Source: Pseudomonas sp. Leaf58
GTDB taxonomy: Bacteria > Pseudomonadota > Gammaproteobacteria > Pseudomonadales > Pseudomonadaceae
Length of the DNA: 64,000 nt
Reading direction: 5' to 3'
Assembly: GCF_003627215.1 (NCBI RefSeq)
Contig: NZ_CP032678.1
Coordinates: 744,001-808,000 of the forward strand
Within the stretch, counting starts at the first letter, position 1; each line of letters begins with the position of its first letter. A program made the position numbers and the translations under genes. Under the pieces are notes generated by a model, which saw only the letters and a program-made list of their open reading frames with translations, was not told the DNA's origin and did not search any database. Positions 1-64,000 of this stretch are shown here, piece after piece.

Positions 1-113
1 GTTGCACGCAGCACAACAGGCTCTGCACGCGGGTCGTAGCGCTCGATGGCCGCCACCAGGCTACGATCAGCAAGAATTGCTTCAAGCACATCCTCTTTCA
101 GTAATGGCTTCAC
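1..113 (-). CDS. Partial gene (5' end only), helical-repeat-like protein
   Basis: An open frame enters from beyond the left edge; only the first 37 codons are inside the window. I chose the GTG at 113 because a GGAG lies 7 bases upstream of it on the minus strand; no ATG is available in frame. The visible residues (start MKPLLKEDVLEAILADRS) resemble the P-x3-[LR]-x-E-x4-A-h repeat units in the protein at 15646-17105, suggesting a related helical-repeat protein. Function unknown. The relation rests on one repeat-sized stretch and is tentative. Confidence 0.5.
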   Translation of the reverse strand, partial: MKPLLKEDVLEAILADRSLVAAIERYDPRAEPVVLRA

Positions 114-465
114 GGCAAAGCTCCGGGCAGTGTTCAGGCAGACTGGCCTATTCTCATTGCATTTTGCATGGCAGTATTTCCAGAGTCAATTTACGTTTAA
201 CTCGTATTCGTTTGAGGGCGCATTTAATCTAGCGGCGATAGCCGCTAACTGAATCAACCCTTTTGCGGTGGCTAGGGATGTTCGAACTCTCGTACTGACC
301 CGTTGCAGAGGGTTGTCGCACCCTTCAGCGGAAAGATCGCGAGAAGCGCCCTCGCCGAGACCAAAGGTGTCACCGTCTGGCTTGCCAAACCCAGGCCGGC
401 GAGGTTGTTGTCGCTTGACCATGGCGAGGGTATCCTTTGGGCCTTCACTCCACGACCGACCCGCC
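114..465. other. Intergenic region without a recognised gene
   Basis: About 350 bases separate the divergent genes at 113 and 466. A perfect 7-bp stem with a GATA loop lies at about 230-247 and could fold on either strand, but no T-tract follows it. The frame of the gene at 466 stays open upstream to 268, but that stretch is rich in Arg, Ser and Pro and does not look like protein. No confident promoter or RNA was identified. Confidence 0.4.
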
Positions 466-816
466 ATGTCCTTGCCAAAGCCTTCAGAACTCAGCGAAAT
501 CCTACGGCCCGCAGCACAGCAAGATGCGTTTACCCAGGAACTGCAAGGGCCCGACTATCGTTTCTTGGCGGCCAAGGTTCTCCCCGATGGCACCTACGTC
601 GGGATTCAGGGGCTGCTAACCACATATGCGATCTGCATTGGCATCACTCCGATGACAGCCTTCCAACGTCGCTACTGCTACTTGCACCTGAGCGACTGTA
701 TAGAAGCCTACTCCAACCTGAAGCAAGGTGAAGATGTGCCAATCGGGTGGGTCGCCAGGCGTCCGGAAACCCTCGAAGATATCGAGGCGAAGCGGCGACC
801 GCCTCGCAATCAATGA
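466..816 (+). CDS. Hypothetical protein, 116 aa
   Basis: Small soluble protein with no recognised domain. The ATG at 466 (MSLPKPSEL) is preferred over in-frame starts at 268 and 421 because the upstream residues look like translated non-coding DNA; the ribosome site is weak, and ATG 421 is the alternative. The body contains a hydrophobic stretch around LLTTYAICIGI and an acidic/basic C terminus. It converges on the gene ending at 823. No function is proposed. Confidence 0.6.
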   Translation: MSLPKPSELSEILRPAAQQDAFTQELQGPDYRFLAAKVLPDGTYVGIQGLLTTYAICIGITPMTAFQRRYCYLHLSDCIEAYSNLKQGEDVPIGWVARRPETLEDIEAKRRPPRNQ

Positions 817-822
817 GGGGAC

Positions 823-1074
823 TTACCCCTGGCCCAAGCCAATGTTGCTTTGGGCAACATACCGAAGCAATGTAACCCGGTACTCGTTGAGCGCAGACTT
901 GATGCGCTCAATCTTCTCGCCGTCTGAGAGCCCCGATGCTGCGATCTCAAAGACCATGTCGGCCACATAATCGGTTGCGACCTCTTCTGCCGGCGCCTGC
1001 ATGTGTCGATTGATCAGATCGAGCGGATTGCTGATCTTGCCGGCATCAAAGCCAGGTACGGTTTTGGGTGTCAT
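823..1074 (-). CDS. Small hypothetical protein, 83 aa, coupled to the upstream ATPase-like gene
   Basis: The start ATG at 1074 overlaps the stop of the gene at 1071-2819 by four bases (ATGA), so translation is probably coupled and the two products may act together. The protein is short, acidic and predicted helical, with a segment around EEVATDYVADMVFEIA. No domain was recognised. The overlap and the clean frame give good confidence that it is a real gene. Confidence 0.75.
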   Translation of the reverse strand: MTPKTVPGFDAGKISNPLDLINRHMQAPAEEVATDYVADMVFEIAASGLSDGEKIERIKSALNEYRVTLLRYVAQSNIGLGQG

Positions 1075-2819
1075 TGCGCTGCTCCATGGGTGATGGCCAG
1101 CGCTACCTGCGAAGCCAGTTCTACGATCGTCGTTTTCTTGCTGGCGCTGCCCTGCAACAGCAGGTTGGCCTGGGGATGGCCGATGGCCAAATGCAGCCCT
1201 GCCAGGTGATCATGCTTCAGCAGCGCTTGCACGGTTTTGACCAATTCCGGGCTGTTCAGCGCGTTGCAGAATGCACTGTCCTTCGTGCCTGCGGCAAAGA
1301 TCAGGTGCCTGATGTCCATGGCGCTGGAGAACGCTTTTGTAAGCGCTAGCCTGAGTGACTCAAGCCCAGGCGGCCCCTCCAGGGGCAGCACCTTGACACA
1401 CGAAAGCAGCAAGTCCGGGTTCTGGACGCCCTTTGGCAGCCGGCTATGAACTTCCTGCAGGAAGGCCTTCGTGGCAATTTCGTCCTGTGGCCCGATCACA
1501 TACCAGCCTTGGGTCGCCGCCTTGAATCGCTCATTGACCCATCGCATGTCGCTCGCTGCATAGAGGCTCGGAATAGCCACGGCAGACAACTCTGAGGGTT
1601 CCAGGTTGAATTCCCCATTGATCGCCGGGTAAGCCGCTTTGTGGATGAAGCAAGTGGCCACCGAGGTTTGATCCAGCAGCCGCTGAGGATCAAGCTCGTG
1701 TGCTCGTACCAGTGCAAGGCTTGCCTCATCGTCCGTGGGCAGCACGATCTTCGTGCGAATTTGTCCGAGCAGGGCTTTGGACTGTGACTCTCCGAGTTTG
1801 TGCTGCAGGGCGCTCAGGGAGCTGGAACCCATCACATTGATCGCCGCGCCGGATCGACTGCCGGAAAACCAGACCAGATCCTCTTTCCGAAGGTACTCGG
1901 CACCCTCATCAGCAACGAAAAAGCTTTTCCATTTGGAGCCTCCGGGGGCTGCGGCGTGTTCAGCCGGAGTCAGTCCCGCCACCATTTGCCGATAAGCCTC
2001 AGTCAGGGCTTGCGCCACCAGCCCTGATGCATCTCCGAACAAGGTGCTGGGCATATCCAGGCAAATGGTCTTCTGGCGATCCACAACCAGCTGCTTCAGG
2101 GGCAACGGCTTTCCACCTGCACAGAGCTTGTTGCGGATCCGGCTATCCACCCAGAACGGGCGAAGGGCGTTCAGGATGGGCAGCAGCCGGTTGACGGGCG
2201 CTTGCGCCACCCTATCCGAGTAAGACGACCCGTGGACATTCAACAAGCCCTGCGGATCGGCGAGGTTGATCGCAACCTCAGTGACCATGAAGCCTGGGAG
2301 GGTGGCCGCCTGATGCTGCAGGTACCGATCAATCGCTGCCACTGTCTGGGAAGGGTTGGCCAAGGCTTCATAGAGGTCTGCCAGCGTTGGGGCGACGCGC
2401 ATCGACTCCTTGAGGTAGCCATACACCAGCATCGCATCATTGACGCCCCCAAGCCCTTCCATGCCGATGACGCTGCCAAGCATTGACCGCAGGCCCTCGG
2501 GGGAGATCGCATCAAGCAGGTTGACCGGGTGTACCTGATCAGACACACCGATGAACACCAGCTTTTGCTTGTGCCGCTCCACCAAGCGACTCACACTTGC
2601 CAAACTGGAATCCAGCAGAAGCCCGGAATGCCCCAGTTGCATCAATCGATCAAGGATGGGCGCAATTACCAGTGAGGCGCGATCGTGAAAGCTTCCACCA
2701 ATGACCAGCGCAGACGCCATCAGATCATCATCGGTGAGAAAAAAGGGGTTCTGATCTTTCGTCACGTCCCGGAAATTCAAAACGTGGTTGGAAGGAGGCT
2801 GCAATCGATTCTTGGACAT
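1071..2819 (-). CDS. Type IV coupling protein/TraD-like ATPase paralogue with degenerate Walker A
   Basis: A 582-aa protein. The arrangement recalls VirD4/TraD/TraG-type pumps. A glycine-rich loop (GGSFHDRAS, about residues 41-49) sits where the P-loop would be but lacks the GK[ST] core. A Walker-B-like hydrophobic strand ending in DE (FFVADE, about 300-305) is followed by SGSRSGAAINVMGSSSLSAL, as in coupling proteins after Walker B. There is no clear N-terminal membrane anchor. Seen: the motif order and the degenerate loop. Inferred: an inactive or regulatory relative of a conjugation ATPase. No other transfer gene is in the window. It is translationally coupled to the 83-aa gene downstream. 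Confidence 0.55.
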   Translation of the reverse strand: MSKNRLQPPSNHVLNFRDVTKDQNPFFLTDDDLMASALVIGGSFHDRASLVIAPILDRLMQLGHSGLLLDSSLASVSRLVERHKQKLVFIGVSDQVHPVNLLDAISPEGLRSMLGSVIGMEGLGGVNDAMLVYGYLKESMRVAPTLADLYEALANPSQTVAAIDRYLQHQAATLPGFMVTEVAINLADPQGLLNVHGSSYSDRVAQAPVNRLLPILNALRPFWVDSRIRNKLCAGGKPLPLKQLVVDRQKTICLDMPSTLFGDASGLVAQALTEAYRQMVAGLTPAEHAAAPGGSKWKSFFVADEGAEYLRKEDLVWFSGSRSGAAINVMGSSSLSALQHKLGESQSKALLGQIRTKIVLPTDDEASLALVRAHELDPQRLLDQTSVATCFIHKAAYPAINGEFNLEPSELSAVAIPSLYAASDMRWVNERFKAATQGWYVIGPQDEIATKAFLQEVHSRLPKGVQNPDLLLSCVKVLPLEGPPGLESLRLALTKAFSSAMDIRHLIFAAGTKDSAFCNALNSPELVKTVQALLKHDHLAGLHLAIGHPQANLLLQGSASKKTTIVELASQVALAITHGAAQ

Positions 2820-2970
2820 GGCTGTCTTCTTGTTTTAGGGATGACCACTCGCAACCGGAAGATCAAGGCGGTCATACCTGTGAAATTTCCAACAATATAC
2901 ACGATAATCGGTTAGCCGACATGCTTGGCTTGTTGAGGGTCGAAGCGTGATGCTGTCGCCCTGTCAGGCG

Positions 2971-3525
2971 CTAGACGTCAACAAGAGGTGGTCGGTGCGG
3001 CGGTCTTATCAGCACTGAGTCCTGGCGCACGAGGCGCCCGAAATCACTGATAACAGCCTCAGGGCGTTTGTCATCAAAACATCCATAGAGCCAGATTTCA
3101 TTTGCCGATGCCACCCTGAGCGACAATGTAAATGCTGGCTTTGCCAGCTTGATGTACCAGTAATCAAGCAGTTGCTGTTGTGCATGCAGCCCAGAGGCAT
3201 CCAGCATCAGATCCTGGGTGGGATGTCGCAAGCAACTGTGGTGAGGCATGCCCAATTCATCTTCAAGCACCATCACGATCGCGGAGGGGGCGAGTGAGGC
3301 CAGCCCGGAAGTCAACGCGAAGCCGGCTTCTGACTCGTAGTGTGCCTGCATGGGTGCACGCAAGGCGTTTTGAGGGTTGGGCCTGGAGATGATTTCAGGC
3401 GCTGCTTTCGAAAACCGCCGCATGAACTGCACCGCGTGATCAAACGCGTCTGCATCAAATTCCATGGCTGAATTTTGCTGGCATTCCCAGGGGGTGGGCT
3501 GGGGGTTTACTCGATTGGCAAGCAT
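2971..3525 (-). CDS. Hypothetical protein, 184 aa
   Basis: Soluble protein without a recognised family. The ATG at 3525 opens a clean frame. The central part contains HPTQDLMLDASGLH, a His followed by Asp-Ala in a pattern that recalls the His/Asp part of papain-like or transglutaminase-like folds, but no matching cysteine motif is evident, so I do not assign that function. It is transcribed away from the gene at 3645. Confidence 0.6.
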   Translation of the reverse strand: MLANRVNPQPTPWECQQNSAMEFDADAFDHAVQFMRRFSKAAPEIISRPNPQNALRAPMQAHYESEAGFALTSGLASLAPSAIVMVLEDELGMPHHSCLRHPTQDLMLDASGLHAQQQLLDYWYIKLAKPAFTLSLRVASANEIWLYGCFDDKRPEAVISDFGRLVRQDSVLIRPPHRPPLVDV

Positions 3526-3644
3526 CTGAATCCTCCAAAGATACTGCTCACGATATCACAACTCAATTTATAGGTAATTCGAAATGCAGTTTTTCCTGAC
3601 AAACGCAGGTCGCGTTTTGACTTCGCTCCCAGGCATTCTCTAAA

Positions 3645-4022
3645 ATGAAGCAAATCCCCTACCAATCATGGAAAGATTTGATGAACAGCCCATTGAAAAC
3701 GATCAAAACCGGCAGCCACGCCATCGGACTTGGTTTGAACGATGACAACAAGGCTGTTTGCCTGATCGTAAGTGCCGATTCACTGGCCGAAGGGGGCGAT
3801 CTGGCGATTCAGGCTGCTTACTATCTGCTTGAAGGCGACGACATTCGCCTGAGCGGCCCAAAGGGCTCCGTGATCATTGAGGGGGTCTCACAGATGTGCA
3901 AGGACGCGGCGCAGAAAAAACTGCCTATCATCGCTGTCGATCCAGCCAGCCAACAAGAAGAACAAATCGACTGCCTGGCGAATGCTACCGCCGACGTCTA
4001 CAAGGAGCAAGGACATGAGTGA
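3645..4022 (+). CDS. Hypothetical protein, 125 aa
   Basis: First gene of a two-gene unit: its stop overlaps the ATG of the next gene by eight bases (ATGAGTGA). The sequence alternates short hydrophobic strands with polar segments and ends in a glutamate-rich region. No domain was recognised. ATG 3645 gives the longest form; ATG 3681 (MNSPLKTIK), with GGAAAG upstream, is an alternative start. Confidence 0.65.
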   Translation: MKQIPYQSWKDLMNSPLKTIKTGSHAIGLGLNDDNKAVCLIVSADSLAEGGDLAIQAAYYLLEGDDIRLSGPKGSVIIEGVSQMCKDAAQKKLPIIAVDPASQQEEQIDCLANATADVYKEQGHE

Positions 4023-5013
4023 GACCCAAAAACCCTGGAAATCAAGGCTGCTTGAAAGCCTGGGTGTCACCAGCACCGCGATTCAGACCTCCGGGCCTAA
4101 GGGTAAAGCCTGTGGCCTGGCGCTGGCGGCGGCCTTCACCTGTGCGCTGGGAGGCGTCAGCCTCGACACCCAGGCGGCTGAACCCATCAAGAAGGAAAGC
4201 GCCTCGGAAGCGGCCTCTACAGTTGCCTACAGCGTTGTGGGCATCGAGGAAGGCGACGGCGTGCTTGATCGCAGCACCAAGGTGGCCGCAACGCTGGGGA
4301 AAATTGTCATGTCTCCTCAAACTGAAGTGCTGAGTATGGGTGCCCAGGCTGCAGCGGGATCAGCAGCTGGGGCCGGGACTGAATCATCATTGAACGGCAA
4401 GCACGTCGCAGGCTTGGTCGGCACGGCTGTGGGGGTTTCGGTTGCTGCTCCGGTCTATGCCGGCCTGATGGTCATCAGTCAGGTGCATGACAGCTACGTT
4501 TACGTTCAGGAGTCTCAAGAACGGGCCGTGAAGGTCAAGATGGAGGAAGTGGAGGAACGGGTTGCCAGCGTCAAGGATCAATTCACGCAGGAAATCCGGA
4601 TGGAGGATCGCAAAAACCGCCAATCCTGGCCTGAGGACAGAAAGGCCTTCGATCAGAAACGCATGTACGACATGGCCGTGGGCAGTGTCAGCCAGGGCGA
4701 AGAATTGAGCGAAGAGGTTCAGATTCGCTATGACATTGAGCAGCAGGTTGTGGCAGCCGGTGGTACGCCAGAGCCCTGGTTTGAACAATTTAGTGAAGTG
4801 AAGGAGCAGCTGGCCGCTGATTACCAGGCAAAGACCAGTCAAATGCTGGCGGCTGCTGAAAGCCTGGGTCAGGAAGCCACCACCGGCACGGTTATTGAAA
4901 AAATTGACCTGAATGCGGCTTTTGGCGGTGGTGGCCTCAAAACTAGCAACAAGAATTTTTCGGTTTACTCAAAGGATTCGAGCAAAAAACACGACCAGGA
5001 ATTGGGTCGTTGA
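4015..5013 (+). CDS. Hypothetical membrane-associated or exported protein with coiled-coil centre, 332 aa
   Basis: ATG 4015 is chosen because it overlaps the upstream stop, which implies coupling. A hydrophobic alanine-rich segment (about residues 33-53) ends near TQAAE and may act as a late signal or membrane anchor. A second small-residue-rich hydrophobic region lies around 100-165, including AGLVGTAVGVSVAAPVYAGL. A charged, probably coiled-coil stretch follows (EEVEERVASVKDQF). The C terminus is glycine and lysine rich. Function unknown; envelope location is inferred. Confidence 0.65.
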   Translation: MSETQKPWKSRLLESLGVTSTAIQTSGPKGKACGLALAAAFTCALGGVSLDTQAAEPIKKESASEAASTVAYSVVGIEEGDGVLDRSTKVAATLGKIVMSPQTEVLSMGAQAAAGSAAGAGTESSLNGKHVAGLVGTAVGVSVAAPVYAGLMVISQVHDSYVYVQESQERAVKVKMEEVEERVASVKDQFTQEIRMEDRKNRQSWPEDRKAFDQKRMYDMAVGSVSQGEELSEEVQIRYDIEQQVVAAGGTPEPWFEQFSEVKEQLAADYQAKTSQMLAAAESLGQEATTGTVIEKIDLNAAFGGGGLKTSNKNFSVYSKDSSKKHDQELGR

Positions 5014-5026
5014 GCGCATCGTGGTT

Positions 5027-5311
5027 TTAGCCCTGCTCCAGGCTAACTGGGGCATGATTCGACACAAGGAATTCTGCAGGATGCGCTAGAAAAAGATTCT
5101 CCCGGCTTTGTTCCCCAGCTTGGTCGAAATCCCCTCTGCTCAGGCCAGAGGGCTGGATGCGAAACTCACTGTCAGTCTGATTCGTCGCTATAGCCGGGGT
5201 AACCTCAACCTGTTCCGGGGCCGCTTCGTGACGGCGGAGCAGCTCGAACTGCGTAAACAGACATTGGCCAGGCATGCATTCTAAACACAGCAATGCCGAA
5301 ACCGCCTGCAC
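5027..5311 (-). CDS. Possible small hypothetical protein, 94 aa
   Basis: A frame beginning with GTG at 5311 lies 18 bases downstream of the zinc-ribbon gene and could be the second gene of that unit. It has a CLEC pair near the N terminus but no recognised domain, and no clear ribosome site. Composition is plausible for coding; it may equally be a chance open frame. Confidence 0.4.
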   Translation of the reverse strand: MQAVSALLCLECMPGQCLFTQFELLRRHEAAPEQVEVTPAIATNQTDSEFRIQPSGLSRGDFDQAGEQSRENLFLAHPAEFLVSNHAPVSLEQG

Positions 5312-5329
5312 GGCGGTATCGTCATTGGA

Positions 5330-5761
5330 TCAATCAAGATCAATCTCGACCCTGCAATGCGGGCAATGGCCATCGGCTTCGCCTCGCTGCGCCAGTGTCA
5401 GGGACTTTCGGCAACTCCAGCACTGAATGGTCTTGCCGGCAGGGGTGGCTTGCTTTTCGACTGCCTGGCCGGAGGCTGTCGCAGAGATGACCTGCTCCTG
5501 GTTGGCAGCGATAAACTCATGCACTTGATCCCGCACCTCTGTGTCACAAAAGCCCCATGTCATCGCCTGGGCAAAGATCTTGTCCGGCAGGATCAGGATA
5601 ACGGCCTTGATCTGTTCACTGGAAACATCGCCTTGCCCCAGCACTTCACTCAACGCATCGGAGACTGGCCAGAGGTCTGAAGATTCACTAGGCGTGTTGG
5701 CCCAATAGGCTTCGCGTACCGCTTGCTGGCGGAGGGCTCGGTAGTCATTTTTCTCAATCAT
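5330..5761 (-). CDS. Hypothetical protein with C-terminal zinc ribbon, 143 aa
   Basis: The C terminus holds two CxxC pairs (CWSC and CPHC, about 113-136) separated by about 20 residues, a typical zinc-ribbon arrangement, followed by an acidic end. The N-terminal part is helical. Zinc binding is a motif-based inference; the partner is unknown. It may be followed by the small frame at 5027-5311. Confidence 0.7.
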   Translation of the reverse strand: MIEKNDYRALRQQAVREAYWANTPSESSDLWPVSDALSEVLGQGDVSSEQIKAVILILPDKIFAQAMTWGFCDTEVRDQVHEFIAANQEQVISATASGQAVEKQATPAGKTIQCWSCRKSLTLAQRGEADGHCPHCRVEIDLD

Positions 5762-5931
5762 AATGTCGCGTCCACAGCCTTCAAAGAACGTCGATTTTGC
5801 CTTATATTGATTTTATGCACCAGCAATAATTTTCACTCCGACTGCATTTTCCCGATACGAATTATTGCCGTGCCGAATTCCAATTATCCAAGGATTTTCG
5901 CCGTGTTCAATGCCATCCTTCGCCATGGGCG

Positions 5932-7494
5932 ATGATCGTGTGTACCCTCCTCCTGATCCTCACCACTTATGCCGCCCTCCATGACCTCATCACCCCTTGG
6001 GCGATTGCGCCCTGGCTGATCCTAGTTATCGTTGGGATTCTCGACTTGTCCCAAAAGACCCATGCGGTGAGGCACAACTACCCCATCATCGGGAACATGC
6101 GGTATCTGCTTGAAGATTTAAGACCAGCAATACGGCAGTACTTTTTTGAAGGTGACCATGAGAAGGTGCCATTCTCTCGTTCGCAGCGCAGCATGGTCTA
6201 CCGCAGAGCTCGCAACATTGCCGCCGACAAAGCCTTCGGCACCCTGGACAACCTGTACGGCTCGGATCACGAGTTCATCAGCCATTCGATCACGCCGGTT
6301 TCGGTTGACCCTACAAAACTGCGCATTACCCTGGGTGGCCCCGAGTGTACTCAACCCTACTCAGCCTCCCTCATGAACATCAGTGCCATGTCCTTTGGCA
6401 GCCTTTCCGCCAATGCCATCCGGGCGCTCGGCAGGGGCGCCAGGCGCGGGGGATTTGCCCTGGACACGGGTGAAGGCGGTCTTTCCCGCCACCACGAGGC
6501 TGAAGGCAGCGACATCATCTGGGAAATCGGCAGTGGTTACTTCGGCTGCCGGAACGAAGACGGCACGTTCAGCCCTGAGCTGTTCAGGGTCAATGCCACC
6601 AAGCCCCAGGTGAAAGCCCTCCTCCTTAAGCTCAGCCAAGGGGCGAAACCGGGGCATGGCGGCATTCTACCGTCTCACAAGGTCAGTCCGGAAATCGCAG
6701 CCGCCAGGGGTGTGCCAGTCGGTGTCGACTGTGTGTCTCCGGCGTCCCACAGTGCCTTTAGCGGGCCACTTGGCATGATGGAATTTATTGGCCAGATGCG
6801 TGAGCTGTCAGGTGGCAAGCCGGTTGGGTTCAAACTGTGCATCGGTCGTCCGATCGAAGCTGCCGCACTGATCAAGGCGATGTTGCACGCTCAAATCTTC
6901 CCTGATTTCATAGTCATCGACGGCTCGGAAGGTGGTACGGGCGCGGCGCCGGAAGAGTTCTCCGACAACATGGGTATGCCCCTGCGTGATGGCCTGATCC
7001 TGATGCACAATCTGCTGCGCGGCGCGGGTATCCGCGAACGGATCAAGCTGGGCTGCAGCGGCAAGATCATCAGCGGCTTTGACATCGTGCGCCTGCTCGC
7101 CTTGGGGGCCGACTACTTCAACGTTGCACGCGGCTTCATGTTCAGCCTTGGCTGCATTCAGGCCCAGAGCTGTGGCTCCAATCGCTGCCCAACCGGGATC
7201 GCCACGCAAGATCCTATTCGGCAGAAAGCACTGGATGTGGAGGACAGAAGCCACCGGGTCACCAACTTCCAGCGCAATACGCTGCAGTCCGTGGCCGAGA
7301 TCCTGGGAGCGGCGGGCATCGATTCCAGTGACGAGTTGACCGCCGAACGCATTCAAAAGCGCGTCTCGGACAGCAAAATCGTAACCTATGCCGCCCTCTA
7401 TCCGTTCCTGCATCATGGAGAGCTACTCAATGGCCACTCCATGAACACGGAGTATCGTGAGTTGTGGGCCAGCGCCAGGCATGACACGTTCTGA
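5932..7494 (+). CDS. FMN-binding glutamate synthase family protein (GltB central-domain type)
   Basis: A 520-aa protein. The N terminus has one or two membrane segments (about 1-40, including LILVIVGILDL). The rest matches the stand-alone FMN/Fe-S barrel related to the synthase domain of glutamate synthase, as in YerD-like proteins. Seen: LDTGEGGLSRHH, AKPGHGGILPSHK and DGSEGGTGAAP, which line the FMN/substrate pocket in the family, and the cysteine cluster CGSNRCPTGIATQDP that holds the Fe-S centre. Glutaminase and NADPH domains are absent, so the natural reaction is unknown; membrane tethering is inferred. Length is normal for the family. The TnpB element inserts just downstream. Confidence 0.9.
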   Translation: MIVCTLLLILTTYAALHDLITPWAIAPWLILVIVGILDLSQKTHAVRHNYPIIGNMRYLLEDLRPAIRQYFFEGDHEKVPFSRSQRSMVYRRARNIAADKAFGTLDNLYGSDHEFISHSITPVSVDPTKLRITLGGPECTQPYSASLMNISAMSFGSLSANAIRALGRGARRGGFALDTGEGGLSRHHEAEGSDIIWEIGSGYFGCRNEDGTFSPELFRVNATKPQVKALLLKLSQGAKPGHGGILPSHKVSPEIAAARGVPVGVDCVSPASHSAFSGPLGMMEFIGQMRELSGGKPVGFKLCIGRPIEAAALIKAMLHAQIFPDFIVIDGSEGGTGAAPEEFSDNMGMPLRDGLILMHNLLRGAGIRERIKLGCSGKIISGFDIVRLLALGADYFNVARGFMFSLGCIQAQSCGSNRCPTGIATQDPIRQKALDVEDRSHRVTNFQRNTLQSVAEILGAAGIDSSDELTAERIQKRVSDSKIVTYAALYPFLHHGELLNGHSMNTEYRELWASARHDTF

Positions 7495-7572
7495 TCCCGC
7501 GTGGTGTTGACGGCTGTGTTGCGCAGCCGTCACCCTGGGTTAATAGTGCATTCCCAAAAGAATAAAGCCCTG

Positions 7573-7760
7573 TTGACGTCCTCCCCCACCTCGATCTTCG
7601 ATCGCCGCTATAGGCGGGAAGGAAGGGGATTCCTGCTTCACGGAACACTGCCTCAGGCTACTTTAGCCATTGGTCTTACACGCTCTCCACAGGCTAGCAC
7701 CGTGAGTCCCACGGCTCTTATATTCTTTGCAGCATTGGTGTCGCGGTTGTGCTCTTCCCC
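7573..7760 (-). ncRNA. Predicted omegaRNA of the TnpB element
   Basis: In IS200/IS605 elements the TnpB guide RNA overlaps the 3' end of tnpB and ends at the right end of the element, with the guide taken from the flanking DNA. Here the tnpB 3' end and the following 80 bases contain two GC-rich stems (around 7592-7620) before the GACGTCAA end. The guide would start at 7572 on the minus strand and read CAGGGCTTTATTCTTTTGGG. Position is inferred from family architecture; the 5' boundary is a guess. Confidence 0.5.
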
Positions 7761-8783
7761 GCAGACTGGGCATGTCCAGCTGCGAACGGAGAGCGCGAGT
7801 TTTTCCAGCACATAGCCACAGCCTGAACAGGTTTTGCTGCTCGGGTACCATTGGTCGATCTTAACCACCTCACGCCCAGCCCATTCCCCCTTGTAGTCGA
7901 GCTGGCGCACCAGCTCACCCCAGCCGGCATCGCTGATAGCCTTGGCCAGGCGGCGGTTCTTGACCATGTTTTTCACTTTCAGTGACTCGACGCAGATCAC
8001 TTGGTTTTCGTTGATCAATCTGCGCGACACCTGGTGAAGGTTGTCCTGGCGAGAGTCTGAAATTTTTGCATGCAGCCTGGCGACTTTACGCTTGGCCTTG
8101 AGGCGATTGGCTGAGCCCAGCTTCTTTTTTGACAGCCTCCGCTGCAACAGGGCAAGCCTGGCACCGTACTTCGCGGTATGCCTAGGGTTGGGTTCCCTCT
8201 CCCCGTTGCAGCGCGTGAAGAGGTTGGTGAGGCCCAGGTCGATGCCCACCATAACTGGTGAGACCGGGAGCTTTTCAGGGGTAAACTCACAAAGGCACGA
8301 AACGAAATAGCGCCCTGCCCAATCCCTGGAAACAGTCACCGTTGAAGGATCACTGGGCAAATCGCGGCTCCAACGCACGTCCAGCGGAACCTTGCTCTTG
8401 GCCAGGAATAGCTGGCCACCGACATACTTGAAAGCGCTGCGAGTAAATTCAGCTGACTGCCGATGGTGCTTTTTCTTGAACGAGGGGTAGCCCGCCCGCT
8501 TTTCGAAAAAATTGATAAAGGCCGTTTGCTGATGGCGCAGCACCTGCTGCAGCGGTACGCACGACACCTCGTTGAGCCAGGCCCTTTCAGGATCTTTCTT
8601 CAACAGGGTGAGTGCTGCATTGGCCTCTTTAAAGCCAATTCTCACCTTGTCGTCAGCGTAGGCCTTGGAGCGAAAGTCCAGGATGTGGTTGTAGACGAAG
8701 CGCACGCAGCCGAAGGTTTTCTCCATCAGCAGCTTCTGCTCTTTGGTAGGATAAAACCTGAATTTGTAGGCGCGTTTGCTCAT
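7653..8783 (-). CDS. tnpB: TnpB RNA-guided nuclease
   Basis: A 376-aa TnpB with all expected parts. An N-terminal OrfB/HTH region begins MSKRAYKFRFYPT. RuvC-I is in VGIDLGLTNLF (D182), RuvC-II in VICVESLKV (E266) and RuvC-III in NRDTNAAKN (D348). A zinc finger uses C319, C322, C338 and C341. All catalytic residues are present, so the nuclease is predicted active. In this family TnpB is an RNA-guided DNA endonuclease that helps the element persist. The start ATG lies just inside the left-end hairpins. Confidence 0.92.
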   Translation of the reverse strand: MSKRAYKFRFYPTKEQKLLMEKTFGCVRFVYNHILDFRSKAYADDKVRIGFKEANAALTLLKKDPERAWLNEVSCVPLQQVLRHQQTAFINFFEKRAGYPSFKKKHHRQSAEFTRSAFKYVGGQLFLAKSKVPLDVRWSRDLPSDPSTVTVSRDWAGRYFVSCLCEFTPEKLPVSPVMVGIDLGLTNLFTRCNGEREPNPRHTAKYGARLALLQRRLSKKKLGSANRLKAKRKVARLHAKISDSRQDNLHQVSRRLINENQVICVESLKVKNMVKNRRLAKAISDAGWGELVRQLDYKGEWAGREVVKIDQWYPSSKTCSGCGYVLEKLALSVRSWTCPVCGEEHNRDTNAAKNIRAVGLTVLACGERVRPMAKVA

Positions 8784-8886
8784 GAGCAGAGGATGCCATT
8801 AATCTGTATATATGTACAGGCCGTGCGGCTAAGCCGCGCTCCTTTCCTCCCCCACCTGAAGGTAGGGGTTTCTCGGAGCTATTTTG

Positions 8887-9546
8887 ATGAGCATCACATA
8901 CAACTTTTGGCATGGTTCCCGCCGCTGGGAAGGTGAACCTCGCATCCACGGCCCCAAAAAGGGCCGCGATGGGAATGGGCCCGGCCTGCACGTGACGACC
9001 TGGTTTGATACGGCAGCCGAGTACGCCAAACAGGGTGGCGGTGTGCGACGGATTGTCATGACCCCACGCCTGGCCCTCCAGGACACCGCGCTATCCCTCT
9101 CCGATGCCATGGATTTCGTCATCACCGTGATCGCCAAGTCCAAGCAGGAAGAGGTTCTGGAGCGCCTGCTGGTCAGAGCCAACAGAGTCCAGCTAGACAG
9201 CCGGGTTCTGCTGGGGAACGATACGCACCATGTCCATGCCGAGACGCTGCTGGTGATGTGTGTGAACGGCAACCTTGCCCTGGGTAGCAAGGGTGAAGCA
9301 TTGGCGGAATTCTACGCCGGTCAGGGCATCGATTGGGCCTATGAACGCGCCCGAGGCCGCGATGAGTTTTGGGGGGTGATTTTCAACCCGAAAATCATCG
9401 ACAGCTACGATCGAGTCAGGGCCGCCGACATTCCGCTTGATCAGCGTGATTTCCCGTCGCCGAAACAACAGCGTGAGCTGGCCATCGAAAATTTGAAACA
9501 ACCGTCTGCCAGGAATATCTGGCTGCCCGGCGATCCCTCGATCTGA
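8887..9546 (+). CDS. ADP-ribosyltransferase-like protein, 219 aa
   Basis: The N terminus has the pattern seen in ART-fold and RNA 2'-phosphotransferase-like proteins: FWHGSRRWEG, then GPGLHVTTWFDTAAEYA, which matches the H-G-[ST] strand followed by G-L-[HY]-x-T-x4-A. Those residues line the NAD pocket in the fold. The catalytic glutamate cannot be placed with confidence. ATG 8887 is chosen; TTG 8884 directly precedes it. The gene begins at the left end of the TnpB element, which may have displaced its native promoter. Target unknown; it could be a toxin, an antiphage effector or a metabolic modifier. Confidence 0.55.
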   Translation: MSITYNFWHGSRRWEGEPRIHGPKKGRDGNGPGLHVTTWFDTAAEYAKQGGGVRRIVMTPRLALQDTALSLSDAMDFVITVIAKSKQEEVLERLLVRANRVQLDSRVLLGNDTHHVHAETLLVMCVNGNLALGSKGEALAEFYAGQGIDWAYERARGRDEFWGVIFNPKIIDSYDRVRAADIPLDQRDFPSPKQQRELAIENLKQPSARNIWLPGDPSI

Positions 9547-9580
9547 GGAGTTGAAGTCCCCTGGCCAGGACTTCGGCGAC

Positions 9581-9799
9581 TCAGAAGGAGTCCGTGGTCA
9601 ACGACTTGATCGTCTCGACCATGAGGCCCAAGTTCGTAAACAGGACACACACCAAAAACACGGAAGCCGAGAGCCACAGCAGAAAGTCGCCCACCTTCGC
9701 AGACTTTCCTGCCGCGATCTGGGCGCGCAGGTAGCCATTCTCGCACATGGCCATCTCATCATTGCCACCGCACTGGGGGCATTCGCAATAGCAGCTCAT
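9581..9799 (-). CDS. Small membrane protein with N-terminal cysteine cluster, 72 aa
   Basis: ATG 9799 (MSCYCECPQCGGND) is preferred over the in-frame start at 9856 because the cysteine-rich motif begins there and GAGAAG precedes it. Cysteines in C-x-C-x-C-x2-C order may bind a metal. A single membrane segment follows (about 40-58, FLLWLSASVFLVCVLF). Topology and function are unknown. It converges on the ART-like gene. Confidence 0.6.
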   Translation of the reverse strand: MSCYCECPQCGGNDEMAMCENGYLRAQIAAGKSAKVGDFLLWLSASVFLVCVLFTNLGLMVETIKSLTTDSF

Positions 9800-9913
9800 C
9801 ACGCTTCTCGTCGTAGATTTAATATTCAATTTCCTTGAGAACTGAACGCCTGTCAATCATGCTGCCGGCAGTAACCTGACCACTCAGCGCGGTTCACCAG
9901 GATGGAGGGAGTA

Positions 9914-10417
9914 ATGATGCCAACACCACAGCCCGTGCATTTCATTGACTTCGGGGCCTCTGGAATCCATCCGGAGAGCTATCCTATTGCCGTGGCCATC
10001 TGCGATTGCACCTGGCATTTCACCGCGCTTATCCAGCCCATGCCGTACTGGACGTACTGGTCTTACGATGCCCAGGATATGCACAGGATCACCAGCGAAC
10101 AACTGATGGCAGAGGGGACTGCACCGCATGAGCTGGCAATCAGGCTCAATCAACGGTACCACGGCAAAGCGCTTTGCTCCAGCAACCCGGTGGATGCCTT
10201 CTGGCTCGACATGCTTTTTGAGGCTGCCGGTGTGGAAGCCCAATTGGATCTCAAGCCCCTCGAAGCCTGGATTGGCCCTAACGCTGCCGCCGAGGTGCTG
10301 CGACTGATGCCTTCCCATAGCGCCCACAACGCGCTCAGCGACGCACAAGCACTTGAACGTGCCTACGCCACCTGGCGGATTGCAAACGCCTCAAACACTG
10401 GCAACGGCGGAGCCTGA
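9914..10417 (+). CDS. DnaQ-like 3'-5' exonuclease fold protein, probably inactive, 167 aa
   Basis: The opening HFIDFGASGIHPESYPIAVA matches the first strand of DEDDh exonucleases (usual DFEASG...SYPIE), but the second acidic residue is glycine (D12-F-G14). The other positions are plausible: D94 in NPVDAFWLD, and H138 and D143 in HNALSDA. The fold is therefore likely and catalysis doubtful. An AGGGAG ribosome site supports ATG 9914. Its last 27 bases overlap the convergent HNH gene. Confidence 0.65.
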   Translation: MMPTPQPVHFIDFGASGIHPESYPIAVAICDCTWHFTALIQPMPYWTYWSYDAQDMHRITSEQLMAEGTAPHELAIRLNQRYHGKALCSSNPVDAFWLDMLFEAAGVEAQLDLKPLEAWIGPNAAAEVLRLMPSHSAHNALSDAQALERAYATWRIANASNTGNGGA

Positions 10418-11392
10418 TATGGCGGCTAGTTTTTCAGTGATGATCAGCTGGAGTGCCGCCTTCAATTGCGCGCAGCGGGCCCCATAATGCGCCTCGCGGT
10501 GGTGATTGGGGCACAGGGCGATGACGTTGGCCTCGGTATCTGCACCCCCTTCGCACAACGCGACAATATGGTGCGTCTCCAGGTAGATGTCACCATTTGC
10601 CTTGAGAAATCCCCGCTCCGCGCAGTACTCGCAGAAACCGCCCGAGCGGGCAAGCACCCGCTGGCGCACCACCGCCGATCGCTCCCACGCCAGTCCCTGG
10701 ACGATTTTTTGCAGCGGCTGCTCGGCACCCACAAATTGATCGACGACTCCGACCCCATAGCCAAACGGGGTGATCTGCGGCATCGACGGCTCGACCGGGT
10801 CGTGATCAGCGTGCAGTGCCGTCACATCTTCGGCAGGTGAGTCGGCTGTGACAGCGACGATAGGGGCTGGGCCTCTTCGCACATGGAAGCTTCCATCCTG
10901 CATCTCGTAATGCACCAGGTGCCAAGGCTCCGGATCGAGGGCGCGGTAATCTGCCGAGGCTCGATTGTCTTCGTCAAACACGCGCTGCTTGGTATCCACC
11001 AGGGCAATACGCACCTCTCGCCCCTCCCATTTGCAAAGCTTGAGGATATTGTCCATTTCCTCGGCGCTGTCCCGCCATTTGTTCAGCCGCTGCTTGACCG
11101 AGGCGTCCCTTGCATCGTTGGCCCGCTCCTCCCACCGATTCCTGGCTTGCCGAGCATTCCCGAGGTATTCAACCCCGGAGTCCGTGAAGGTAAGCTCCGC
11201 GAACCACAAGAACAGCAGAACTTTTGAGCCACCTTCGAACGCCCAGCGGTAACAGAATTTTGGATTGGCGGGCGGCGTAATCTTGGGGGAGACGTTATGC
11301 CAGGCCTGTACGCTGATGCCCACCGCAGCCACGGTGTCGTAGACCCTGCTCAACGTCTTGGGCCTGAGCAGTTCCTTCAGCTCTGTATGCAT
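10391..11392 (-). CDS. HNH endonuclease, 333 aa
   Basis: The C-terminal third carries an HNH/McrA-type ββα-metal motif: CEYC, then LETHHIVALCEGG, then NVIALCPNHHREAH, giving both zinc cysteine pairs and the H-N-H residues. The N-terminal 230 residues are of unknown type and may give target specificity. ATG 11392 (MHTELKELL) has GAGG eight bases upstream; an in-frame start at 11413 is less likely. Such proteins cut DNA in restriction or mobile-element contexts. The role here is unknown. It is divergent from the gene at 11478. Confidence 0.85.
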   Translation of the reverse strand: MHTELKELLRPKTLSRVYDTVAAVGISVQAWHNVSPKITPPANPKFCYRWAFEGGSKVLLFLWFAELTFTDSGVEYLGNARQARNRWEERANDARDASVKQRLNKWRDSAEEMDNILKLCKWEGREVRIALVDTKQRVFDEDNRASADYRALDPEPWHLVHYEMQDGSFHVRRGPAPIVAVTADSPAEDVTALHADHDPVEPSMPQITPFGYGVGVVDQFVGAEQPLQKIVQGLAWERSAVVRQRVLARSGGFCEYCAERGFLKANGDIYLETHHIVALCEGGADTEANVIALCPNHHREAHYGARCAQLKAALQLIITEKLAAISGSAVASV

Positions 11393-11477
11393 CAGCACAG
11401 CCTCACTAGCCAATTGAGGTCGGTATTCTACACTTGAGGCTGGCTACGCAACCACAACCTTTCCAAGAAGGTGCCCC

Positions 11478-12464
11478 ATGAAGCTCATCCCCCACTCGCA
11501 TACTGCCGCGTTCAATTGGATCAATCAGGCCTGGGCCTTCCTGGAAATCACACCAATGGAAACCGCTCAGCTTCTGGCCCAGATCTGCGGGTTCCATGAT
11601 TGGGAGGAATTGGCCAATGCCGTTAGCGACCAATCGACGTCCACGCCGTTTTGTGTGCTGACCGCTGATCAGCTTCGCTCCATGAGTGCAAAATCGCTGG
11701 AGCAAATCAACGTCAGGCAGCAAAGAGTGCTCAGGCGCCAGTGCCGGCTCTGCGACCATTTTCTGGAGAGCTTTCTGGAAACCATGAGCGTTCTCAAGCT
11801 GGAGACGATCAATGACAAGTGCTCAAAAATGCGTACCACATTGCCAGACTTGCTGAAGGAGATCACTGACCCTGTCGGCGACATGGACGAAGAGCTTGGC
11901 GAGCTGTTCGAGCTTATGGAAGCCAGCGCAAGCCTGCACCGCCAAGTCGATCCCAAGCGCTACCTCGATTTTGCCCAGGCCATGGGCTGGCGCATTGATG
12001 TTTCGACCTTCGTGCCCCACCATACCCCGTATGACGTCAGCTTTTACGCAGCCGATAACGCGGGCAGGGCAATCCCGGTGTTCATTTTTTCATTGGTTAC
12101 CGAGCCTGGCGACCAAGATGATGAGGAGGCCATGGAGATCAAGAAGCGCGTGGCCACGCTCGCCGACCTGGCCGAATGGGAGCGGGTAATCGTCATGTGG
12201 GGCGAATGCCACGTCCTCAGTGACGACCAGGAACACCACATCACCTGTGTGGGGAACCTGCTGAACAAGAACAAATGGCTTGAAATGTTCGTCTGCGCGA
12301 GCACGAACTCCGTCGACGCATTATTCAGTCTGAACCTCCAGGCTGAAAAGGATTGGTGCGAACGGCATGAGTTGATGCCCTACGCAACGGACGTTGGTTT
12401 TTTTGCTGCCAGCACTTTCAACACTTACGTGCGGCAAACGCAAAAATCCACCAAGGTCGATTAA
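11478..12464 (+). CDS. Hypothetical protein, 328 aa
   Basis: Soluble protein with a helical N terminus (ETAQLLAQICGFHDWEELAN), a Cys pair (CRLC, about 91-94) and a mixed α/β C-terminal half. No family was recognised. The promoter of the AAA+ gene at 12522 begins ten bases after this stop, so the two genes are separately transcribed, though a functional link is possible. The clean long frame makes the gene itself secure. Confidence 0.7.
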   Translation: MKLIPHSHTAAFNWINQAWAFLEITPMETAQLLAQICGFHDWEELANAVSDQSTSTPFCVLTADQLRSMSAKSLEQINVRQQRVLRRQCRLCDHFLESFLETMSVLKLETINDKCSKMRTTLPDLLKEITDPVGDMDEELGELFELMEASASLHRQVDPKRYLDFAQAMGWRIDVSTFVPHHTPYDVSFYAADNAGRAIPVFIFSLVTEPGDQDDEEAMEIKKRVATLADLAEWERVIVMWGECHVLSDDQEHHITCVGNLLNKNKWLEMFVCASTNSVDALFSLNLQAEKDWCERHELMPYATDVGFFAASTFNTYVRQTQKSTKVD

Positions 12465-12472
12465 CGCATATA

Positions 12473-12500
12473 TTGACATTGTGACAAGGCTTGGTAGGAT
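12473..12500 (+). promoter_or_regulatory. Promoter of the AAA+ gene with inverted-repeat operator
   Basis: TTGACA (12473-12478), 16-bp spacer, TAGGAT (12495-12500). The -35 box is the left arm of the imperfect repeat TTGACA-TTG-TGACAA (12473-12487), the same design seen at several ter promoters. Regulation by a shared DNA-binding protein is inferred. Confidence 0.6.
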
Positions 12501-12521
12501 CGCTAAAGGAGGATCCTAACC

Positions 12522-14648
12522 ATGTCCGAGTTGCCGCCGCTCCCGCCTCGTTTCAAAACTGTTGGCCAACAAGCCTTGGTCGATTCAGAGCAGCTTTCGC
12601 TACCGCGAAAAAGCGTCGGCTCCGCCCCGATCAAAGCCCTTCCGCCTGTACGTGGGTTCAGGACACCAGCAGTGGCGTTTCGATCGGAGGTGATCGCTTT
12701 GAATGCTCCTGATAGCGGGGCTGTGTTTGACGAGACCCTCGAAGAATCGCTTGGATCAATCGACGATGGGTTCGTCTTTGATGGTGCCCTGGATGAAGAT
12801 GCTGGCGATCTTCCAGCTGAGGAGCCCAGTCATGCGTTATGGCTTGCGCTGTGTGCCACACTGGGAATCACACCGTCCATCATGCTCGAAGACGACATCG
12901 TTGGAAACGGGGTCGCGCACCTCAGTCCTTCTCAGGTTCGGGCTGCAGTCGCTCAATTCAACCTGAGGGCTGACATTGCTGATACGGTGGTGCACGCTGC
13001 CCATCACTTCCCGCAGGCCATAAATTTTCACACGATGAGGTTTAGGCTTGACCGTTTCCTGCAGGCCATGATTACGGTCGCCAGGTATTGGGAGGAAGTA
13101 AAACCCCATCCATGGCCAATGAAAACGCCATCCCCGAACATTTTGAACATCTTCCTGGGGGCAGCGAAGGCAGATTTACCGAAAAAACACTGGGTTCACT
13201 TCTGCCAGGACAATCCAAACCTGTATCTGGATGTGCAGGCCATTCCCAAGGCTGTCGACCACACGGTGCTTGCCATTTTCATTCAGGCCTGGGTCTCTCG
13301 CCTGTGCTTCCAGCTCTACCCAGAACTCCTGGAAGATCGAGATGCCCGGATTGAGCGGGCAATTACCTCTTTGCTCCACGCTCCAGCAACAATTGATCAG
13401 GCGCGGGTTGGGCTACTAGAGACTACGATGGTCAAGGGGGTGATGCAAGCCAGACGGGAGCTCTTCCTCATCCCCCTACTCAAAACCCAGCATGTGTACG
13501 CCATCGTCAAAGAAGCCATGATGATGATCACTGCCGCTGACTTCATCTCGCCTGAAACAACCTTCCATGGTTGTGTTGACTACCTGTGGGCCAGGCACCT
13601 TCTGGCAGGCGTGGAAGACAAGCAGATCATCAATGCCTTGCTTGCCCCAACAACGTCAATGCCCGAGGAATACCAGGCGTTTCAAGCAGGGTTCAACCAG
13701 CTGATAGGCTTGAGTGCCAATGACAATCTTCGCCACCCCTTCAAGATGATGAACCTCCCTTGCGAGGTACGCGATGTCGATAAGCCGTCCGAGCCGGTGC
13801 AAACCTACCTGCTGCACGGCACAGCCAAACACCTTGAGATGTTGGATGAACTCAACCTGAGATTCCCACACTTCAAGGAGGTCAACGATTACCTGCGGCG
13901 CAAGCTGGTGTTTGCCATCAAACTGAACAAGCCGTTCCATACTGGGCCAATTCTGATCAAGGGCCCTTCGGGGATTGGCAAAACCTTCTACCTCAAGGCC
14001 CTGAAGGAAGCCCTCGGGCTCCCGGCGCTGGACATTCACGCAAGTCAAATTACCTGCGGCTCTGCATTGGCGGGCCTGCAATCCACTTGGGGAACAGGTC
14101 AGCCAGGCCGTGTGAGCAAGCATTTGCGAAAGACCACTGTTGCCAACAGCATGGTCGTGTTCAATGAGCTCTCACAATTGAAAATGACAGGGAATAATGG
14201 TCTTGATCCGGTAGCCGTTCTACTGCAGCTGCTGGATGCCGATGAGTCTGCCGAATTTGTGGACGCCTTTACAAACGAGACGATGGATCTGTCCAAGCTC
14301 AACTGGTTCTTCACCGCCAACCACATCAACAACCTGGACAGCTTCCTGCTGACGCGCCTGACGATTTTCAACGTCGAGCCCATCAAGCACTACCGCGAGC
14401 GTCGCTTTGTGGACGATATCATTGCCGAGGCGCTGAAGCGGCTGGATATCGAATCCTCGCGACTGTCCACGCCGGATGATCTCTGCTGCCGCCTGGTGCT
14501 GGATTACCTGAACAACGGGGGCAACATGCGCAGCCTTGGCACCATGATTGAAGATGCCATCGTGGACAGCGTCGACGACGAAGGGCTGCTGCCCAGCGCC
14601 CAGCTGAGCCTCTCCGCCGCAAATATGAGAAAACACCTCCGGGCCTAG
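12522..14648 (+). CDS. AAA+ ATPase, 708 aa
   Basis: The first 440 residues are unassigned and may be an adaptor or substrate domain. The AAA+ module follows: Walker A in IKGPSGIGKTF (about 478-488), Walker B in MVVFNELS (about 543-550, with N-E in place of D-E), sensor 1 in WFFTANH (about 595) and a C-terminal helical lid with RSLGTMIEDAI. A strong GGAGG ribosome site precedes ATG 12522. The glutamate of Walker B is present, so ATP hydrolysis is likely. The layout recalls remodelling ATPases of the MoxR/Lon/ClpX side of the superfamily, but no close family was recognised. Confidence 0.8.
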   Translation: MSELPPLPPRFKTVGQQALVDSEQLSLPRKSVGSAPIKALPPVRGFRTPAVAFRSEVIALNAPDSGAVFDETLEESLGSIDDGFVFDGALDEDAGDLPAEEPSHALWLALCATLGITPSIMLEDDIVGNGVAHLSPSQVRAAVAQFNLRADIADTVVHAAHHFPQAINFHTMRFRLDRFLQAMITVARYWEEVKPHPWPMKTPSPNILNIFLGAAKADLPKKHWVHFCQDNPNLYLDVQAIPKAVDHTVLAIFIQAWVSRLCFQLYPELLEDRDARIERAITSLLHAPATIDQARVGLLETTMVKGVMQARRELFLIPLLKTQHVYAIVKEAMMMITAADFISPETTFHGCVDYLWARHLLAGVEDKQIINALLAPTTSMPEEYQAFQAGFNQLIGLSANDNLRHPFKMMNLPCEVRDVDKPSEPVQTYLLHGTAKHLEMLDELNLRFPHFKEVNDYLRRKLVFAIKLNKPFHTGPILIKGPSGIGKTFYLKALKEALGLPALDIHASQITCGSALAGLQSTWGTGQPGRVSKHLRKTTVANSMVVFNELSQLKMTGNNGLDPVAVLLQLLDADESAEFVDAFTNETMDLSKLNWFFTANHINNLDSFLLTRLTIFNVEPIKHYRERRFVDDIIAEALKRLDIESSRLSTPDDLCCRLVLDYLNNGGNMRSLGTMIEDAIVDSVDDEGLLPSAQLSLSAANMRKHLRA

Positions 14649-14688
14649 AGGGCGAAGATCGCTGCAAAGCAACGCCAGAGAGCGCTTG

Positions 14689-15492
14689 TCAGCGCGCTGG
14701 CACGCCTCCCAACGCTTCGTGGTCGACCTTTGCCTCAGGTGCCGGCAAAGACACTTCGCCATGCTGACTCACACAGATCAGAGGCTTCATTTTCAGGGGC
14801 CGGGGAGCGTCATAGAAGTACTCGCCTTCGTTTGTCGCCCGGAAGAGATGGGCGCTCGGTGCCATGGCCGCAGTGACGTGCTGGGGCAGCTCCTCGTAGA
14901 TCGCCGTGGTCACAGCATGCTCAAGAGTTTTGGCGAGCATCCTTTCCAGGTTGTTCCTGGGCGCGTCACCCGTCTCGTAGGAGCGCACCACCGCTGCCGC
15001 CACCGACTTCAGGGAGACCGGGTCAGTCAAATACACATAGTCCATCGCATGAGCAAGCCGTGATCTGGCATCCATGGCCCGCATGACGCCATAGAGGCGT
15101 CTTCCCTTGAGATCCTGCAGGCATTCACCTCGGCTGGCGGTGCGACGCTCCTGCGCGATGTGCGGGGCCAGTAGATGGCCAAATCGATGCTGGACGTCGG
15201 GGTCGACGAATTCGATTGCCCTTAGAGTGGCGCTTCTCAGGAGAAAGCTTTCCTCGGCCTCCTGACCTTTCGTATACAGGTCACTGACCTGATAATCGAA
15301 CGTCAGGCGAACCTGGGGCAGGCTTGCATCGCCACGAGGAGAGAGCTCGGCATTCGGATCGCGGGCCAGGAGAATGCCATCGGGATAACTGAACACCCTG
15401 CCGATCGTGACGTCCACGGGGTTTTTGGCAACAGGGGACTCAACGCATAGGAGGTCGAGGTTGTAGGTGAGGAGGCGGTATGCTTGAGGCAT
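14689..15492 (-). CDS. Hypothetical protein, 267 aa
   Basis: Third gene of a minus-strand run that begins with the ART-like gene at 17692. ATG 15492 (MPQAYRLLTYN) is preferred because the in-frame extension to 15600 reads through a probable intergenic segment. The sequence is mixed α/β with no recognised motif. It converges on the AAA+ gene. Function unknown; association with the ART/helical-repeat pair is suggested only by order. Confidence 0.65.
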   Translation of the reverse strand: MPQAYRLLTYNLDLLCVESPVAKNPVDVTIGRVFSYPDGILLARDPNAELSPRGDASLPQVRLTFDYQVSDLYTKGQEAEESFLLRSATLRAIEFVDPDVQHRFGHLLAPHIAQERRTASRGECLQDLKGRRLYGVMRAMDARSRLAHAMDYVYLTDPVSLKSVAAAVVRSYETGDAPRNNLERMLAKTLEHAVTTAIYEELPQHVTAAMAPSAHLFRATNEGEYFYDAPRPLKMKPLICVSQHGEVSLPAPEAKVDHEALGGVPAR

Positions 15493-15645
15493 GGCAGAAA
15501 CTCTTTTTTCTATTCTCCGCTGATAGGCAACCGCAAAATCAACCCTTACCTGAGAGATGGGTGACAGCGACACGCAAAATCGAGCCAGGTCTGCCGGCAA
15601 TTGGCCGAACCATGGCTCGATATTAAAAGGTTTGGTTTCTCAGAC

Positions 15646-17105
15646 CTAAAGCCCCAGGGATGTGCCTGCATCATCACGACACACATGGCCCCAAAGCTTG
15701 TGAATCTGTCCATTCTGCCTGGCCGCATCCCGCTGGAAAGCCTGGGACTCCAGCAGGTCGTCCGGGATGAAGGGCAGTGCATCCACACCTTGGGTAAGCG
15801 CTGCCAGGCAGCGGTCGTAGGTGCGGCAATCCGCGTTCACGAGCTTGAGCAGCGCGCCATTCTGGCGCAAGGCCTCCAGCTCCAGTTCTTCGGTTACCAG
15901 TTCCTTGGGCAACAGTGGCAGCACTTGTAGTCCTGGCGCACTGCGTCGAGGAGTAATTCTGGCGAGCAGTTTTCACGCTTGAGCAGGAGGGCGGCGAATG
16001 CCCAGCCGCCCAATAGCGCCTTGATGGTCAGCTCGGGGGTTCGCTTCTCGGCGGGGAGCAGCATGAGCGCCTCGGGTCTTTTCTCCACAACGAACTCAAC
16101 AACCCCTGGCGTCAGCTGGCTGTTGCTCAGGTTTCTGACAACCGTAACGTTGCGATCCACGGCCTCGATGATCATTTCTTCAGGGATCGCTTCTCGGCGC
16201 AACTCGTAAAGCGTCTTCGGGTTGCTAGCGATTGCCTGGCGATAGAAGGACAAGGTCTTCAGCTCAGATGGAAGCGCATTCACCACATCAGCGTTGTTGC
16301 GTATGGCCTCCAAATACACCGCTTCAGTCCGCAATTCAGCAGGCACGAATCTGTCGTTTTTCGAGCTTCGACTCAGCCCGGCGATAACCATTTCCGCTGT
16401 CATCAGCGATTGTGGCACGTACTCCAGGTGGCCGTGCAATTTGGCGATGCTCAGGCAGCGCTCTGCAGTTACGAAGCGCGCAGGCAGACCTTTCAGCGCC
16501 AAGGGGGATCTTTTGATCGCAGTGTCGATCAGTGCTTCGGTATAGCAGCTCTCATCAATTTGGCTGAGCAATTCTCCTCGGATCCCGCAGGCGCTCAGCA
16601 GGATATCCAGGGGGGCGATGGAAAAGCCGTTGCTGTTGGCCCTCCCCAGGATGATGTCTGGGTACAGGCCCACCACCTGGCGCATCAAGGAGTCGGTTAT
16701 GTCCTTGGGATCAACCTGCGAGGGCGAAATGGCTCTGATTCTGATGCCATGTACAATCAGCGCCTCGGTGCGGTGGGATTCTGGCACTTGATGGAAGTTA
16801 TTGCGCCACTGGTCACGATCGAGCAACTCGATGAGCACCCCATCAAAACGCCCAACCAGGTCGACGCCGAACAGCTGCGGCTCGGGTGGCCAGGCGCACG
16901 CCACCTTGATGAAGACCTCGGCCACTGGCGCCAGCTGATCCTCGCCCCGCTTTGTTCTGCGGAACGTTGGCGCGCCAAGCTCCAGCTCCGACACCACCCT
17001 GAACTCAAGCAGTGCATCGGCGTGTTTCTCCACCAGCTCGGCAACAAAGCCACTGCCCTTGAGGTATTTGGCAGCGGCAGAAGGAAATTTGGTGGAGATA
17101 TTCAT
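15646..17105 (-). CDS. Helical-repeat (DUF4116-like) protein ending in SLGL, frameshifted
   Basis: ATG 17105 overlaps the stop of the ART-like gene (ATGA). From about residue 200 the protein is an array of roughly 23-25-residue units with the pattern P-x3-[RL]-T-x-E-x4-A-h, as in DUF4116-type repeats. The frame breaks at about 15922: the upstream frame stops at 15894, while the -1 frame continues the same repeat (LLPKELVTEELELEALRQNG) to a TAG at 15646, ending DDAGTSLGL. Adding one base gives 487 codons. The C terminus matches the tail motif shared by ten other genes here. Annotated across the break, which may be a lesion or a sequence error. Confidence 0.75.
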
Positions 17106-17692
17106 GGTTGCAGACCCTCGCTTGGTGCAGTCCTGGGAGTTTGGGGCATGATGCGCTCGTTGGGAAGGCACTCGATCAAGTGACGATAAATCGATTCGCT
17201 GTCAAACAGTTGAACACCCTCCCCCTCAAGCTCGATGGCTTGTTCGTAGTCCAGGCAGGCCACGACAATGGCTCGCTGGGGCGCCAGGCACACGTTGATG
17301 ACATCCCCAACCCCTTCGAATTCGATCAGGTCGTAGCCATCATTCAAGAGCTGGCGACGCCAGGCCGAGAAGTCGGCAAAGGTTCGGGTGGGTACATGAT
17401 CGCCATCAACTCCAAAGAAACGTTCGTAGTCAGTGGTTTGATAAGCTTTGGCGCAAGGAACGGCTACCACGTACACCCGCGCAGCATCCCCCTCACCCGC
17501 CTCGTAAGCCATTTGGGCGTAGTCGGCAGCGCTGTCTGGAATTTCAGACAGAAACAGGCCCAGTGCGGAATTACGATCCGCTCCTCTCCCCACGCCCCGT
17601 TCGGTGAATGCATGAATGAGCTGGGCTGTGCCGTGAAAGGCCAGGCGGTATTCACCCGAATGGATTTTATGCAGCAGTTCGTCAGGGGTCAT
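17102..17692 (-). CDS. ADP-ribosyltransferase-like protein, 196 aa
   Basis: AFHGTAQLIHAF followed by GRGADRNSALGLFLSEIPDSAADYAQ corresponds to the H-G-T strand and the G-L-[FY]-[LF]-[ST]-x4-A-x-x-Y segment of ART-fold proteins. A later strand (GYDLIEFEGVGDVINVCL) resembles the catalytic-strand region of the fold. The gene is translationally coupled to the helical-repeat protein, which may be its partner or immunity factor. The relation to the protein at 8887 is only at fold level. Enzyme activity is unproven. Confidence 0.55.
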   Translation of the reverse strand: MTPDELLHKIHSGEYRLAFHGTAQLIHAFTERGVGRGADRNSALGLFLSEIPDSAADYAQMAYEAGEGDAARVYVVAVPCAKAYQTTDYERFFGVDGDHVPTRTFADFSAWRRQLLNDGYDLIEFEGVGDVINVCLAPQRAIVVACLDYEQAIELEGEGVQLFDSESIYRHLIECLPNERIMPQTPRTAPSEGLQP

Positions 17693-17848
17693 GATCGCCT
17701 ACCTGTGTTGTTTTCTCCCCTTATTATGGAATTGGAGCTCCTCGACTAGGAAGGCCAATGCTGCAGCGTGACGCCCTTTGAATGCGGCTTGAGTGGCTAT
17801 GCCGACTCAATATTGGTATTATCCGAAAAACATTTTCGGTGTGAACAA

Positions 17849-18286
17849 ATGAAGATGCATTTCAAGTTGCCCCTCATCGCGCTCTCGATGGCGGCGTGCC
17901 TTTCGGCGAATGCCGATGACTCGGCCATCATCGGCAAGGAATGCGCGGCGTCGAACAGTTGCGTAACCCAAACTCTCAAGGATTTTTACGCCAAGATCCT
18001 GCCGATGAAGCTGACGCCTGCAATCACCCTCACTGACTTTAACATCCAGCAGGACATTTCCGTGGCCTCGGTGTTGCTCACGCAAACCCGTGAACAGCTC
18101 ATCGAAACCCCTGCTGAGGCGCGAGAGCTGAGCGCCACCCTAGATCAATATGCCAAGCAAATGACCTGTGGTGTCAGCCAGGGGATCGAGCAATATTACT
18201 TGCGCACGGGCGGCCAGATCATCTGGAAATACTATTTCTCGGATGGTGAGTATTTTGACAGCCGCGCATTCAGTGGGTGTAATTGA
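17849..18286 (+). CDS. Exported hypothetical protein, 145 aa
   Basis: ATG 17849 gives a good Sec signal peptide (MKMHFKLPLIALSMAACLS, cleavage likely after SANA). The mature part has several cysteines (about C31, C37, C111, C144) that could form disulfides, fitting a periplasmic protein. No family was recognised. The ribosome site is weak. Confidence 0.7.
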   Translation: MKMHFKLPLIALSMAACLSANADDSAIIGKECAASNSCVTQTLKDFYAKILPMKLTPAITLTDFNIQQDISVASVLLTQTREQLIETPAEARELSATLDQYAKQMTCGVSQGIEQYYLRTGGQIIWKYYFSDGEYFDSRAFSGCN

Positions 18287-18334
18287 GCGTTGCCCATGGC
18301 TATACTGAGGGTGATCTGAGCACGAGTTTTGCGC

Positions 18335-19366
18335 ATGCACACCACCCTCACCGCCTTCAACAAAGCGATTTGCGCCCATGATACCGGCTCAATCCCCGCC
18401 ATCCTCAGCGCCTGCGACGAACAGCTTGCCAGCCTGGTGAGCGCTCGCAATTACACCGAGATTGCTGCCTACCTGCAATCACTGAGTTTCCTAGGCATTC
18501 GCTACCTAACCCATCGACACAGCAGTCTGGCGATGGGTTTACTGCTTGCCCCGCATTTCAAACTCAGCGCAGGGGACTGCCTCAAGGTTCGGCACAACCA
18601 GGTGGCCGCCCTGTGCGCCCGTAAGGTTATGGGTGATGAGGAGATCGAGGCATTGCTGAAAGGATTTGCGCAACAACGTCGCCCCACAGCGTGCCACAAC
18701 CTGCTCGACAGGCACGCACTGGAACGGCAGTGGCAACGAAGGGGGCGCGATTTTCTTGGCGCCTTTGCGTCGGCCCTGGCCGCCCACGCGAATACTCGAA
18801 CCACACCTGAAGCGTGCTGGGTCGAGTTCGCCCTCGTGCACGAGCTTGAACTGGCAGACCTGGCTCAAGACCTCCGTCTGGGCGCCGACCTTGCTGTCGC
18901 CGCGCTGCAATTTGGACTCAAAACGCTGTTGCAGACACTGCAAGAAACCATCCTCTACACACCGGCCAAAAACGACCTCGATCATTTGGCCAAGCTTGAA
19001 GCTTTGGGCGAGCGGTTTGATGCTGAAAGGAAGCGATCACTCCTGGACGAGCTGAAGCCGAACAGCGCCAGTGGAGACGCGCTGAAACTGGCGATCCAGG
19101 TGCACGACTACCACAGCCAGGCCGACTATGGCGCAACAGTGGGTAAACCGAAGGACGTCTGGGCGCGGAGCGACGCTGCTGAAGTCGCGGCCCACCTGTG
19201 GCCTTCGGTGAAAACACGCAACCCATTACCCTTGATTGCCTTGCTGAACAGAGATTTCCCCACACTGGAAAATGCACTGGACGTACAGGATATTTTGCCA
19301 CCTGACCTCTTTAGAGAAATTGACGCAGCTCGCAGCCACTGCCTGGAGACAGATCTTGGACTTTGA
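18335..19366 (+). CDS. Tail-motif family protein, 343 aa, ends LETDLGL
   Basis: Largely helical protein with no recognised domain, ending exactly in ETDLGL. It is a true paralogue of the next gene: around residues 208-255 ILYTPAKNDLDHLAKLEALG aligns with ILRSPAPGDLDHFLKLDALG, and VHDYHSQADY with VYDFHKHDDY. ATG 18335 is chosen over TTG 18329. Its stop overlaps the start of the paralogue, so the pair is coupled. Function unknown. Confidence 0.75.
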   Translation: MHTTLTAFNKAICAHDTGSIPAILSACDEQLASLVSARNYTEIAAYLQSLSFLGIRYLTHRHSSLAMGLLLAPHFKLSAGDCLKVRHNQVAALCARKVMGDEEIEALLKGFAQQRRPTACHNLLDRHALERQWQRRGRDFLGAFASALAAHANTRTTPEACWVEFALVHELELADLAQDLRLGADLAVAALQFGLKTLLQTLQETILYTPAKNDLDHLAKLEALGERFDAERKRSLLDELKPNSASGDALKLAIQVHDYHSQADYGATVGKPKDVWARSDAAEVAAHLWPSVKTRNPLPLIALLNRDFPTLENALDVQDILPPDLFREIDAARSHCLETDLGL

Positions 19367-20474
19367 CCTGACCAATACCCATCCAAAGCCGCAGCTACAG
19401 GTGCTGGCCGACAATTTGTCGTTGGCCCTCGGGCAACACAACCTCAAATTGCTGCAGGAGGTTTCTCACGAGATCCAGCTTGAGCTGCAGCAGTTGGTGG
19501 CGGACAACGACATCAGCGGGCTGGCCTGGTTGGCTCAACACACGGAAAGGGCTTACACCTACTACCTCCTGGATGTGGAGGCGAACAGGGAGATCGGGCT
19601 TTGGCTGCTGCCGCGATTGAGCGTAGAGCATGAAGATGCTGTCACCATTACCGACCACCACCTGGCCACGAAATTTGCGGAAAAAGCCTGCTCGGGCGGC
19701 CAGATTCACAATGCCCACTTCTTCCTGACCAATTTTTACCGGCAGGGTCGCCCCCACTGTAGCCACGGACTACTGCGCGAGGGAAATCTCCTCGACCTGT
19801 TCCGCTTGCTAGAGGAGCCCCAGCAGAAGAGCCTGATCCTGGAAATGGTGGGCAGCATGGCCAGTGATCACGCAGCCGGCAGAGCAAGCCCGGCGCCTTG
19901 GGTGGAGCTGCTGGTGGAGGTAGAGAAAGAGCACCCCGATTGGAGGATGCCCACCTGGGAGGGTGCGAGCCTGGCGGCCCTGCTGAAAGAAAATGGACTT
20001 CACCAGTGGTTCGACGCCAATATCAGGGAGATTCTCAGATCCCCTGCCCCAGGTGATCTCGACCATTTTCTAAAGCTGGATGCACTGGGCGCCAGGCTCA
20101 AGGGCCTGGAGCCTAAGGAGCTGTTCCTGCAGTCGATGTTAGGCTACAGTTCCACCGACAGCGCAGCGGTGCAGAATGATTGCCGGCTCATGATCCAGGC
20201 GATCATGGTTTACGACTTCCACAAGCACGATGACTATAGCTACACCACCTGCACGCATAACAAATCCTGCTTGAACCACATGAAAGCACAAGCGACCAGT
20301 CACATCTGGAAAACGGCGACCGACCAGCAAAAAGAAGCGCTGGTTGAGATCCTCAACCAAGATTTTGAAGACCTGGAAACTACCAGGGTGGTCAAAAAGC
20401 ATTTCGACATCGATCTCTATCGCCACCTGGCTGTTGGGGGCGTCGACGCCCTGGAAGACGACCTGGGGCTTTAA
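19356..20474 (+). CDS. Tail-motif family protein, 372 aa, ends LEDDLGL
   Basis: Tandem paralogue of the preceding gene. I place the start at TTG 19356, which has GGAG seven bases upstream and overlaps the stop of the first gene; ATG 19272 in the same frame would require an 84-base longer overlap. The C terminus is EDDLGL. Helical with scattered His and Trp. A 6-bp-stem hairpin (20474-20489) follows, where it meets smpB. Confidence 0.75.
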   Translation: MDFDLTNTHPKPQLQVLADNLSLALGQHNLKLLQEVSHEIQLELQQLVADNDISGLAWLAQHTERAYTYYLLDVEANREIGLWLLPRLSVEHEDAVTITDHHLATKFAEKACSGGQIHNAHFFLTNFYRQGRPHCSHGLLREGNLLDLFRLLEEPQQKSLILEMVGSMASDHAAGRASPAPWVELLVEVEKEHPDWRMPTWEGASLAALLKENGLHQWFDANIREILRSPAPGDLDHFLKLDALGARLKGLEPKELFLQSMLGYSSTDSAAVQNDCRLMIQAIMVYDFHKHDDYSYTTCTHNKSCLNHMKAQATSHIWKTATDQQKEALVEILNQDFEDLETTRVVKKHFDIDLYRHLAVGGVDALEDDLGL

Positions 20475-20488
20475 ACGCCGCTGGGCGT

Positions 20489-20953
20489 TCAACGATTATT
20501 CTTGAACGCCTGCTGGATCTGACGGGAAGCCTCGCGAGCTTTCTCGCTGTCACGCTTCTCGTAGTTTTTCTTGCCTTTGGCCAGGGCCACGGAGCATTTG
20601 ACCAGGTGCTTGTTCCACTGCAAGGACAGCGCAAGGCAGGTGAAGCCTTTCTGACTGACGGCTTCAGACAGGGCATCGAGCTCCTTGCGGCTTAGCAGCA
20701 GCTTGCGGGTGCGCAGAGGATCGGGCACCACATGCGTGCTGGCGCTCAGGAGGGGCTGGATGTTCAGACCGAGAACGAACGCCTCCCCGTTTTTGAACAC
20801 AATATAGCTGTCCGTGAGCTGGGCTTTGCCGGCACGCAAGCTCTTGACCTCCCACCCCTCCAGGGCGATACCGGCTTCGATGGGCTTTTCGATGGCGTAG
20901 TCATGGCGAGCCTTGCGGTTCTGAACGATGACCTTTTCCTGATTCTTGGACAT
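20489..20953 (-). CDS. smpB: SsrA-binding protein SmpB (divergent copy)
   Basis: A 154-aa SmpB, which binds tmRNA and brings it to stalled ribosomes. Seen: RKARHDYAIE, EGWEVKSLRAGKAQLTDSYI, HVVPDPLRTRKLLLSRKELD, QWNKHLVKCSVALAKGKKNY and a basic tail, covering the whole family. ATG 20953 (MSKNQEKVI) is the normal start. The sequence differs at many positions from my recollection of typical Pseudomonas chromosomal SmpB, so it is probably a replicon-specific second copy. The matching ssrA gene lies just upstream. Confidence 0.93.
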   Translation of the reverse strand: MSKNQEKVIVQNRKARHDYAIEKPIEAGIALEGWEVKSLRAGKAQLTDSYIVFKNGEAFVLGLNIQPLLSASTHVVPDPLRTRKLLLSRKELDALSEAVSQKGFTCLALSLQWNKHLVKCSVALAKGKKNYEKRDSEKAREASRQIQQAFKNNR

Positions 20954-21123
20954 GCGATGAATCCTTCTCAATCAGCGGTGCCAAGAGGCCTTCATCGGCA
21001 GAAAACCGGAGCCAGGACACAAACTGGAAATGGTGAGAGTGCAAACAATAATACTGAATAATAACAAAAGGGCGTGGGGAGTCAATAAGTCACAATGTAC
21101 GAGATATGCTTATTTCAGAGCAG

Positions 21124-21160
21124 AAAAAGGCATTTACCGGGGTTCGATAAATGCCTTTTT
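21124..21160 (-). terminator. Rho-independent terminator after ssrA
   Basis: A perfect 13-bp inverted repeat (AAAAAGGCATTTA / TAAATGCCTTTTT) around an 11-base loop lies 9 bases beyond the tmRNA 3' end. A and T tracts on both sides let it work in both directions. It separates ssrA from smpB. Confidence 0.85.
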
Positions 21161-21168
21161 CCCTGTAT

Positions 21169-21563
21169 TGGTGGAGTCGAGGGGATTTGAACCCCTGTCC
21201 GCCAGCCCATTGCCTTCGGTCAACTACATGCTTAGCCGTGTCTATTATGTTAATCCGTAACCGCCCGATCGGCAGGGTGTTTTGGACGAGTTGTGTAGTT
21301 TTTAGTCGCTACGCCCACAACGTGCTACACGACGATCCTGTTCTGCATGACAATCATTTCGAGTTTACAGGCATCCTCTAATGATCGCTGGCACCGAAGT
21401 GACCAGAAGGGCGTTTCAGCTGCAGTTAAGCAGCGAGACGTGCGCCCTCGAAGGCATTGTCATTGGCAACTATAAGAAGTTGCAACAGTGGATTTACGAG
21501 TTCTGTTACCAACTCGGCATGCACCTAAGGTTCTAAAGCCGGCGTCGAATCCTAATCGACCCC
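21169..21563 (-). ncRNA. ssrA: tmRNA with tag ANDNAFEGARLAA
   Basis: The 5' end GGGGTCG (21563) pairs with CGACTCC at the 3' end, including a G-U wobble at the third pair, the alanine-tRNA-synthetase identity element. The T arm is GGGGTTCAAATCCCC and CCA is encoded (21171-21169). The tag frame at 21467-21426 reads GCC AAT GAC ... GCT GCT TAA, encoding ANDNAFEGARLAA after ATAGTT, the usual resume context. The LAA end is a ClpXP-type degradation signal. The tag is longer than the ANDDNYALAA of P. aeruginosa. Length is 395 nt. It is adjacent to its own smpB. Confidence 0.95.
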
Positions 21564-21573
21564 TTGAGCCTTC

Positions 21574-21601
21574 ATTTTACGTATTTATTGCCTGACGTCA
21601 A
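21574..21601 (-). promoter_or_regulatory. Promoter of ssrA
   Basis: On the minus strand TTGACG (21601-21596), 16-bp spacer and TAAAAT (21579-21574). The start would fall near 21567, a few bases before the mature tmRNA 5' end. Confidence 0.65.
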
Positions 21602-21667
21602 TACCTGAAATTGTATTTTTTTAACCTTAACCGTTAATATGGGAAAAATGCTTGGAGTGCCTGCTTC

Positions 21668-22921
21668 ATGACCACCCTGCCCTTTCACTTCCCCTTCGAG
21701 GGAAGGTCTATTTTTGAATACCAGCTGAAGAGCTATCTCAGGGGCTTTCCCGCCGATGGACTGCAGACAGCCTCCGGCCAAGCGGAAATGGACGGGGTGT
21801 TCGAATCCATTCGTCAAATGGCGGGATCACCGGACTACGCCTACAGCGCCATGATGGCGGCCCGACTGATTGCCGAGCAGCTCAGAAGCAACCTGACTGA
21901 CAGCAGTGTCGAAGGGTTTGCCAAGCACCTGCAGTTTCTGAGTCGATACCGCATCTTTGACCACGCCTTGATCAGCCACATCAAGACGCGGGCGCAGGAG
22001 GAGTTAGCCACTCATTGCGAGCGCGGGGGCACCTTTGCTGACTGGCAGGGGCGCAAGAACGCAGAAGTCTTGTTTGGCGAAGTCAAGCACGTAGCCCCGC
22101 AGTGGAGTGAAGGTTGGGGTTGGCAACTGGAGCATTCGGCACCAGGGTACCAGCTCAAGCAATTGCTGAGTGCCTACCTGGTGGATCCGGATCTACTGGG
22201 AGTAATGAAGCCCTCCCTGGAAAGAGCACTTGCCCTTCATCATTTTCGTGGCAGCCGGGTGATCACGCAACTTGCTAAGGAATGTCCTGAACTCCTGGTC
22301 GCGAGCGGTATCGAGCACCGGTCGATGGGCACGGCAATGGAGGACATTCTGAGGCGGACTGACTGGCTAAGACATCGTGATGTGCATGTGGCCAATGCCA
22401 TCTATGGAAAGAACGGGCCTGCCAAGGCCTACGTGGACGGGATCCATGACAAGCGTCAGGCGTTAACGCGCATTACCGAGAAGGTGCTGAGCTATCGGCC
22501 TGATCCGCGATACCTCGAAGCCTACCTCACCATGGCTGTCGATCTGGCCAGCCACCTGGAAGCTGAAGACAATGACCAACCCATCCACACCATAGCGCGA
22601 CTGCTGTCCCTACCCGACATGGTCGTGGGGCTGGATATTGAAGCGATCACGGAGAGGTTGTCAGCCCTGCGCTTGGGCGATGAAGCGTTGCGCACCGTGA
22701 TGAAGATGCACGAGCTCAATCGGCTCCTGCCCGATGAAAAGGCCTGGGTGCAGGTGATGCTTGATGAGGGCCTCAAGAAAGAGGTGCTGCGGCATTTCGC
22801 GGCGCAATACCCCAAAGAAAAAGACAGGATGTACAAGTTGAACGAGCTGAACCTCCTGGACGATCGCGCTGCATCCAAACGGCTGATGCAAGATGTACTG
22901 ATGGCGGATCTGGGGTTGTAG
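21668..22921 (+). CDS. Tail-motif family protein, 417 aa, ends LMADLGL
   Basis: Helical protein without a recognised domain, ending MADLGL. GGAG lies ten bases before ATG 21668. The N terminus (FPFEGRSIFEYQLKSYL) differs from the pair at 18-20 kb, so similarity to other members is concentrated at the extreme C terminus. It is divergent from ssrA, whose promoter region it shares, and ends in a strong hairpin. Confidence 0.75.
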   Translation: MTTLPFHFPFEGRSIFEYQLKSYLRGFPADGLQTASGQAEMDGVFESIRQMAGSPDYAYSAMMAARLIAEQLRSNLTDSSVEGFAKHLQFLSRYRIFDHALISHIKTRAQEELATHCERGGTFADWQGRKNAEVLFGEVKHVAPQWSEGWGWQLEHSAPGYQLKQLLSAYLVDPDLLGVMKPSLERALALHHFRGSRVITQLAKECPELLVASGIEHRSMGTAMEDILRRTDWLRHRDVHVANAIYGKNGPAKAYVDGIHDKRQALTRITEKVLSYRPDPRYLEAYLTMAVDLASHLEAEDNDQPIHTIARLLSLPDMVVGLDIEAITERLSALRLGDEALRTVMKMHELNRLLPDEKAWVQVMLDEGLKKEVLRHFAAQYPKEKDRMYKLNELNLLDDRAASKRLMQDVLMADLGL

Positions 22922-22938
22922 CCCCCTCTCGGGGGCTA
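22919..22938. terminator. Hairpin between convergent genes
   Basis: An 8-bp perfect stem TAGCCCCC / GGGGGCTA with a TCTC loop starts at the stop codon of the upstream gene and lies just before the stop of the convergent 684-aa gene. There is no long T-tract, so efficiency is uncertain. Confidence 0.55.
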
Positions 22939-22943
22939 GCCGT

Positions 22944-24998
22944 TCAATTGGTACTTGCGTTCTCCAGGTGCTCGCCACAGTACGCGATGACCAGCTTTTC
23001 ATTGATAACCCGAAAGTAGATTCTCAGAGAGTGTTGCGTACCGTAATTGCGGCCCACACCGACGTGCTGAATGAACAGCTGCGGTTCACCCTCATAGGTA
23101 AATTCTCGCATAGCCCGGAGCCGTGGCGACTTCATTACAGTGTCGGACTCCTTGGCGGCATAACTCTGTGGAAGCACCGTCCTGGCTTTGGCATCCGGCT
23201 GGCCGCTTCGAATGCTGTCCAGGTAGGGATTGATCAGGGTATCGAGCAGCTGGGCCAGTCGATCGGGGAGATTGAAGTTGTCAGCCGCCAGTGCAGATTT
23301 GCGGGCGGAATCCAAAATCACCAGGCGGTCAGGATAAATGGCCGAAAAGGTCTCCAGAATCATCAACGGCGTCCTTTTGATGTCCCCCTTGAGCAACCCC
23401 AGGACTAGCGATAAATCAGCGTCCGCTTGGGCCGCAGGGGCTTGTGCACCTTCGAGCGCCGCTCGCGCCTGCAGCTCCGAACGCGCTTCATGCAGAGCGG
23501 TTTTCAGGCTATCGGTTTGTGCCTCCTGATGAACCCTGCGATCCTTTTCACTCTCCAGGCTCAGGTAGGCTTGCTTGAGCTGATCATTCAACAGGCTCAC
23601 CGAGGCTTCAGACTCCTTAAGCTTCCCAGTGGTCTCTGCCAGCATCTGCTCCAGGTTGAGTACCTCGGTTGACTTCTCGACGGGCGCACCTTCGACCACT
23701 TGCTTGTTTAGCGCGGCACACACCTCCCGAAAAGCATCTAGGTACTCGCCAACGATCTCTAGGAAGGCCTCGGCATCAGCCATGCACTTGCCTTTCGTGG
23801 CCGCTATTGATTGCGTCAACTCAAGGATTTCGTCCAACGATCCTGTCTGATTGATCGTCATTTCTGTGAGACGGCTAACGTCCTTACCCATCTTTTTTAA
23901 AGAACGCTGAAACTCCCGAAGAAATTCAAAGTTCTCAGAGAGGCATCCGTTTCGGCGCTGCAGAAAAAACCCGATAGCATGAATATCTTTTTCACTAGAA
24001 ACGCTAATAACGGGAATATCATAGGTGACTACAACCTTTTCCTCTGCAACCTTCCAGGCATTGAGTGTATCGAATACTTTGTAGTTATTGGCAGTGGTGA
24101 AGATGCGACTAAACCCTTCTATCACCCCCTCATGTTCTTTAGCGAAAGTTGCATTGAAGAAATTTTCCGATTCACGTCGGTAATTTTCGGACAGGATAGT
24201 TTTCTGAGTGAAGTGTTCATGATAATTCACAATGCCCCAAGGGTTATCACCTGGTCGGGCATTATTGAACAGCGCCCTGGCATGATGCTGAACGAATTCT
24301 CGGAAAGCACTTTGATCGAAAGGCTTGGGATCTGCCTCCTGTTCGTTCTCCAAGGCCTTCTGCACATCATCCTCGACGTCCATAGGTTCGACGGCAGGCT
24401 GATTGACTGCAAGCCAAGGGTAGGATGCCAAAAACACGGAGGTGAATCGCTCAGTGCCAGGTAGGGCCAGGAGAAGATTCAGCGCCAAATCGAGGGTGTC
24501 ACGCAATGGCTCAGAAATGGATTGGTAAAAATTCTGTGAGGCACATCGCTTGAGGAACTCCATGTTCTCAGCAAGATGGTCAAGCTCCTCTTCCTCTATG
24601 ATGCCAAGAAGTTTATCGCTGAGCCTGGTTTCTTCGACAAGCTCCCTGCGCGTCACTCTTTCAACCATGGAGGGATGCAGCTCATAAAGGCCTGTAAATT
24701 TCTTGCCGTTATCGGAGAACCATCGTGCCAGCGTTACTCGGTTGTCATGGCTTCTGAAGAATATGGCCAACAAGGCTTCGTCAGGAATGTTGTTGATGAC
24801 GCGTTTGGGAGCAAAGTTTCCACCTGGACTCTTGCGCAATAACGCCGCCATAGTCTTGATTTTCTTTGAATCAACAATTGCATGACGCCAAGCGCGAATT
24901 TGATCAGCATCTTTGCTGGAGAACTTTGGCGGAAGTGGAAGGGAATCCACGGATTCTTCAAAGTGACTGAGGGCGAAACTGAGTAATTCATGAAGCAT
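22944..24998 (-). CDS. Large coiled-coil protein of unknown function, 684 aa
   Basis: A helical N-terminal half is followed by a long coiled coil (about residues 470-545; LAETTGKLKESEASVSLLND and onwards). A compact C-terminal domain of about 70 residues follows, containing VGVGRNYGTQHSLRIYFR and KLVIAYCGEHL. That last pattern resembles the strand order of small RelE-like folds appended to larger proteins, but I cannot assign it. It lacks the DLGL tail. The 5' part of the gene is visibly AT-richer than its neighbours. Confidence 0.7.
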   Translation of the reverse strand: MLHELLSFALSHFEESVDSLPLPPKFSSKDADQIRAWRHAIVDSKKIKTMAALLRKSPGGNFAPKRVINNIPDEALLAIFFRSHDNRVTLARWFSDNGKKFTGLYELHPSMVERVTRRELVEETRLSDKLLGIIEEEELDHLAENMEFLKRCASQNFYQSISEPLRDTLDLALNLLLALPGTERFTSVFLASYPWLAVNQPAVEPMDVEDDVQKALENEQEADPKPFDQSAFREFVQHHARALFNNARPGDNPWGIVNYHEHFTQKTILSENYRRESENFFNATFAKEHEGVIEGFSRIFTTANNYKVFDTLNAWKVAEEKVVVTYDIPVISVSSEKDIHAIGFFLQRRNGCLSENFEFLREFQRSLKKMGKDVSRLTEMTINQTGSLDEILELTQSIAATKGKCMADAEAFLEIVGEYLDAFREVCAALNKQVVEGAPVEKSTEVLNLEQMLAETTGKLKESEASVSLLNDQLKQAYLSLESEKDRRVHQEAQTDSLKTALHEARSELQARAALEGAQAPAAQADADLSLVLGLLKGDIKRTPLMILETFSAIYPDRLVILDSARKSALAADNFNLPDRLAQLLDTLINPYLDSIRSGQPDAKARTVLPQSYAAKESDTVMKSPRLRAMREFTYEGEPQLFIQHVGVGRNYGTQHSLRIYFRVINEKLVIAYCGEHLENASTN

Positions 24999-25071
24999 GC
25001 CTAGATTCCTCGCTCGCTCATCGCGTAACCCATTGTTACGAAAGCGAGAAATCTAGCATAAATTGAGTGGC

Positions 25072-25089
25072 TAGCGAAGCCCTTCGCTA
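25072..25089 (-). terminator. Hairpin downstream of the 220-aa gene
   Basis: Perfect 7-bp stem TAGCGAA / TTCGCTA with a GCCC loop directly after the stop of the gene at 25090-25752. It lacks a T-tract, so it may be a weak terminator or an mRNA 3'-end stabiliser. Confidence 0.4.
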
Positions 25090-25752
25090 TCAGTAGGCGT
25101 GGCGCAACAGCACCTTTTGAATGGACTCAACCGGCGCCAATGTCGCTTTCAGAACAGCTTGAGCCAGATCGGCGACATTAACGAACCCGGAGTCGTCACC
25201 CAAGATCTTACGCGCTTTCACAATCAACGGAGCAAGCGCCACTGAATAGCCTTGAAGCAGCAACTCAAGCGTTTCAAGGGACAGCGCTTTAACCAGGCTT
25301 TGCTCGTGACCCTGGTGCATGGCTCGCCTGAGCACCGCATCGACAAGCCCCGGTGTTGCTGTGGTCGAATCAAGGCCATTGAGCAGTTTGTAGTCAAAGT
25401 CCCATTCAGGGCCACCATGAATGATGGTATCGGCCAGCGGTAGCTGTGCACCAATTTTTGCCCAAGGGCCTCCATCGTAAAGCATGCACTGATACAGAAG
25501 GCGGATTGGCATCCCCATGCTCAGCCAATCCTTGATCTCCACATGCCCCTGGGTCGCGTACACCAGCGCGCCAAGAATTCGAGGGCAGGAGGCGGAGCCA
25601 ACCAAGTATTGGCGCATTGCCTTGATGGCCGAGGCCTTGTCAAAGACAGGTTGAACAACCTGCTCAAAAGCATCGAGGTCGTTCAGGAGGGAGGGCGAGA
25701 ATTTGATTACCTTGAATAGCGACTGCTCAAGGGTTTGAGGGCTGGGTGACAT
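25090..25752 (-). CDS. Hypothetical protein, 220 aa
   Basis: Predicted helical soluble protein, starting MSPSPQTLEQSLFKV at ATG 25752. Its size, helical character and neighbourhood resemble the tail-motif family, but it ends VLLRHAY, without the motif. No domain was recognised. It may share a transcript with the 684-aa gene 91 bases downstream. Confidence 0.65.
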   Translation of the reverse strand: MSPSPQTLEQSLFKVIKFSPSLLNDLDAFEQVVQPVFDKASAIKAMRQYLVGSASCPRILGALVYATQGHVEIKDWLSMGMPIRLLYQCMLYDGGPWAKIGAQLPLADTIIHGGPEWDFDYKLLNGLDSTTATPGLVDAVLRRAMHQGHEQSLVKALSLETLELLLQGYSVALAPLIVKARKILGDDSGFVNVADLAQAVLKATLAPVESIQKVLLRHAY

Positions 25753-25906
25753 AGTGGACTTTATCCTTTTTTAGCGAGGATTTTATGTCTTTCCAGTCCA
25801 CCAAGCAATTGTCAACACTGCGATTATTGCATATATTGCCAGGTTTCGTGCCGAAGCCCCAATGTTTAGGTCGGCGAAAACTCGACGTCACGCCGTGTCT
25901 TGATGT

Positions 25907-26998
25907 TCAAGAACTCGCGGTGCCCGCCTTGAGGGCTTCGACGTCACAATTTTTGATGGTCGCGTCAGGGCGATCGCCTGTAATTTCATACAGCGTGTAA
26001 CGACCAGGCTCTTCCGAGAGGCATTGGTCGGGCTGCACGATCACAAACGCCTTGTCGTCCAGCTCGACGGTGTGGCCTGCCCCATTGACCACATCCATAA
26101 ACGCGATAACCCCTTGCGTGAGCTTCATGGGTTTGCTGGGATCCAGGCGCGAAAGCTCATCGAGACCCAGGCAGCCGATCCATTCCGGGTAGACATAGTT
26201 GGAACCGCAATTGTCCAGCAGATCCACCAGTTGATCCTTGGTGATGACAGGCGGCAGATCAGCCTCAATGTCAAAGGTGTGCTTCATCCAGGCCCTGATT
26301 TTATCATCGTCCTTGTAGTCAATTTTCATGAAAGGCATGAGTATGCGCAGACTCATCCTCAAGAGCTTGGCCAGGCCATCGATTTCGGCACTGGGCCCAT
26401 GCTGGCCAAAGGAGTCAGGGTACAGCAACAGATCATCCAGGTCGTAGGCTCTTCCTGACTTATGCATTGCGTGGTACATGGGTGAAAACGACAGCGGAAT
26501 GTTAGGGTTGCCGAGCATATCGAAAATTTCTGAATCATCCAATTCCGACATCTTCTCTTCAACTGCATTCCTGATCGCCTCCCAAATCTCCTCGTCATCC
26601 GCCACGGGGCCATCCACCTCCGCCAGGATATCCAGCAGATCCTCGTGCAATTGATAAAAGCCTGACTGGTGCAATGCTTCTGATTGGCAATCAATGCAGT
26701 CTGAGTCCTCAAATGCTTCGGTGAGCACCCAACCCAGGGTATTTCGAAACGTGGTGTTGGCGCGTTGCTCGACAGTCAGTGCCCGGAACTCCTGAATCGC
26801 CCGTGGCACTGCCTCTGCCACTTTTAGCAATTCTTTGTCCCCGAGTCCGTCGCGGTCTCCCTGCCACTGAGTCGTATAATGCTCGCTGGCAAAGTCATCG
26901 ATGAACGGTTGTAGCGCCTCTAGCCAGCTGTCGCTGGAAGCGGGGTCTGCGACAGTGTATTCATCATTATTGAAGACAAAAACATGGGGCTGTGACAT
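25907..26998 (-). CDS. Acidic hypothetical protein, 363 aa
   Basis: ATG 26998 (MSQPHVFVFNNDEY) follows AGGAG at good spacing; the in-frame start at 27022 is less likely. The protein is strongly acidic (VDGPVADDEEIWEAIRNAVE). No family was recognised. Unusual acidity could indicate nucleic-acid mimicry or a binding role, but this is speculation. Confidence 0.7.
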   Translation of the reverse strand: MSQPHVFVFNNDEYTVADPASSDSWLEALQPFIDDFASEHYTTQWQGDRDGLGDKELLKVAEAVPRAIQEFRALTVEQRANTTFRNTLGWVLTEAFEDSDCIDCQSEALHQSGFYQLHEDLLDILAEVDGPVADDEEIWEAIRNAVEEKMSELDDSEIFDMLGNPNIPLSFSPMYHAMHKSGRAYDLDDLLLYPDSFGQHGPSAEIDGLAKLLRMSLRILMPFMKIDYKDDDKIRAWMKHTFDIEADLPPVITKDQLVDLLDNCGSNYVYPEWIGCLGLDELSRLDPSKPMKLTQGVIAFMDVVNGAGHTVELDDKAFVIVQPDQCLSEEPGRYTLYEITGDRPDATIKNCDVEALKAGTASS

Positions 26999-27119
26999 AG
27001 TTTTCTCCTGGGCTTGCCTCATTATGACCAGCGCGCTTTTTCAGCCGCAAGAATTCTTGCACTGGGCATGGATCATTCCTTATTCTGGGTTTATTGAATG
27101 ATACACCCGGACAACCTAC

Positions 27120-27725
27120 ATGCATCTGCTACTCACCCCTATTGACCTGAATCCAGACCTGGGCGGCTATCTACTCAAGTACGCCGATCGTGAGTTCCTC
27201 ACCAACGCCCTGGCTCAGGAAGAATCGGCCCGCGCCCGTGATGCAGGTCTTGAGGATGAGCCTGGGTTTCTCAACGTTTTGAACGCACTTGACCTGCAGA
27301 ATCTGCGGTGCCTTGCCTATGAGACGGCGGCCACAAACGCCGCCCCATCAGACCCTGCTCGCGAGCAGATCCTGCGCATCGATCGTGATGGCGTGTTCCA
27401 GATTAGCCTGGCAGACGTGTACCTCGGCAAAATGGTGCATGCGCTGCAAAGCCTGGCTGTTGCACTGGGAAATTCGGCGCCGCAATCAATTGATAAGAAA
27501 AGCGTCATGTGCCTTCTGGGCCAGGAGACCAGGCCGCTGCACCTTGGGGCTGACCGTCTGGTCATCCGCAAGGGCGGCAGCCTCTGTCTCAATGATGGGG
27601 CGGAGATGGCAGTGGCCAGGCGGCACCTGACACTCCTCAACAACCTCTACAGCCAGTTCAAGGCTGCTGCTCTCACAACAAGAAACTCGGATCGCCACGC
27701 GACCAGAGACATGGGGATTAAATGA
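27120..27725 (+). CDS. Hypothetical protein, 201 aa, coupled to the Zn/OB protein
   Basis: First gene of a two-gene unit: ATG 27722 of the next gene overlaps this stop (ATGA). Mixed α/β sequence with no recognised domain; the C terminus is basic (TTRNSDRHATRDMG). Coupling suggests joint function with the following plasmid-type protein. Confidence 0.65.
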   Translation: MHLLLTPIDLNPDLGGYLLKYADREFLTNALAQEESARARDAGLEDEPGFLNVLNALDLQNLRCLAYETAATNAAPSDPAREQILRIDRDGVFQISLADVYLGKMVHALQSLAVALGNSAPQSIDKKSVMCLLGQETRPLHLGADRLVIRKGGSLCLNDGAEMAVARRHLTLLNNLYSQFKAAALTTRNSDRHATRDMGIK

Positions 27726-29011
27726 TGCACCAAGGCGAACACATCAAGCGTTTGGTTTTGGCCGACAAAATGCCCACATTTCTCTCCAGGGTCGAGAGAA
27801 TTAACGAGAAATTGAAAAGCGGTGGCCTGCCGATCATCAAGATTACCCATGGAGACAGCACTATCAGGGCCATTGATGTTCCAGGCTTTGGCGCGGCCCG
27901 ATTGCCCATGGTCGAGATCATGATCACCAGGGAAGCGACTTCTTTGTCTGCCGGCGCCGTGCAGTTGCTGGCCAAGACCACGATCGACGCCAGCCTGGGT
28001 ACCCGCGCCCTGCAGCATCGAACCTACGGGGAGCTGACTGCGGAACAACGCGAGCGCGTTGAACACCCGGCAAACCCCGCTGCGTGCGATCATTGCACCT
28101 CGAACCGTAACCGCGCCTATATCTTCACCCTGAACACGCCAGGCGGTGTCATGCGCGTGGGCGGCGGGTGCATGAAGGACTTCATGGGCTTTGACATGAC
28201 CCGCTGGGCAGGAGCGCTCAACGACGTGATCGAAGAGGCTGAAAAGCTGTCTCAGATCACCTTCAGCGAGGTCAACGAGCACGAAGTCATTCCACTGCGC
28301 CTGTTCCTTGGCGAAGCGGTGAAACTGGTGGCTGAGCACGGTTACCAGAAGCGCGAGACGGGCTTCCCCACGGGCGAAGCGGCCTTCGAAATCTGCCAGG
28401 CGCTGATCTGCGACAACATTGAAATGGAAAGTCCCGAGGTCAAGGATCGGGTCAGTGCGGTCATCGACTACATCAAGGACAGTGAGTACCGGGAGAAAGA
28501 CAAGCACCTGGACTACTTCGTCAACCTGCGCACTATGGTGAATGTCGGGCATTTAACGCTCAAGCAATCAAACCTCATCGCCAGTGCCGTGGCGTCACTG
28601 GATCGCCACCAGGCTGCGCTGCGCAAAGAGGAGGAACACAAAGGCATCGCCGAGACCTTCGTCGGGCAGACAAAGGATCGCCTGGTGCTGAAAAACCTCA
28701 AGCTCCATTCCGTCAGCCACGGCAGCAACCTCTATGGGGCCACCACCACCTTCAGAATGACCGATGAAAATGGGGCGTACTATCAGTGGAAGGCGGCAGG
28801 CATTTTTGACATGGAAGCCGGTGGCATGGTCAACCTGATTGGCACCATCAAACACGAGAAGTTCTACTCCGGCTTCTACAAGAAAGAGATCTGCTGCAAT
28901 TCCCTCTCGCGTTGCCAATTCCTGACCCCGGAAGAGGTGCTGGCCCTGGAAAGCAAGAAGCCGCGCAAGAAAAGCGCGGCTCCCAGTGTTGACAACAGTC
29001 CTGCCCCTTGA
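27722..29011 (+). CDS. Zinc-finger/OB-like plasmid protein, 429 aa
   Basis: Contains the pattern CDHCTSNRNRAYIF, then VGGGCMKDFMGFD (about 120-160): C-x2-C-x3-R-x-R followed by V-G-x2-C-x3-F, typical of a widespread family of large-plasmid and phage proteins of unknown role. A second region near 305-400 (VLKNLKLHSVSHGSNLYGAT, GTIKHEKFYSGFYKKEICCN) looks like an OB-type β-barrel. Nucleic-acid binding is inferred. A lysine-rich tail ends the protein. Confidence 0.7.
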   Translation: MMHQGEHIKRLVLADKMPTFLSRVERINEKLKSGGLPIIKITHGDSTIRAIDVPGFGAARLPMVEIMITREATSLSAGAVQLLAKTTIDASLGTRALQHRTYGELTAEQRERVEHPANPAACDHCTSNRNRAYIFTLNTPGGVMRVGGGCMKDFMGFDMTRWAGALNDVIEEAEKLSQITFSEVNEHEVIPLRLFLGEAVKLVAEHGYQKRETGFPTGEAAFEICQALICDNIEMESPEVKDRVSAVIDYIKDSEYREKDKHLDYFVNLRTMVNVGHLTLKQSNLIASAVASLDRHQAALRKEEEHKGIAETFVGQTKDRLVLKNLKLHSVSHGSNLYGATTTFRMTDENGAYYQWKAAGIFDMEAGGMVNLIGTIKHEKFYSGFYKKEICCNSLSRCQFLTPEEVLALESKKPRKKSAAPSVDNSPAP

Positions 29012-29024
29012 GGGTCAGGACTTT
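28997..29024. terminator. Bidirectional hairpin between convergent genes
   Basis: AGTCCTG (28997-29003) pairs with CAGGACT (29016-29022), extended by CCC/GGG inside. It overlaps the stop codons of both the Zn/OB gene and the histidine kinase gene. Confidence 0.6.
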
Positions 29025-31570
29025 ACCAAGCGCATCATAGGTTCTGGTGGGCGGTTGGCCATGGCGTTTTTGATTTCAAACACCAGAGTTTCGCCAGCTG
29101 TCATCTTGCTCAGATGCTCCATCTTCAGGTGACGCATCTCTTGTTGCGTGCCAGGATCCAGTGCAGCGGCAGACAAGGCGAAGATCGGTGTATCCACGTT
29201 CATGGATTCCGAGCGAATGTGGCGCGTAGCCTCGGTGCCGCCGATTTTTGGCATCATGATGTCCATCAAGATCACATCGAAGGCCTGTTCTCGGGCCAAG
29301 GCAATGGCTTTCTCGCCACCCAGGGCAGTGACCACTTCCGCCCCATACCCCTCAAGACTCTGACTCATGACATCCAGGTTGGTCTGATGATCATCCACCA
29401 GCAACACCTTGACGTCACGCAGGGTTTCGTTTTCGGTGACCCGCAGCAGATCCAGGAAGTGACCCCGGTCGCGGTCTTCACGTCCGCCGACATTCTGCTT
29501 CTCGGCGAGTTGACCGATGAAGGTGATCATTTCAATCGACTCAACAAACCCGAAGTCCGCCTCTCCACGGGTGTAGACCCCCTCAACCGCATCCGATTCC
29601 AGCGTGGGTTCGAGGCTGATGACATAGTCAAAGCCTTTTTCCTTGAGCTCGGGTAATGAGAAGCCGGCGAATTCACGGAACTCACGGGAGGCCACGCGAC
29701 GGACGACCAGGATGCGCTGCTGCTCAGTGAGCGACGGAAGCAGTGCTTCCAGCGCCTCGATGCTACCCGCATCGTGACAGCTCCCGTCGAAGTTCAACAA
29801 ACGAGACTTGATTGACTTGCGGAAGCTGTCACGCGGATCCAGGATCACAAACTGTGCATTGAGTTTCTTCAGGCGCGCCTGACCACTGCTCTGGTCAACC
29901 GACTGGGCACGGGCACGAGTCAGCGGGATTTCAACCCAGAAGCGCATACCGCCCTCTGGAAGGCGATCCACGCCACGTTTGCCACCCAGTGCAGCCACAT
30001 GCTCGGAAACGATAGCCAAACCCAAGCCAAAGCCATTGTGCGAGCGTGTGAGGGCACTTTCGACCTGGGAGAAAGGCTCAAAGATGAATTCCAGCTTTTC
30101 CTCTGGGACACCAATGCCAGTATCCTCGACGGCAAAGCGAATCCAGGTGGTGTCTTTGTTGGTCAGTTCGGACTGGCCAAGAATGACCCGGACACCCCCT
30201 TCATTGGTGTACTTGATGGCGTTGCTGATGTAGTTGTCGATGATGTGCCCCCAGCTGTTGTCACACGACTCAACCTGATTCGGCACCTCGCCATCCACGA
30301 TGAAGTCGATGTAGAGCTCGCGGGCATAAGCCTGACCCGAAGCGCTGGAAACAGCGCACTCCACCTTTCGGAACAAATCGAAGGAGCCGATGACCGGTGC
30401 CCTGGGGTCGCGTCTGTTCTTCGAGAAATCGAGCACGTTATTGATCTGCTGATCGCCTTTGGCCATTTCGCGAATGATCAGATCCACGTTACGTTTGAGG
30501 CTCGGCATCGAATTGACCACGGGGTCGCGGGCAATGTTCAGCGCTGCAGTCTTGCTGGCATAGAGCGGTTGGCGCAGCTCGTGGCTCATCAGGTTGATGA
30601 AGTTGTCCTTGATCTGATTGGCTTCGTTGGCCTTTTTCAGCAGCTTGGTGAGGGACTCCGTGGCCAGGGCAATGGTGGTCTCACGATTATTGAGCTCCTC
30701 GGTCATGGCGTCTTCCTTGTCATAGTAGCTGCGGACAAGGGCTTTCAAGGAGTTGACCAGGTCATTCATGTCCCGTTGATGCGTCTGGGGGAAATCGCCG
30801 TCCTTGAGGCGCATACGCTCCTCGCCCTCGGGCTTATTGAGCTCGGCGCGCAATTTGCGCATTAGCAGCAGCAACTTCTCAAGAGGGTCAGTCATGTGGT
30901 GCTTGATGGCAGCAGTCAGCGACAGGCTGAACAACGCCAAAATTCCGACAACCAGCATGATGATTGCAATCTGGTTAAGCCTTGGGCCAACGATGTCGGA
31001 CAGATCCATGGTGATCAGGACGGAGCCAAGACGGCGATTCTGCTTCCCCGTGCTTTCGAGACTTGACTGGAAGTCATCGCTCTTGACGTCGAAGGTGTAA
31101 GATTTGTGGAGCAAAGGCTCTGCGCAAATGCTGCACAGGGTTGAGAAAACCTGCAAGGTCAGACCCTTGTGCGACGGCTCAGAGTCCACGCTCAACTCAC
31201 TGGCCTTGTCGCCAGGCACCACTGGATCGACTTTCAGGGACAACCGCATGACGGCGGTGTCCTTGAGCCCGCTTTCAAGGACACGCAAGGTCTCGGCATC
31301 ATCACCTGTGGTGATCGGCACCAGAAGCTTCTCGGACAGCGCCTGGGCGATGCGCTCGCCTGTCCGGTAGGCTTCTTCACGAACGCCGTCATGAAGAGAG
31401 TAAACCTGGGTCACGAGAACGACCAGCGTGAGGAGCAAGGTAGTACCCATCATCGATCGGGTAATCAATCCCTTGAAGCGGGTCTTCTTTACAAGATGAT
31501 TGGCTAAGGCGCGCCAAGGCATCTTATCTGCGAAGCGGCGATAGTTCTTAACGATCATCAAGTCATCCAT
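29015..31570 (-). CDS. Hybrid sensor histidine kinase/response regulator, 851 aa
   Basis: From ATG 31570: membrane segment 1 (about 36-56), periplasmic sensor with CSIC (about 147-150), membrane segment 2 (about 200-221), HAMP-like linker, HisKA with SHELRQPL (H330), HATPase with the N box near N444-N450, VEDTGIGVPEE and GFGLGLAIV. A receiver-like domain without a phosphoacceptor follows (about 568-690), then a true receiver (about 720-840) with VDDHQTN and D770 in LMDIMMP. There is no output domain, so signalling must pass to another regulator. The whole resembles BarA/GacS-type kinases. Two in-frame upstream methionines exist; the start is uncertain. Confidence 0.9.
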   Translation of the reverse strand: MDDLMIVKNYRRFADKMPWRALANHLVKKTRFKGLITRSMMGTTLLLTLVVLVTQVYSLHDGVREEAYRTGERIAQALSEKLLVPITTGDDAETLRVLESGLKDTAVMRLSLKVDPVVPGDKASELSVDSEPSHKGLTLQVFSTLCSICAEPLLHKSYTFDVKSDDFQSSLESTGKQNRRLGSVLITMDLSDIVGPRLNQIAIIMLVVGILALFSLSLTAAIKHHMTDPLEKLLLLMRKLRAELNKPEGEERMRLKDGDFPQTHQRDMNDLVNSLKALVRSYYDKEDAMTEELNNRETTIALATESLTKLLKKANEANQIKDNFINLMSHELRQPLYASKTAALNIARDPVVNSMPSLKRNVDLIIREMAKGDQQINNVLDFSKNRRDPRAPVIGSFDLFRKVECAVSSASGQAYARELYIDFIVDGEVPNQVESCDNSWGHIIDNYISNAIKYTNEGGVRVILGQSELTNKDTTWIRFAVEDTGIGVPEEKLEFIFEPFSQVESALTRSHNGFGLGLAIVSEHVAALGGKRGVDRLPEGGMRFWVEIPLTRARAQSVDQSSGQARLKKLNAQFVILDPRDSFRKSIKSRLLNFDGSCHDAGSIEALEALLPSLTEQQRILVVRRVASREFREFAGFSLPELKEKGFDYVISLEPTLESDAVEGVYTRGEADFGFVESIEMITFIGQLAEKQNVGGREDRDRGHFLDLLRVTENETLRDVKVLLVDDHQTNLDVMSQSLEGYGAEVVTALGGEKAIALAREQAFDVILMDIMMPKIGGTEATRHIRSESMNVDTPIFALSAAALDPGTQQEMRHLKMEHLSKMTAGETLVFEIKNAMANRPPEPMMRLVKS

Positions 31571-32160
31571 AGTGCACAGAGTTGGCCAGGCACGGGCCTT
31601 CCGAATGGCGCATTTAGCATGGTGAAGTGCATGGGTGGTCACGCACTTCGTTCACTAATCCTTGTCGCCTAGATGACGAACAATGCAATCTTCGCTCAGT
31701 TTCACCCCAGTGCTAATCGTTTGCGAGAACCGTCAAAAAATTGTCTGCAAATTCAAGCATCTGGTGGAAAGCAAGCGTTCGCGTGGGGAGTATCCTCATA
31801 TATTGAAAGGTCGTCAAGTCTTTTGGCGCCATTAATCCGTCTTCACAATAGTTATCATTCACATGGAGACAGGATGGTGGCTATTCGCTATAGATCGAGT
31901 TAGCAGTAAATTAGCAAGCTGTACATTGATACAGTGTTTACACTGTATGTACATCCAGTAAAGCGTCAAATTTACCCCTTTATTTGCAAAATTGACCGCA
32001 TTTGGGAACTCATGGGGTTGTCAAAAAGTCAATGCATGGCTATTGTTTGCATCGACTCCCAAGCAAAAAAGCCTTAGGTTGTCGTCGCTCATGATGGACG
32101 GAGCGAAGCTCGCAAAAGGATGGGCTCCGCAGCAATGTAACTATCATAGAAGACCTAGGT
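31571..32160. other. AT-rich intergenic region with regulatory repeats
   Basis: About 590 bases without a convincing gene between the kinase gene and the gene at 32161. It holds the nested inverted repeat near 31920-31953 and a TTGTCA-AAA-AGTCAA element at 32018-32032 resembling the ter-promoter operator. Short open frames on both strands have poor coding character. Confidence 0.5.
31920..31969 (-). promoter_or_regulatory. Promoter with palindromic operator upstream of the kinase gene
   Basis: Perfect 8-bp arms ATACAGTG/CACTGTAT around TTTA (31929-31948), flanked by outer TGTAC/GTACA arms. On the minus strand TTGACG (31969-31964), 16-bp spacer and TACAGT (31947-31942) form a promoter whose -10 lies inside the palindrome, as for a repressor site. 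It would give the kinase mRNA a leader of about 350 bases. Confidence 0.5.
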
Positions 32161-32535
32161 ATGATCAATTCAAGACTAAGCACAAGGCCGTTTGCCAGAT
32201 CTCGTGAAGAGAAGCTGGTGTCGGCTGCCGACGCGCTTTTGAACATGGCGATTGAGCGTCAATATCTTGAAGACATCTGCTCGGCTCTGCTGGTGCCTCA
32301 TCAGACTCAGGGTTGGCATTTGTCGATCCAAATCCGAGCGCAGGGCGATTCAAACTTTTCCTGGGTAAACATCTACGGCGACAGCAGCGATTTGCTGGCA
32401 AAGTTGGATATGACGGTTGGGGTTGTTCTTGAGTCAGGTACCCCATCCCACCCAGATGCTCTGAAGGACTGGAAGAAGCAGATTGCGGCGTTCTACAACA
32501 CCCCAGGCGAAAGCCTGGTCTTGAAGATTTCCTAA
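32161..32535 (+). CDS. Hypothetical protein, 124 aa
   Basis: Small protein with mixed α/β character (QGWHLSIQIRAQGDSNFSW, WVNIYGDSSDLL). ATG 32161 opens the frame; no clear Shine-Dalgarno is visible. A rho-independent terminator follows immediately, marking a single-gene unit. Function unknown. Confidence 0.65.
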   Translation: MINSRLSTRPFARSREEKLVSAADALLNMAIERQYLEDICSALLVPHQTQGWHLSIQIRAQGDSNFSWVNIYGDSSDLLAKLDMTVGVVLESGTPSHPDALKDWKKQIAAFYNTPGESLVLKIS

Positions 32536-32550
32536 GCGCTTGTTTCCATC

Positions 32551-32573
32551 AAAGCCCCGCAAGGGGCTTTTTT
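32551..32573 (+). terminator. Rho-independent terminator
   Basis: AAAGCCCC-GCAA-GGGGCTTT followed by further Ts: an 8-bp stem with GNRA-type tetraloop ending the 124-aa gene. The convergent gene stop lies in its T-tract. Confidence 0.85.
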
Positions 32574-32877
32574 ATTGGACTTTTTCCGGAATGCCGATGG
32601 CCTTGAGAAACAGACTGCTGTGCCCTTCCCGCTTCGCTTCAACGATGATTTCCCTGAAGAACTGATCCAGATCAGGGCTCTTGAGTAGCATCCTCAGCAG
32701 CTTGATCTTCTGCCCGCTGGCAAACTGCTCATTGGCCACGACGTTGCGAAAACTCGTGGGCGTATCCTGCATGGCAATGAGCACGGGCATCTTGAGCGCC
32801 GAGCAACACAGCATCAATTGATCCAGACACTTCTCAAGGTCATCGTGCAACACAGAATCGGGCTGAGCATTTCTCAT
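32572..32877 (-). CDS. Hypothetical protein, 101 aa
   Basis: Helical protein starting MRNAQPDSVLHDDLEK at ATG 32877; ATG 32898 (MTIRSHP) is an alternative. Contains a CC pair (LMLCCSALKMP). A minus-strand promoter may lie in the AT-rich 32890-32950 interval shared with the divergent exported-protein gene. No family recognised. Confidence 0.6.
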   Translation of the reverse strand: MRNAQPDSVLHDDLEKCLDQLMLCCSALKMPVLIAMQDTPTSFRNVVANEQFASGQKIKLLRMLLKSPDLDQFFREIIVEAKREGHSSLFLKAIGIPEKVQ

Positions 32878-32956
32878 GGGATGGCTTCTGATTGTCAATA
32901 TTCGTTATTATGCTATAAAATCCAGGTAAAACAATAAATGCAAAAGGTTCTCGCCC

Positions 32957-33556
32957 ATGAAAAGATTCTACTCAGCGCTCTGCGCCGTCTCCATGATGGC
33001 CATTGCTGGCTCAGCCATGGCGGGAAATGGCACGCTCCTGAAGAGAATCGACGTCAAGTCGTATGAGGGATACCTCCAGGTGACGCCAGAAGACTCCAGT
33101 GAGGGCAATTTCGACATCAATTTCATCCGCCCGGCGTATGACTACCAGCCTACCACAGCCGGAGCCATGGTGGGACTGATCCAGCTAACTGGGGGGATCA
33201 AGGCCATCAGTTACAGTATTGATCCGGCTTGTCGGGGCGAAATTGTCAGTAAAATCGGCCTGCAGCAGTTCGGCGGAGACCGGGTGGGCTATCTCCAGAC
33301 TCGCTGGACTGCAGATCCATTTACTGAGAAATTGACACTTGAATCTTCCGAGTTCCAGCAACGTGGCGGATTTGTTGAGAGTGTGAATGCCGGCAACATC
33401 AGCGGGCGCTTGAGCAAGGGTCAGACCATCACCATCAAGCTCCCCGCTGGAATGAATTACGTGCCTGGCGACATCCTGGTGATGGAAGACATTCGTTACA
33501 TCAGCAACGTAAACGAATTCAGTTCCTGCCTGGTCAAAATCAAGCAGATTCGTTGA
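32957..33556 (+). CDS. Exported hypothetical protein, 199 aa
   Basis: A clear signal peptide (MKRFYSALCAVSMMAIAGSA, cleavage after AMA) precedes a β-rich mature part (GYLQVTPEDSSEGNFDINF) with two cysteines near C94 and C193 that could pair. Periplasmic or outer-surface location is inferred; no family recognised. It converges on the tail-motif gene, whose stop is adjacent. Confidence 0.75.
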   Translation: MKRFYSALCAVSMMAIAGSAMAGNGTLLKRIDVKSYEGYLQVTPEDSSEGNFDINFIRPAYDYQPTTAGAMVGLIQLTGGIKAISYSIDPACRGEIVSKIGLQQFGGDRVGYLQTRWTADPFTEKLTLESSEFQQRGGFVESVNAGNISGRLSKGQTITIKLPAGMNYVPGDILVMEDIRYISNVNEFSSCLVKIKQIR

Positions 33557-34513
33557 TCAAAGGCCAAGATCAGCCCCCAGCACACCCTCCAGAACGGAGG
33601 CGCTCAGCAAGGACTTGTTGAGCGTATCGGTTTCATAACCCAGTGCGTTGATGGTATTCAGTCGCTTATCATTGACTGCCAGGCGGCTCAGGTCATCCAG
33701 GGTCAGGTTGCTTTCTATGATCTTGCCGGTGGTACTCCCAAACCGCTCCCACTCCATCTGCGTCCAGTATTTTTTAGAGAAATAAATGAGGTCTAGCAGG
33801 ATAAGGCCCGCTTGAAGTTCAGGATTGAAGGCGTGGCGCAAAGCCTCTCTGAAATCCTGCGCCGATTCAAGCTTACTCGTCAGGATCAAGGTCATAGTCT
33901 TGATCAAGTCCAACGTTGGCTTACTGTACGTGTCAGCTTGAGGAGCATCTCCCCAAATATCAAATGCCGCGAAATGCTCCTTAACCAGCCAGCGCGCCAA
34001 AGGGACATTGGCGCCCCCATTCGGATCGAACGCCTTGAGCTGCCTGAAGAAAAGATCCAGGTGCTTGGCGTCTGGTGTGTCCAGCAGGTCATCGACAACC
34101 GCTTCAAAAACCGTATCGGCCAAGTCGACGCTGACGCCATTGTCCTCAGTGGCGCCCTGCAACAGCGCTTGAGCCATTGCTGCCAGCCCAGTGATTTCAC
34201 CAATTTCACAATTAATGCCTTGCTTGCACAGCGAGTAAATGGCGTTTTTCGCGAACGGAAGGTCGCCAATTTCGTGCTGTGAAAAAGTCTTGAAAATAGA
34301 CCTGGCGATCGCTTTCGCTGCCCCGGCATCAAGCGGCTCATCGTCCTCAAGGCCCGCCACCAGTTGCTGGAGCTCATACCCCTCCTCAGGAAGACGAACC
34401 CCAGCGTTCACCATTGCCGCCACACACGCGAAGTCATGGCGCTCAAACGCAGCCTTCAGTACTCCCTCAGGATCTTCGAGATCCAGCTCCAGATTTTGCT
34501 CAAGAGTTCCCAT
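33557..34513 (-). CDS. Tail-motif family protein, 318 aa, ends LGADLGL
   Basis: The shortest member. Helical repeats with an acidic N terminus (LELDLEDPEGVLKAAFERHD) resembling ankyrin-like spacing, ending VLGADLGL. ATG 34513 lies within the end of the upstream winged-helix-like gene (14-base overlap), so the two are coupled. Function unknown. Confidence 0.75.
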   Translation of the reverse strand: MGTLEQNLELDLEDPEGVLKAAFERHDFACVAAMVNAGVRLPEEGYELQQLVAGLEDDEPLDAGAAKAIARSIFKTFSQHEIGDLPFAKNAIYSLCKQGINCEIGEITGLAAMAQALLQGATEDNGVSVDLADTVFEAVVDDLLDTPDAKHLDLFFRQLKAFDPNGGANVPLARWLVKEHFAAFDIWGDAPQADTYSKPTLDLIKTMTLILTSKLESAQDFREALRHAFNPELQAGLILLDLIYFSKKYWTQMEWERFGSTTGKIIESNLTLDDLSRLAVNDKRLNTINALGYETDTLNKSLLSASVLEGVLGADLGL

Positions 34514-34898
34514 CTTCAGTCAGCCGCCATTGCTTGATCACCAGCCGAATATAGGGCCGGAAGGGTTCATAGACATTTTCACTATATACCCCCCAGTTGC
34601 GCAAAATATAGTGCGCTGTTTTCCCTGAGCCGACAGAATCTATCACCGCCAGGGCGTCCAGCTGGTTTTTCTTGATCCAGTTTTTGATGGTAAGCTTGGT
34701 GACTGACATCAGCCGAGCCAACGCCACAGAATGTGCAGGCCCCGCTTCTTCCAGAATCAGCAGGAACAACCCCATGTCGAAGATCGAAGCGCCATCCAGC
34801 GTGGGCGCCCCATGCTCATTGAGCTGATAGGATTCAAAGAACGGGAATTTAGTCCGTAGCTCCCGCGCCAACTGGATCATCGAATGTTCTGTGCTCAT
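34500..34898 (-). CDS. Winged-helix-like DNA-binding protein, 132 aa
   Basis: The region LARLMSVTKLTIKNWIKKNQLD followed by the short hairpin DSVGSGKTAHYIL resembles the recognition helix and wing of small transcription regulators. Residues before it (FDMGLFLLILEEAGPAHSVA) fit the preceding helices. It is translationally coupled to a tail-motif gene and may regulate it. DNA binding is inferred from the helix-turn-helix pattern only. Confidence 0.55.
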   Translation of the reverse strand: MSTEHSMIQLARELRTKFPFFESYQLNEHGAPTLDGASIFDMGLFLLILEEAGPAHSVALARLMSVTKLTIKNWIKKNQLDALAVIDSVGSGKTAHYILRNWGVYSENVYEPFRPYIRLVIKQWRLTEDGNS

Positions 34899-35248
34899 GG
34901 TGGTTGTTCACTACTTTATTGGCCAGTGTCAGACAACGGTTAGGTTTCAATTGCATCCAAGACAAACGATGCATAGCAGAACGGGTGCTTCACGCCAACC
35001 GCCTCAGAAAAAGCCTAGCCGCCCTGCGGGCGAATACAGCGACTGCCCTCGGGGGTCGCCACACTGCTGGGCACGCCGCCACTCCTGGTGGCGAAAAGGC
35101 ATGGAGCGGGAATCGATTAGCAAATAAATAGCTATGGCATGATTTAAACGGAGTATACCTATCCTATACCGAGCGAGCAAACACAATATTCGATTATCAA
35201 GCATATTGACACCACCCAAGGCCATGGTATGATTGATAAATGCTCCAG
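34899..35248. other. Intergenic region upstream of the tRNA array
   Basis: About 350 bases without a supported gene. GC-rich hairpins occur at about 35020-35095, for example CGCCAC-TCCTG-GTGGCG. The tRNA promoter lies at its right end. Open frames crossing this segment and the tRNAs are antisense artefacts. Confidence 0.5.
35206..35233 (+). promoter_or_regulatory. Promoter of the tRNA array
   Basis: TTGACA (35206-35211), 16-bp spacer, TATGAT (35228-35233), ending 15 bases before the first tRNA. Close to sigma-70 consensus, as expected for a strongly expressed stable-RNA unit. Confidence 0.8.
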
Positions 35249-35333
35249 GCCCCGATGGTGAAACTGGTAGACGCAGGGCACTTAAAATGCCCCGCCGAAC
35301 GGCGTGCAAGTTCGAGTCTTGCTCGGGGCACCA
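35249..35333 (+). tRNA. tRNA-Leu (anticodon UAA)
   Basis: Acceptor GCCCCGA / TCGGGGC, D loop with GGTGAAACTGGTAGACGC, anticodon stem GGGCA/TGCCC around CTTAAAA (TAA), long variable arm typical of leucine tRNAs, T loop TTCGAGT, encoded A-CCA. 85 nt. Confidence 0.96.
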
Positions 35334-35340
35334 CAGCAAT

Positions 35341-35425
35341 GCCCAGATGGTGAAATCGGTAGACGCGGCTGATTCAAAATCAGTTTCCGAGAGGAGTGGG
35401 AGTTCGAGTCTCCCTCTGGGCACCA
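35341..35425 (+). tRNA. tRNA-Leu (anticodon CAA)
   Basis: Acceptor GCCCAGA / TCTGGGC, anticodon loop TTCAAAA (CAA), long variable arm, T loop TTCGAGT, encoded A-CCA. It lies 7 bases after the first tRNA in one transcript. Confidence 0.96.
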
Positions 35426-35438
35426 CCCCATAATTCCA

Positions 35439-35487
35439 GCCTTTAGCTCCATTGGTAGTGCGGTTTTTTTGCCAAAACACTACCAAT
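35439..35487 (+). pseudogene. tRNA remnant with new hairpin
   Basis: GCCTTTAGCTCCATTGGTAG looks like a tRNA acceptor and D arm, but the normal anticodon, variable and T arms are missing. Instead ATTGGTAGTG (35451-35460) is exactly repeated in reverse complement at 35478-35487, giving a 10-bp stem with a T-rich loop. Probably a decayed tRNA gene; it might act as a processing or attenuation hairpin inside the array. Confidence 0.6.
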
Positions 35488-35491
35488 TAGT

Positions 35492-35568
35492 GCCACTGTA
35501 GCTCAATTGGTTAGAGCGACCAACTCATAATTGGCAGGTTTCGGGTTCGAGCCCCGACAGTGGCCCCA
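35492..35568 (+). tRNA. tRNA with CAU anticodon (elongator Met or Ile2)
   Basis: Acceptor GCCACTG / CAGTGGC, D arm GCTC/GAGC, anticodon loop CTCATAA (CAT), T arm CGGGTTCGAGCCCCG, encoded CCA. The anticodon stem has an A-C mismatch at its first pair and the discriminator is C, both unusual. Whether it is a methionine tRNA or a lysidine-modified isoleucine tRNA cannot be decided by eye. Confidence 0.9.
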
Positions 35569-35690
35569 TACCCAATGAAATCAGACACTTAGCGCAAAAA
35601 GCTGGCGATTTATGTTTGCGCTGATCGTGAGCGCCGCCCGGCTCTTGGCTCACCCCCACCCAGAATCCAGACCCCCTGAGCCCACTATAA

Positions 35691-35713
35691 AAAACCCGCC
35701 GCAGCGGGTTTTT
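35691..35713 (+). terminator. Terminator after the tRNA array
   Basis: AAAACCCGC-CGCA-GCGGGTTTTT: 9-bp stem plus T-run. It ends the tRNA transcript and, read on the minus strand, the tail-motif operon. Confidence 0.85.
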
Positions 35714-35728
35714 GCTATCACGGACACA

Positions 35729-36951
35729 TCAGAGACTCAGGTCATCTTCCAAAAGGCCAGCGATAGCCCGCTCTCCGATGCAGTGACGAAACTCGGGCGC
35801 CAGCTCGTGGATGACTTTGCCCAGTAGTGCTTGTGCGGGTCGATTGGCGTGCGCCATGAGATCGCGCACATAGCCATCCCCCTTGCCCTCCAGCAGCGCC
35901 TTGACCCTGCGCTTGATGACTCAGGCTGCTCCTTTGAGGAAATAAGTTTGCCGCAGGCATTGAGTGTGGACAAGGCGACCGCAAATTGGGTTTTGGTTCG
36001 CAAGTGACCTGGGAAGTCGTCACTGCTGATGTAATCGCTGCTCAGGTAGCCGCTGACTGAATCGATGTGGCTCCAGTTGTGCGCCGCCCCACTGTTCAGC
36101 ATATGTCGCTGCATCAGCGCTCGCCCCAGGCCTTTTGGGTCGGTGACCAGCGCCATCAGAGCATCACGGGCAGGAAGGAGCAGGTGCTGATCTTCCGGGT
36201 TGGCATGAGTGTGCAGGTGCACCAGGTTAGCGAGGATCTGGGTGCACGAGGCGGGAAAGATCTTCAATGAGCCGTTGGTTGCACACCTGGAAAGGCTCGG
36301 AATGAAGTTTTCCAGGTAGGTCGCCAATCGCTCTGTTGCCACCGTCATGCCTTGCCCTAGGGTCTCCAGGGACGCTCGCTTCTTGAGGGCATAGATCATG
36401 GCATTGAACAGGTTCTCATCGCGGTTGATGATGACCCGGTTCATGAACTTTACCAGCTCGGGATCAAGGTCGATCTTCATGGAACCATCACCCATGTACA
36501 TCAACCCCTGCACCCATGAAGTGATCGGCCTTTGTGCCGTCACTACAGACAGGTCGTTGCGAAGGACACTGCGATGCAAGCACTCAAGAATCGCCACAGA
36601 GCTGTCAAAGATACGCTGTGTGCTCCCGACATCCGATCGCCTGGCGCTCTCTTCCAGCAAGGTGTCGAGCCAGTGGAAGCCACCCACCGCATCCAACTGC
36701 TCACTATGGTTGGAGTTCGAGCTACAGACATGCTCCTTCATCACCGCCGCACTGTGCCCCACCAGGCTGACGTAGAGCTTGAAATCCTCATCGGTCAGTT
36801 GCGCCGAGTAGCCCGACATGGTGATGATTCTGCGCCGACTATCAGCGCCAAGGGTACCAACCTCGTCACAGAGGACTTCTTCAGGGAGAGGCTTGAACGT
36901 TTCAACCAGGCGCTGGATATTCGCTGATTCAAAAACCGAATGATCAATCAC
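35729..36951 (-). CDS. Tail-motif family protein, about 407 aa, ends LLEDDLSL, frameshifted
   Basis: The main frame runs from ATG 36951 and would close at 35737 with an Arg/Trp/Ser-rich, non-protein-like end. In the -1 frame from about 35920 the sequence continues sensibly (KRRVKALLEGKGDGYVRDLM) to a TGA at 35729 and ends GLLEDDLSL, a family tail. One added base gives 408 codons. The break lies in about 35913-35927; a TGA in the -1 frame just upstream limits its position. ATG 36951 overlaps nothing upstream except the stop of the preceding gene (36948), giving ATGA coupling. Confidence 0.75.
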
Positions 36952-38087
36952 AGCCCCAACTCCCTGCCCAAGGCCTCTTCAGCCTCACGTTCGTTGAGAA
37001 AATCCCCAAACAGGTCAACGCGGCTGAAATGTTCGGCGATGACTTTACGGTGCCGGGTGGGGATCTTGCCCATCACGACCTTCCAGTCGACCCGATCGGC
37101 TGTCTGTCGCTCGAACGACGCCCATTTCTGGGTACCCAGGCTGTCGCTATATCGCCCCAGCCCCTGGATCACCTTGGCAATCATCACATTCGCACAGGCC
37201 CTGGCCTCCGCGCTTTCGGGCGGCAGATGATTGATGCAGGTCGCGATCTTGATGAACGTGTCGAGCACCCGGTGGGCATGATCGTTTTTGGTGATCGTTT
37301 TCACGCCCGAGAAGGGGGCGAGCGCAACGGCTGGTGAGTAAGACGCAAGCCATTGCCCCAGGTGCGACGCGCGCCGCCCAATCAACTCATCCAGCACGGC
37401 GACGTTCTCAGGCGCCGCCGTGGCACGCAGCTTGCCCAAGTATTCGAATTGCTTGACCCAGCGGTCGACTTCCCGGACATCGTCGTAGAACTGCCAATGA
37501 GCGCTCTTGGCCAGGTTGCCCAGGTGCTGCTTGCCTTCAGCCGAAATAGCGGGATGCTGAGCCAGGGTTTCCAGGGTGTGCTCGTAGAATGAGTTGAAGA
37601 CCACGCAGTGCTTGTCCGACTCATGCTTGATAGCCAATGCCTCATACAGCTCAGCCGCATCCTCTGCCGGCACCACTTGGCAGAGGGCATGGTACAGGCG
37701 CCCTTTGAGCAGGGCCCTCATGTTGTCGGAGTAGTCAACTCCGATACCCTTGAGGGCCGGCAGCAGATACCCCAGAGTATCTCGGTTAATGTCGCTGGCT
37801 TGGCCTTCCTCAATGGTCGTTACTAAGCCCTCCAGCAAAATTGGCACTTTGTTCGGATGGATGTAGTTGATCAGCCGCCCCATCAGCTGCTCATCCAGCG
37901 CCATCTTGAACAGTCGTCCCGACCTGGCGGCAAGGAACCAGATTTGCGCGTTGGTCTCATCGAGACTCTCTGCCTCCAACGCCCACACCACTTTTATTTC
38001 TTCTGGCGCCCTGGATTCGGACTGACGCTTGCTTAGCGCTGCCCGTAAGGCAAGTCGCTGGGGGAAGTTTGGGGGGTAGTTTGACAT
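36948..38087 (-). CDS. Tail-motif family protein, 379 aa, ends LGRELGL
   Basis: Middle gene of three coupled members. Predicted helical throughout, ending EEALGRELGL (Glu replaces the usual Asp). Start ATG 38087 lies just after the stop of the preceding member. Contains no recognised catalytic motif. Function unknown. Confidence 0.75.
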   Translation of the reverse strand: MSNYPPNFPQRLALRAALSKRQSESRAPEEIKVVWALEAESLDETNAQIWFLAARSGRLFKMALDEQLMGRLINYIHPNKVPILLEGLVTTIEEGQASDINRDTLGYLLPALKGIGVDYSDNMRALLKGRLYHALCQVVPAEDAAELYEALAIKHESDKHCVVFNSFYEHTLETLAQHPAISAEGKQHLGNLAKSAHWQFYDDVREVDRWVKQFEYLGKLRATAAPENVAVLDELIGRRASHLGQWLASYSPAVALAPFSGVKTITKNDHAHRVLDTFIKIATCINHLPPESAEARACANVMIAKVIQGLGRYSDSLGTQKWASFERQTADRVDWKVVMGKIPTRHRKVIAEHFSRVDLFGDFLNEREAEEALGRELGL

Positions 38088-38088
38088 G

Positions 38089-39255
38089 CTAAAACCCTAA
38101 ATCGTGCTCAAGGAGCTCTGTTATGTTGGATTCTGACAGATCATTCAGCGATTTGGGGTTGAAATCACGCAGGTAGAGGCTCAAGTAAACGCCATTGTGA
38201 CGTTTCAGCAACTCCTGGCACAATTCCAGATCCACGACGCTAAACAGGCTGTTTAGCACCTCGATCAAAAGCTCATAGCTTGAAGATCGGCCATATTGAA
38301 GCAGGTGGCCATACTGAGCTAGCAAGCCGGCAAACAAATGAGTGACGCTACGGTTGACCTGCGCTAAATCCAAGTGTGTACTTACATAGTCCACTGTCAC
38401 AGCGCATGAACGCAACCTGATTCCTTTATCTTCGCTGCGCACGCCCTTGAGCTGGTTTTGATACGATTTGACTGGCCTCTCCCAGGCACAGGCAACCAGC
38501 ATCGCCACCTTGTGAGGGTTGAAGAAGCTGATGTCTGTGCAAATGGAGGGCAAATCCTCCAGGCGTGTGGTGACGAACCACGCTAAATTTTCGAAGAATT
38601 CACCGCTACTGATCATTCCCCGATTCGCTGCAAGACGGCAACAAATGCTGTACAGAGGGCGGGTAATTTTCTGCTCGATTCTGGATATGCCTTCGGCATC
38701 GAGCCTGCCCTCCTCTGCCAGGACAACCACCGGCATCAGCAACCAGGCCAGATTGCTGAGAAAGTCCGTTTGAGTATTGTTGGCCAGGTACGCGCCAAAA
38801 TGCTCCAGATCGACGCCAGGGCCATTGGAGGGCGGGTTTGCAAAGGAGAAGCAGAGGGAGGCCACCAAGGAGAGCCTGGGAGCAAGCTTGAGGCGCGTAT
38901 AGTCGGCGATGCAGTGGTTGGCGAGGCGGGCCATCGCTCCAGCCCCCTCCTCGTCCAGATCGTGGAGCATCAGTGTCTTGACGACCAGGTCTTCGGTATC
39001 ACTGGAGACTCGGCAATACCCACCGGGAGCAAGGCTCAACAGATCAATCAGCAGGGTGATCGGGGGCGGGGTTTGCAGACAAAGTTTTCGCACCGCAGCA
39101 TCGAGTTCGTCGACAAGCGCATCGCCTGGCCGCCATTCTGGCCGAACGGATCGATCAACTGATTGCAGGTGGAAGTGAGCATCAAAGACATTGCCAGCTG
39201 AAACGGCCTCCAAGGCGGCCAAGTACCCTGCAGGAAACGATTCGCTTGGAGTCAT
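38089..39255 (-). CDS. Tail-motif family protein, 388 aa, ends LEHDLGF
   Basis: First gene of the three-gene run. ATG 39255 (MTPSESFPAGYL) is preferred over the in-frame TTG at 39261. Helical, ending ITELLEHDLGF, the only member ending in Phe. About 150 bases upstream separate it from the XRE gene and hold no recognised gene. Confidence 0.75.
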   Translation of the reverse strand: MTPSESFPAGYLAALEAVSAGNVFDAHFHLQSVDRSVRPEWRPGDALVDELDAAVRKLCLQTPPPITLLIDLLSLAPGGYCRVSSDTEDLVVKTLMLHDLDEEGAGAMARLANHCIADYTRLKLAPRLSLVASLCFSFANPPSNGPGVDLEHFGAYLANNTQTDFLSNLAWLLMPVVVLAEEGRLDAEGISRIEQKITRPLYSICCRLAANRGMISSGEFFENLAWFVTTRLEDLPSICTDISFFNPHKVAMLVACAWERPVKSYQNQLKGVRSEDKGIRLRSCAVTVDYVSTHLDLAQVNRSVTHLFAGLLAQYGHLLQYGRSSSYELLIEVLNSLFSVVDLELCQELLKRHNGVYLSLYLRDFNPKSLNDLSESNITELLEHDLGF

Positions 39256-39410
39256 GAGCAAGTCTTCTTGAATGGGCCAGCAGGGCTCTGTAGCGCATTC
39301 TGGCCTGATTAAACCGACAACCCATACCGTACAGGGTCTACGCGAGGCTCAGCCGCTGGTGGGACGCTATGGGGTGCTAGAAGCCACAAGCTCCCATTCA
39401 CCCCTGTCCA

Positions 39411-39986
39411 CTAGCCAAGCGAACTGATCACGCAACCGACCTTTCTCACCAGGCTTTCCACCGGAACCCCGGAGGCCTGGAGGGCCAGGATGTCCTGCTC
39501 GATATCCTGCAGGCCATTCTTGACGGTGCGGAGGTACTTGATGCTCTTGCGCTGCGCCGACCCTGCCGAAATGGCGCCAAGCTCAGGGCGTATGTCGTAA
39601 GGCTGAACGCCCAGGAAATTGGACAGCGCCAGCAACGCCTTCTGGGTCAAGGCCCGCTTGCCATTGAGGAAGTTGGTCAGGTTTGACGGATCGATGTCCA
39701 GCTTTTGGGCCACGTTGGCGCGGCTTTCATGCACCTTGTGATCACGATTCCACAGTGACCAGGCGGCAACCAAACGCAACCAGGCTTCATGGTCTGCAGT
39801 TTTGGGGAGCGGGGCATAGGCGACAACCCCCTCCTCCTCGCACAGCGCCAGAATGGTCTTGCCGGCCATCAGGTAGTGTTCATGGGGCGATGGCAGCGAT
39901 TGCGGACGAATCTTGTGGAGCGCGTGATCTTTTGGCAGCCGGATCCAGATTGAATCGATGGCTTGGCCGAGCGATTGTGTTGTCAT
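39411..39986 (-). CDS. XRE-family helix-turn-helix regulator, 191 aa
   Basis: A Cro/C1-type HTH lies in the C-terminal half: VAQKLDIDPSNLTNFLNGKR followed by ALLALSNFLGVQPYDI (about 92-130). The N-terminal part is unassigned and may bind a ligand. It is coupled to the upstream membrane protein gene (4-base overlap) and lies at the downstream edge of the ter region. It is the best candidate in the window to bind the recurring TTGnCA-N3-TGnCAA element, including the one in its own promoter at 40403. Confidence 0.85.
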   Translation of the reverse strand: MTTQSLGQAIDSIWIRLPKDHALHKIRPQSLPSPHEHYLMAGKTILALCEEEGVVAYAPLPKTADHEAWLRLVAAWSLWNRDHKVHESRANVAQKLDIDPSNLTNFLNGKRALTQKALLALSNFLGVQPYDIRPELGAISAGSAQRKSIKYLRTVKNGLQDIEQDILALQASGVPVESLVRKVGCVISSLG

Positions 39987-40369
39987 TTTTCAAGGCCCAC
40001 CGGATTGCAGGATTTTACAACGACACCGCCTTCGATCAGGCCGTGCCTGGAGTCTTCCTTAAAGTAGCAGTTGCCGGAAACCGGGTCGTGGTAGAGGTAC
40101 CAGACCGAGTCTTCCTTCCAGGTCATGTTCATCAGGCGTGCGCCGGCTGGCAGGCTGATGGTCATGGTGCCGCCCCATTTGCGAGCAGCAATGTTTTCCA
40201 GAACACCCACCCACAGGAAAAAGGCCAGAACCGCTACCCCGGCGCCGGCAGAAACACCCAGGGCGATAGCGCGTGCATCGGCGGGCTTGCTGCGTTTGAC
40301 CCGGAAGACGAGGTAACCCAGCCCGATACTGAGTGCAAGAACAATGAGGGCATACACGGATTCAGTCAC
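39983..40369 (-). CDS. Small membrane protein, 128 aa, co-transcribed with the XRE regulator
   Basis: GTG 40369 is preferred: AGGAG lies seven bases upstream, and the -10 box at 40402-40397 excludes the in-frame start at 40417 if transcription begins as predicted. Two N-terminal membrane segments (about 4-20 and 34-53), then a soluble domain with SLPAGARLMNMTWKEDSVWY. The pairing with a regulator suggests a membrane sensor or inhibitor role, as an inference. Confidence 0.7.
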   Translation of the reverse strand: MTESVYALIVLALSIGLGYLVFRVKRSKPADARAIALGVSAGAGVAVLAFFLWVGVLENIAARKWGGTMTISLPAGARLMNMTWKEDSVWYLYHDPVSGNCYFKEDSRHGLIEGGVVVKSCNPVGLEK

Positions 40370-40396
40370 GGAAACTCTCCTATTGGCAATACCCCG

Positions 40397-40425
40397 AATA
40401 TATCGACAAACTGGCAATGTGTCAA
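40397..40425 (-). promoter_or_regulatory. Promoter of the membrane protein/XRE unit with operator
   Basis: TTGACA (40425-40420), 17-bp spacer, TATATT (40402-40397) on the minus strand. The spacer contains TCGACA-AAC-TGGCAA (40403-40417), a variant of the recurring 15-bp inverted repeat, placed to block polymerase; this suggests autoregulation. Confidence 0.75.
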
Positions 40426-40445
40426 TTTATAACTTAATCGAAATG

Positions 40446-40473
40446 AAAAACCCCAGGCTTACGTCCTGGGGTT
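40446..40473 (-). terminator. Terminator of the ter biosynthetic operon
   Basis: AACCCCAGG-ACGTAAG-CCTGGGGTT followed by TTT on the minus strand, just after the vWA gene. It separates the operon from the regulator promoter. Confidence 0.85.
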
Positions 40474-40480
40474 GGGTGAA

Positions 40481-41344
40481 TCAGCGCAGAATGCCGGCTT
40501 TCTTCGCCTCTGGAATCCAGCTCGGATACTCATTCATAAGCATGGAATAGAGCAAGTCATCGTCGACTTTGGCAGGGTCTTTGACCGCGAAGAAACCGGC
40601 GTTGTCTACGGTTCTTCCCTCCATTTCGTCGAGCCCCATGAGGAAGCCGAAACCGCTGCTGGCTGCCCGGTGCGATCGCGCAACCGGGGCAGGACGGCTG
40701 GCAGGCTGGTCGTCGAGACCAAACAACCTGGCAAAGAACCCTTTCTTTGCCGAGGGCGCTGCTGGAACCTGCTGATCAAAGGCGGTAGCATTGATCTCAG
40801 GCAGATAATCAGCTCCCAAGGCCATGAATTGCAGGAATATTGGCTCATTGGACATGGACTTGATCTTTCGCTCAACCGCGCTGGCGTCTTGCGTTTCACC
40901 GTCCGTCACGAACATCACATATACCGGCTGGTCACTGTCAGCGTATTTCTGGCTGAGCATGTTCAGTGCCTTGAGGTATTCGGTGCCACCCTCCAGCTTG
41001 TGACGGGCGCGTATCGTTTTCACGCAATTTCGGTAATCTTGGGCGTCAGAGCCGCGAGTCATGCCGAATGAGCCGACGTCGTAACAATGCACCCCAAAAG
41101 CGAGACAGTCGACCTGCCCATCGTCATCGAACTGGAGGCCAAGTGCCATCACTTTCTTCACAAGTTCGTCGATCTTGCCGGAATCGTAAAGATCAGACAT
41201 GCTGGCGCTGATATCCAATACAAGGCAAACCCGAGCCACGTGGTCGCGCATCTGGATCTTGTCCAGGGACAAGGCGGTCTTCTTGTAGAGATCCACGAGT
41301 TCAGGCGCTTCGCGTTCTACTTTTTCCAAGCTGATAGCAGCCAT
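40481..41344 (-). CDS. vWA-domain Ter-associated protein, 287 aa
   Basis: A von Willebrand A domain with a complete MIDAS: DISASMS (about 44-50), a conserved Thr segment near GGTEY and the DGE strand (VTDGETQ). The fold binds divalent metal and protein partners. The insert KKGFFARLFGLDD and the ending NAGFFAVKDPAKVDDDLLYSMLMNEYPSW are shared with the next gene. TerY/TerF-type vWA proteins occur in ter clusters, probably as metal-dependent adaptors. Last gene before the terminator. Confidence 0.88.
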   Translation of the reverse strand: MAAISLEKVEREAPELVDLYKKTALSLDKIQMRDHVARVCLVLDISASMSDLYDSGKIDELVKKVMALGLQFDDDGQVDCLAFGVHCYDVGSFGMTRGSDAQDYRNCVKTIRARHKLEGGTEYLKALNMLSQKYADSDQPVYVMFVTDGETQDASAVERKIKSMSNEPIFLQFMALGADYLPEINATAFDQQVPAAPSAKKGFFARLFGLDDQPASRPAPVARSHRAASSGFGFLMGLDEMEGRTVDNAGFFAVKDPAKVDDDLLYSMLMNEYPSWIPEAKKAGILR

Positions 41345-41409
41345 ATTTCACTCCATGGCCCCGGTCGTCCAGGGCTGGTCAGCAAGGCCGGGAACCCCGG
41401 CCAGCGGAT

Positions 41410-42171
41410 TTAAAGGATGCGAGCCTGCTTTGCCGCAACGAGCCAGTGTGGGTATTCGCTCATAAGCAGGCTAAAGAGCTTGTCATCGTCGATGGCGGCT
41501 GGATCGGCCACGGCGAAAAACCCGGCGTTGTCAACGGTGCGGCCTGGCAGGGTGTCGAGTTTGGCCAGGAACTTGAAGTCGGTTTCGAAACCAGAGAAAA
41601 GACCACCGAAGAACCCTTTTTTCTTTTTCGCACTCGCCTCGCCGGGCATGATATCTTGCCCAATGGCCACGAAGGACGTGAATATTCTGGCGTTGGACAT
41701 GGCGATAATTTCGCGCTCAGCCAGCTCCGGTTCGCTGGTCTCACCGTCCGTGAAGAACGCCACATACACGGGGTCGGTGCTGTCACGGTACTTGTCATGA
41801 ATCAGGCGCAGCGCTTGGGCATAGCGGGTGCCGCCTTCCAGCGGATGACGACTGAGCACCGTCTGGCAACACGATTTGTAATTTTCCAGGGTAAAGGTGC
41901 CGACCTCGTAGGCGTAGTTACCGAAGGCAAAAACGTCGATCGATCCATCCAGATCGAATTGCAGGCCCAGGGCCAGCACCTTCTTCACCAGTTCCTGGAC
42001 TTTGCCGGACTGATACAGGCCAGACATGGAGCCCGAGATGTCCAGGACGAGGGCAACCTGGGCGCGGTGATCACGCAGGTTCACCTTGTCCAGGCAGATG
42101 GAGGTTTTCTTGAACAGATCGACCATCTCGGGTGCTTGCTGTTCAAGCTTTTGCAGACTGATAACGCCCAT
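41410..42171 (-). CDS. vWA-domain Ter-associated protein, 253 aa (paralogue)
   Basis: Tandem paralogue of the gene at 40481: DISGSMSGLY MIDAS, FFTDGETSEPE, KKKKGFFGGLFSGF insert and the same C-terminal block (GRTVDNAGFFAVADPAAIDD). Start ATG 42171 with the shared N terminus SLQKLEQQAPEMVDLFKKT. A duplicated vWA pair suggests heterodimers or division of labour. Cytoplasmic. Confidence 0.88.
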   Translation of the reverse strand: MGVISLQKLEQQAPEMVDLFKKTSICLDKVNLRDHRAQVALVLDISGSMSGLYQSGKVQELVKKVLALGLQFDLDGSIDVFAFGNYAYEVGTFTLENYKSCCQTVLSRHPLEGGTRYAQALRLIHDKYRDSTDPVYVAFFTDGETSEPELAEREIIAMSNARIFTSFVAIGQDIMPGEASAKKKKGFFGGLFSGFETDFKFLAKLDTLPGRTVDNAGFFAVADPAAIDDDKLFSLLMSEYPHWLVAAKQARIL

Positions 42172-42303
42172 GGGTAATTTCCTTGGTCTGGGGCCTGAGC
42201 CCTCAATTAATCAATAAACCGTAAGCGAAGCCATACTTATGCCTGAAGCACAGATTTTCAAGCCCCAGCCTCGCGCTTAGGTGATGCTGCAATGGCTACC
42301 CTG

Positions 42304-42759
42304 TCAGACCAGGGCTTCGCTCAGCTTTTTCTGCAGCGCACGCTCATCGTCGCCAGCCACGCCACGGGAGTTGCTGGTGGCCATGATCCCGGCAAACTCG
42401 ATCAGCTCACGGCGCCAATGCGGCTCTTTCACCGAATCGGCAATTTCCGCGATGCGCTTGTTGACTTCCAGCAAGCGCGAGGTCGAGTTGGTGTAGGCCT
42501 TCTGCAGCTCGCCGATGATCACGCCGTACATTTCATGTGCATCAGCCGGCGTCAGGTGCTGCTGGATGCTGCGGTGGCCAGCAATGATCTGACTGGACTT
42601 CTCGACCTCACTGTCCTCGGCAGAACCGTCAGCCATAGTCATAAGGGCGGAAATGGTGATCAGCCCTCTGGCAAAACGCTTCTCAGGCGACAGGGCTGCC
42701 GGTGCAAAACGCTTGGCTTGTTCGGCAAGGTTCTTGCCCAGGTTGGAAAGAAAACCCAT
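42304..42759 (-). CDS. terB: Tellurite resistance protein TerB
   Basis: A 151-aa all-helical protein of the TerB family. Seen: GLITISALMTMADGSAEDSE, the acidic helix pair that binds metal in the family, and HWRRELIEFAGIMATSNSRG. TerB is a cytoplasmic protein that associates with TerC at the membrane. Length is as expected. It sits in the order vWA-vWA-TerB-helical protein-CitE, as in known ter stress clusters. Confidence 0.88.
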   Translation of the reverse strand: MGFLSNLGKNLAEQAKRFAPAALSPEKRFARGLITISALMTMADGSAEDSEVEKSSQIIAGHRSIQQHLTPADAHEMYGVIIGELQKAYTNSTSRLLEVNKRIAEIADSVKEPHWRRELIEFAGIMATSNSRGVAGDDERALQKKLSEALV

Positions 42760-42826
42760 TGTGAAACTCCTTACTCAGTGATGAATTGGCAGGTGGAAGT
42801 AGAAAGCGTCGATACTGGACTTGGCA

Positions 42827-43375
42827 TTAGTCCTGCCCTGGCAACCCTTGCTCGTTCGGGCCCATGCTGCTGGCGGTGCCGAGCTTTGCCCGAAGCTGGC
42901 TAAGCGCCTTCCCAACGGCCTCGGCGTGCCCCTTGTCGGTGTCAGTGGCGTGTAGCATGTTACTGCCGAAATCCAACAACTCCTGAACACGTTCCTGGTC
43001 GATGTTCTCGGCCACCACAGTAACCAGTCGAAGGATCTCGATCTCCCGGTTACCGGACTCGCTGTTCTGCCATGTCGGGTACTGTTGCTCTCGCATCTGT
43101 TGATACAGCTGTTTCAGTGGCTCCATCTGCCGGTAAAGCAGCGCGTAGCAATTTTCAATATTACCGTAACTCGCTGCAAAAACCGGATTGCTGTGGAAGA
43201 GCTGATCAATCAGTTGGGATTGCTGTACCGTCATGCGGGGAGCTGCGCCGGCAAGCACGGCTGCCGCTGCGATCAGCGCGTTGGCATGCCGCTTGGGCTT
43301 GCTGACCACTGCCGGCAGCACCTGCCGAGCCAGCGTCAGTGACGTGGAAAGAATCTGGTCGAATCTGGATTTCAT
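42827..43375 (-). CDS. TerB-neighbouring helical protein, 182 aa
   Basis: All-helical protein with an alanine-rich segment (HANALIAAAAVLAGAAPRM) and a C-terminal helix pair (NIDQERVQELLDFGSNMLHA) that has a TerB-like rhythm. Assigned to the Ter group by position between terB and the CitE-like gene; I do not recognise a named family. Confidence 0.6.
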   Translation of the reverse strand: MKSRFDQILSTSLTLARQVLPAVVSKPKRHANALIAAAAVLAGAAPRMTVQQSQLIDQLFHSNPVFAASYGNIENCYALLYRQMEPLKQLYQQMREQQYPTWQNSESGNREIEILRLVTVVAENIDQERVQELLDFGSNMLHATDTDKGHAEAVGKALSQLRAKLGTASSMGPNEQGLPGQD

Positions 43376-43384
43376 GATCTGTCC

Positions 43385-44323
43385 TCAGGCAGCATGGGAT
43401 TTCAGAATGCTCTGAACAGTGCACGGCTTTCTCTGCGCAATGAACTGAATCATCTTGGCCCAGTGATGATGCGTCGCCGGCTCGCACATGCTGCCATTGA
43501 ACTTGAACACAGCCGGTGCATCTTTGGCCAGAATGGCCTCGGCTTCTTCGATTTCCATGTCGGTCGGCATCAGCGCACGCTCGATCACGTCAAGCTGATC
43601 CGGGTGAATTGCGGTTTTGCCGATCAACCCGTGCGAGCGGTCGAGTGACACTTCCGCCTTTAGCATGTCGGTGTCGGTGAAATGCTCGAACACAGGCGCG
43701 GTGAGCATGAAGCCCAGCGGACGGAACACCGTGACCAGGTTGGCAATCGTGGCGCCAAGCGGCGTAGTGTAGATCGTGGTGTTGCGGGGGCGGCGTAGGC
43801 CCAGGCAGTTGAGCAGGTCGTTGCCGCCGATGCGCAAGGCAATCACCCGGCTCGACAGAGCCCCCTTCTTCAGCAGCATGCCCAGGAGCTTCATCGCCTC
43901 GGCGTTGAAGACTTCCGCCGTTTCCAGCGTGGGCATCACGCCCAGTAGCGGATCCGCGCCCTCCATCGCATCAGACCATTGGCCGATGTTGCCCATCTCG
44001 AACTTGGGTAGTACAAAACCCGAGGCGCGCTCGATCGACTTGAACTCCAGGAGCGTTTTCAGCACTTGGGTGTTGCGTGGCCGAATGAAAATCTGGACGC
44101 CGTCTTCTTCGAAGGTTCGCATAGACATCAGGGCTTCGCGAATATTGTCCAGAGCGCGGACGACATCGTGCTCGGCCACCGCATCTTCAGTGCAAATCAC
44201 CAACGAGCGGGCACCGGTCTTGGCGGTGGCGACAATGGCCTTGAGGTCAGGATGGGTGCCAGGCACGTACATCGTAGCGCCCAGAGAGAGCGCCTGGCGC
44301 TCCCTGAATGTAAGCTCGTTCAT
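43385..44323 (-). CDS. HpcH/HpaI aldolase-citrate lyase (CitE)-like enzyme, 312 aa
   Basis: A TIM-barrel carbon-carbon lyase of the CitE type: MYVPGTHPD at the start, CTEDAV with the acidic residue of strand 2, IFIRPRNT with the substrate arginine, KFEMGN, then VMPTLETAEV with the metal glutamate, and KTAIHPDQLDVI near the C terminus. Ter clusters regularly carry such an enzyme beside PRTases and ATP-grasp proteins, in a proposed pathway to a nucleoside-like metabolite. The exact substrate is unknown. Confidence 0.85.
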   Translation of the reverse strand: MNELTFRERQALSLGATMYVPGTHPDLKAIVATAKTGARSLVICTEDAVAEHDVVRALDNIREALMSMRTFEEDGVQIFIRPRNTQVLKTLLEFKSIERASGFVLPKFEMGNIGQWSDAMEGADPLLGVMPTLETAEVFNAEAMKLLGMLLKKGALSSRVIALRIGGNDLLNCLGLRRPRNTTIYTTPLGATIANLVTVFRPLGFMLTAPVFEHFTDTDMLKAEVSLDRSHGLIGKTAIHPDQLDVIERALMPTDMEIEEAEAILAKDAPAVFKFNGSMCEPATHHHWAKMIQFIAQRKPCTVQSILKSHAA

Positions 44324-44368
44324 GGAATGGGTCTCTCGGAATGGGGGGTCGCTCGTGGGCCCTGAGGT

Positions 44369-45466
44369 TTATTCGTTGTTCAGTTCTTTGATCAGCGCAA
44401 CCGCCTGGATTTTCATTTCCGGCAACACGCGCACGCGCACGTTTCGCGCTTTGGCAAGCATCAGCAGATGAGCTACCGCAGGCTCCGAGGGATCCCGCAC
44501 AATGAGCGCTTCCGGCATGCGCCGCAGCAGCACGCGGCTCGCTTCACCAAGACCCGGTTTGATCTTGTTGCGATCCACGGCATGCTCAAGGTGGCTGATC
44601 GTGCGCAGCAGCTTGTGCATTTCTTCCGCCACGATGGACGGCGCACGCACTTTTTCGAACGCGTCCAGGCCAATCTGGCGCAAATCCAACGGGTTGTCAT
44701 GAATCAGTTGATCGACCAGCCCCATCATGTGATTGACGAAACTCAGGCTCCGATCGTGCTCAGCCAGGTCAGCCAGGTAAACGCCCCCATGCATTTGCGG
44801 GACGTTGTTTTCCTGGCGATACACCGACCGCGAGATCAGCCCGGAAATCGGGGCATTGAGCAGGCAGGTGGGCACCAGGGAATCCAGGCGGGTGGCAGCA
44901 AAGTTGGCCACGCCCGCAATGTCGCTCAGGACAAACAGCTCATCCTTGATTCCGGGGTAGCGGTCTTGCAGCGCTACAATCGACGCCGACAGTTCGCGGC
45001 GGATCACGCCCTTTCCCGTCCACCCATCGACAAACACGAGGTCTTCAGGCGCGTGCCCCAAGGCCATGATGTGATCGATGGCCACGCTGTCCAGGCCACG
45101 GTCACGCACAATGGACACGGCAAAGTGCGGGGCCTGATAGCCGTAGTGATTCAGAATGCGCTTGAGCACTACGCCCACCGGGGTTCCCCCGCGCACCAGG
45201 GACACCAGCACGGGACGCTTGCGCGACGCGGCGATCATGCCCGCCAGGTCAAGCAGCTGGCCGGCTAGCGCCTGGCCAAAGTCGGCGACTTGCTTATCAA
45301 ACAGCTCCAGGTAGGCGCCGCCCGGCTCTTTCTCACGAGAAAGCATTTCGCTGTAGTGCGTGCCCGACTGGATGGCCGCTTCCTTTTCCTCGACGGACAG
45401 GAAAACAGGTTCCACAGGGTGCAGCAGCACCTGCACGTCGTCTTTTTCGTAAGAATGCTGCAGCAT
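44369..45466 (-). CDS. PELOTA/phosphoribosyltransferase-type Ter biosynthetic protein (StiP-like), 365 aa
   Basis: ATG 45466 overlaps the HAD stop by one base. The N-terminal half has a PRTase core: LVSLVRGGTPVGVVLKRIL and the PRPP loop LVFVDGWTGKGVIRREL. The C-terminal half (RMPEALIVRDPSEPAVAHLL and onward) is the PELOTA-type RNA-binding-like domain. Annotated in other genomes as a StiP family protein. Likely step: transfer to or from a phosphoribosyl group in the ter metabolite pathway. Confidence 0.82.
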   Translation of the reverse strand: MLQHSYEKDDVQVLLHPVEPVFLSVEEKEAAIQSGTHYSEMLSREKEPGGAYLELFDKQVADFGQALAGQLLDLAGMIAASRKRPVLVSLVRGGTPVGVVLKRILNHYGYQAPHFAVSIVRDRGLDSVAIDHIMALGHAPEDLVFVDGWTGKGVIRRELSASIVALQDRYPGIKDELFVLSDIAGVANFAATRLDSLVPTCLLNAPISGLISRSVYRQENNVPQMHGGVYLADLAEHDRSLSFVNHMMGLVDQLIHDNPLDLRQIGLDAFEKVRAPSIVAEEMHKLLRTISHLEHAVDRNKIKPGLGEASRVLLRRMPEALIVRDPSEPAVAHLLMLAKARNVRVRVLPEMKIQAVALIKELNNE

Positions 45467-46346
45467 CAGAGTGTCTCCTTGTCCATTTCCTTGCGCGCCG
45501 TCTCGAAGGCAGACAGGGCAATAGGGCTTTGAGTCGGGGCCATCATGAAGTGGCCGTTCTGCATGAATTCGAGGTCGGTGATCGAGTCGCCGATGCACAC
45601 GTTCACTGGATTCTGGATGTCCAGAAAATCACGTGCACGATCAAAGCGGCTGTCGCCCAGTCCGTCGACCAAGGCTTGCTGCAGGCGCTTGACCGCTTTG
45701 CCTTTGGACACAAACGTCGGCCACAAACACACCGAGTCCGCCGTTTCATGCAGCACGTAAGCACCTGCCATACGCGCAATCGGCTCAGCAAAGCGCACGC
45801 GGCAAATCTGCTGAAGCTCTTTCACCCGCTCCGGATCATCGTGCGTGACGGAGAGGACGATGTAGAGCGGCAGGTGCAGCTTGCCCAACTGGATCATGTC
45901 GATGCGAATCGAATCGAGCAGTCTGCATCACGCAGCCGGCTTTCGATCTGCTCATAATCCTTGGTCAGGCGGCGAATATTGGCCTGCACCTGGGACAGGT
46001 ACTCATCCTGCCAGCGCTCGACCGCATGCCATTGCGCGTCGCCGTTGTTGTCTCGCACCAGCAACGTGGCACCCAGGTCAGTCAGGGCCAAGTCGTATTC
46101 GCGACCGGTCACCCAGCCTGTCACCCGCTCCATTTGCTCGTGAGAACGCGCAGTCACTGGAATGACATAACCGTTGCCAGCCATCAGGTTGAACAGGTGC
46201 TGTTGATCAGGCCTGGCATAGCCCTGGTGTGCACCTTTGCTGTCTTCGGTCATCGGGTGGATGCCGGCAGGGTCGGATTTGAGACTCTGAAACAAGGTGT
46301 GATCCAGGTCGGAATAATAAACGAATGTAGGAGTGGCATTGAGCAT
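45466..46346 (-). CDS. HAD-superfamily phosphatase of the ter pathway, about 293 aa, frameshifted
   Basis: The first part (ATG 46346, MLNATPTFVYYSDLDHTLFQ) has HAD motif I, DLDHT. The second part, in the -1 frame from about 45897, has the motif III/IV region: FVSKGKAVKRLQQALVD (Lys) and VCIGDSITDLEFM (GD-x3-D). Neither half is a complete HAD; together, with one added base, they make 294 codons. The halves overlap as ATGA at 45894-45897, so a split two-gene arrangement is possible but leaves motif III/IV separate from motif I. Cof/sucrose-phosphatase-like; it probably removes phosphate from a nucleotide-like intermediate. Confidence 0.75.
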
Positions 46347-46367
46347 GGTGGAAACCCTCTTTTCCTC

Positions 46368-46396
46368 AATATATGGCTTAATTGACAAAGTGTCAA
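46368..46396 (-). promoter_or_regulatory. Promoter of the HAD-PELOTA-CitE-TerB-vWA operon with operator
   Basis: TTGACA (46396-46391), 17-bp spacer, TATATT (46373-46368) on the minus strand. The perfect repeat TTGACA-AAG-TGTCAA (46382-46396) covers the -35 box; it is the best copy of the recurring element. Confidence 0.8.
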
Positions 46397-46426
46397 CGCC
46401 GCCGAATTAAATCGGCGCGTTAATAA

Positions 46427-46446
46427 TTGCCAACCTGTCACAGGTT
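46427..46446. promoter_or_regulatory. Second operator-like site and palindrome upstream of the HAD promoter
   Basis: TTGCCA-ACC-TGTCAC (46427-46441) matches the recurring 15-bp element and overlaps the palindrome AACCTG-TCA-CAGGTT (46432-46446), which includes the stop of the PRTase gene. A stem CGCCGA/TCGGCG lies between it and the promoter. Confidence 0.45.
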
Positions 46447-47605
46447 ATGACAAACATGCCCATTCTTTCATTGAGATTGGGATGGCGCCATCCAATTGAG
46501 CGCAAAATTCGATGATGCGCTCATCGAGATCACGTTCACACAACACGATGATGGCCCCGTAGGTGCCTGGCGCCAGGTTGTAGAGAAAGTGGGCAACGCC
46601 ATCACCCAGGGGGTCTGGAACGCTGAGCGCATGCTCGATCGCACCGTAGACCATTACGGGAGAGCGGGTCGTCGATTGCACGAAGCAGGTCGCGCCACGC
46701 CGCTCCAGCTCGCGAGCCACCAGGTAGGAGGCGTGCATGAACTCACCTTGGCCCAGCACCAGGATCGGCTTGGTCGCATCGTTGCCCAGGGCCAGCATAT
46801 CCAATTTATCTTTAAAGGATGCAGGTGCCTGCATCAAGCCCTGCAGACCCATCCTGCCCCACTGGTCACTGAGCTTGTCGGATGCCAGCATCGGCACACC
46901 AGAAGACACGGGAGGTACGAGCGTCAGTGGCTTTGCCTGGAACTCGAACGAGCCTTTGAGCAGGTAGCAGCAGGGCCGAAGGGTTTCTTTGGACAGGCAG
47001 GTCAGCGTCACCCAGACAACCCGCTCCAGGTTTGGCATTCGGGTGCGGATCGACTGCTCAAGGTTCAAGAACGTGCGACCTGTCGAGACTTCATCGTCGA
47101 TCAATACCAGAGTTTTGGCCTGTTGGAACAGATCGAGCTGCTCGCCCTGCGGCAGGTACATCCACTGCTCAGCAGCGTGTGAATGTTCCTCGCGGAACTC
47201 GATGCGCGGCGCAGGGCCCATGTCATAGCGCGTCGACGTGAGGAACACCCACGGGTTGTCGCGCCCCAGGCGCTCAAGCGCCGCTTCGTAGACGCCGTGG
47301 CCCAAGCCCGTGGCAGTCTCCGCCATGGCGGCGAACACCGTGGGCGCGCCTGGTTCGATGTGCGCCTGCAACTGATCCACCAAGGCCTCATGCGCCTCGC
47401 GAATCAGCGCTGGGCGGGTGGGGATATGTTTGCCCAGCAGCTTGCTGACGAACAGGAAGCCGCGCTTGGGATTGATCCTGGCGCCTACCCCCATGCACTT
47501 TTCAAATGACCAGGGGCTTTCACTGACGTGGATGGTGAGGCTCCCGGTGGGAAGCTCCAGTTGAAAGGACGCTTGATCCTGTTGTGCCGATACTGGGGCG
47601 AGCAT
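46445..47605 (-). CDS. Phosphoribosyltransferase-TRSP domain protein of the ter pathway, 386 aa
   Basis: PRTase half: VFLTSTRYDMGPAP and the PRPP loop TLVLIDDEVSTGRTFLNL (about 167-184). The C-terminal half (KPILVLGQGEFMHASYLVAR, CFVQSTTRSPVMVYG) matches the TRSP module that accompanies it in Ter systems. It lies six bases downstream of the ATP-grasp gene in the same operon. Role: phosphoribosyl transfer on the proposed metabolite. Confidence 0.85.
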   Translation of the reverse strand: MLAPVSAQQDQASFQLELPTGSLTIHVSESPWSFEKCMGVGARINPKRGFLFVSKLLGKHIPTRPALIREAHEALVDQLQAHIEPGAPTVFAAMAETATGLGHGVYEAALERLGRDNPWVFLTSTRYDMGPAPRIEFREEHSHAAEQWMYLPQGEQLDLFQQAKTLVLIDDEVSTGRTFLNLEQSIRTRMPNLERVVWVTLTCLSKETLRPCCYLLKGSFEFQAKPLTLVPPVSSGVPMLASDKLSDQWGRMGLQGLMQAPASFKDKLDMLALGNDATKPILVLGQGEFMHASYLVARELERRGATCFVQSTTRSPVMVYGAIEHALSVPDPLGDGVAHFLYNLAPGTYGAIIVLCERDLDERIIEFCAQLDGAIPISMKEWACLS

Positions 47606-47610
47606 GGTGG

Positions 47611-48711
47611 TTATCCTTCTACCAGAGAGGGGAAGCGACGCAGGGGAACATGGATGATCGAGGCATGTACACGCGTACCGATCACAGGCGCGGGAACTTT
47701 GTCAGCACTGCCGCCCGCAGTCAGCTTCAACCACCACCAGGGCAGGTTTACGCCGGCACGCACGCTCATGCCGGTGCCACCGGAGAAGCGAGGGTTGATT
47801 TCCAACACCTTCAGCTCACCCTGCTTGTTGCGCAGGAACTGGGCATTGAAAACACCTTTGAGTTTGAACACGTCAACCAGGGTGCGGCAGTAGTCCAGCA
47901 GGATTTCGTCCTGAACGATGACTTGCCCCCGGTTACCCCCCTGTTTTTCACGGGCCACTGCCGTCACCAGCTTGCCGTCCCAGGCCAGGCAGTCCACGGA
48001 ATACTCGGGGCCGCCGAGAAACTCCATGACCATCCAGTTGCTGTGGCCGTGCTGCGAGCCGTTCTGGTGCGCCAACGCGCTGAACTGCTCAGCTTTGATG
48101 ATGCGACGATCAGGATGGAACAGTTGCTGATGGGCGTCGGGGGTGACGGCCAGGCGGAAGAAGCCTTGACCATAGATCCCGCGCACCGGCTTGACGCAGA
48201 TAGGGGTATCCAGATCATGATCGTCCGACATGGTCGACAGTACGCCCTGGGCCACGCCATCCAGGCCATTGGCGTCGCCGTCATTCCAAATGTCCCACGC
48301 GGGCAGCATGCGCTGCTGACCGTGCGCCGCCAGTGTTTCATAGAACGCCGACTTGTCATCGATCGCATCCCACGAGGATGCCGGACAGCCGTAGACCAGC
48401 TGGACACCCAGGGCGTTGAAGCGTGCCTCTGCCTGGGTCAGGGTCTTGAAGTGATCTCCCACCACCAGGCGATCGATTTTATGGCGTGCCGCGAAGGCCA
48501 GGGCCCACTGCACATACGCCTCACCGCTGACGTCGGGCTCGGCCTCACCATGATCGGCTTCGGGGAACCCGACAAACCAGGGGTTTTTGTGGGTGCAGAC
48601 AATCTTGTTGATGAGCCGCTGTTCCACGAGCAGTTGATCTTCTCGCTCGCGAATTGCACGCATGATAGCGGTGAGGGAAACGCCGCTGTTGAACCAGACA
48701 TTCAGCTTCAT
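47611..48711 (-). CDS. ATP-grasp ligase of the ter pathway, 366 aa
   Basis: An N-terminal Rossmann-like part (MKLNVWFNSGVSLTAIMRAI), then the ATP-grasp fold: CVKPVRGIYGQGFFRL (nucleotide lysine and glycine loop), MVMEFLGGPEYSVDC (acidic hinge) and ELKVLEINPRFSGGTGMS (metal-binding E-x-N). Members join a carboxylate to an amine with ATP. Ter clusters use it with the PRTases. First gene of a two-gene unit. Confidence 0.88.
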   Translation of the reverse strand: MKLNVWFNSGVSLTAIMRAIREREDQLLVEQRLINKIVCTHKNPWFVGFPEADHGEAEPDVSGEAYVQWALAFAARHKIDRLVVGDHFKTLTQAEARFNALGVQLVYGCPASSWDAIDDKSAFYETLAAHGQQRMLPAWDIWNDGDANGLDGVAQGVLSTMSDDHDLDTPICVKPVRGIYGQGFFRLAVTPDAHQQLFHPDRRIIKAEQFSALAHQNGSQHGHSNWMVMEFLGGPEYSVDCLAWDGKLVTAVAREKQGGNRGQVIVQDEILLDYCRTLVDVFKLKGVFNAQFLRNKQGELKVLEINPRFSGGTGMSVRAGVNLPWWWLKLTAGGSADKVPAPVIGTRVHASIIHVPLRRFPSLVEG

Positions 48712-48750
48712 TGGTGGATTGCTCGTACGGGAAATAATTCAAGCCCGTAG

Positions 48751-48784
48751 AATATGGCATAAATTGTCTTTTTGGCAATGCCAA
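48751..48784 (-). promoter_or_regulatory. Promoter of the ATP-grasp/PRTase unit with overlapping operators
   Basis: TTGCCA (48778-48773), 16-bp spacer, CATATT (48756-48751) on the minus strand. TTGTCT-TTT-TGGCAA (48764-48778) fits the recurring element, and a perfect palindrome TTGGCA-A-TGCCAA (48772-48784) overlaps it. Confidence 0.65.
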
Positions 48785-48805
48785 TTTATGCTTTATTCGT
48801 TCCAC

Positions 48806-49750
48806 TCAGATGATTTCGAAAATGCTCGATGGATCGGTGCTCATGTGTGCTCGACTCGCGTCATTTACTAGCCCGGCAGGCGTCCTGGCAGGCCCTGTTG
48901 CATCCATCAACACAAAGCGGCGTCCTTTGTACGGGTACACGATATCACCCGCCTGTGGCGCCATTTCAGCACCCAGGAGCATGTGATCACCAGTACCGAT
49001 CAGGATGATGCCCATGCTGGGGTAGGTGCTCTTCAGAAAGGTGGCGAGGGCCACCTGTTTTGTCTCACAGTCCCCCCGGTTTTCCGCGAGCATGGCAGCC
49101 GGCGTCAGGACGCCGAAGTCAGTCGACTGCTGCAGGGAATCGTACGGAATCGCCTGCAGGAAGCTGAGATAGCTATTGACCTGGTCTCTGGGGGCTGGAT
49201 AGCGCCGGGGCCAGCTTTGCACCACAGGCTTGATCAGAGGCAGGGCGTCATGCACCATCTGCTGATAATTGAAGCTCACCTCGGCGTCATCAGAAATCCA
49301 TAGGTAGGTGTTGGCTTTGATGCGGGAAACCAGATGCTGTTGGGCCTGTTCCAGGGCATTCAAGCGCCTTTGCAACTCGCCTGAATCCTGACCTTGCGCC
49401 TGGACGTTGATGCCCGCCGCCTCCTGGGTGACCGTAAATGCATAATTCGCATCCGACAGCCGCGTGGCTAGCGCGGTAATTTCATTGAAGATCAGCAGCC
49501 CCAGCTGGTCAGCACGAATGCTCATTTTTGGATCTTTGGTCACAATGGTTGAGAATTCAGGGGTAACCTGCAATTCGAGCAGGAGCGGCTGCTGCGCATA
49601 GTCTTGCCACTGATACCGGAACGTCTCATGGCCTGGCGTGCGCTGATGGCTGAATTGGTTGTCCTGGGCATTGGTATGCTGCGCCAAAAGCAGAATCAGC
49701 GCAGCACCTGCCGCTTTAGAAATGTAATTCACTCCAAACCCACCTGTCAT
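48806..49750 (-). CDS. Periplasmic transglutaminase-like cysteine protein, 314 aa
   Basis: Signal peptide (about 8-28, AAGALILLL-type core with cleavage near TNAQ). The C-terminal half has the Cys-His-Asp triad of the transglutaminase/papain fold: NRGDCETKQ (C228), IGTGDHMLLG (H256) and FVLMDATGP (D283). Such enzymes cleave or cross-link peptide bonds; an envelope substrate is likely. ATG 49750 overlaps the end of the upstream paralogue by 35 bases; GTG 49732 is an alternative. Confidence 0.75.
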   Translation of the reverse strand: MTGGFGVNYISKAAGAALILLLAQHTNAQDNQFSHQRTPGHETFRYQWQDYAQQPLLLELQVTPEFSTIVTKDPKMSIRADQLGLLIFNEITALATRLSDANYAFTVTQEAAGINVQAQGQDSGELQRRLNALEQAQQHLVSRIKANTYLWISDDAEVSFNYQQMVHDALPLIKPVVQSWPRRYPAPRDQVNSYLSFLQAIPYDSLQQSTDFGVLTPAAMLAENRGDCETKQVALATFLKSTYPSMGIILIGTGDHMLLGAEMAPQAGDIVYPYKGRRFVLMDATGPARTPAGLVNDASRAHMSTDPSSIFEII

Positions 49751-50609
49751 TGAGATCCAAGAATTGAGGGGGAATGCGCCCAAGCGGATAGGGTGTTGGC
49801 CCGGTGGCATCCATGAGTACGATGTGTCGCCCTTTGTGTTCAATGGTAGTGTCCATAGGCATGTCCAGGGCGATGCCGGCAATGATGTGCTCGCGATCCG
49901 GGAGGTTGATCAGGTAGATGGGCCTGTCGCGAAATAGCTCCCTGAGCACGCCGACCAAGAACACCTGCTTGCCTTCACAGTCGCCGCGCTGCTCCACCAG
50001 CATGGGAATGGGCGGTGACATCGGAAAGGGCTGGGTCAGCAGATCGTCGTACGGTATGGATTGCAGGAATGCGAGCAGCTGGTTGATGAGCTGGAGGGGC
50101 TCATTGACCCCGAATTTGGCAAGAAATGCCCTGGCAACCGTGTTGAAAACATCCTGGTTGTCCTGTGCAATCGCCTGATAATCGGGCCGTATCCCGGCGC
50201 TCCCGGCGTCGTAGATGAAATACCCATTTTCCGAAGGATCGGCAATTGATACCTCGACTTCGGTGCGTATTCTGCCCCGCTCTTGCTCGGCATCCGCCAG
50301 AAGCCCTGCGGGCGCGCTCACAGCGATATCGAATTGATCGACTGAGCCAGTTACCCTGAAGATGATATCGGACGTTGAGGACGCTCTGGCGAGCATCCAG
50401 GCCGTGTCGTATGCCCTGACCTGGACTTCAGCCAGGCTGACCTGATCCTTTTCCGACAGCATGCCCTCTACCAGCCGTTTAGAGGGCAGGTCGAAGGTTA
50501 TGGTCTGCTGCTGGCCATTAAAGTCTGTCCAGCCGTAGGTCAACGGCTGGGCCAGCGCCATCGGGCTGCACGCCAGCAAAGCGGCGAAAAGAACCTGTTT
50601 TAGTGTCAT
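49716..50609 (-). CDS. Periplasmic transglutaminase-like cysteine protein, 297 aa (paralogue)
   Basis: A signal peptide (MTLKQVLFAALLACSPMALA) precedes a β-rich N-terminal domain. The triad is C211 (QRGDCEGKQ), H241 (DREHIIAG) and D267 (IVLMDATGP), in the same spacing as the gene downstream, with LQSIPYDDL before the catalytic core in both. The two are coupled. They are not standard ter genes and may be a local envelope extension of the stress response. Confidence 0.75.
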   Translation of the reverse strand: MTLKQVLFAALLACSPMALAQPLTYGWTDFNGQQQTITFDLPSKRLVEGMLSEKDQVSLAEVQVRAYDTAWMLARASSTSDIIFRVTGSVDQFDIAVSAPAGLLADAEQERGRIRTEVEVSIADPSENGYFIYDAGSAGIRPDYQAIAQDNQDVFNTVARAFLAKFGVNEPLQLINQLLAFLQSIPYDDLLTQPFPMSPPIPMLVEQRGDCEGKQVFLVGVLRELFRDRPIYLINLPDREHIIAGIALDMPMDTTIEHKGRHIVLMDATGPTPYPLGRIPPQFLDLNDRWVWSELHF

Positions 50610-50730
50610 GGGTCAATTATGGCAAAACCCGATGACCAATGCCATGGCCACTACCAGATAGCCCACCCTAATGCCCTAAAGCGCCCCAACACCTTGCACC
50701 CATCGGCTACAAAAGGCGAGATCACGGAAA

Positions 50731-51087
50731 TTAGGATATCTCAGTTTTTTTCACCAACCAGGCGCCGAGCTTCTGGCAGACGGGCTGTAACTCAACAAGG
50801 ATTGAGCCAAGATCGGCTAGCACACCTCGTAAGATCAAAATGACAAATAAGAACACTATAACCGTTGATAAGATCACTATGCCTCCCATGATTGGCACCA
50901 AAACCAACGTTTCTATGGCATGGGACACACCTTCCATGGCGATTTTTCCCCCACCCTCGGTTATTTGGTGCAAAATCCACTGGAGCGTCAAACCGGCGCC
51001 CATGCAAAGTAAATAGCCTCCACAGATACAGCCGGTGAGCAGGATAGCGCCGAACGTAGTGGGGTAACGTTTGATGAGAGCTTTCAT
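50731..51087 (-). CDS. Small membrane protein, 118 aa (family copy 1)
   Basis: ATG 51087 gives MKALIKRYPTTFGAILLTG, the signature start of a three-member local family. Two hydrophobic segments (about 12-32 and 60-90) are separated by a polar loop. An in-frame start at 51294 would add implausible sequence. Function unknown; inner-membrane location inferred. Confidence 0.7.
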   Translation of the reverse strand: MKALIKRYPTTFGAILLTGCICGGYLLCMGAGLTLQWILHQITEGGGKIAMEGVSHAIETLVLVPIMGGIVILSTVIVFLFVILILRGVLADLGSILVELQPVCQKLGAWLVKKTEIS

Positions 51088-51188
51088 GTTTTTTCTCCAG
51101 ACGTAGCCATGATTTGAAGGCATGGCATGCATATTTTGTGCGACATGCGCGCACAGTCTTTGGCAACGATCTATCTGCGCTTGCGCTA

Positions 51189-51554
51189 TTAGCACTTGTT
51201 TCGGCAGTATTTGCGCAAGAACCAGTTTCCAAGGGCTGTTGAGATCGCCAAAACAATCCAATAGATGATCGTGCAGATGACGAAGGCCAGCCAAAGAGAG
51301 GAAATGACCATCATGCCACCCAGGGGCCTGAAAACGTAGTCATTGATGCCAGGTGACTGGCTGACAAAACGGACGAATGTCAGACCGTGTTCATTCGTTA
51401 ACCAGTCACAGACAAAGCCAAGGCCATAACACACGGCGTAGGTCGCAAACCCGCCCACCACCAGAACAACCAGCCCCAGCAGTGCCGGATGTTTACGGAC
51501 TAAATTGATCACATCATTCTCTAAAAAGGATTGCATATTGCTGGCGATTTTCAC
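51189..51554 (-). CDS. Small membrane protein, 121 aa (family copy 2)
   Basis: GTG 51554 overlaps the preceding stop (GTGA), so it is coupled to copy 3. Its N terminus NLVRKHPALLGLVVLVVGG aligns with the other two copies, and the two-segment layout is the same. ATG 51536 is an alternative start. It ends in KYCRNKC. Confidence 0.7.
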   Translation of the reverse strand: MKIASNMQSFLENDVINLVRKHPALLGLVVLVVGGFATYAVCYGLGFVCDWLTNEHGLTFVRFVSQSPGINDYVFRPLGGMMVISSLWLAFVICTIIYWIVLAISTALGNWFLRKYCRNKC

Positions 51555-51901
51555 CCTGTTACCCCGCTACCACCTTGCTTGGCGTACAGCCACGCGCCGA
51601 GCGATTGTGCCGTTCGGTAAATGCCCACAGAAAGTGCAATCACGAGTGCGCACACCGCTCCGACAAAAACGACTGCGATCGCCACCCAGAATAGGGTGCC
51701 CGCGCCCCGCATAGGTATGTACAACAGCAGGTTGATGGCCTGAGTTTTCCCACGAGGCAATGTCAAGGCTAGCTGGAAATGCTCCACTGCCCAGGTGGTC
51801 AGAAGTCCCAAGGAGTCCAATCCCAGGTAAACCGCACATATAATGCCCAGCAGCAGAACTGACCCAAAAAGCGTCGGGTATTTCTTGATCAGTTTTTTCA
51901 T
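51551..51901 (-). CDS. Small membrane protein, 116 aa (family copy 3)
   Basis: ATG 51901 gives MKKLIKKYPTLFGSVLLLG, nearly the same start as copy 1. Two membrane segments. It is first of the three copies and lies 90 bases downstream of terZ, so the set is probably read from the terC promoter. Confidence 0.72.
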   Translation of the reverse strand: MKKLIKKYPTLFGSVLLLGIICAVYLGLDSLGLLTTWAVEHFQLALTLPRGKTQAINLLLYIPMRGAGTLFWVAIAVVFVGAVCALVIALSVGIYRTAQSLGAWLYAKQGGSGVTG

Positions 51902-51991
51902 GATTGCACTATTTCTCGGGTTGAACATTCCAGATCTTGCTAAAAAACCCGGTGATTGCGCACCGGGTTTTTCATATGAGCCGATCAAGCG

Positions 51992-52555
51992 TCAGATGAC
52001 GTTCTGGACGTCTTGCATCAGCTGGCTCGCGATCTGGCAGTTGGTCGCATGGCCGATCGCCTTGACCTTCCAGCCGTCGCCGTGGCGATACGCCGAAACC
52101 ATGATCATGGCGGTGTGCTTGCCTTTTTCAGACAGGATGAACTTGGCCTGCTCGGTGCCTTTGTCGTCATACAGGCGACAGCTGGCGTTTTCGACCTTCT
52201 CGAAGTCTTGTTTGGTGAAGGAGTTGACGGTGAACACCAGGTACTCGACGGTGGCCGGCACAGTCGCCAGATTGACGCGAATGGTTTCGTCATCCCCACT
52301 GCCTTCGCCGGTACGGTTGTCGCCAGAGTGATGAATGCTGCCACACTTGCTATCCAGCTGGCGGAACCAGACCTGATCGACCAGCTGCTTGTCCTTGTTC
52401 AGCATCAGGCAGGATGCATCCAGGTCAACACTGGTGCGGCCCAGGAAGCCGGAAACGCCGTCCCAGGCCAGGCCCATGCTCAGGGTGGTGAATTTGGTGC
52501 CATCAGGTTTTTCGAGCGAGATCCGCTGATTTTTCTGCAGGTTGATAACCGACAT
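51992..52555 (-). CDS. terZ: TerD-family protein TerZ
   Basis: A 187-aa TerD-domain protein starting MSVINLQKNQRISLEK at ATG 52555. VDLDASCLMLN, VWFRQLDSKCGSIHHSGDNR and TGEGSGDDETIRVNL carry the acidic residues that bind calcium in this fold; VEYLVFTVNSF matches TerZ rather than TerD. Proposed role: cytoplasmic metal-sensing partner of TerC and TerB. Confidence 0.88.
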   Translation of the reverse strand: MSVINLQKNQRISLEKPDGTKFTTLSMGLAWDGVSGFLGRTSVDLDASCLMLNKDKQLVDQVWFRQLDSKCGSIHHSGDNRTGEGSGDDETIRVNLATVPATVEYLVFTVNSFTKQDFEKVENASCRLYDDKGTEQAKFILSEKGKHTAMIMVSAYRHGDGWKVKAIGHATNCQIASQLMQDVQNVI

Positions 52556-52609
52556 GGAGATTACCTCTAGAGGGCAGCCAGCATGGCCAGCTGCCGTTGG
52601 CATGGGGGG

Positions 52610-53197
52610 TTAGGCGGTGGCAGTCAGACCGGCTTGGGCCAGCACACCGATCAGACCCGAGGCGTAGCCCTGGTTGATGGTGTTGATCTTCCAGCCGCCG
52701 TCGTGGCGATAGATCTCGACCAGCACGACGCAGGTTTCGGTCGAGTAGTCTTCCGACGGGTCGTAGGTGTGGCTGACTTCGCCGGTGTCTTCGTCGATGA
52801 AGCGCACCCCGGTGTTGCTGACCTGGCCGAAGGTCAGGTTGTGGGCCGCCGCGTCGTGGATGGTGATCTGGAACTGGATGCGATGAACATCCGCCGCCAC
52901 GGCGTCCAGGTCGATGGTGATGGTCTCGGCGTCGCCTTCGGCACCGCCCTGGCGGTTGTCACCATGAGTTTTCACTGCGCCATCGGGGCTGACAGGGTTG
53001 CCGTAGAACACGAAGTGCTTGTCACTCAGGGCCTTGCCCTCGGCATTGAGCAGGATGGCGCTGGCGTCCAGGTCGAAGTCGACACCGCCAGTGGCACGCT
53101 TGGCCCAGCGCAGGCCGACTTTCAGCTTTTTCAGCGACGGGTTGGCCTTGGTCAGGTCGATCTTCTGGCCCTTGCTCAGGCTGATGGTAGCAGTCAT
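52610..53197 (-). CDS. terD: Tellurium resistance protein TerD
   Basis: A 195-aa TerD domain: VDFDLDASAILLN, KTHGDNRQGGAEGDAETITI (calcium sites), FQITIHDAAAHNLTFGQVSN and VEIYRHDGGWKINTINQGY. Slightly longer than the typical 192 aa. Lies between terC and terZ. Binds calcium in characterised members. Confidence 0.92.
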   Translation of the reverse strand: MTATISLSKGQKIDLTKANPSLKKLKVGLRWAKRATGGVDFDLDASAILLNAEGKALSDKHFVFYGNPVSPDGAVKTHGDNRQGGAEGDAETITIDLDAVAADVHRIQFQITIHDAAAHNLTFGQVSNTGVRFIDEDTGEVSHTYDPSEDYSTETCVVLVEIYRHDGGWKINTINQGYASGLIGVLAQAGLTATA

Positions 53198-53279
53198 GGT
53201 GTAACTCCTTTCGCTTTTGCTTGATATTGAGTTTCAGGTTTTTCAGTGCCGCCCAACACCTGCTGGGCGGCGCGGTGAC

Positions 53280-54311
53280 TCAGGCTGCAACCGCTTCTTC
53301 GGCAGCCTTCGGGTTGTTCTTCTTCCAGCGCAGGCTCGAAACAATGGCCGCGCCGATCAGGAGGGCACCCGCCAGGGCTGTGAAGACCTCAGGAACATGC
53401 ACGAAACCGGAGGTCAGCATGATCAGGGCGAGGATGCCGATGGCGTACATCGCGCCAGCTTCCAGGTACACCAGTTCGTCCAGCGTGCCTTTTTTCACCA
53501 AGTAGATGGTCAGGCAGCGCACGGCCATCGCGCCGATTGCCAGGCCCAGCATGATGACGATCGGATCCTTGGTGATGGCAAAGGCGGCGATTACACCGTC
53601 CAACGAGAAGGACGCATCGAGTACCTCCAGGTACATGAAGCTAATAAAACCGCTTTTCTTGGCAACATCTGCTACAGCTTCGCCATCTTCGGGGTTCTCG
53701 AAGCAATGTTTCAGCATATCGAGCAAGAAGAAGACGAACAGACCGAGCGCACCGGAGTACAGGAAGGTGGCCGACTGCGCGCCTTCAAGCACCGTGGAAA
53801 CCCCCATCAGCAGCGCCAGCGCAACGATGGTACTGATGCCTTCGATCGAGCCCAGCGAGCCGAATTTGGCTTCCAGGGCGCCCAGCCAGTGATGTTCTTT
53901 CTCAGCGTTGAACAGGAAGCCCAGGAACACCATCAGCAGGAACACGCCGCCGAATGCCGAGATGGCCAGGTGAGCGTCATGCAGGTGCTTGGAATATTCT
54001 TCGGGGTTGTCGAAGACCATTCGCGCTGTATCCATGAAGCCGATGTCTGCTGCGACTGCAACGATACCAACTGGCAGGATCAGGCGAACCAGGAACACCG
54101 CCACCAGGATACCGACCGTGAGGAACATCATTCGCCAGAAATTGCTCATGTCCTTCAGGACTTTCGCGTTTACTACCGCGTTGTCAAACGAGACGCTGAT
54201 CTCCAGGACACCGAGGATCATCACCTTAAACGCAGCGGCAGGGCCGCCGTACATGAATGCGCCGATCATGCAAATGAGCGTGACCAGACCTGTACCCCAG
54301 AAATGTCGCAT
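53280..54311 (-). CDS. terC: Integral membrane protein TerC
   Basis: A 343-aa polytopic membrane protein with about eight or nine hydrophobic segments. Family hallmarks seen: VLEISVSFDNAVVNA, with the conserved acidic residue in the first membrane helix, and LDASFSLDGVIAAFAITKD, with the second. These face a cation path in the LysE/TerC superfamily. ATG 54311 (MRHFWGTGLVTL) is the natural start. It is the membrane hub of the Ter complex and heads the terC-terD-terZ-membrane-protein run. Confidence 0.93.
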   Translation of the reverse strand: MRHFWGTGLVTLICMIGAFMYGGPAAAFKVMILGVLEISVSFDNAVVNAKVLKDMSNFWRMMFLTVGILVAVFLVRLILPVGIVAVAADIGFMDTARMVFDNPEEYSKHLHDAHLAISAFGGVFLLMVFLGFLFNAEKEHHWLGALEAKFGSLGSIEGISTIVALALLMGVSTVLEGAQSATFLYSGALGLFVFFLLDMLKHCFENPEDGEAVADVAKKSGFISFMYLEVLDASFSLDGVIAAFAITKDPIVIMLGLAIGAMAVRCLTIYLVKKGTLDELVYLEAGAMYAIGILALIMLTSGFVHVPEVFTALAGALLIGAAIVSSLRWKKNNPKAAEEAVAA

Positions 54312-54341
54312 TGATTTTTCTCCAGCACGGTGAAGGGTTGA

Positions 54342-54394
54342 TTGCCAAAACGGCAACTTGGGGTGAAGTATACGGTTTATTGGAAGACTGTCAA
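54342..54394 (-). promoter_or_regulatory. Promoter of terC with downstream operator
   Basis: TTGACA (54394-54389), 16-bp spacer, TATACT (54372-54367) on the minus strand. TTGCCA-AAA-CGGCAA (54342-54356) lies a few bases after the predicted start, where a repressor would block elongation. Confidence 0.78.
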
Positions 54395-54867
54395 TAACCA
54401 TCTAAAGAATTATTTACGCTTTGGATATCGGTGCTCAACCAGGTGGAATTACCCCCCTGCTCTTCCACTAAAACCTCGATTTTTAAGGAAAATTCTTGCC
54501 CTGACCAGCTGCAACCCAGGGTTCTGCTGTCTCGATACGACCAAAAGCCGAGGTTTTCCTCCACCAAAAAATCCTCCGGGACATCGGTGCAGTTGATCGC
54601 ACCTGGCGCCTCCAGATTTGCGCCCTCATCGATCCACACGCTGGCCAGGTCTGGCCTGTTTTTGGCCACAAAACCAATGATTTCCGGGCCTGGGGAGGGC
54701 AGCCCCGGAATTTCGATATCATTTTGGGTGCCATCTAGCACGGAGAGAAGCTGGATAAATGCACTGGTGGTTTGCACTTGGGGGGTCTGTGCGAGGGCAA
54801 GCGGCGAGGCCACCAACGATAGTGTTGCAATATATGTGTAAAGGAGTTTTTGGGACAAACTGAACAT
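54391..54867 (-). CDS. Exported hypothetical protein, 158 aa
   Basis: ATG 54867 starts a signal peptide (MFSLSQKLLYTYIATLSLVA, cleavage after LALA). The mature part has two cysteines (about C93 and C120). No family recognised. Its stop is inside the -35 region of the terC promoter, so terC is transcribed separately. Confidence 0.7.
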   Translation of the reverse strand: MFSLSQKLLYTYIATLSLVASPLALAQTPQVQTTSAFIQLLSVLDGTQNDIEIPGLPSPGPEIIGFVAKNRPDLASVWIDEGANLEAPGAINCTDVPEDFLVEENLGFWSYRDSRTLGCSWSGQEFSLKIEVLVEEQGGNSTWLSTDIQSVNNSLDGY

Positions 54868-54916
54868 GGCGACACCTAGGGAAGAGGGTGTCGCCAATAT
54901 AGCATCAAAGCAATTC

Positions 54917-55995
54917 TTATTCCTCGACGACCTCATCGTCGGCCTCGACCTCTACTTCGGCGTCGCCCTTGCCGCCCTTGCCGCCCCGCACGCGCTGGCT
55001 ATTGGCAACACGCTTCTTACGCACTGAATCGAACGCCTGATACATCGAAATCGCAGACAGCGTGAGCGCGCAGCCGATGCGGCCATCGTACGCGGCCTGA
55101 TACAACCCGTCCTTGGTGATGCGTTTGAGCGATCGTACGCTCTTGTCGGTCGGCGTGTGGTTTTCCTCCAGGGTGAAATTCCCGTAGTACACATCACAGG
55201 CCCCCTTGATGATGTGAGAATCCGGCTTCAGCGGGCCCCCGATTTTCTCCATGGGGCGTATCGAAAGTCCGGTCAGGTCGCGCATGGCCACGGCCAGGTT
55301 CGACTCTGCGACCGGGCCTGCGGATGAGCCCGCACGGGGAAACTCCAGGGTATACACGCCTTCGATGGGGTTGTAGCGTTCCACCAGGAGGAAGTGGTTT
55401 TCACGCACATCATGGATGATCATGATGGCTTGATTGCCCTCGGTGTACTCGATGTAGTTGGAGTACCCCTTGGAGGTTTTGACTTCAAACCCAGGGCCTT
55501 CGGCAATCACCTCGCCAACCTTGGCCAGCTTGTGAACGCCTGAATCGGCGTGGTTGAATTTCAAATCCTGAATCAACTCTTCGAGCAAGCCTCGCAGGTA
55601 CTCAGTGACGAACTCATGAAATTCACGGGCGTCATCGTTGACCACGCCGCTTTTCTGGTACCGGGGCAACACGTCGAAATAGGCGTGCAACGCCGGACGC
55701 TCACCGTCTTGATGAATTGCATCCATCAGCACATCCAGGCGCAGCAAGTCCTTGAAGGCATTCAACCCCAGGACTTCCGCAGCGGTCTGGCGCTTTTCAA
55801 CGAACAGCTCAACCGCAGCGGCTGCCAGGGCGAGCGCACCGGAGCGATACAGCTTGCCAATTTCGGAAACTGGGCCAATTTTGCTCTGGATCAGGGCGGT
55901 GAGGGATTCAAGTGTGAGGTGTTCATCGCGGCATTGAACCTTTCGGTCAAGCCAGTCGACTTGAGAAGCAATACTTCAGGATTGAGCGAACTCAT
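54917..55995 (-). CDS. Nudix-like protein of the ter region, about 359 aa, frameshifted
   Basis: ATG 55995 (MSSLNPEVLLL) has AAGAAGG upstream, but its frame stops near 55892. The -1 frame continues with protein-like sequence (WLDRKVQCRDEHLTLESLTA, then GPVSEIGKLYRSGALALAAA) into the long frame that ends at 54917; one added base gives 360 codons. The central region (NHFLLVERYNPIEGVYTLEF, then FPRAGSSAGPVAESNLAVAM) has the layout of a Nudix domain, but the Nudix box lacks the R-E-x2-E-E core, so hydrolysis is doubtful. The C terminus is basic then acidic. The role may be to bind the ter nucleotide metabolite. Confidence 0.65.
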
Positions 55996-56204
55996 GGGTT
56001 TACCCTTCTTCTTATTATTATGGAAAATCACTGCATACCTATGATTTTGCCATCATCAGAAGAAAGATCAACCCATTATCGATTGGCAATTTCTCGGAAG
56101 TTAGGTAGGGTTTCAGGCCGCCCCAACCTGTGGATCCTCGATGTTCCCAAGGCGCCCTGGAATGCTTGCACTGGGACAGGCCGACTACCGTGGAGTGACC
56201 GTGC

Positions 56205-56696
56205 CTAGCGCTCTTCAGGTGCTACTGGCGCAGCCGATTGCTCCCTGGCCTGGTCGATGAGCCGTTCACGTTCGACCACCAGCATCTCTTCTGCATCGAT
56301 GAGCTTGGCCAGGTTCTCGTAATCACGCTCTCCCAGGCTGTCGAAGGCATTGGATTCGCCGTAGGTTTCCACAAATAGCCCCAGGGTGTGCAGTCGATTG
56401 AGATACAGCGACAAGGCTGCAATCAGCAGGCCCAATGCACCGATGGCTGCCAACTGCCGGGCGTCATCGCTGTAGATACCCCATATCGTCAGCTTCAACG
56501 AAATGGCCGGGGAAAAACTGAACACCAGAAAGCCAAGCCAGTAGGTGACGGAGAGGATAACGCCGAAAAAGACGAGGTTCTTCAGCGACTTTCTGAGCCA
56601 GATCAGAAAGATATTGAGAAAAATGCTCATGGTGGTTCGCCGCTGCTCTCGATCCTTCTGGAACCCAATCAGTATTCTGCGGATAAACGCGCTCAC
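56205..56696 (-). CDS. Membrane protein, 163 aa
   Basis: GTG 56696 has GAGG five bases upstream; ATG 56630 (MSIFLNIFLIWL) is an alternative. Two or three membrane segments (about 40-60, 72-88, 95-112) and an acidic C-terminal helix (YENLAKLIDAEEMLVVERER). Function unknown; position in the ter region only. Confidence 0.65.
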   Translation of the reverse strand: MSAFIRRILIGFQKDREQRRTTMSIFLNIFLIWLRKSLKNLVFFGVILSVTYWLGFLVFSFSPAISLKLTIWGIYSDDARQLAAIGALGLLIAALSLYLNRLHTLGLFVETYGESNAFDSLGERDYENLAKLIDAEEMLVVERERLIDQAREQSAAPVAPEER

Positions 56697-56813
56697 GGAA
56701 ACCTCGCCTTGTTCTTATTTTTGGTTATCTAAATTATGCCTAGGCTGCTTCAGCGGTTGCAACACAGCTGCGTGCGCCCCTCTGAAAAAATCATCTTTTT
56801 GGTTTTCGCTATA

Positions 56814-56841
56814 TTGACAGTTTGGCAATGGTCGGTATACT
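56814..56841 (+). promoter_or_regulatory. Promoter of the exported protein gene with operator
   Basis: TTGACA (56814-56819), 16-bp spacer, TATACT (56836-56841). TTGACA-GTT-TGGCAA (56814-56828) is a copy of the recurring element, linking this plus-strand gene to the ter promoters. Confidence 0.78.
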
Positions 56842-56873
56842 CAGTATCAACACACAGGCCAGGAGTCGCCGCC

Positions 56874-57413
56874 ATGATCAGCTTCCGTTATGCAGTGCTC
56901 TTTGTTCTTGCCGTATCATCGGTAGCTGCTGTCTGGATGGCCAGCCAAGCGCAATTCTTCGATGACAAGTATGTCGGCCACCTGGTGGTCAACGGCAAGC
57001 CACTGGATGTTCAGGCAGAACTGCGCATCGGGAGCTCGATCTTCAAGCATGACCCCCGCTTCGAGATCAAGCTCGCCTCGGCCAAGCCTGATGAAGCCGT
57101 TGCCCAGGGTGCACCACGCTACCTGATGTCGAACACCTTCAATCAGTGCCGGGTCTCGGGCTACGATGACCGACGCGAAGGCAGTGATGCGATCATCTCG
57201 GTTCAGTTCAACCCGGAAACCAGCCACAACCCGCTGTGCAACCAGGCTGTCATGAAGATCACGGGCTTCAGCACCATGAATGTCGTGTTCCGCAACCAGC
57301 AGGGTGGCACCTTCGAAATCCAGGTGGAACGCGACTACGCTCGCAACCCCATCATCACTGCCACCGAATGGTTCGCTTACACCATGGGTAAGCGCGCTGA
57401 CCGCTTCTACTGA
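56874..57413 (+). CDS. Membrane-anchored or exported protein, 179 aa
   Basis: ATG 56874 gives a single N-terminal hydrophobic segment (FRYAVLFVLAVSSVAAVWMA) that may be a signal or anchor. The rest is β-rich with two cysteines (C92, C120). It is the only plus-strand gene in the ter region, with its own operator-bearing promoter and terminator. Function unknown. Confidence 0.72.
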   Translation: MISFRYAVLFVLAVSSVAAVWMASQAQFFDDKYVGHLVVNGKPLDVQAELRIGSSIFKHDPRFEIKLASAKPDEAVAQGAPRYLMSNTFNQCRVSGYDDRREGSDAIISVQFNPETSHNPLCNQAVMKITGFSTMNVVFRNQQGGTFEIQVERDYARNPIITATEWFAYTMGKRADRFY

Positions 57414-57426
57414 TCACATCGCGTTG

Positions 57427-57452
57427 AAAGCCCCCTTCGGGGGCTTTTTTTT
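57427..57452 (+). terminator. Rho-independent terminator
   Basis: AAAGCCCCC-TTC-GGGGGCTTT followed by a run of Ts, just after the exported protein gene. Confidence 0.9.
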
Positions 57453-57553
57453 GCTCTCAAATCCAGGTGCTGTTGGCGTGATGCCCACTGCAAGCATGAC
57501 CGTTAGGCGGGACGGCGCGCCGGCATTGCATGAGTTCAACACCGCCCTTGTCT

Positions 57554-58561
57554 TCAGATCACCATGTCCAGCGCAGTTTCGATGCTGCAGAAGCCGCCCT
57601 GGTCGGCTTCATGCCGCGCTGCGGCATCCCGCTGGAAGCCGGGCATGCTGCCCAGGAGGATATCGACCATTACCGGATCACTTGTGATCCGGTAGCTGCG
57701 TTTGCTTGCTTCCAATTGCGCCGCCTGTCGGCGCTCAAGCTCAGTTTGGGGCATGCCAAGGTACGGCACGCCCAGGGACAGCGCCAGCGACGTGGAGGCG
57801 AAATCATAAGCCCCCAAGACAAAGGACGGCTTGGCACAAGCCAGTCGCGCCAGCGTGTCATCAGAAAATAATTCTGAAGTGCCAATGCGCTCAGGTGTCA
57901 GGCCACAGGCCTGCAAATGCTGCTGGATAGCCTTCCAGTCGTCATTGAGTCTGCCAATCAAGAGCGGTGGCCCAATCGCTGTGCTTTTCGCGACATACTC
58001 AAAGGGACTAGCGTTAAGCATCATGCTCGATCGCGGGGTATCGGACATTGACGAAAGAAAGGCAATGCCGGGCCTATTGGTCAGCTCGACGACCCCCATA
58101 CCCACCATGTCGTGCGCCCAGGCATTCAGCTCCGGGAACAGCTCCAGAGAGCGGCTTTCGTCGACGTTGGGTTCTGTGGCAAGGGTCAGGCAGGGGCAAC
58201 CCAGCATTGTGGCCACAATCACGGCGCCGGGGGCATTGCAGCAGATCACCTGCTCGGGCTCAAGCTCCTCCAACAGGGTTCGCCAGTTGTTGAACTGAAT
58301 CTTGCGTAGCTCATCAGTCGTCCAGCCCAGGTAGTGCAGCTGCTGGATGACTCCATCGCCCTCGGCATCGTGACGAAAGGTGAACTTGGGTGTTGAATAG
58401 CCCTTGTCCGCCCAACTGATATCGACATCTTTAGCCTTGAGGCTGGTGGCCAGGATGATTTCACATTGGGGCATGCGAGCTCGAAGCTCGGCTGCCACAA
58501 TCTTCATCAAATGAAAATTCTCAGCCGCCGAGCCCATCTCGCTGGCAAATAGTACGCGCAT
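57554..58561 (-). CDS. Glycosyltransferase-like protein (GT-B/UGT type), 335 aa
   Basis: ATG 58561 starts MRVLFASEMGSAAENFHLMK, the first strand and helix of GT-B glycosyltransferases (usual R-[IV]-L-F-x-x-x-x-G-x-G-H). The C-terminal half has FVLGAYDFASTSLALSLGVP, where UGT-type proteins carry the nucleotide-sugar loop, and PYLGMPQTELERRQAAQLE. The histidine of the usual G-x-G-H is replaced, so activity is uncertain. It has its own promoter at 58583-58611. Confidence 0.72.
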   Translation of the reverse strand: MRVLFASEMGSAAENFHLMKIVAAELRARMPQCEIILATSLKAKDVDISWADKGYSTPKFTFRHDAEGDGVIQQLHYLGWTTDELRKIQFNNWRTLLEELEPEQVICCNAPGAVIVATMLGCPCLTLATEPNVDESRSLELFPELNAWAHDMVGMGVVELTNRPGIAFLSSMSDTPRSSMMLNASPFEYVAKSTAIGPPLLIGRLNDDWKAIQQHLQACGLTPERIGTSELFSDDTLARLACAKPSFVLGAYDFASTSLALSLGVPYLGMPQTELERRQAAQLEASKRSYRITSDPVMVDILLGSMPGFQRDAAARHEADQGGFCSIETALDMVI

Positions 58562-58582
58562 GGAAAAACCCTCCAAACCTAG

Positions 58583-58611
58583 ATGATAGGTGCAAAGGGC
58601 TATTTTATCAA
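58583..58611 (-). promoter_or_regulatory. Promoter of the glycosyltransferase-like gene
   Basis: TTGATA (58611-58606), 17-bp spacer, TATCAT (58588-58583) on the minus strand. The preceding TTATAAATTGA resembles that before the 40.4-kb promoter, but the inverted-repeat operator is absent. Confidence 0.6.
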
Positions 58612-58626
58612 TTTATAACTAACCCG

Positions 58627-60219
58627 TTACAGGCCCAGGTCATTCTCCAAGGCGTCTTCCAGGATTTTTCCACTCTCCCACGAAATCTGGCGCACCTGAT
58701 CTTGGGGAATAAACCGATCCGCGTAATGTCGCAACTGGCCAAAGTCCTCAAAGCTGATTTTTGCAAGTTCCGTCATGGACTCCGGGGCGCTCATCAGTTG
58801 TGTGCAACGGTTGAGAATTTTCACCCTGTCGGGATGGCCACTGTGCTTTGCCAGTAGCGCCAAGCCATGAAAATCCGCTGCTGACAAATGCGTTTTCTCC
58901 TGGCTGATGCAGCCAAGGAAATCTTCACCTTCCACGATGAGGAAGTACGCAGAGAGCCGCGCCATCACCGATGAGTCGGAGAAGATGGCTTGCGCCTTCT
59001 TGTCCAGGTAGAGCATTGCCACGACATTCGACAGCGACCCTTCATAGGCACGGTGTCGACTACCCATTTGCTCCAGGCCATCAGCGAGCGTGGCACTGAA
59101 GCTCGCTTCGCTGCTCATCGACCCCAGGAATGCCTGTCCCGTCTCCAGGACATTCGGCTGCCTGGCGGATCGATTCAAATGTGCTTTCAAGCTGCCAGGC
59201 TTTCCACCCGCAGCGGTGAACAGTTTTTCTAAAAGCTCGAAGTTTTTGAAGCTAAGTGGCTGCACTTGATCATTGAAGACTGCTCGCTCGGCAAAATATT
59301 TGATTTCCCGCTGCCCAAACAAAGGTAGTGCAGGCAGGTTGGTCAAATCCAGATGATCGCGTGATATGATTTTGTTTGCCAGTTCCTGGGCGATGCTCCG
59401 CCCCTCTGCAGTCATCACCTGGTCGTACAGGTCGGGATTGTGCTGATGGAGCGCAACCAGGGCATTCTCGGTGGAGGCGGCTCGGATGACAGCAAGGAAC
59501 ACCCCCTGCGCGTAGCCTACATCTGCTCTGGGATCCAAATGAGGCATCCCATCAGCGAACTCCATCAGTGTGGACAAGGTCTGCTGGTTGGCGAATATGT
59601 AATCCACGCCCCATTGAAGATGGCCCTCGTCAAACACCTTGGCGAGCATGAGGCTGATCATTCGCGAGTAGGCATTTTTCTCGTGTTCATGGGAAAACAA
59701 ATAGGGTTCGGCTTGGCAGAGGTTGTTCAGGAGTAGCTTGCACCAGCCGACTTGGGGCATGTTGACGTAGTCGTAATAAATGCTGCCCATGTCGTGCATC
59801 TGCTTGACGGAAGGAACCCCACCCAGTTTCAGAGCGGTATCCGCCATCCTGAAATACTCTTCGTGTTCATCGAGTCGGGCCGAAAACATGTAGGAGGCGG
59901 CATTACCGAGCGCAGTTGGTACCGGGCAGATGGCATAACACCTGGCCATCAAGCCAGTTTCACTGACGATCCAGGTGAAGTTCGCAAGCAGGTACTCCGC
60001 CATGTCTTGGGCATGGCGTACATAGATCCTGCAGGTGGCAGGCACTCCCTCGAAACCCATCAGCTGCTCACAGGCTTCCAGGCTCTGAGTGATGATCCCA
60101 GCGTAATCGATCTCCCGATTCCATTCCCGTGCATGCCCAAGCTCGATTCGAGACATGCGCAGCTGCTCACACAGGCGGTTCATCTCGGTTGCCGAGGTTG
60201 GGCGTATTGAGTCGTGCAT
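58627..60219 (-). CDS. Tail-motif family protein, 530 aa, ends LENDLGL
   Basis: ATG 60219 (MHDSIRPTSATEMNRL) begins four bases after the upstream stop; the in-frame start at 60270 would overlap by 46 bases. Helical, with no recognised catalytic motif. It ends EDALENDLGL. Third gene of a coupled three-member run. Confidence 0.75.
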   Translation of the reverse strand: MHDSIRPTSATEMNRLCEQLRMSRIELGHAREWNREIDYAGIITQSLEACEQLMGFEGVPATCRIYVRHAQDMAEYLLANFTWIVSETGLMARCYAICPVPTALGNAASYMFSARLDEHEEYFRMADTALKLGGVPSVKQMHDMGSIYYDYVNMPQVGWCKLLLNNLCQAEPYLFSHEHEKNAYSRMISLMLAKVFDEGHLQWGVDYIFANQQTLSTLMEFADGMPHLDPRADVGYAQGVFLAVIRAASTENALVALHQHNPDLYDQVMTAEGRSIAQELANKIISRDHLDLTNLPALPLFGQREIKYFAERAVFNDQVQPLSFKNFELLEKLFTAAGGKPGSLKAHLNRSARQPNVLETGQAFLGSMSSEASFSATLADGLEQMGSRHRAYEGSLSNVVAMLYLDKKAQAIFSDSSVMARLSAYFLIVEGEDFLGCISQEKTHLSAADFHGLALLAKHSGHPDRVKILNRCTQLMSAPESMTELAKISFEDFGQLRHYADRFIPQDQVRQISWESGKILEDALENDLGL

Positions 60220-60223
60220 CGTG

Positions 60224-61813
60224 TCAAAGCCCCATGTCGATTTCAAGTAAGTGGGTGGCAAGCTGCTCATTCTGCTTTCGCTCCAGAATATCCGTTACGG
60301 CGGGCTTGGCACCCAGGTTTTCAAGCAGCTTGATCCCCCGAGCCACCTGGTCGACCTCATTGACATCGTCGAAGAGAAAGCCACAAGGCTTGGTGCTAAG
60401 CCTGTGCGCGTACGCTTGGCCAAAGAGGGCGAGCCTCACTGTATGGTCGTTACCGAGTTTCCGGTTTGCCTGGTCAATGGTCAGCAGCTTCGTGAACAGT
60501 TTGCGCAAATCGGCTTCACCGGCTTGCTCAATGTGCGGCGCAACCAGCTCGACAATGTCCAAGGACTCTTCCCTGACAGCTTCAAATACCTGGTGAAGAG
60601 GAATGGAGTCGAAGACATCCCGGTAGGACGAAGAATACTCCAGGCGCAAGCGCATGCGTAGCCATTGGCCTTCGCTGATATCATCCAAGACACTCTTGGT
60701 TGAAACGGACTTTGGGTTGAAGTGGCAGCTTTTAGCCTTCAGCTTCTCATCATAGCGCGCCAGCAAGGGTGCTATGGACTGGTAAAGAAATTTTGCGACT
60801 TCAGGGCTGGCTTTTGTGCCTCGCCTTAGCGGATCCCCCGTCCATTCCAAGATGGCTTTTTGTGTTTCATTGGCCAGTATCTTCTTGCCGATCGATCGGG
60901 CAATGGAAAAACGAGGGTTGTCCTCACTGGAGGGTGCCTTCGGGTCATCATAGGCCGCAATGCTGAACCCGATATCGAGCACATCATCAACAGTAACGGC
61001 CATGCCAGGGTTTGCGACCATGTGCGCACAAGTGCGGTCAAAGAGCAATTGCGACTGGGTTTCAATGATCACCGCTTGAAGGGTGTCCCAAGTATTGTGT
61101 AGGTGGGAGCGTTCTGAATGACCGAACATCAGTCCAACGGAGCGCCAATAGGCACCGGCATACCCCAGGACGTCACAGTTTGGGTATTGCAGCTGCATGG
61201 CGCGAAGAATCGCCTCCAGGTTGTTCGCATCTTGAGTACCATTGGTGCCTGTGCTGATCAACTTCTCGTCGAGCAGGTCGATCAGCTTAGCCAGCTGATC
61301 AAGACCCATGTTCGTCAGCACGTCATCGGTGAGGTAGCCATTTTCCATGAAAGGGTTGGCCTTGACTGCTAGCAGGTATGAAAACACGTCGCTTTCACCG
61401 ACCTTTTCGAAGGGATGATAATCCCAATCCTGCCCCTCTTTGAACTCATAGACGTCTATGCTCGGGTATTGCGCGATGCCCCGCATGCGGATATGCGCGG
61501 CGAACAGGCTGTTTTTAAGCTCCACGGACGCGGTGGCCAGCAGCAGCCTTGAGAGTCGTTCGGGTTTGAACGCCTGCATCGGGAAGCGGTTGAACGCTGC
61601 CGTGACTTCATTTACCAGGGTGCTGCGAGTGTACGCCCAGGAGAAAGCCCGCTGGGCATCAACCGGGGGCTGGTACGTGCACAACTCCCGCTCAATGGCC
61701 CCCCAGAATGTCTCGAACCATGGATCGACTTCATCGTCTCCCAGCCTCCGCCAGCCACCGGCCAGGCCGTTAATGGTGGGTTCCGGTACACGATAGGTGA
61801 ATTTGCTCATCAT
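60224..61813 (-). CDS. Tail-motif family protein, 529 aa, ends LEIDMGL
   Basis: Start ATG 61813 overlaps the preceding stop (ATGA). Helical protein; near its start AGGWRRLGDDEVDPWF and FSWAYTRSTLVNEV. It ends HLLEIDMGL, the only member with Met in the tail. Middle gene of the run. Confidence 0.75.
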   Translation of the reverse strand: MMSKFTYRVPEPTINGLAGGWRRLGDDEVDPWFETFWGAIERELCTYQPPVDAQRAFSWAYTRSTLVNEVTAAFNRFPMQAFKPERLSRLLLATASVELKNSLFAAHIRMRGIAQYPSIDVYEFKEGQDWDYHPFEKVGESDVFSYLLAVKANPFMENGYLTDDVLTNMGLDQLAKLIDLLDEKLISTGTNGTQDANNLEAILRAMQLQYPNCDVLGYAGAYWRSVGLMFGHSERSHLHNTWDTLQAVIIETQSQLLFDRTCAHMVANPGMAVTVDDVLDIGFSIAAYDDPKAPSSEDNPRFSIARSIGKKILANETQKAILEWTGDPLRRGTKASPEVAKFLYQSIAPLLARYDEKLKAKSCHFNPKSVSTKSVLDDISEGQWLRMRLRLEYSSSYRDVFDSIPLHQVFEAVREESLDIVELVAPHIEQAGEADLRKLFTKLLTIDQANRKLGNDHTVRLALFGQAYAHRLSTKPCGFLFDDVNEVDQVARGIKLLENLGAKPAVTDILERKQNEQLATHLLEIDMGL

Positions 61814-63321
61814 AGCCCCAGATCTACCTGAAGTTTGGCTTCGTTAAACCATTCATACGACGAATAGTTCAGGGGGCTGTCGCCTGTGTGCTTGATCCAG
61901 AAGTCCAGCGATTTGAAGCTCCCCGTGTAGAATTCGGCTAGGTATCGTCGGGCTTCAGCCTGATAGCCACACGCCGTTATCATTGCCCACAGGTGCAGAA
62001 AGTGTTCTGCCAGATGAGGATTTCGCTTCACATCACTGGCCACCTTTGGGGACAGCACCTGGCCCCCGCTATCACCCTTTGGCCCATTCTGGCCATTGAG
62101 CGTGGTGAAGTCCTTGAGCAGTTGCATGAAGAGAGCGCCCGAGGGCCCTTCATACCGAAGCTGCTTATCCTCCCAGGACGACTCGTAGTATTGGCAGGAA
62201 AAATCCTGGTCGCTCAGGGATTTGATGTTTTCAAAAATACCCTGGAACTTGCTGTGCAAGCGATCGTTGTTGTTAACCTCGGGGGGTTGACTCAGGCTCA
62301 GGAGCACGTGGTGATCCAGGTTGAGCGTGTCAGGGTTGAAAGTTCTGCACCAATTGAGGGCTGCCTCACTGCGCCAGGGGGTTGCTGAACGTCCCCTCAT
62401 GACTTTACTGATTTCCACACTTACTGAATGACCAAGCACCCGACAGGGATTGAAAAAGCGCGCCGCTTCATTCTCAACGACATAACCGCTGCCATGCACC
62501 TCATGCGGAATAACCTTTTCCGCCGCTGCACCTACCGCGTTGTAGTCAACCAGCAAGCTCGCCCGAGCGTAATCATCAGCGATCGAGTCCTCGATGATGG
62601 ACATCACCTTTGCGGAAAATGCGGTGGCGTCGAGGTAACCCTTTTCTTTGACCCCCTGGATGATGCACTTCACCACACGGTTGATGTCCGGGGAGGCAAT
62701 GTCGTAGTTTCCGGCAGCCACCTGTCTGAACGTGTGCATCACCATTTCGCCACTGATGTTCACCAGCGAGGGCGTGTATTGAGCAAAAATCTCCTTGCCA
62801 TGTTGGACAATGCCGCTGACAAGCTCATCCAGGGCTTGAGTGTCGCCGGTCTTACCGATATGGGTTAACACATCCGTGACAAACACTGCATCAAGCCGCC
62901 CTTGCCCAACCTGTTGTGCCTGAATAACCCCGATGATTTTGAACAGGTCGTCGAAGTGGCGAGATTCGACCAGCCGCTGGGCATAGCCCTCCATCCCCTC
63001 GAAAAAATTCACATGGGTGCGCGCATCCACAAAGCTGCTGTCGGGGTAATGCTGCTCGCCCCAGCGTATGACGTTGCGCAGGGTTTCCTGAATGCGATAG
63101 GAGACTTTTTCAAGCTGGTGCAGCGGCGTGGATTCCAGTGCCTTGCCGACAAGCTCCTGACTGAGAAATCGCATCGCCTGCTCAGATAGCGTTGCAGTCT
63201 CGACGACACTTTCCAACACCGCTTCGAGGGATGCCCGCACGGTGCTTTCAAGCTCAGGATAAGGCGCCCACAGGCGAACGAACTTTCTATCGTCAAGGAA
63301 CGATTTTATTTTCGGATTCAT
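61810..63321 (-). CDS. Tail-motif family protein, 503 aa, ends LQVDLGL
   Basis: First gene of the run, divergent from the HD hydrolase gene with only 40 bases between starts. Helical, ending FNEAKLQVDLGL. It contains GQNGPKGDSGGQVLSP, a short flexible insert. Function unknown. Confidence 0.75.
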   Translation of the reverse strand: MNPKIKSFLDDRKFVRLWAPYPELESTVRASLEAVLESVVETATLSEQAMRFLSQELVGKALESTPLHQLEKVSYRIQETLRNVIRWGEQHYPDSSFVDARTHVNFFEGMEGYAQRLVESRHFDDLFKIIGVIQAQQVGQGRLDAVFVTDVLTHIGKTGDTQALDELVSGIVQHGKEIFAQYTPSLVNISGEMVMHTFRQVAAGNYDIASPDINRVVKCIIQGVKEKGYLDATAFSAKVMSIIEDSIADDYARASLLVDYNAVGAAAEKVIPHEVHGSGYVVENEAARFFNPCRVLGHSVSVEISKVMRGRSATPWRSEAALNWCRTFNPDTLNLDHHVLLSLSQPPEVNNNDRLHSKFQGIFENIKSLSDQDFSCQYYESSWEDKQLRYEGPSGALFMQLLKDFTTLNGQNGPKGDSGGQVLSPKVASDVKRNPHLAEHFLHLWAMITACGYQAEARRYLAEFYTGSFKSLDFWIKHTGDSPLNYSSYEWFNEAKLQVDLGL

Positions 63322-63361
63322 GATATATTGCCCTATGATTTAAGCCAGAGTAGCACGCCCG

Positions 63362-63943
63362 ATGGCCACGAATGAAGACGATTTTGTGCTCAAAGCCGAG
63401 GCCTTGGCACGGGAGATCTATGCGGACAAATACAGGTCTGGCGAGAGCAGGCGCGCCTACATTGAACACCCTTTGGCGCTGGTTGCCATCTTACGGCGCC
63501 ATGGCGCGTCAGACCCCGTTACCTTGGCAGGGGCTTTGCTGCACGATGCGGTCGAGGAGAATGAGCATGACCCGCAGGTGGCCATCGCCATAGAAAGGGA
63601 GTCGGGGACAGAAGTGCTGGCGCTGGTGCTTGAGCTCACTGATCTCAACGGCGTGTCGCGAGAAGAGCGCAGGGCCGAGCAGATTGCCCGCGCCAAGGGT
63701 TACAGCGTGCGGGCTGGCCTGGTCAGGACGGCGGACAAGCTCGCCAACCTTTCTGAGATCCTGGACTCACCCCCAAAATGGGCGCCAAAGCACGTCATCG
63801 CGTATGCCCGTTTTGCCATGCAGGTGGTGGAGGTCTGTGGTCATGTGTGCCCAGCCATGGCCCTTGAGTGCCAGCAGGCCTATGAGCAAGTTCTCGTTCG
63901 ATATGCAGCGCCGCAAAGCGCGCCTCAAACGCCCAGCTCATAA
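63362..63943 (+). CDS. Small HD-domain hydrolase of the SpoT/Mesh1 type, 193 aa
   Basis: HD residues: H36 (YIEHPLALV), H61-D62 (GALLHDAVEEN) and D125 (RTADKLANLSEI), the arrangement of the (p)ppGpp hydrolase domain of RelA/SpoT and the small alarmone hydrolase Mesh1. There is no synthetase domain. Metal-dependent removal of the 3' pyrophosphate from (p)ppGpp or dephosphorylation of NADPH are possible activities. Length fits stand-alone members. It is divergent from a tail-motif operon. Confidence 0.85.
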   Translation: MATNEDDFVLKAEALAREIYADKYRSGESRRAYIEHPLALVAILRRHGASDPVTLAGALLHDAVEENEHDPQVAIAIERESGTEVLALVLELTDLNGVSREERRAEQIARAKGYSVRAGLVRTADKLANLSEILDSPPKWAPKHVIAYARFAMQVVEVCGHVCPAMALECQQAYEQVLVRYAAPQSAPQTPSS

Positions 63944-64000
63944 GCCAGGGCGGCTGCACGAAAGGCTTCCGGAACCTGTTCTTGCCACCGCTTGGGCAGG
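63925..64000 (-). CDS. Partial gene (3' end only)
   Basis: The last 24 codons and the stop of a minus-strand gene extending beyond the right edge; the end reads AAALAYELGV and overlaps the HD gene by 19 bases. The ELGV end is loosely like the family tail but not the same. Too short to assign. Confidence 0.45.
   Translation of the reverse strand, partial: LPKRWQEQVPEAFRAAALAYELGV

Follow-up and report, generated by a model that had tools for sequence, protein, structure and literature searches.

A C-terminal peptide shared by many divergent proteins of Pseudomonas megaplasmids looks like a plasmid-specific address label

The peroxisomal PTS1 signal is a C-terminal SKL sorting tag, in which a few terminal residues and a lineage-dependent upstream part address many unrelated proteins. 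Short hydrophobic C-termini are also classical protease signals, and the ssrA degrons that act with SspB and ClpXP are short C-terminal peptides recognised by an adaptor. IncI primases are proteins that are carried along in conjugation, and the clients of the Dot/Icm (T4BSS) systems of Legionella and Coxiella, which bear C-terminal signals of the E-block, DotM-recruited kind and number hundreds, are lineage-specific and fast-evolving. Recruitment of Legionella Dot/Icm cargo occurs via C-terminal signals, and the computed consensus has leucine at positions 0 (the last residue), -2 and -6 and glutamate from -9 to -16; changing the last residue from leucine to glutamate abolishes transport (PMC5802825). 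The F plasmid 'conjutome' comprises soluble proteins that travel through a conjugative T4SS; 32 cargo proteins from the chromosome and at least 16 encoded by the plasmid are reported, with signals described as varied, some C-terminal and some internal, and with no strict common motif apparent (PMC11288057).

Here we analysed a window of 64,000 nucleotides from C2, the 904,163-base megaplasmid of Pseudomonas sp. Leaf58, in which a sequence-only reading had noticed at least eleven diverse proteins with a common C-terminal peptide, of a kind that it knew from no described system; the open-access literature, as far as searched, likewise held none. The conserved tail is real and far commoner than had been noted. 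Among 903 mechanically called C2 proteins, 139 carry the strict end [DE][LMIV][GSA][LFIM] and 81 terminate in exactly DLGL; the genes were called as longest open frames with codon scoring, and these counts differ slightly from annotation, with uncertain starts and unaffected stop codons. A looser end, [DE][LFMI]x[LIFM], is found on 151 of the 903 proteins against 5.6 expected. Both patterns were picked post hoc with the tails already known, the guards being the internal-offset and chromosome controls given here and the leave-component-out control described below. When shifted inward by 5, 10, 20, 30 or 50 residues the loose pattern has 4 to 9 matches in 895 C2 proteins, which is the chance level, and the tail is thus not simply frequent among the sequences of this replicon at large. 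DLGL followed directly by a stop codon is encoded 64 times in the whole 6.3 Mb genome, and C2 accounts for 62 of these; the two matches on the 5.4 Mb chromosome lie in open frames of 36 and 173 residues. One of 157 proteins in a 180 kb chromosome sample is tailed (0.8 expected). Within the window, a nucleotide search for D-[LF]-G-[LF] followed by a stop codon gave seven matches against 0.23 expected, a number reached in none of 100 shuffles.

Nine of the eleven tails originally listed are intact at the stop given for them, and two, at 15646 and 35729, need a frame change. On the forward strand, the gene at 18335..19366 (343–345 amino acids, depending on the start) ends CLETDLGL, with a pMPPla107 relative ending FAEDLGL; it is the first of an alignable pair with 19272..20474 (up to 400 amino acids, ALEDDLGL), the start of which had been placed at 19356. 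The protein from 21668..22921 (417 amino acids) ends VLMADLGL, and its relatives end MSIDLGL on pMPPla107 and VLSDFEL on FeN3W, each in the local dialect described below. The reverse strand carries 33557..34513 (318 amino acids, VLGADLGL; pMPPla107 relative LGSDLGL), 36948..38087 (379 amino acids, ALGRELGL; pMPPla107 relative FMGDLGL), 38089..39261 (390 amino acids, LLEHDLGF; pMPPla107 relative FGHDLGL), 58627..60270 (547 amino acids, ALENDLGL), which belongs to a body family found on four megaplasmids, 60224..61813 (529 amino acids, LLEIDMGL; pMPPla107 relative LSRDIGL) and 61810..63321 (503 amino acids, KLQVDLGL), whose relatives end MAGDLGL on pMPPla107 and IDSELCL on FeN3W. The earlier observation that only the 18335/19356 pair can be aligned holds among these nine genes: the pair forms one body component and the other seven are separate.

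The gene at 35729..36951 (reverse strand) has a broken frame; EDDLSL is out of frame and the open frame 35737–36951 terminates FWKMT, while the pMPPla107 orthologue terminates IFAIDLGL. The frame is also broken at 15646..17171 (reverse strand), a gene with a weak DUF4116 body, where the open frame 15894–17171 stops short of 15646 and SLGL sits in a different frame. The ends of its orthologues read SDSSLEM and HDEFTP; membership of this gene is therefore doubtful and it is probably not a canonical member of the tagged set. Two more genes of the window fit the loose pattern (WSELHF and LDMVI), which looks like chance.

The 81 DLGL ends of C2 are encoded by 70 distinct 15-mers, with many synonymous codons and use of all three stops, and this variety shows that selection is on the peptide and not on the DNA. 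It tells against homogenisation at the DNA level, by which gene conversion or a mobile cassette at the 3' end would have spread the tail within the plasmid; the clustering of tagged C2 genes, which adjoin one another 62 times against 25.0 in shuffled orders, and the plasmid-specific nature of the tails would both suit such a process, but we consider it barely credible. A TM-like segment occurs anywhere in 2 of the 151 tagged C2 proteins, compared with 91 of 562 untagged proteins of at least 150 amino acids, and the C-terminal TM segment expected of PEP-CTERM or sortase-type tails is thus not a feature of the tagged proteins.

The tail is present on four related Pseudomonas megaplasmids besides C2, pMPPla107 included, and the tagged share of called proteins on the five plasmids is 8–17%. 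The loose pattern fits 166 of 981 proteins on pMPPla107 (6.3 expected), which is the plasmid with the most exact DLGL tails, and 70 of 864 on FeN3W (5.7 expected), where the strict pattern gives just 18. It also fits 85 of 524 proteins in a 500 kb sample of pPL1 (3.2 expected) and 76 of 437 in a 400 kb sample of the P. serbica plasmid (2.8 expected), fractions that may be high as these stretches were picked partly at DLGL matches. The Vibrio plasmid NZ_CP062152.1, the one untagged relative examined, also has an excess over chance (25 of 1031 proteins against 8.3 expected), and in this plasmid we found no exact DLGL and discerned no common upstream pattern. The tail is not readily lost among homologues: where tagged C2 genes have a reciprocal best hit on pMPPla107, the partner is itself tagged in 67 of 78 cases.

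Upstream of the last four residues the tails follow plasmid-specific dialects. Residues -13 to -4 by themselves are enough to place 430 of 472 tagged proteins on the right plasmid when training excludes the body component to which each protein belongs (C2 135/151, pMPPla107 156/166, pPL1 76/85 and FeN3W 63/70). The 67 orthologous pairs of C2 and pMPPla107 take the local form, with the dialect of their own plasmid in 125 of 134 assignments; identity in these pairs is 88.8% over the last four residues and about 27% over the bodies, and from -13 to -4 it is 17.9% against 12.3% for random pairing. Close plasmid relatives have a common dialect, as pPL1 is the assignment of 68 of the 76 tails from P. 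serbica, the untagged genes of these two plasmids having a median identity of 76.7%. Mean net negative charge over -14 to -4 is +1.40 on C2, -0.14 on pMPPla107, -0.62 on pPL1 and -1.79 on FeN3W, compared with values between -0.09 and +0.2 for untagged proteins; C2 alone has an acidic upstream face, that of pMPPla107 being close to neutral, that of pPL1 slightly basic and that of FeN3W basic.

The bodies that carry the tail are diverse. The 472 tagged proteins sort into 167 body components, of which 73 are singletons, and those of C2 into 93 body families. Profile–profile comparison linked 10 of 561 tagged family pairs at a probability of at least 50, compared with 0 of 1156 tagged–untagged pairs and none of 72 untagged–untagged pairs at a probability of 50. 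These links would fit common descent alone, that is, a single vast and diverged paralogous family in which the last helix was kept for folding and no receptor exists, and so would the model of C2 gene 244753–246009, which is all-helical (mean pLDDT 64.5; block means of 81–94 over residues 361–418) and has the tail as a confident last helix that stops before LGL. A Foldseek search of the PDB with this model returned 343 matches at an E-value of 10, none of them at 0.001 or below, the top ones being weak and mostly repeat solenoids. For the 58627 protein the model is likewise all-helical and ends in a helix, at low confidence (mean pLDDT 57.9, tail 51–63). The number of separate components and singletons speaks against common descent alone, and a folding constraint would track the body family, whereas the dialect tracks the plasmid; the dialect test counts strongly against the pure form of this explanation, which we regard as very improbable.

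Pfam searches of 138 tagged C2 proteins (69 + 69), 74 of the 166 from pMPPla107 (the remainder being 12 that run over the borders of stretches and the first 80 of the usable set) and 69 of the 70 from FeN3W found no known T4SS substrate and almost no domains. The strongest C2 matches were DUF6685 (1e-46) and TerD (2e-8), in one protein each, followed by MarR_2 (3e-4); TerD proteins found by BLAST are untagged. DUF4116 was matched in three tagged FeN3W proteins. Matches to Sir2 (EFGL end), PARP (EFEM end) and SSB (DDIPF end) came from proteins that probably fit the loose pattern by chance.

Given a C-terminal peptide on divergent bodies, the sequence-only reading had posited one shared receptor, a proposal strongly supported by the offset control, the retention of the tail and the dialects. 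We conclude that the tail is very probably an address tag whose reader is a receptor encoded by the plasmid. The tail spans about 14 residues. Its fixed core consists of a hydrophobic position (-6) and the terminal [DE]-L-G-L (-3 to 0), which FeN3W keeps less strictly, and an upstream face made up of -13, -10, -9 and -5 carries residues particular to the plasmid lineage. Mostly soluble, quickly evolving and without known function, its bearers number some 140–165 on each of C2 and pMPPla107 and about 70 on FeN3W. A single receptor encoded by the plasmid would read the tag and evolve with it. The arrangement resembles PTS1 in addressing many unrelated proteins by a few terminal residues and a lineage-dependent upstream part, but it differs in its sequence, in residing on a bacterial plasmid and in having no known organelle or receptor. 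Of 293 untagged core groups common to C2, pMPPla107 and FeN3W, 149 have no phmmer match on the Vibrio plasmid, which leaves room for a receptor encoded by the plasmid. A net-charge screen of the 293 groups gave a few with a matching sign order, such as c2343687 (+9, -2 and -13 on C2, pMPPla107 and FeN3W respectively), amid ordinary scatter (s.d. 6.7), and nothing was drawn from it.

A candidate for the reading apparatus is encoded on the tagged plasmids themselves. On C2 there are orthologues of the T4CP of FeN3W, of FeN3W proteins bearing the annotations IcmP (DotM), DotA, DotD, DotG, DotH and DotI, and of three more that we label DotB, DotC and DotO from their position and kind; the C2 DotM matches Legionella DotM with an E-value of 2.8e-19. 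T4CP and DotM orthologues occur on C2, pMPPla107 and FeN3W; the pPL1 sample contains other T4SS genes, and the P. serbica plasmid a T4CP. At an E-value of 1e-100 the T4CP was found, among 390 genomes of the order, in its own genome alone; a search of genome contigs gave four loci, one of them a close relative on the P. serbica plasmid, and a search of viral contigs gave none. No match to the relaxase families PF03432 and PF07514, which would represent the sole mating cargo that is certain, was found in the whole genome. Transfer of pMPPla107 needs a T4SS (PMC4105467).

The C2 tails share the register of leucine and glutamate in the Legionella consensus: of 151 tails, leucine stands at 0 in 130, at -2 in 128 and at -6 in 136, with glutamate at -9 in 60 and at -13 in 64. 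Both signals are C-terminal, both have clients in the hundreds and homologous machinery is present on the tagged plasmid. The tag is stricter than the Dot/Icm signals that are known, with a near-invariant DLGL end, and the dialects of FeN3W, pMPPla107 and pPL1 are not acidic. The set of about 140–165 tagged proteins is also unlike the 32 and at least 16 proteins reported for the conjutome. DotM was considered as the reader of the dialect. In an alignment of the C2, pMPPla107, FeN3W and Vibrio proteins that covered the segment around Legionella R314, this segment is the same in C2 and FeN3W despite their acidic and basic tails and so does not co-vary with the tail, which makes DotM alone an unlikely reader. 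The Vibrio plasmid carries an orthologous secretion system without a dialect tag, and the secretion system alone therefore does not imply the tag.

Taken as a whole, the explanation we find best, an address tag with a co-evolving receptor for which a Dot/Icm-type coupling apparatus is the leading candidate, has in our judgement a little under an even chance of being right. We hold somewhat more tentatively that the receptor may be the coupling apparatus of the plasmid's system (DotL-like T4CP, DotM and adaptors) and the tagged proteins cargo injected into recipients during mating. It is possible, with more doubt again, that an orthogonal, lineage-specific C-terminal code is used by megabase conjugative plasmids of Pseudomonas, each marking 8–17% of its proteins, some 70 to 165 that mostly lack domains and known functions, for a Dot/Icm-type mating apparatus, which would inject an effector arsenal with the DNA into recipients or other neighbours. 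The dialect would then stop co-resident plasmids from stealing each other's machinery.

The dialect evidence fits equally well with an assembly or compartment tag inside the cell, by which the tail would dock helical proteins on a plasmid-encoded scaffold or complex, for example in establishment, anti-defence or segregation, with no export. The rarity of TM-like segments, the all-helical form of two modest-confidence models and the 149 core groups without a Vibrio match are all in keeping with it; against this, a search of the whole genome for encapsulin shells (PF04454, the one type of shell covered) found none, and we know of no precedent for a scaffold with some 90 different body families as clients. 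We consider such a tag unlikely, though a serious alternative. Matches to PF13180 (PDZ_2), sought for the idea of a PDZ ligand, were chromosomal in all five cases.

The hydrophobic tail could also be a degron, through which a protease adaptor would hold the tagged proteins at low levels or have them cleared when signalled, in the manner of ssrA and ClpXP tags, and C2 and FeN3W do encode SspB homologues, C2 in addition its own tmRNA and SmpB. No SspB match was found on pMPPla107, so that SspB is present on two of the three tagged plasmids read whole or nearly so, and plasmid SspB was ruled out as the reader of the tag. The Clp-type ATPases (PF10431) are chromosomal in all three matches, and chromosomal proteases would leave opposite dialects within one genus unexplained. 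Unlike ssrA, the tag is encoded in each gene and ends LGL and not LAA-like. We judge a degron improbable.

Giant plasmids carry many genes whose function is unknown, and here one peptide singles out about a sixth of them, hinting at a common destination. The tail has the look of a so far undescribed address label by which such proteins would be directed to one plasmid-encoded machine, and the natural dialects, with their reversal of charge between plasmids, are ready-made specificity controls. If the address tag does lead to the mating apparatus, the injected repertoire would be about half of the 300 or more reported for Legionella, and thus of the same order, in ordinary environmental bacteria.

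C2, the megaplasmid of Pseudomonas sp. Leaf58 (NZ_CP032678.1), is a replicon of 904,163 bases within a 6.34 Mb genome, with the window at bases 744001–808000. Its relatives are the megaplasmids pMPPla107 (971,889 bases), P. silesiensis pPL1 (1,168,067 bases), Pseudomonas sp. FeN3W CP136011.1 (909,734 bases) and that of P. serbica IT-P366 (1,059,468 bases). Replication and translation genes (DnaE, DnaB, DnaG, ParC/ParE and EF-Tu) are plasmid-encoded on both C2 and CP136011.1.

The C-terminal DLGL-like tail is highly concentrated on C2. Of 64 genome matches to a DNA pattern encoding D-[LF]-G-[LF]-stop (TAA or TGA), 62 fall on this replicon, which makes up 14% of the DNA; reversing the pattern as a control gave three matches, and 297 other genomes of the genus had 0 to 9 matches each to the original pattern. 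Among C2 proteins from mechanical gene calls, 139/903 have a strict end ([DE][LMIV][GSA][LFIM]) and 151/903 a loose end ([DE][LFMI]x[LIFM]) versus 5.6 expected, the loose pattern occurring only 4 to 9 times in 895 when sought 5, 10, 20, 30 or 50 residues before the end. Loose ends were also found in 166/981 proteins of pMPPla107 (147 with exact DLGL); in 85/524 of pPL1 (500 kb sample) and 76/437 of the P. serbica plasmid (400 kb sample), fractions that may be high as these stretches were picked partly by DLGL matches; and in 70/864 of FeN3W (18 strict, no exact DLGL). V. parahaemolyticus NZ_CP062152.1 also showed an excess of loose ends (25/1031 versus 8.3 expected) with no visible common upstream pattern; three of these end in DDIPF, typical of SSB proteins.

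The sequence-only reading had listed eleven tailed products in the window; nine end as claimed, while those at 15646 and 35729 sit behind frame breaks, and orthologues of the former are untagged. Several C2 genes, including the DotA homologue, appear to be split into two frames (C2 88077–90541 and 898647–900619; window 15646–17171 and 35729–36951), which may reflect assembly error or decay and limits gene calls there.

Tagged proteins are long (medians 386–422 residues versus 193–231), rarely contain transmembrane-like segments, and had almost no domains in a Pfam scan of those scanned. Their genes adjoin one another more often than in shuffled order; three tRNA genes (Leu-taa, Leu-caa and Met-cat; window 35249–35568, + strand) lie beside some of them. 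Grouped by their bodies, the 472 tagged proteins from four plasmids make up 167 separate components. Reciprocal best matches between C2 and pMPPla107 had a median identity of 26.6% for tagged proteins (n = 78) versus 49.5% for untagged (n = 471), and 19/151 tagged C2 proteins versus 389/752 untagged had any FeN3W match; by these comparisons tagged proteins are fast-evolving. In database relatives of two families the tail is kept: all four relatives of the window 58627 protein, one near-identical, end in DLGL, and for a second tagged family (nine matches) six of the seven sequences viewed end in DLGL or ELGL and one in DLCL.

Upstream of the last four residues each plasmid lineage has its own dialect. 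Numbering the final residue 0, C2 prefers E-13, E-9, L-6, E-5, D/E-3, L-2, G-1 and L0; pMPPla107 R-10, D/E-9, F/L/M-6 and G/A-5 before DLGL; pPL1 L-13, K-12, G-9, F-6 and S-5 before DLGL; and FeN3W K/R-10, K/R-9, I/V-6 and S-5 before [DE][LF]x[LI]. Informative positions are about 3 to 4 residues apart, and two models of different body families place the tail in a final helix that stops two or three residues short of the C terminus (the second with low confidence there); together these suggest a reader that contacts one helix face and the end of the chain. The central result is a classification by a position table limited to residues -13 to -4, so that the common final four do not contribute, with every protein from the query's own body group withheld. 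It assigned tails to their own plasmid in 135/151 (C2), 156/166 (pMPPla107), 76/85 (pPL1) and 63/70 (FeN3W) cases, and for orthologous pairs in 125/134 (C2/pMPPla107), 30/32 (C2/pPL1) and 17/22 (C2/FeN3W, the weakest). In C2/pMPPla107 pairs the last four residues agree at 88.8%, but upstream-tail identity, at 17.9%, is only slightly above the 12.3% (sd 1.0) of random pairings. Judged from the tails, dialect is a property of the plasmid far more than of the protein family. P. serbica tails carry the pPL1 dialect in 68/76 cases, and untagged genes of these two plasmids are close. Since even the charge of the dialects varies among plasmids within a single genus, we infer that the reader is unlikely to be chromosomal.

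A Dot/Icm-type (MPF-I) secretion system with the coupling protein T4CP and DotM is present on each of C2, pMPPla107 and FeN3W; further components turned up in the sampled portion of pPL1, and the P. serbica plasmid has a T4CP. pMPPla107 is reported to transfer by a T4SS (PMC4105467). Dot/Icm systems are described as recruiting many proteins via C-terminal signals, with a published consensus in the same register as the C2 tail, and the DotM structure paper raises the possibility that in other systems DotM co-evolved with tails of another kind (PMC5802825). Given the plasmid system, C-terminal recruitment and the shared register, secretion by this route is the leading reading, which we hold tentatively. 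Two tests spoke against its simplest form: the Vibrio plasmid (NZ_CP062152.1) lacks a dialect tag even though it encodes the orthologous system, and the examined DotM site did not covary with dialect. An adaptor specific to tagged plasmids could explain both results; of the 293 core groups without the tag, 149 have no Vibrio match.

A paralogous family including C2 343687–345279, 576697–578160 and 80004–81137 (17 members across C2, pMPPla107 and FeN3W, one tagged; no Pfam match in two C2 members scanned) is a possible receptor family. Homologues of the ClpXP adaptor SspB are plasmid-borne on C2 (486734–487135) and FeN3W (739900–740301) and share 33% identity; pMPPla107 gave no SspB match. C2 also has its own SmpB and tmRNA amid tagged genes (window 20489–20971 and 21169–21563, both – strand; tag peptide ANDNAFEGARLAA), and SmpB matches occur on pMPPla107, FeN3W and the Vibrio plasmid. 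Several genes at window about 42300–55800 (– strand) are reciprocal best matches to a tellurite-like stress region of FeN3W annotated with StiP, HpcH/HpaI, VWA, TerD, ATP-grasp and phosphoribosyltransferase, only some pairs having been examined.

No published account of a DLGL tag was found in the open-access collection searched: none of its papers combines the word DLGL with Pseudomonas, and a few of those that mention pMPPla107 were checked for selected terms, subscription journals being mostly outside this search. C-terminal sorting signals are a kind already known, but within this search we found no precedent for a strict tag that comes in plasmid-specific dialects and marks 8–17% of the proteins a plasmid encodes. 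That it is a tag with a receptor, as predicted, we consider very probable, and the dialect pattern would be the expected product of one co-evolving, plasmid-encoded reader.
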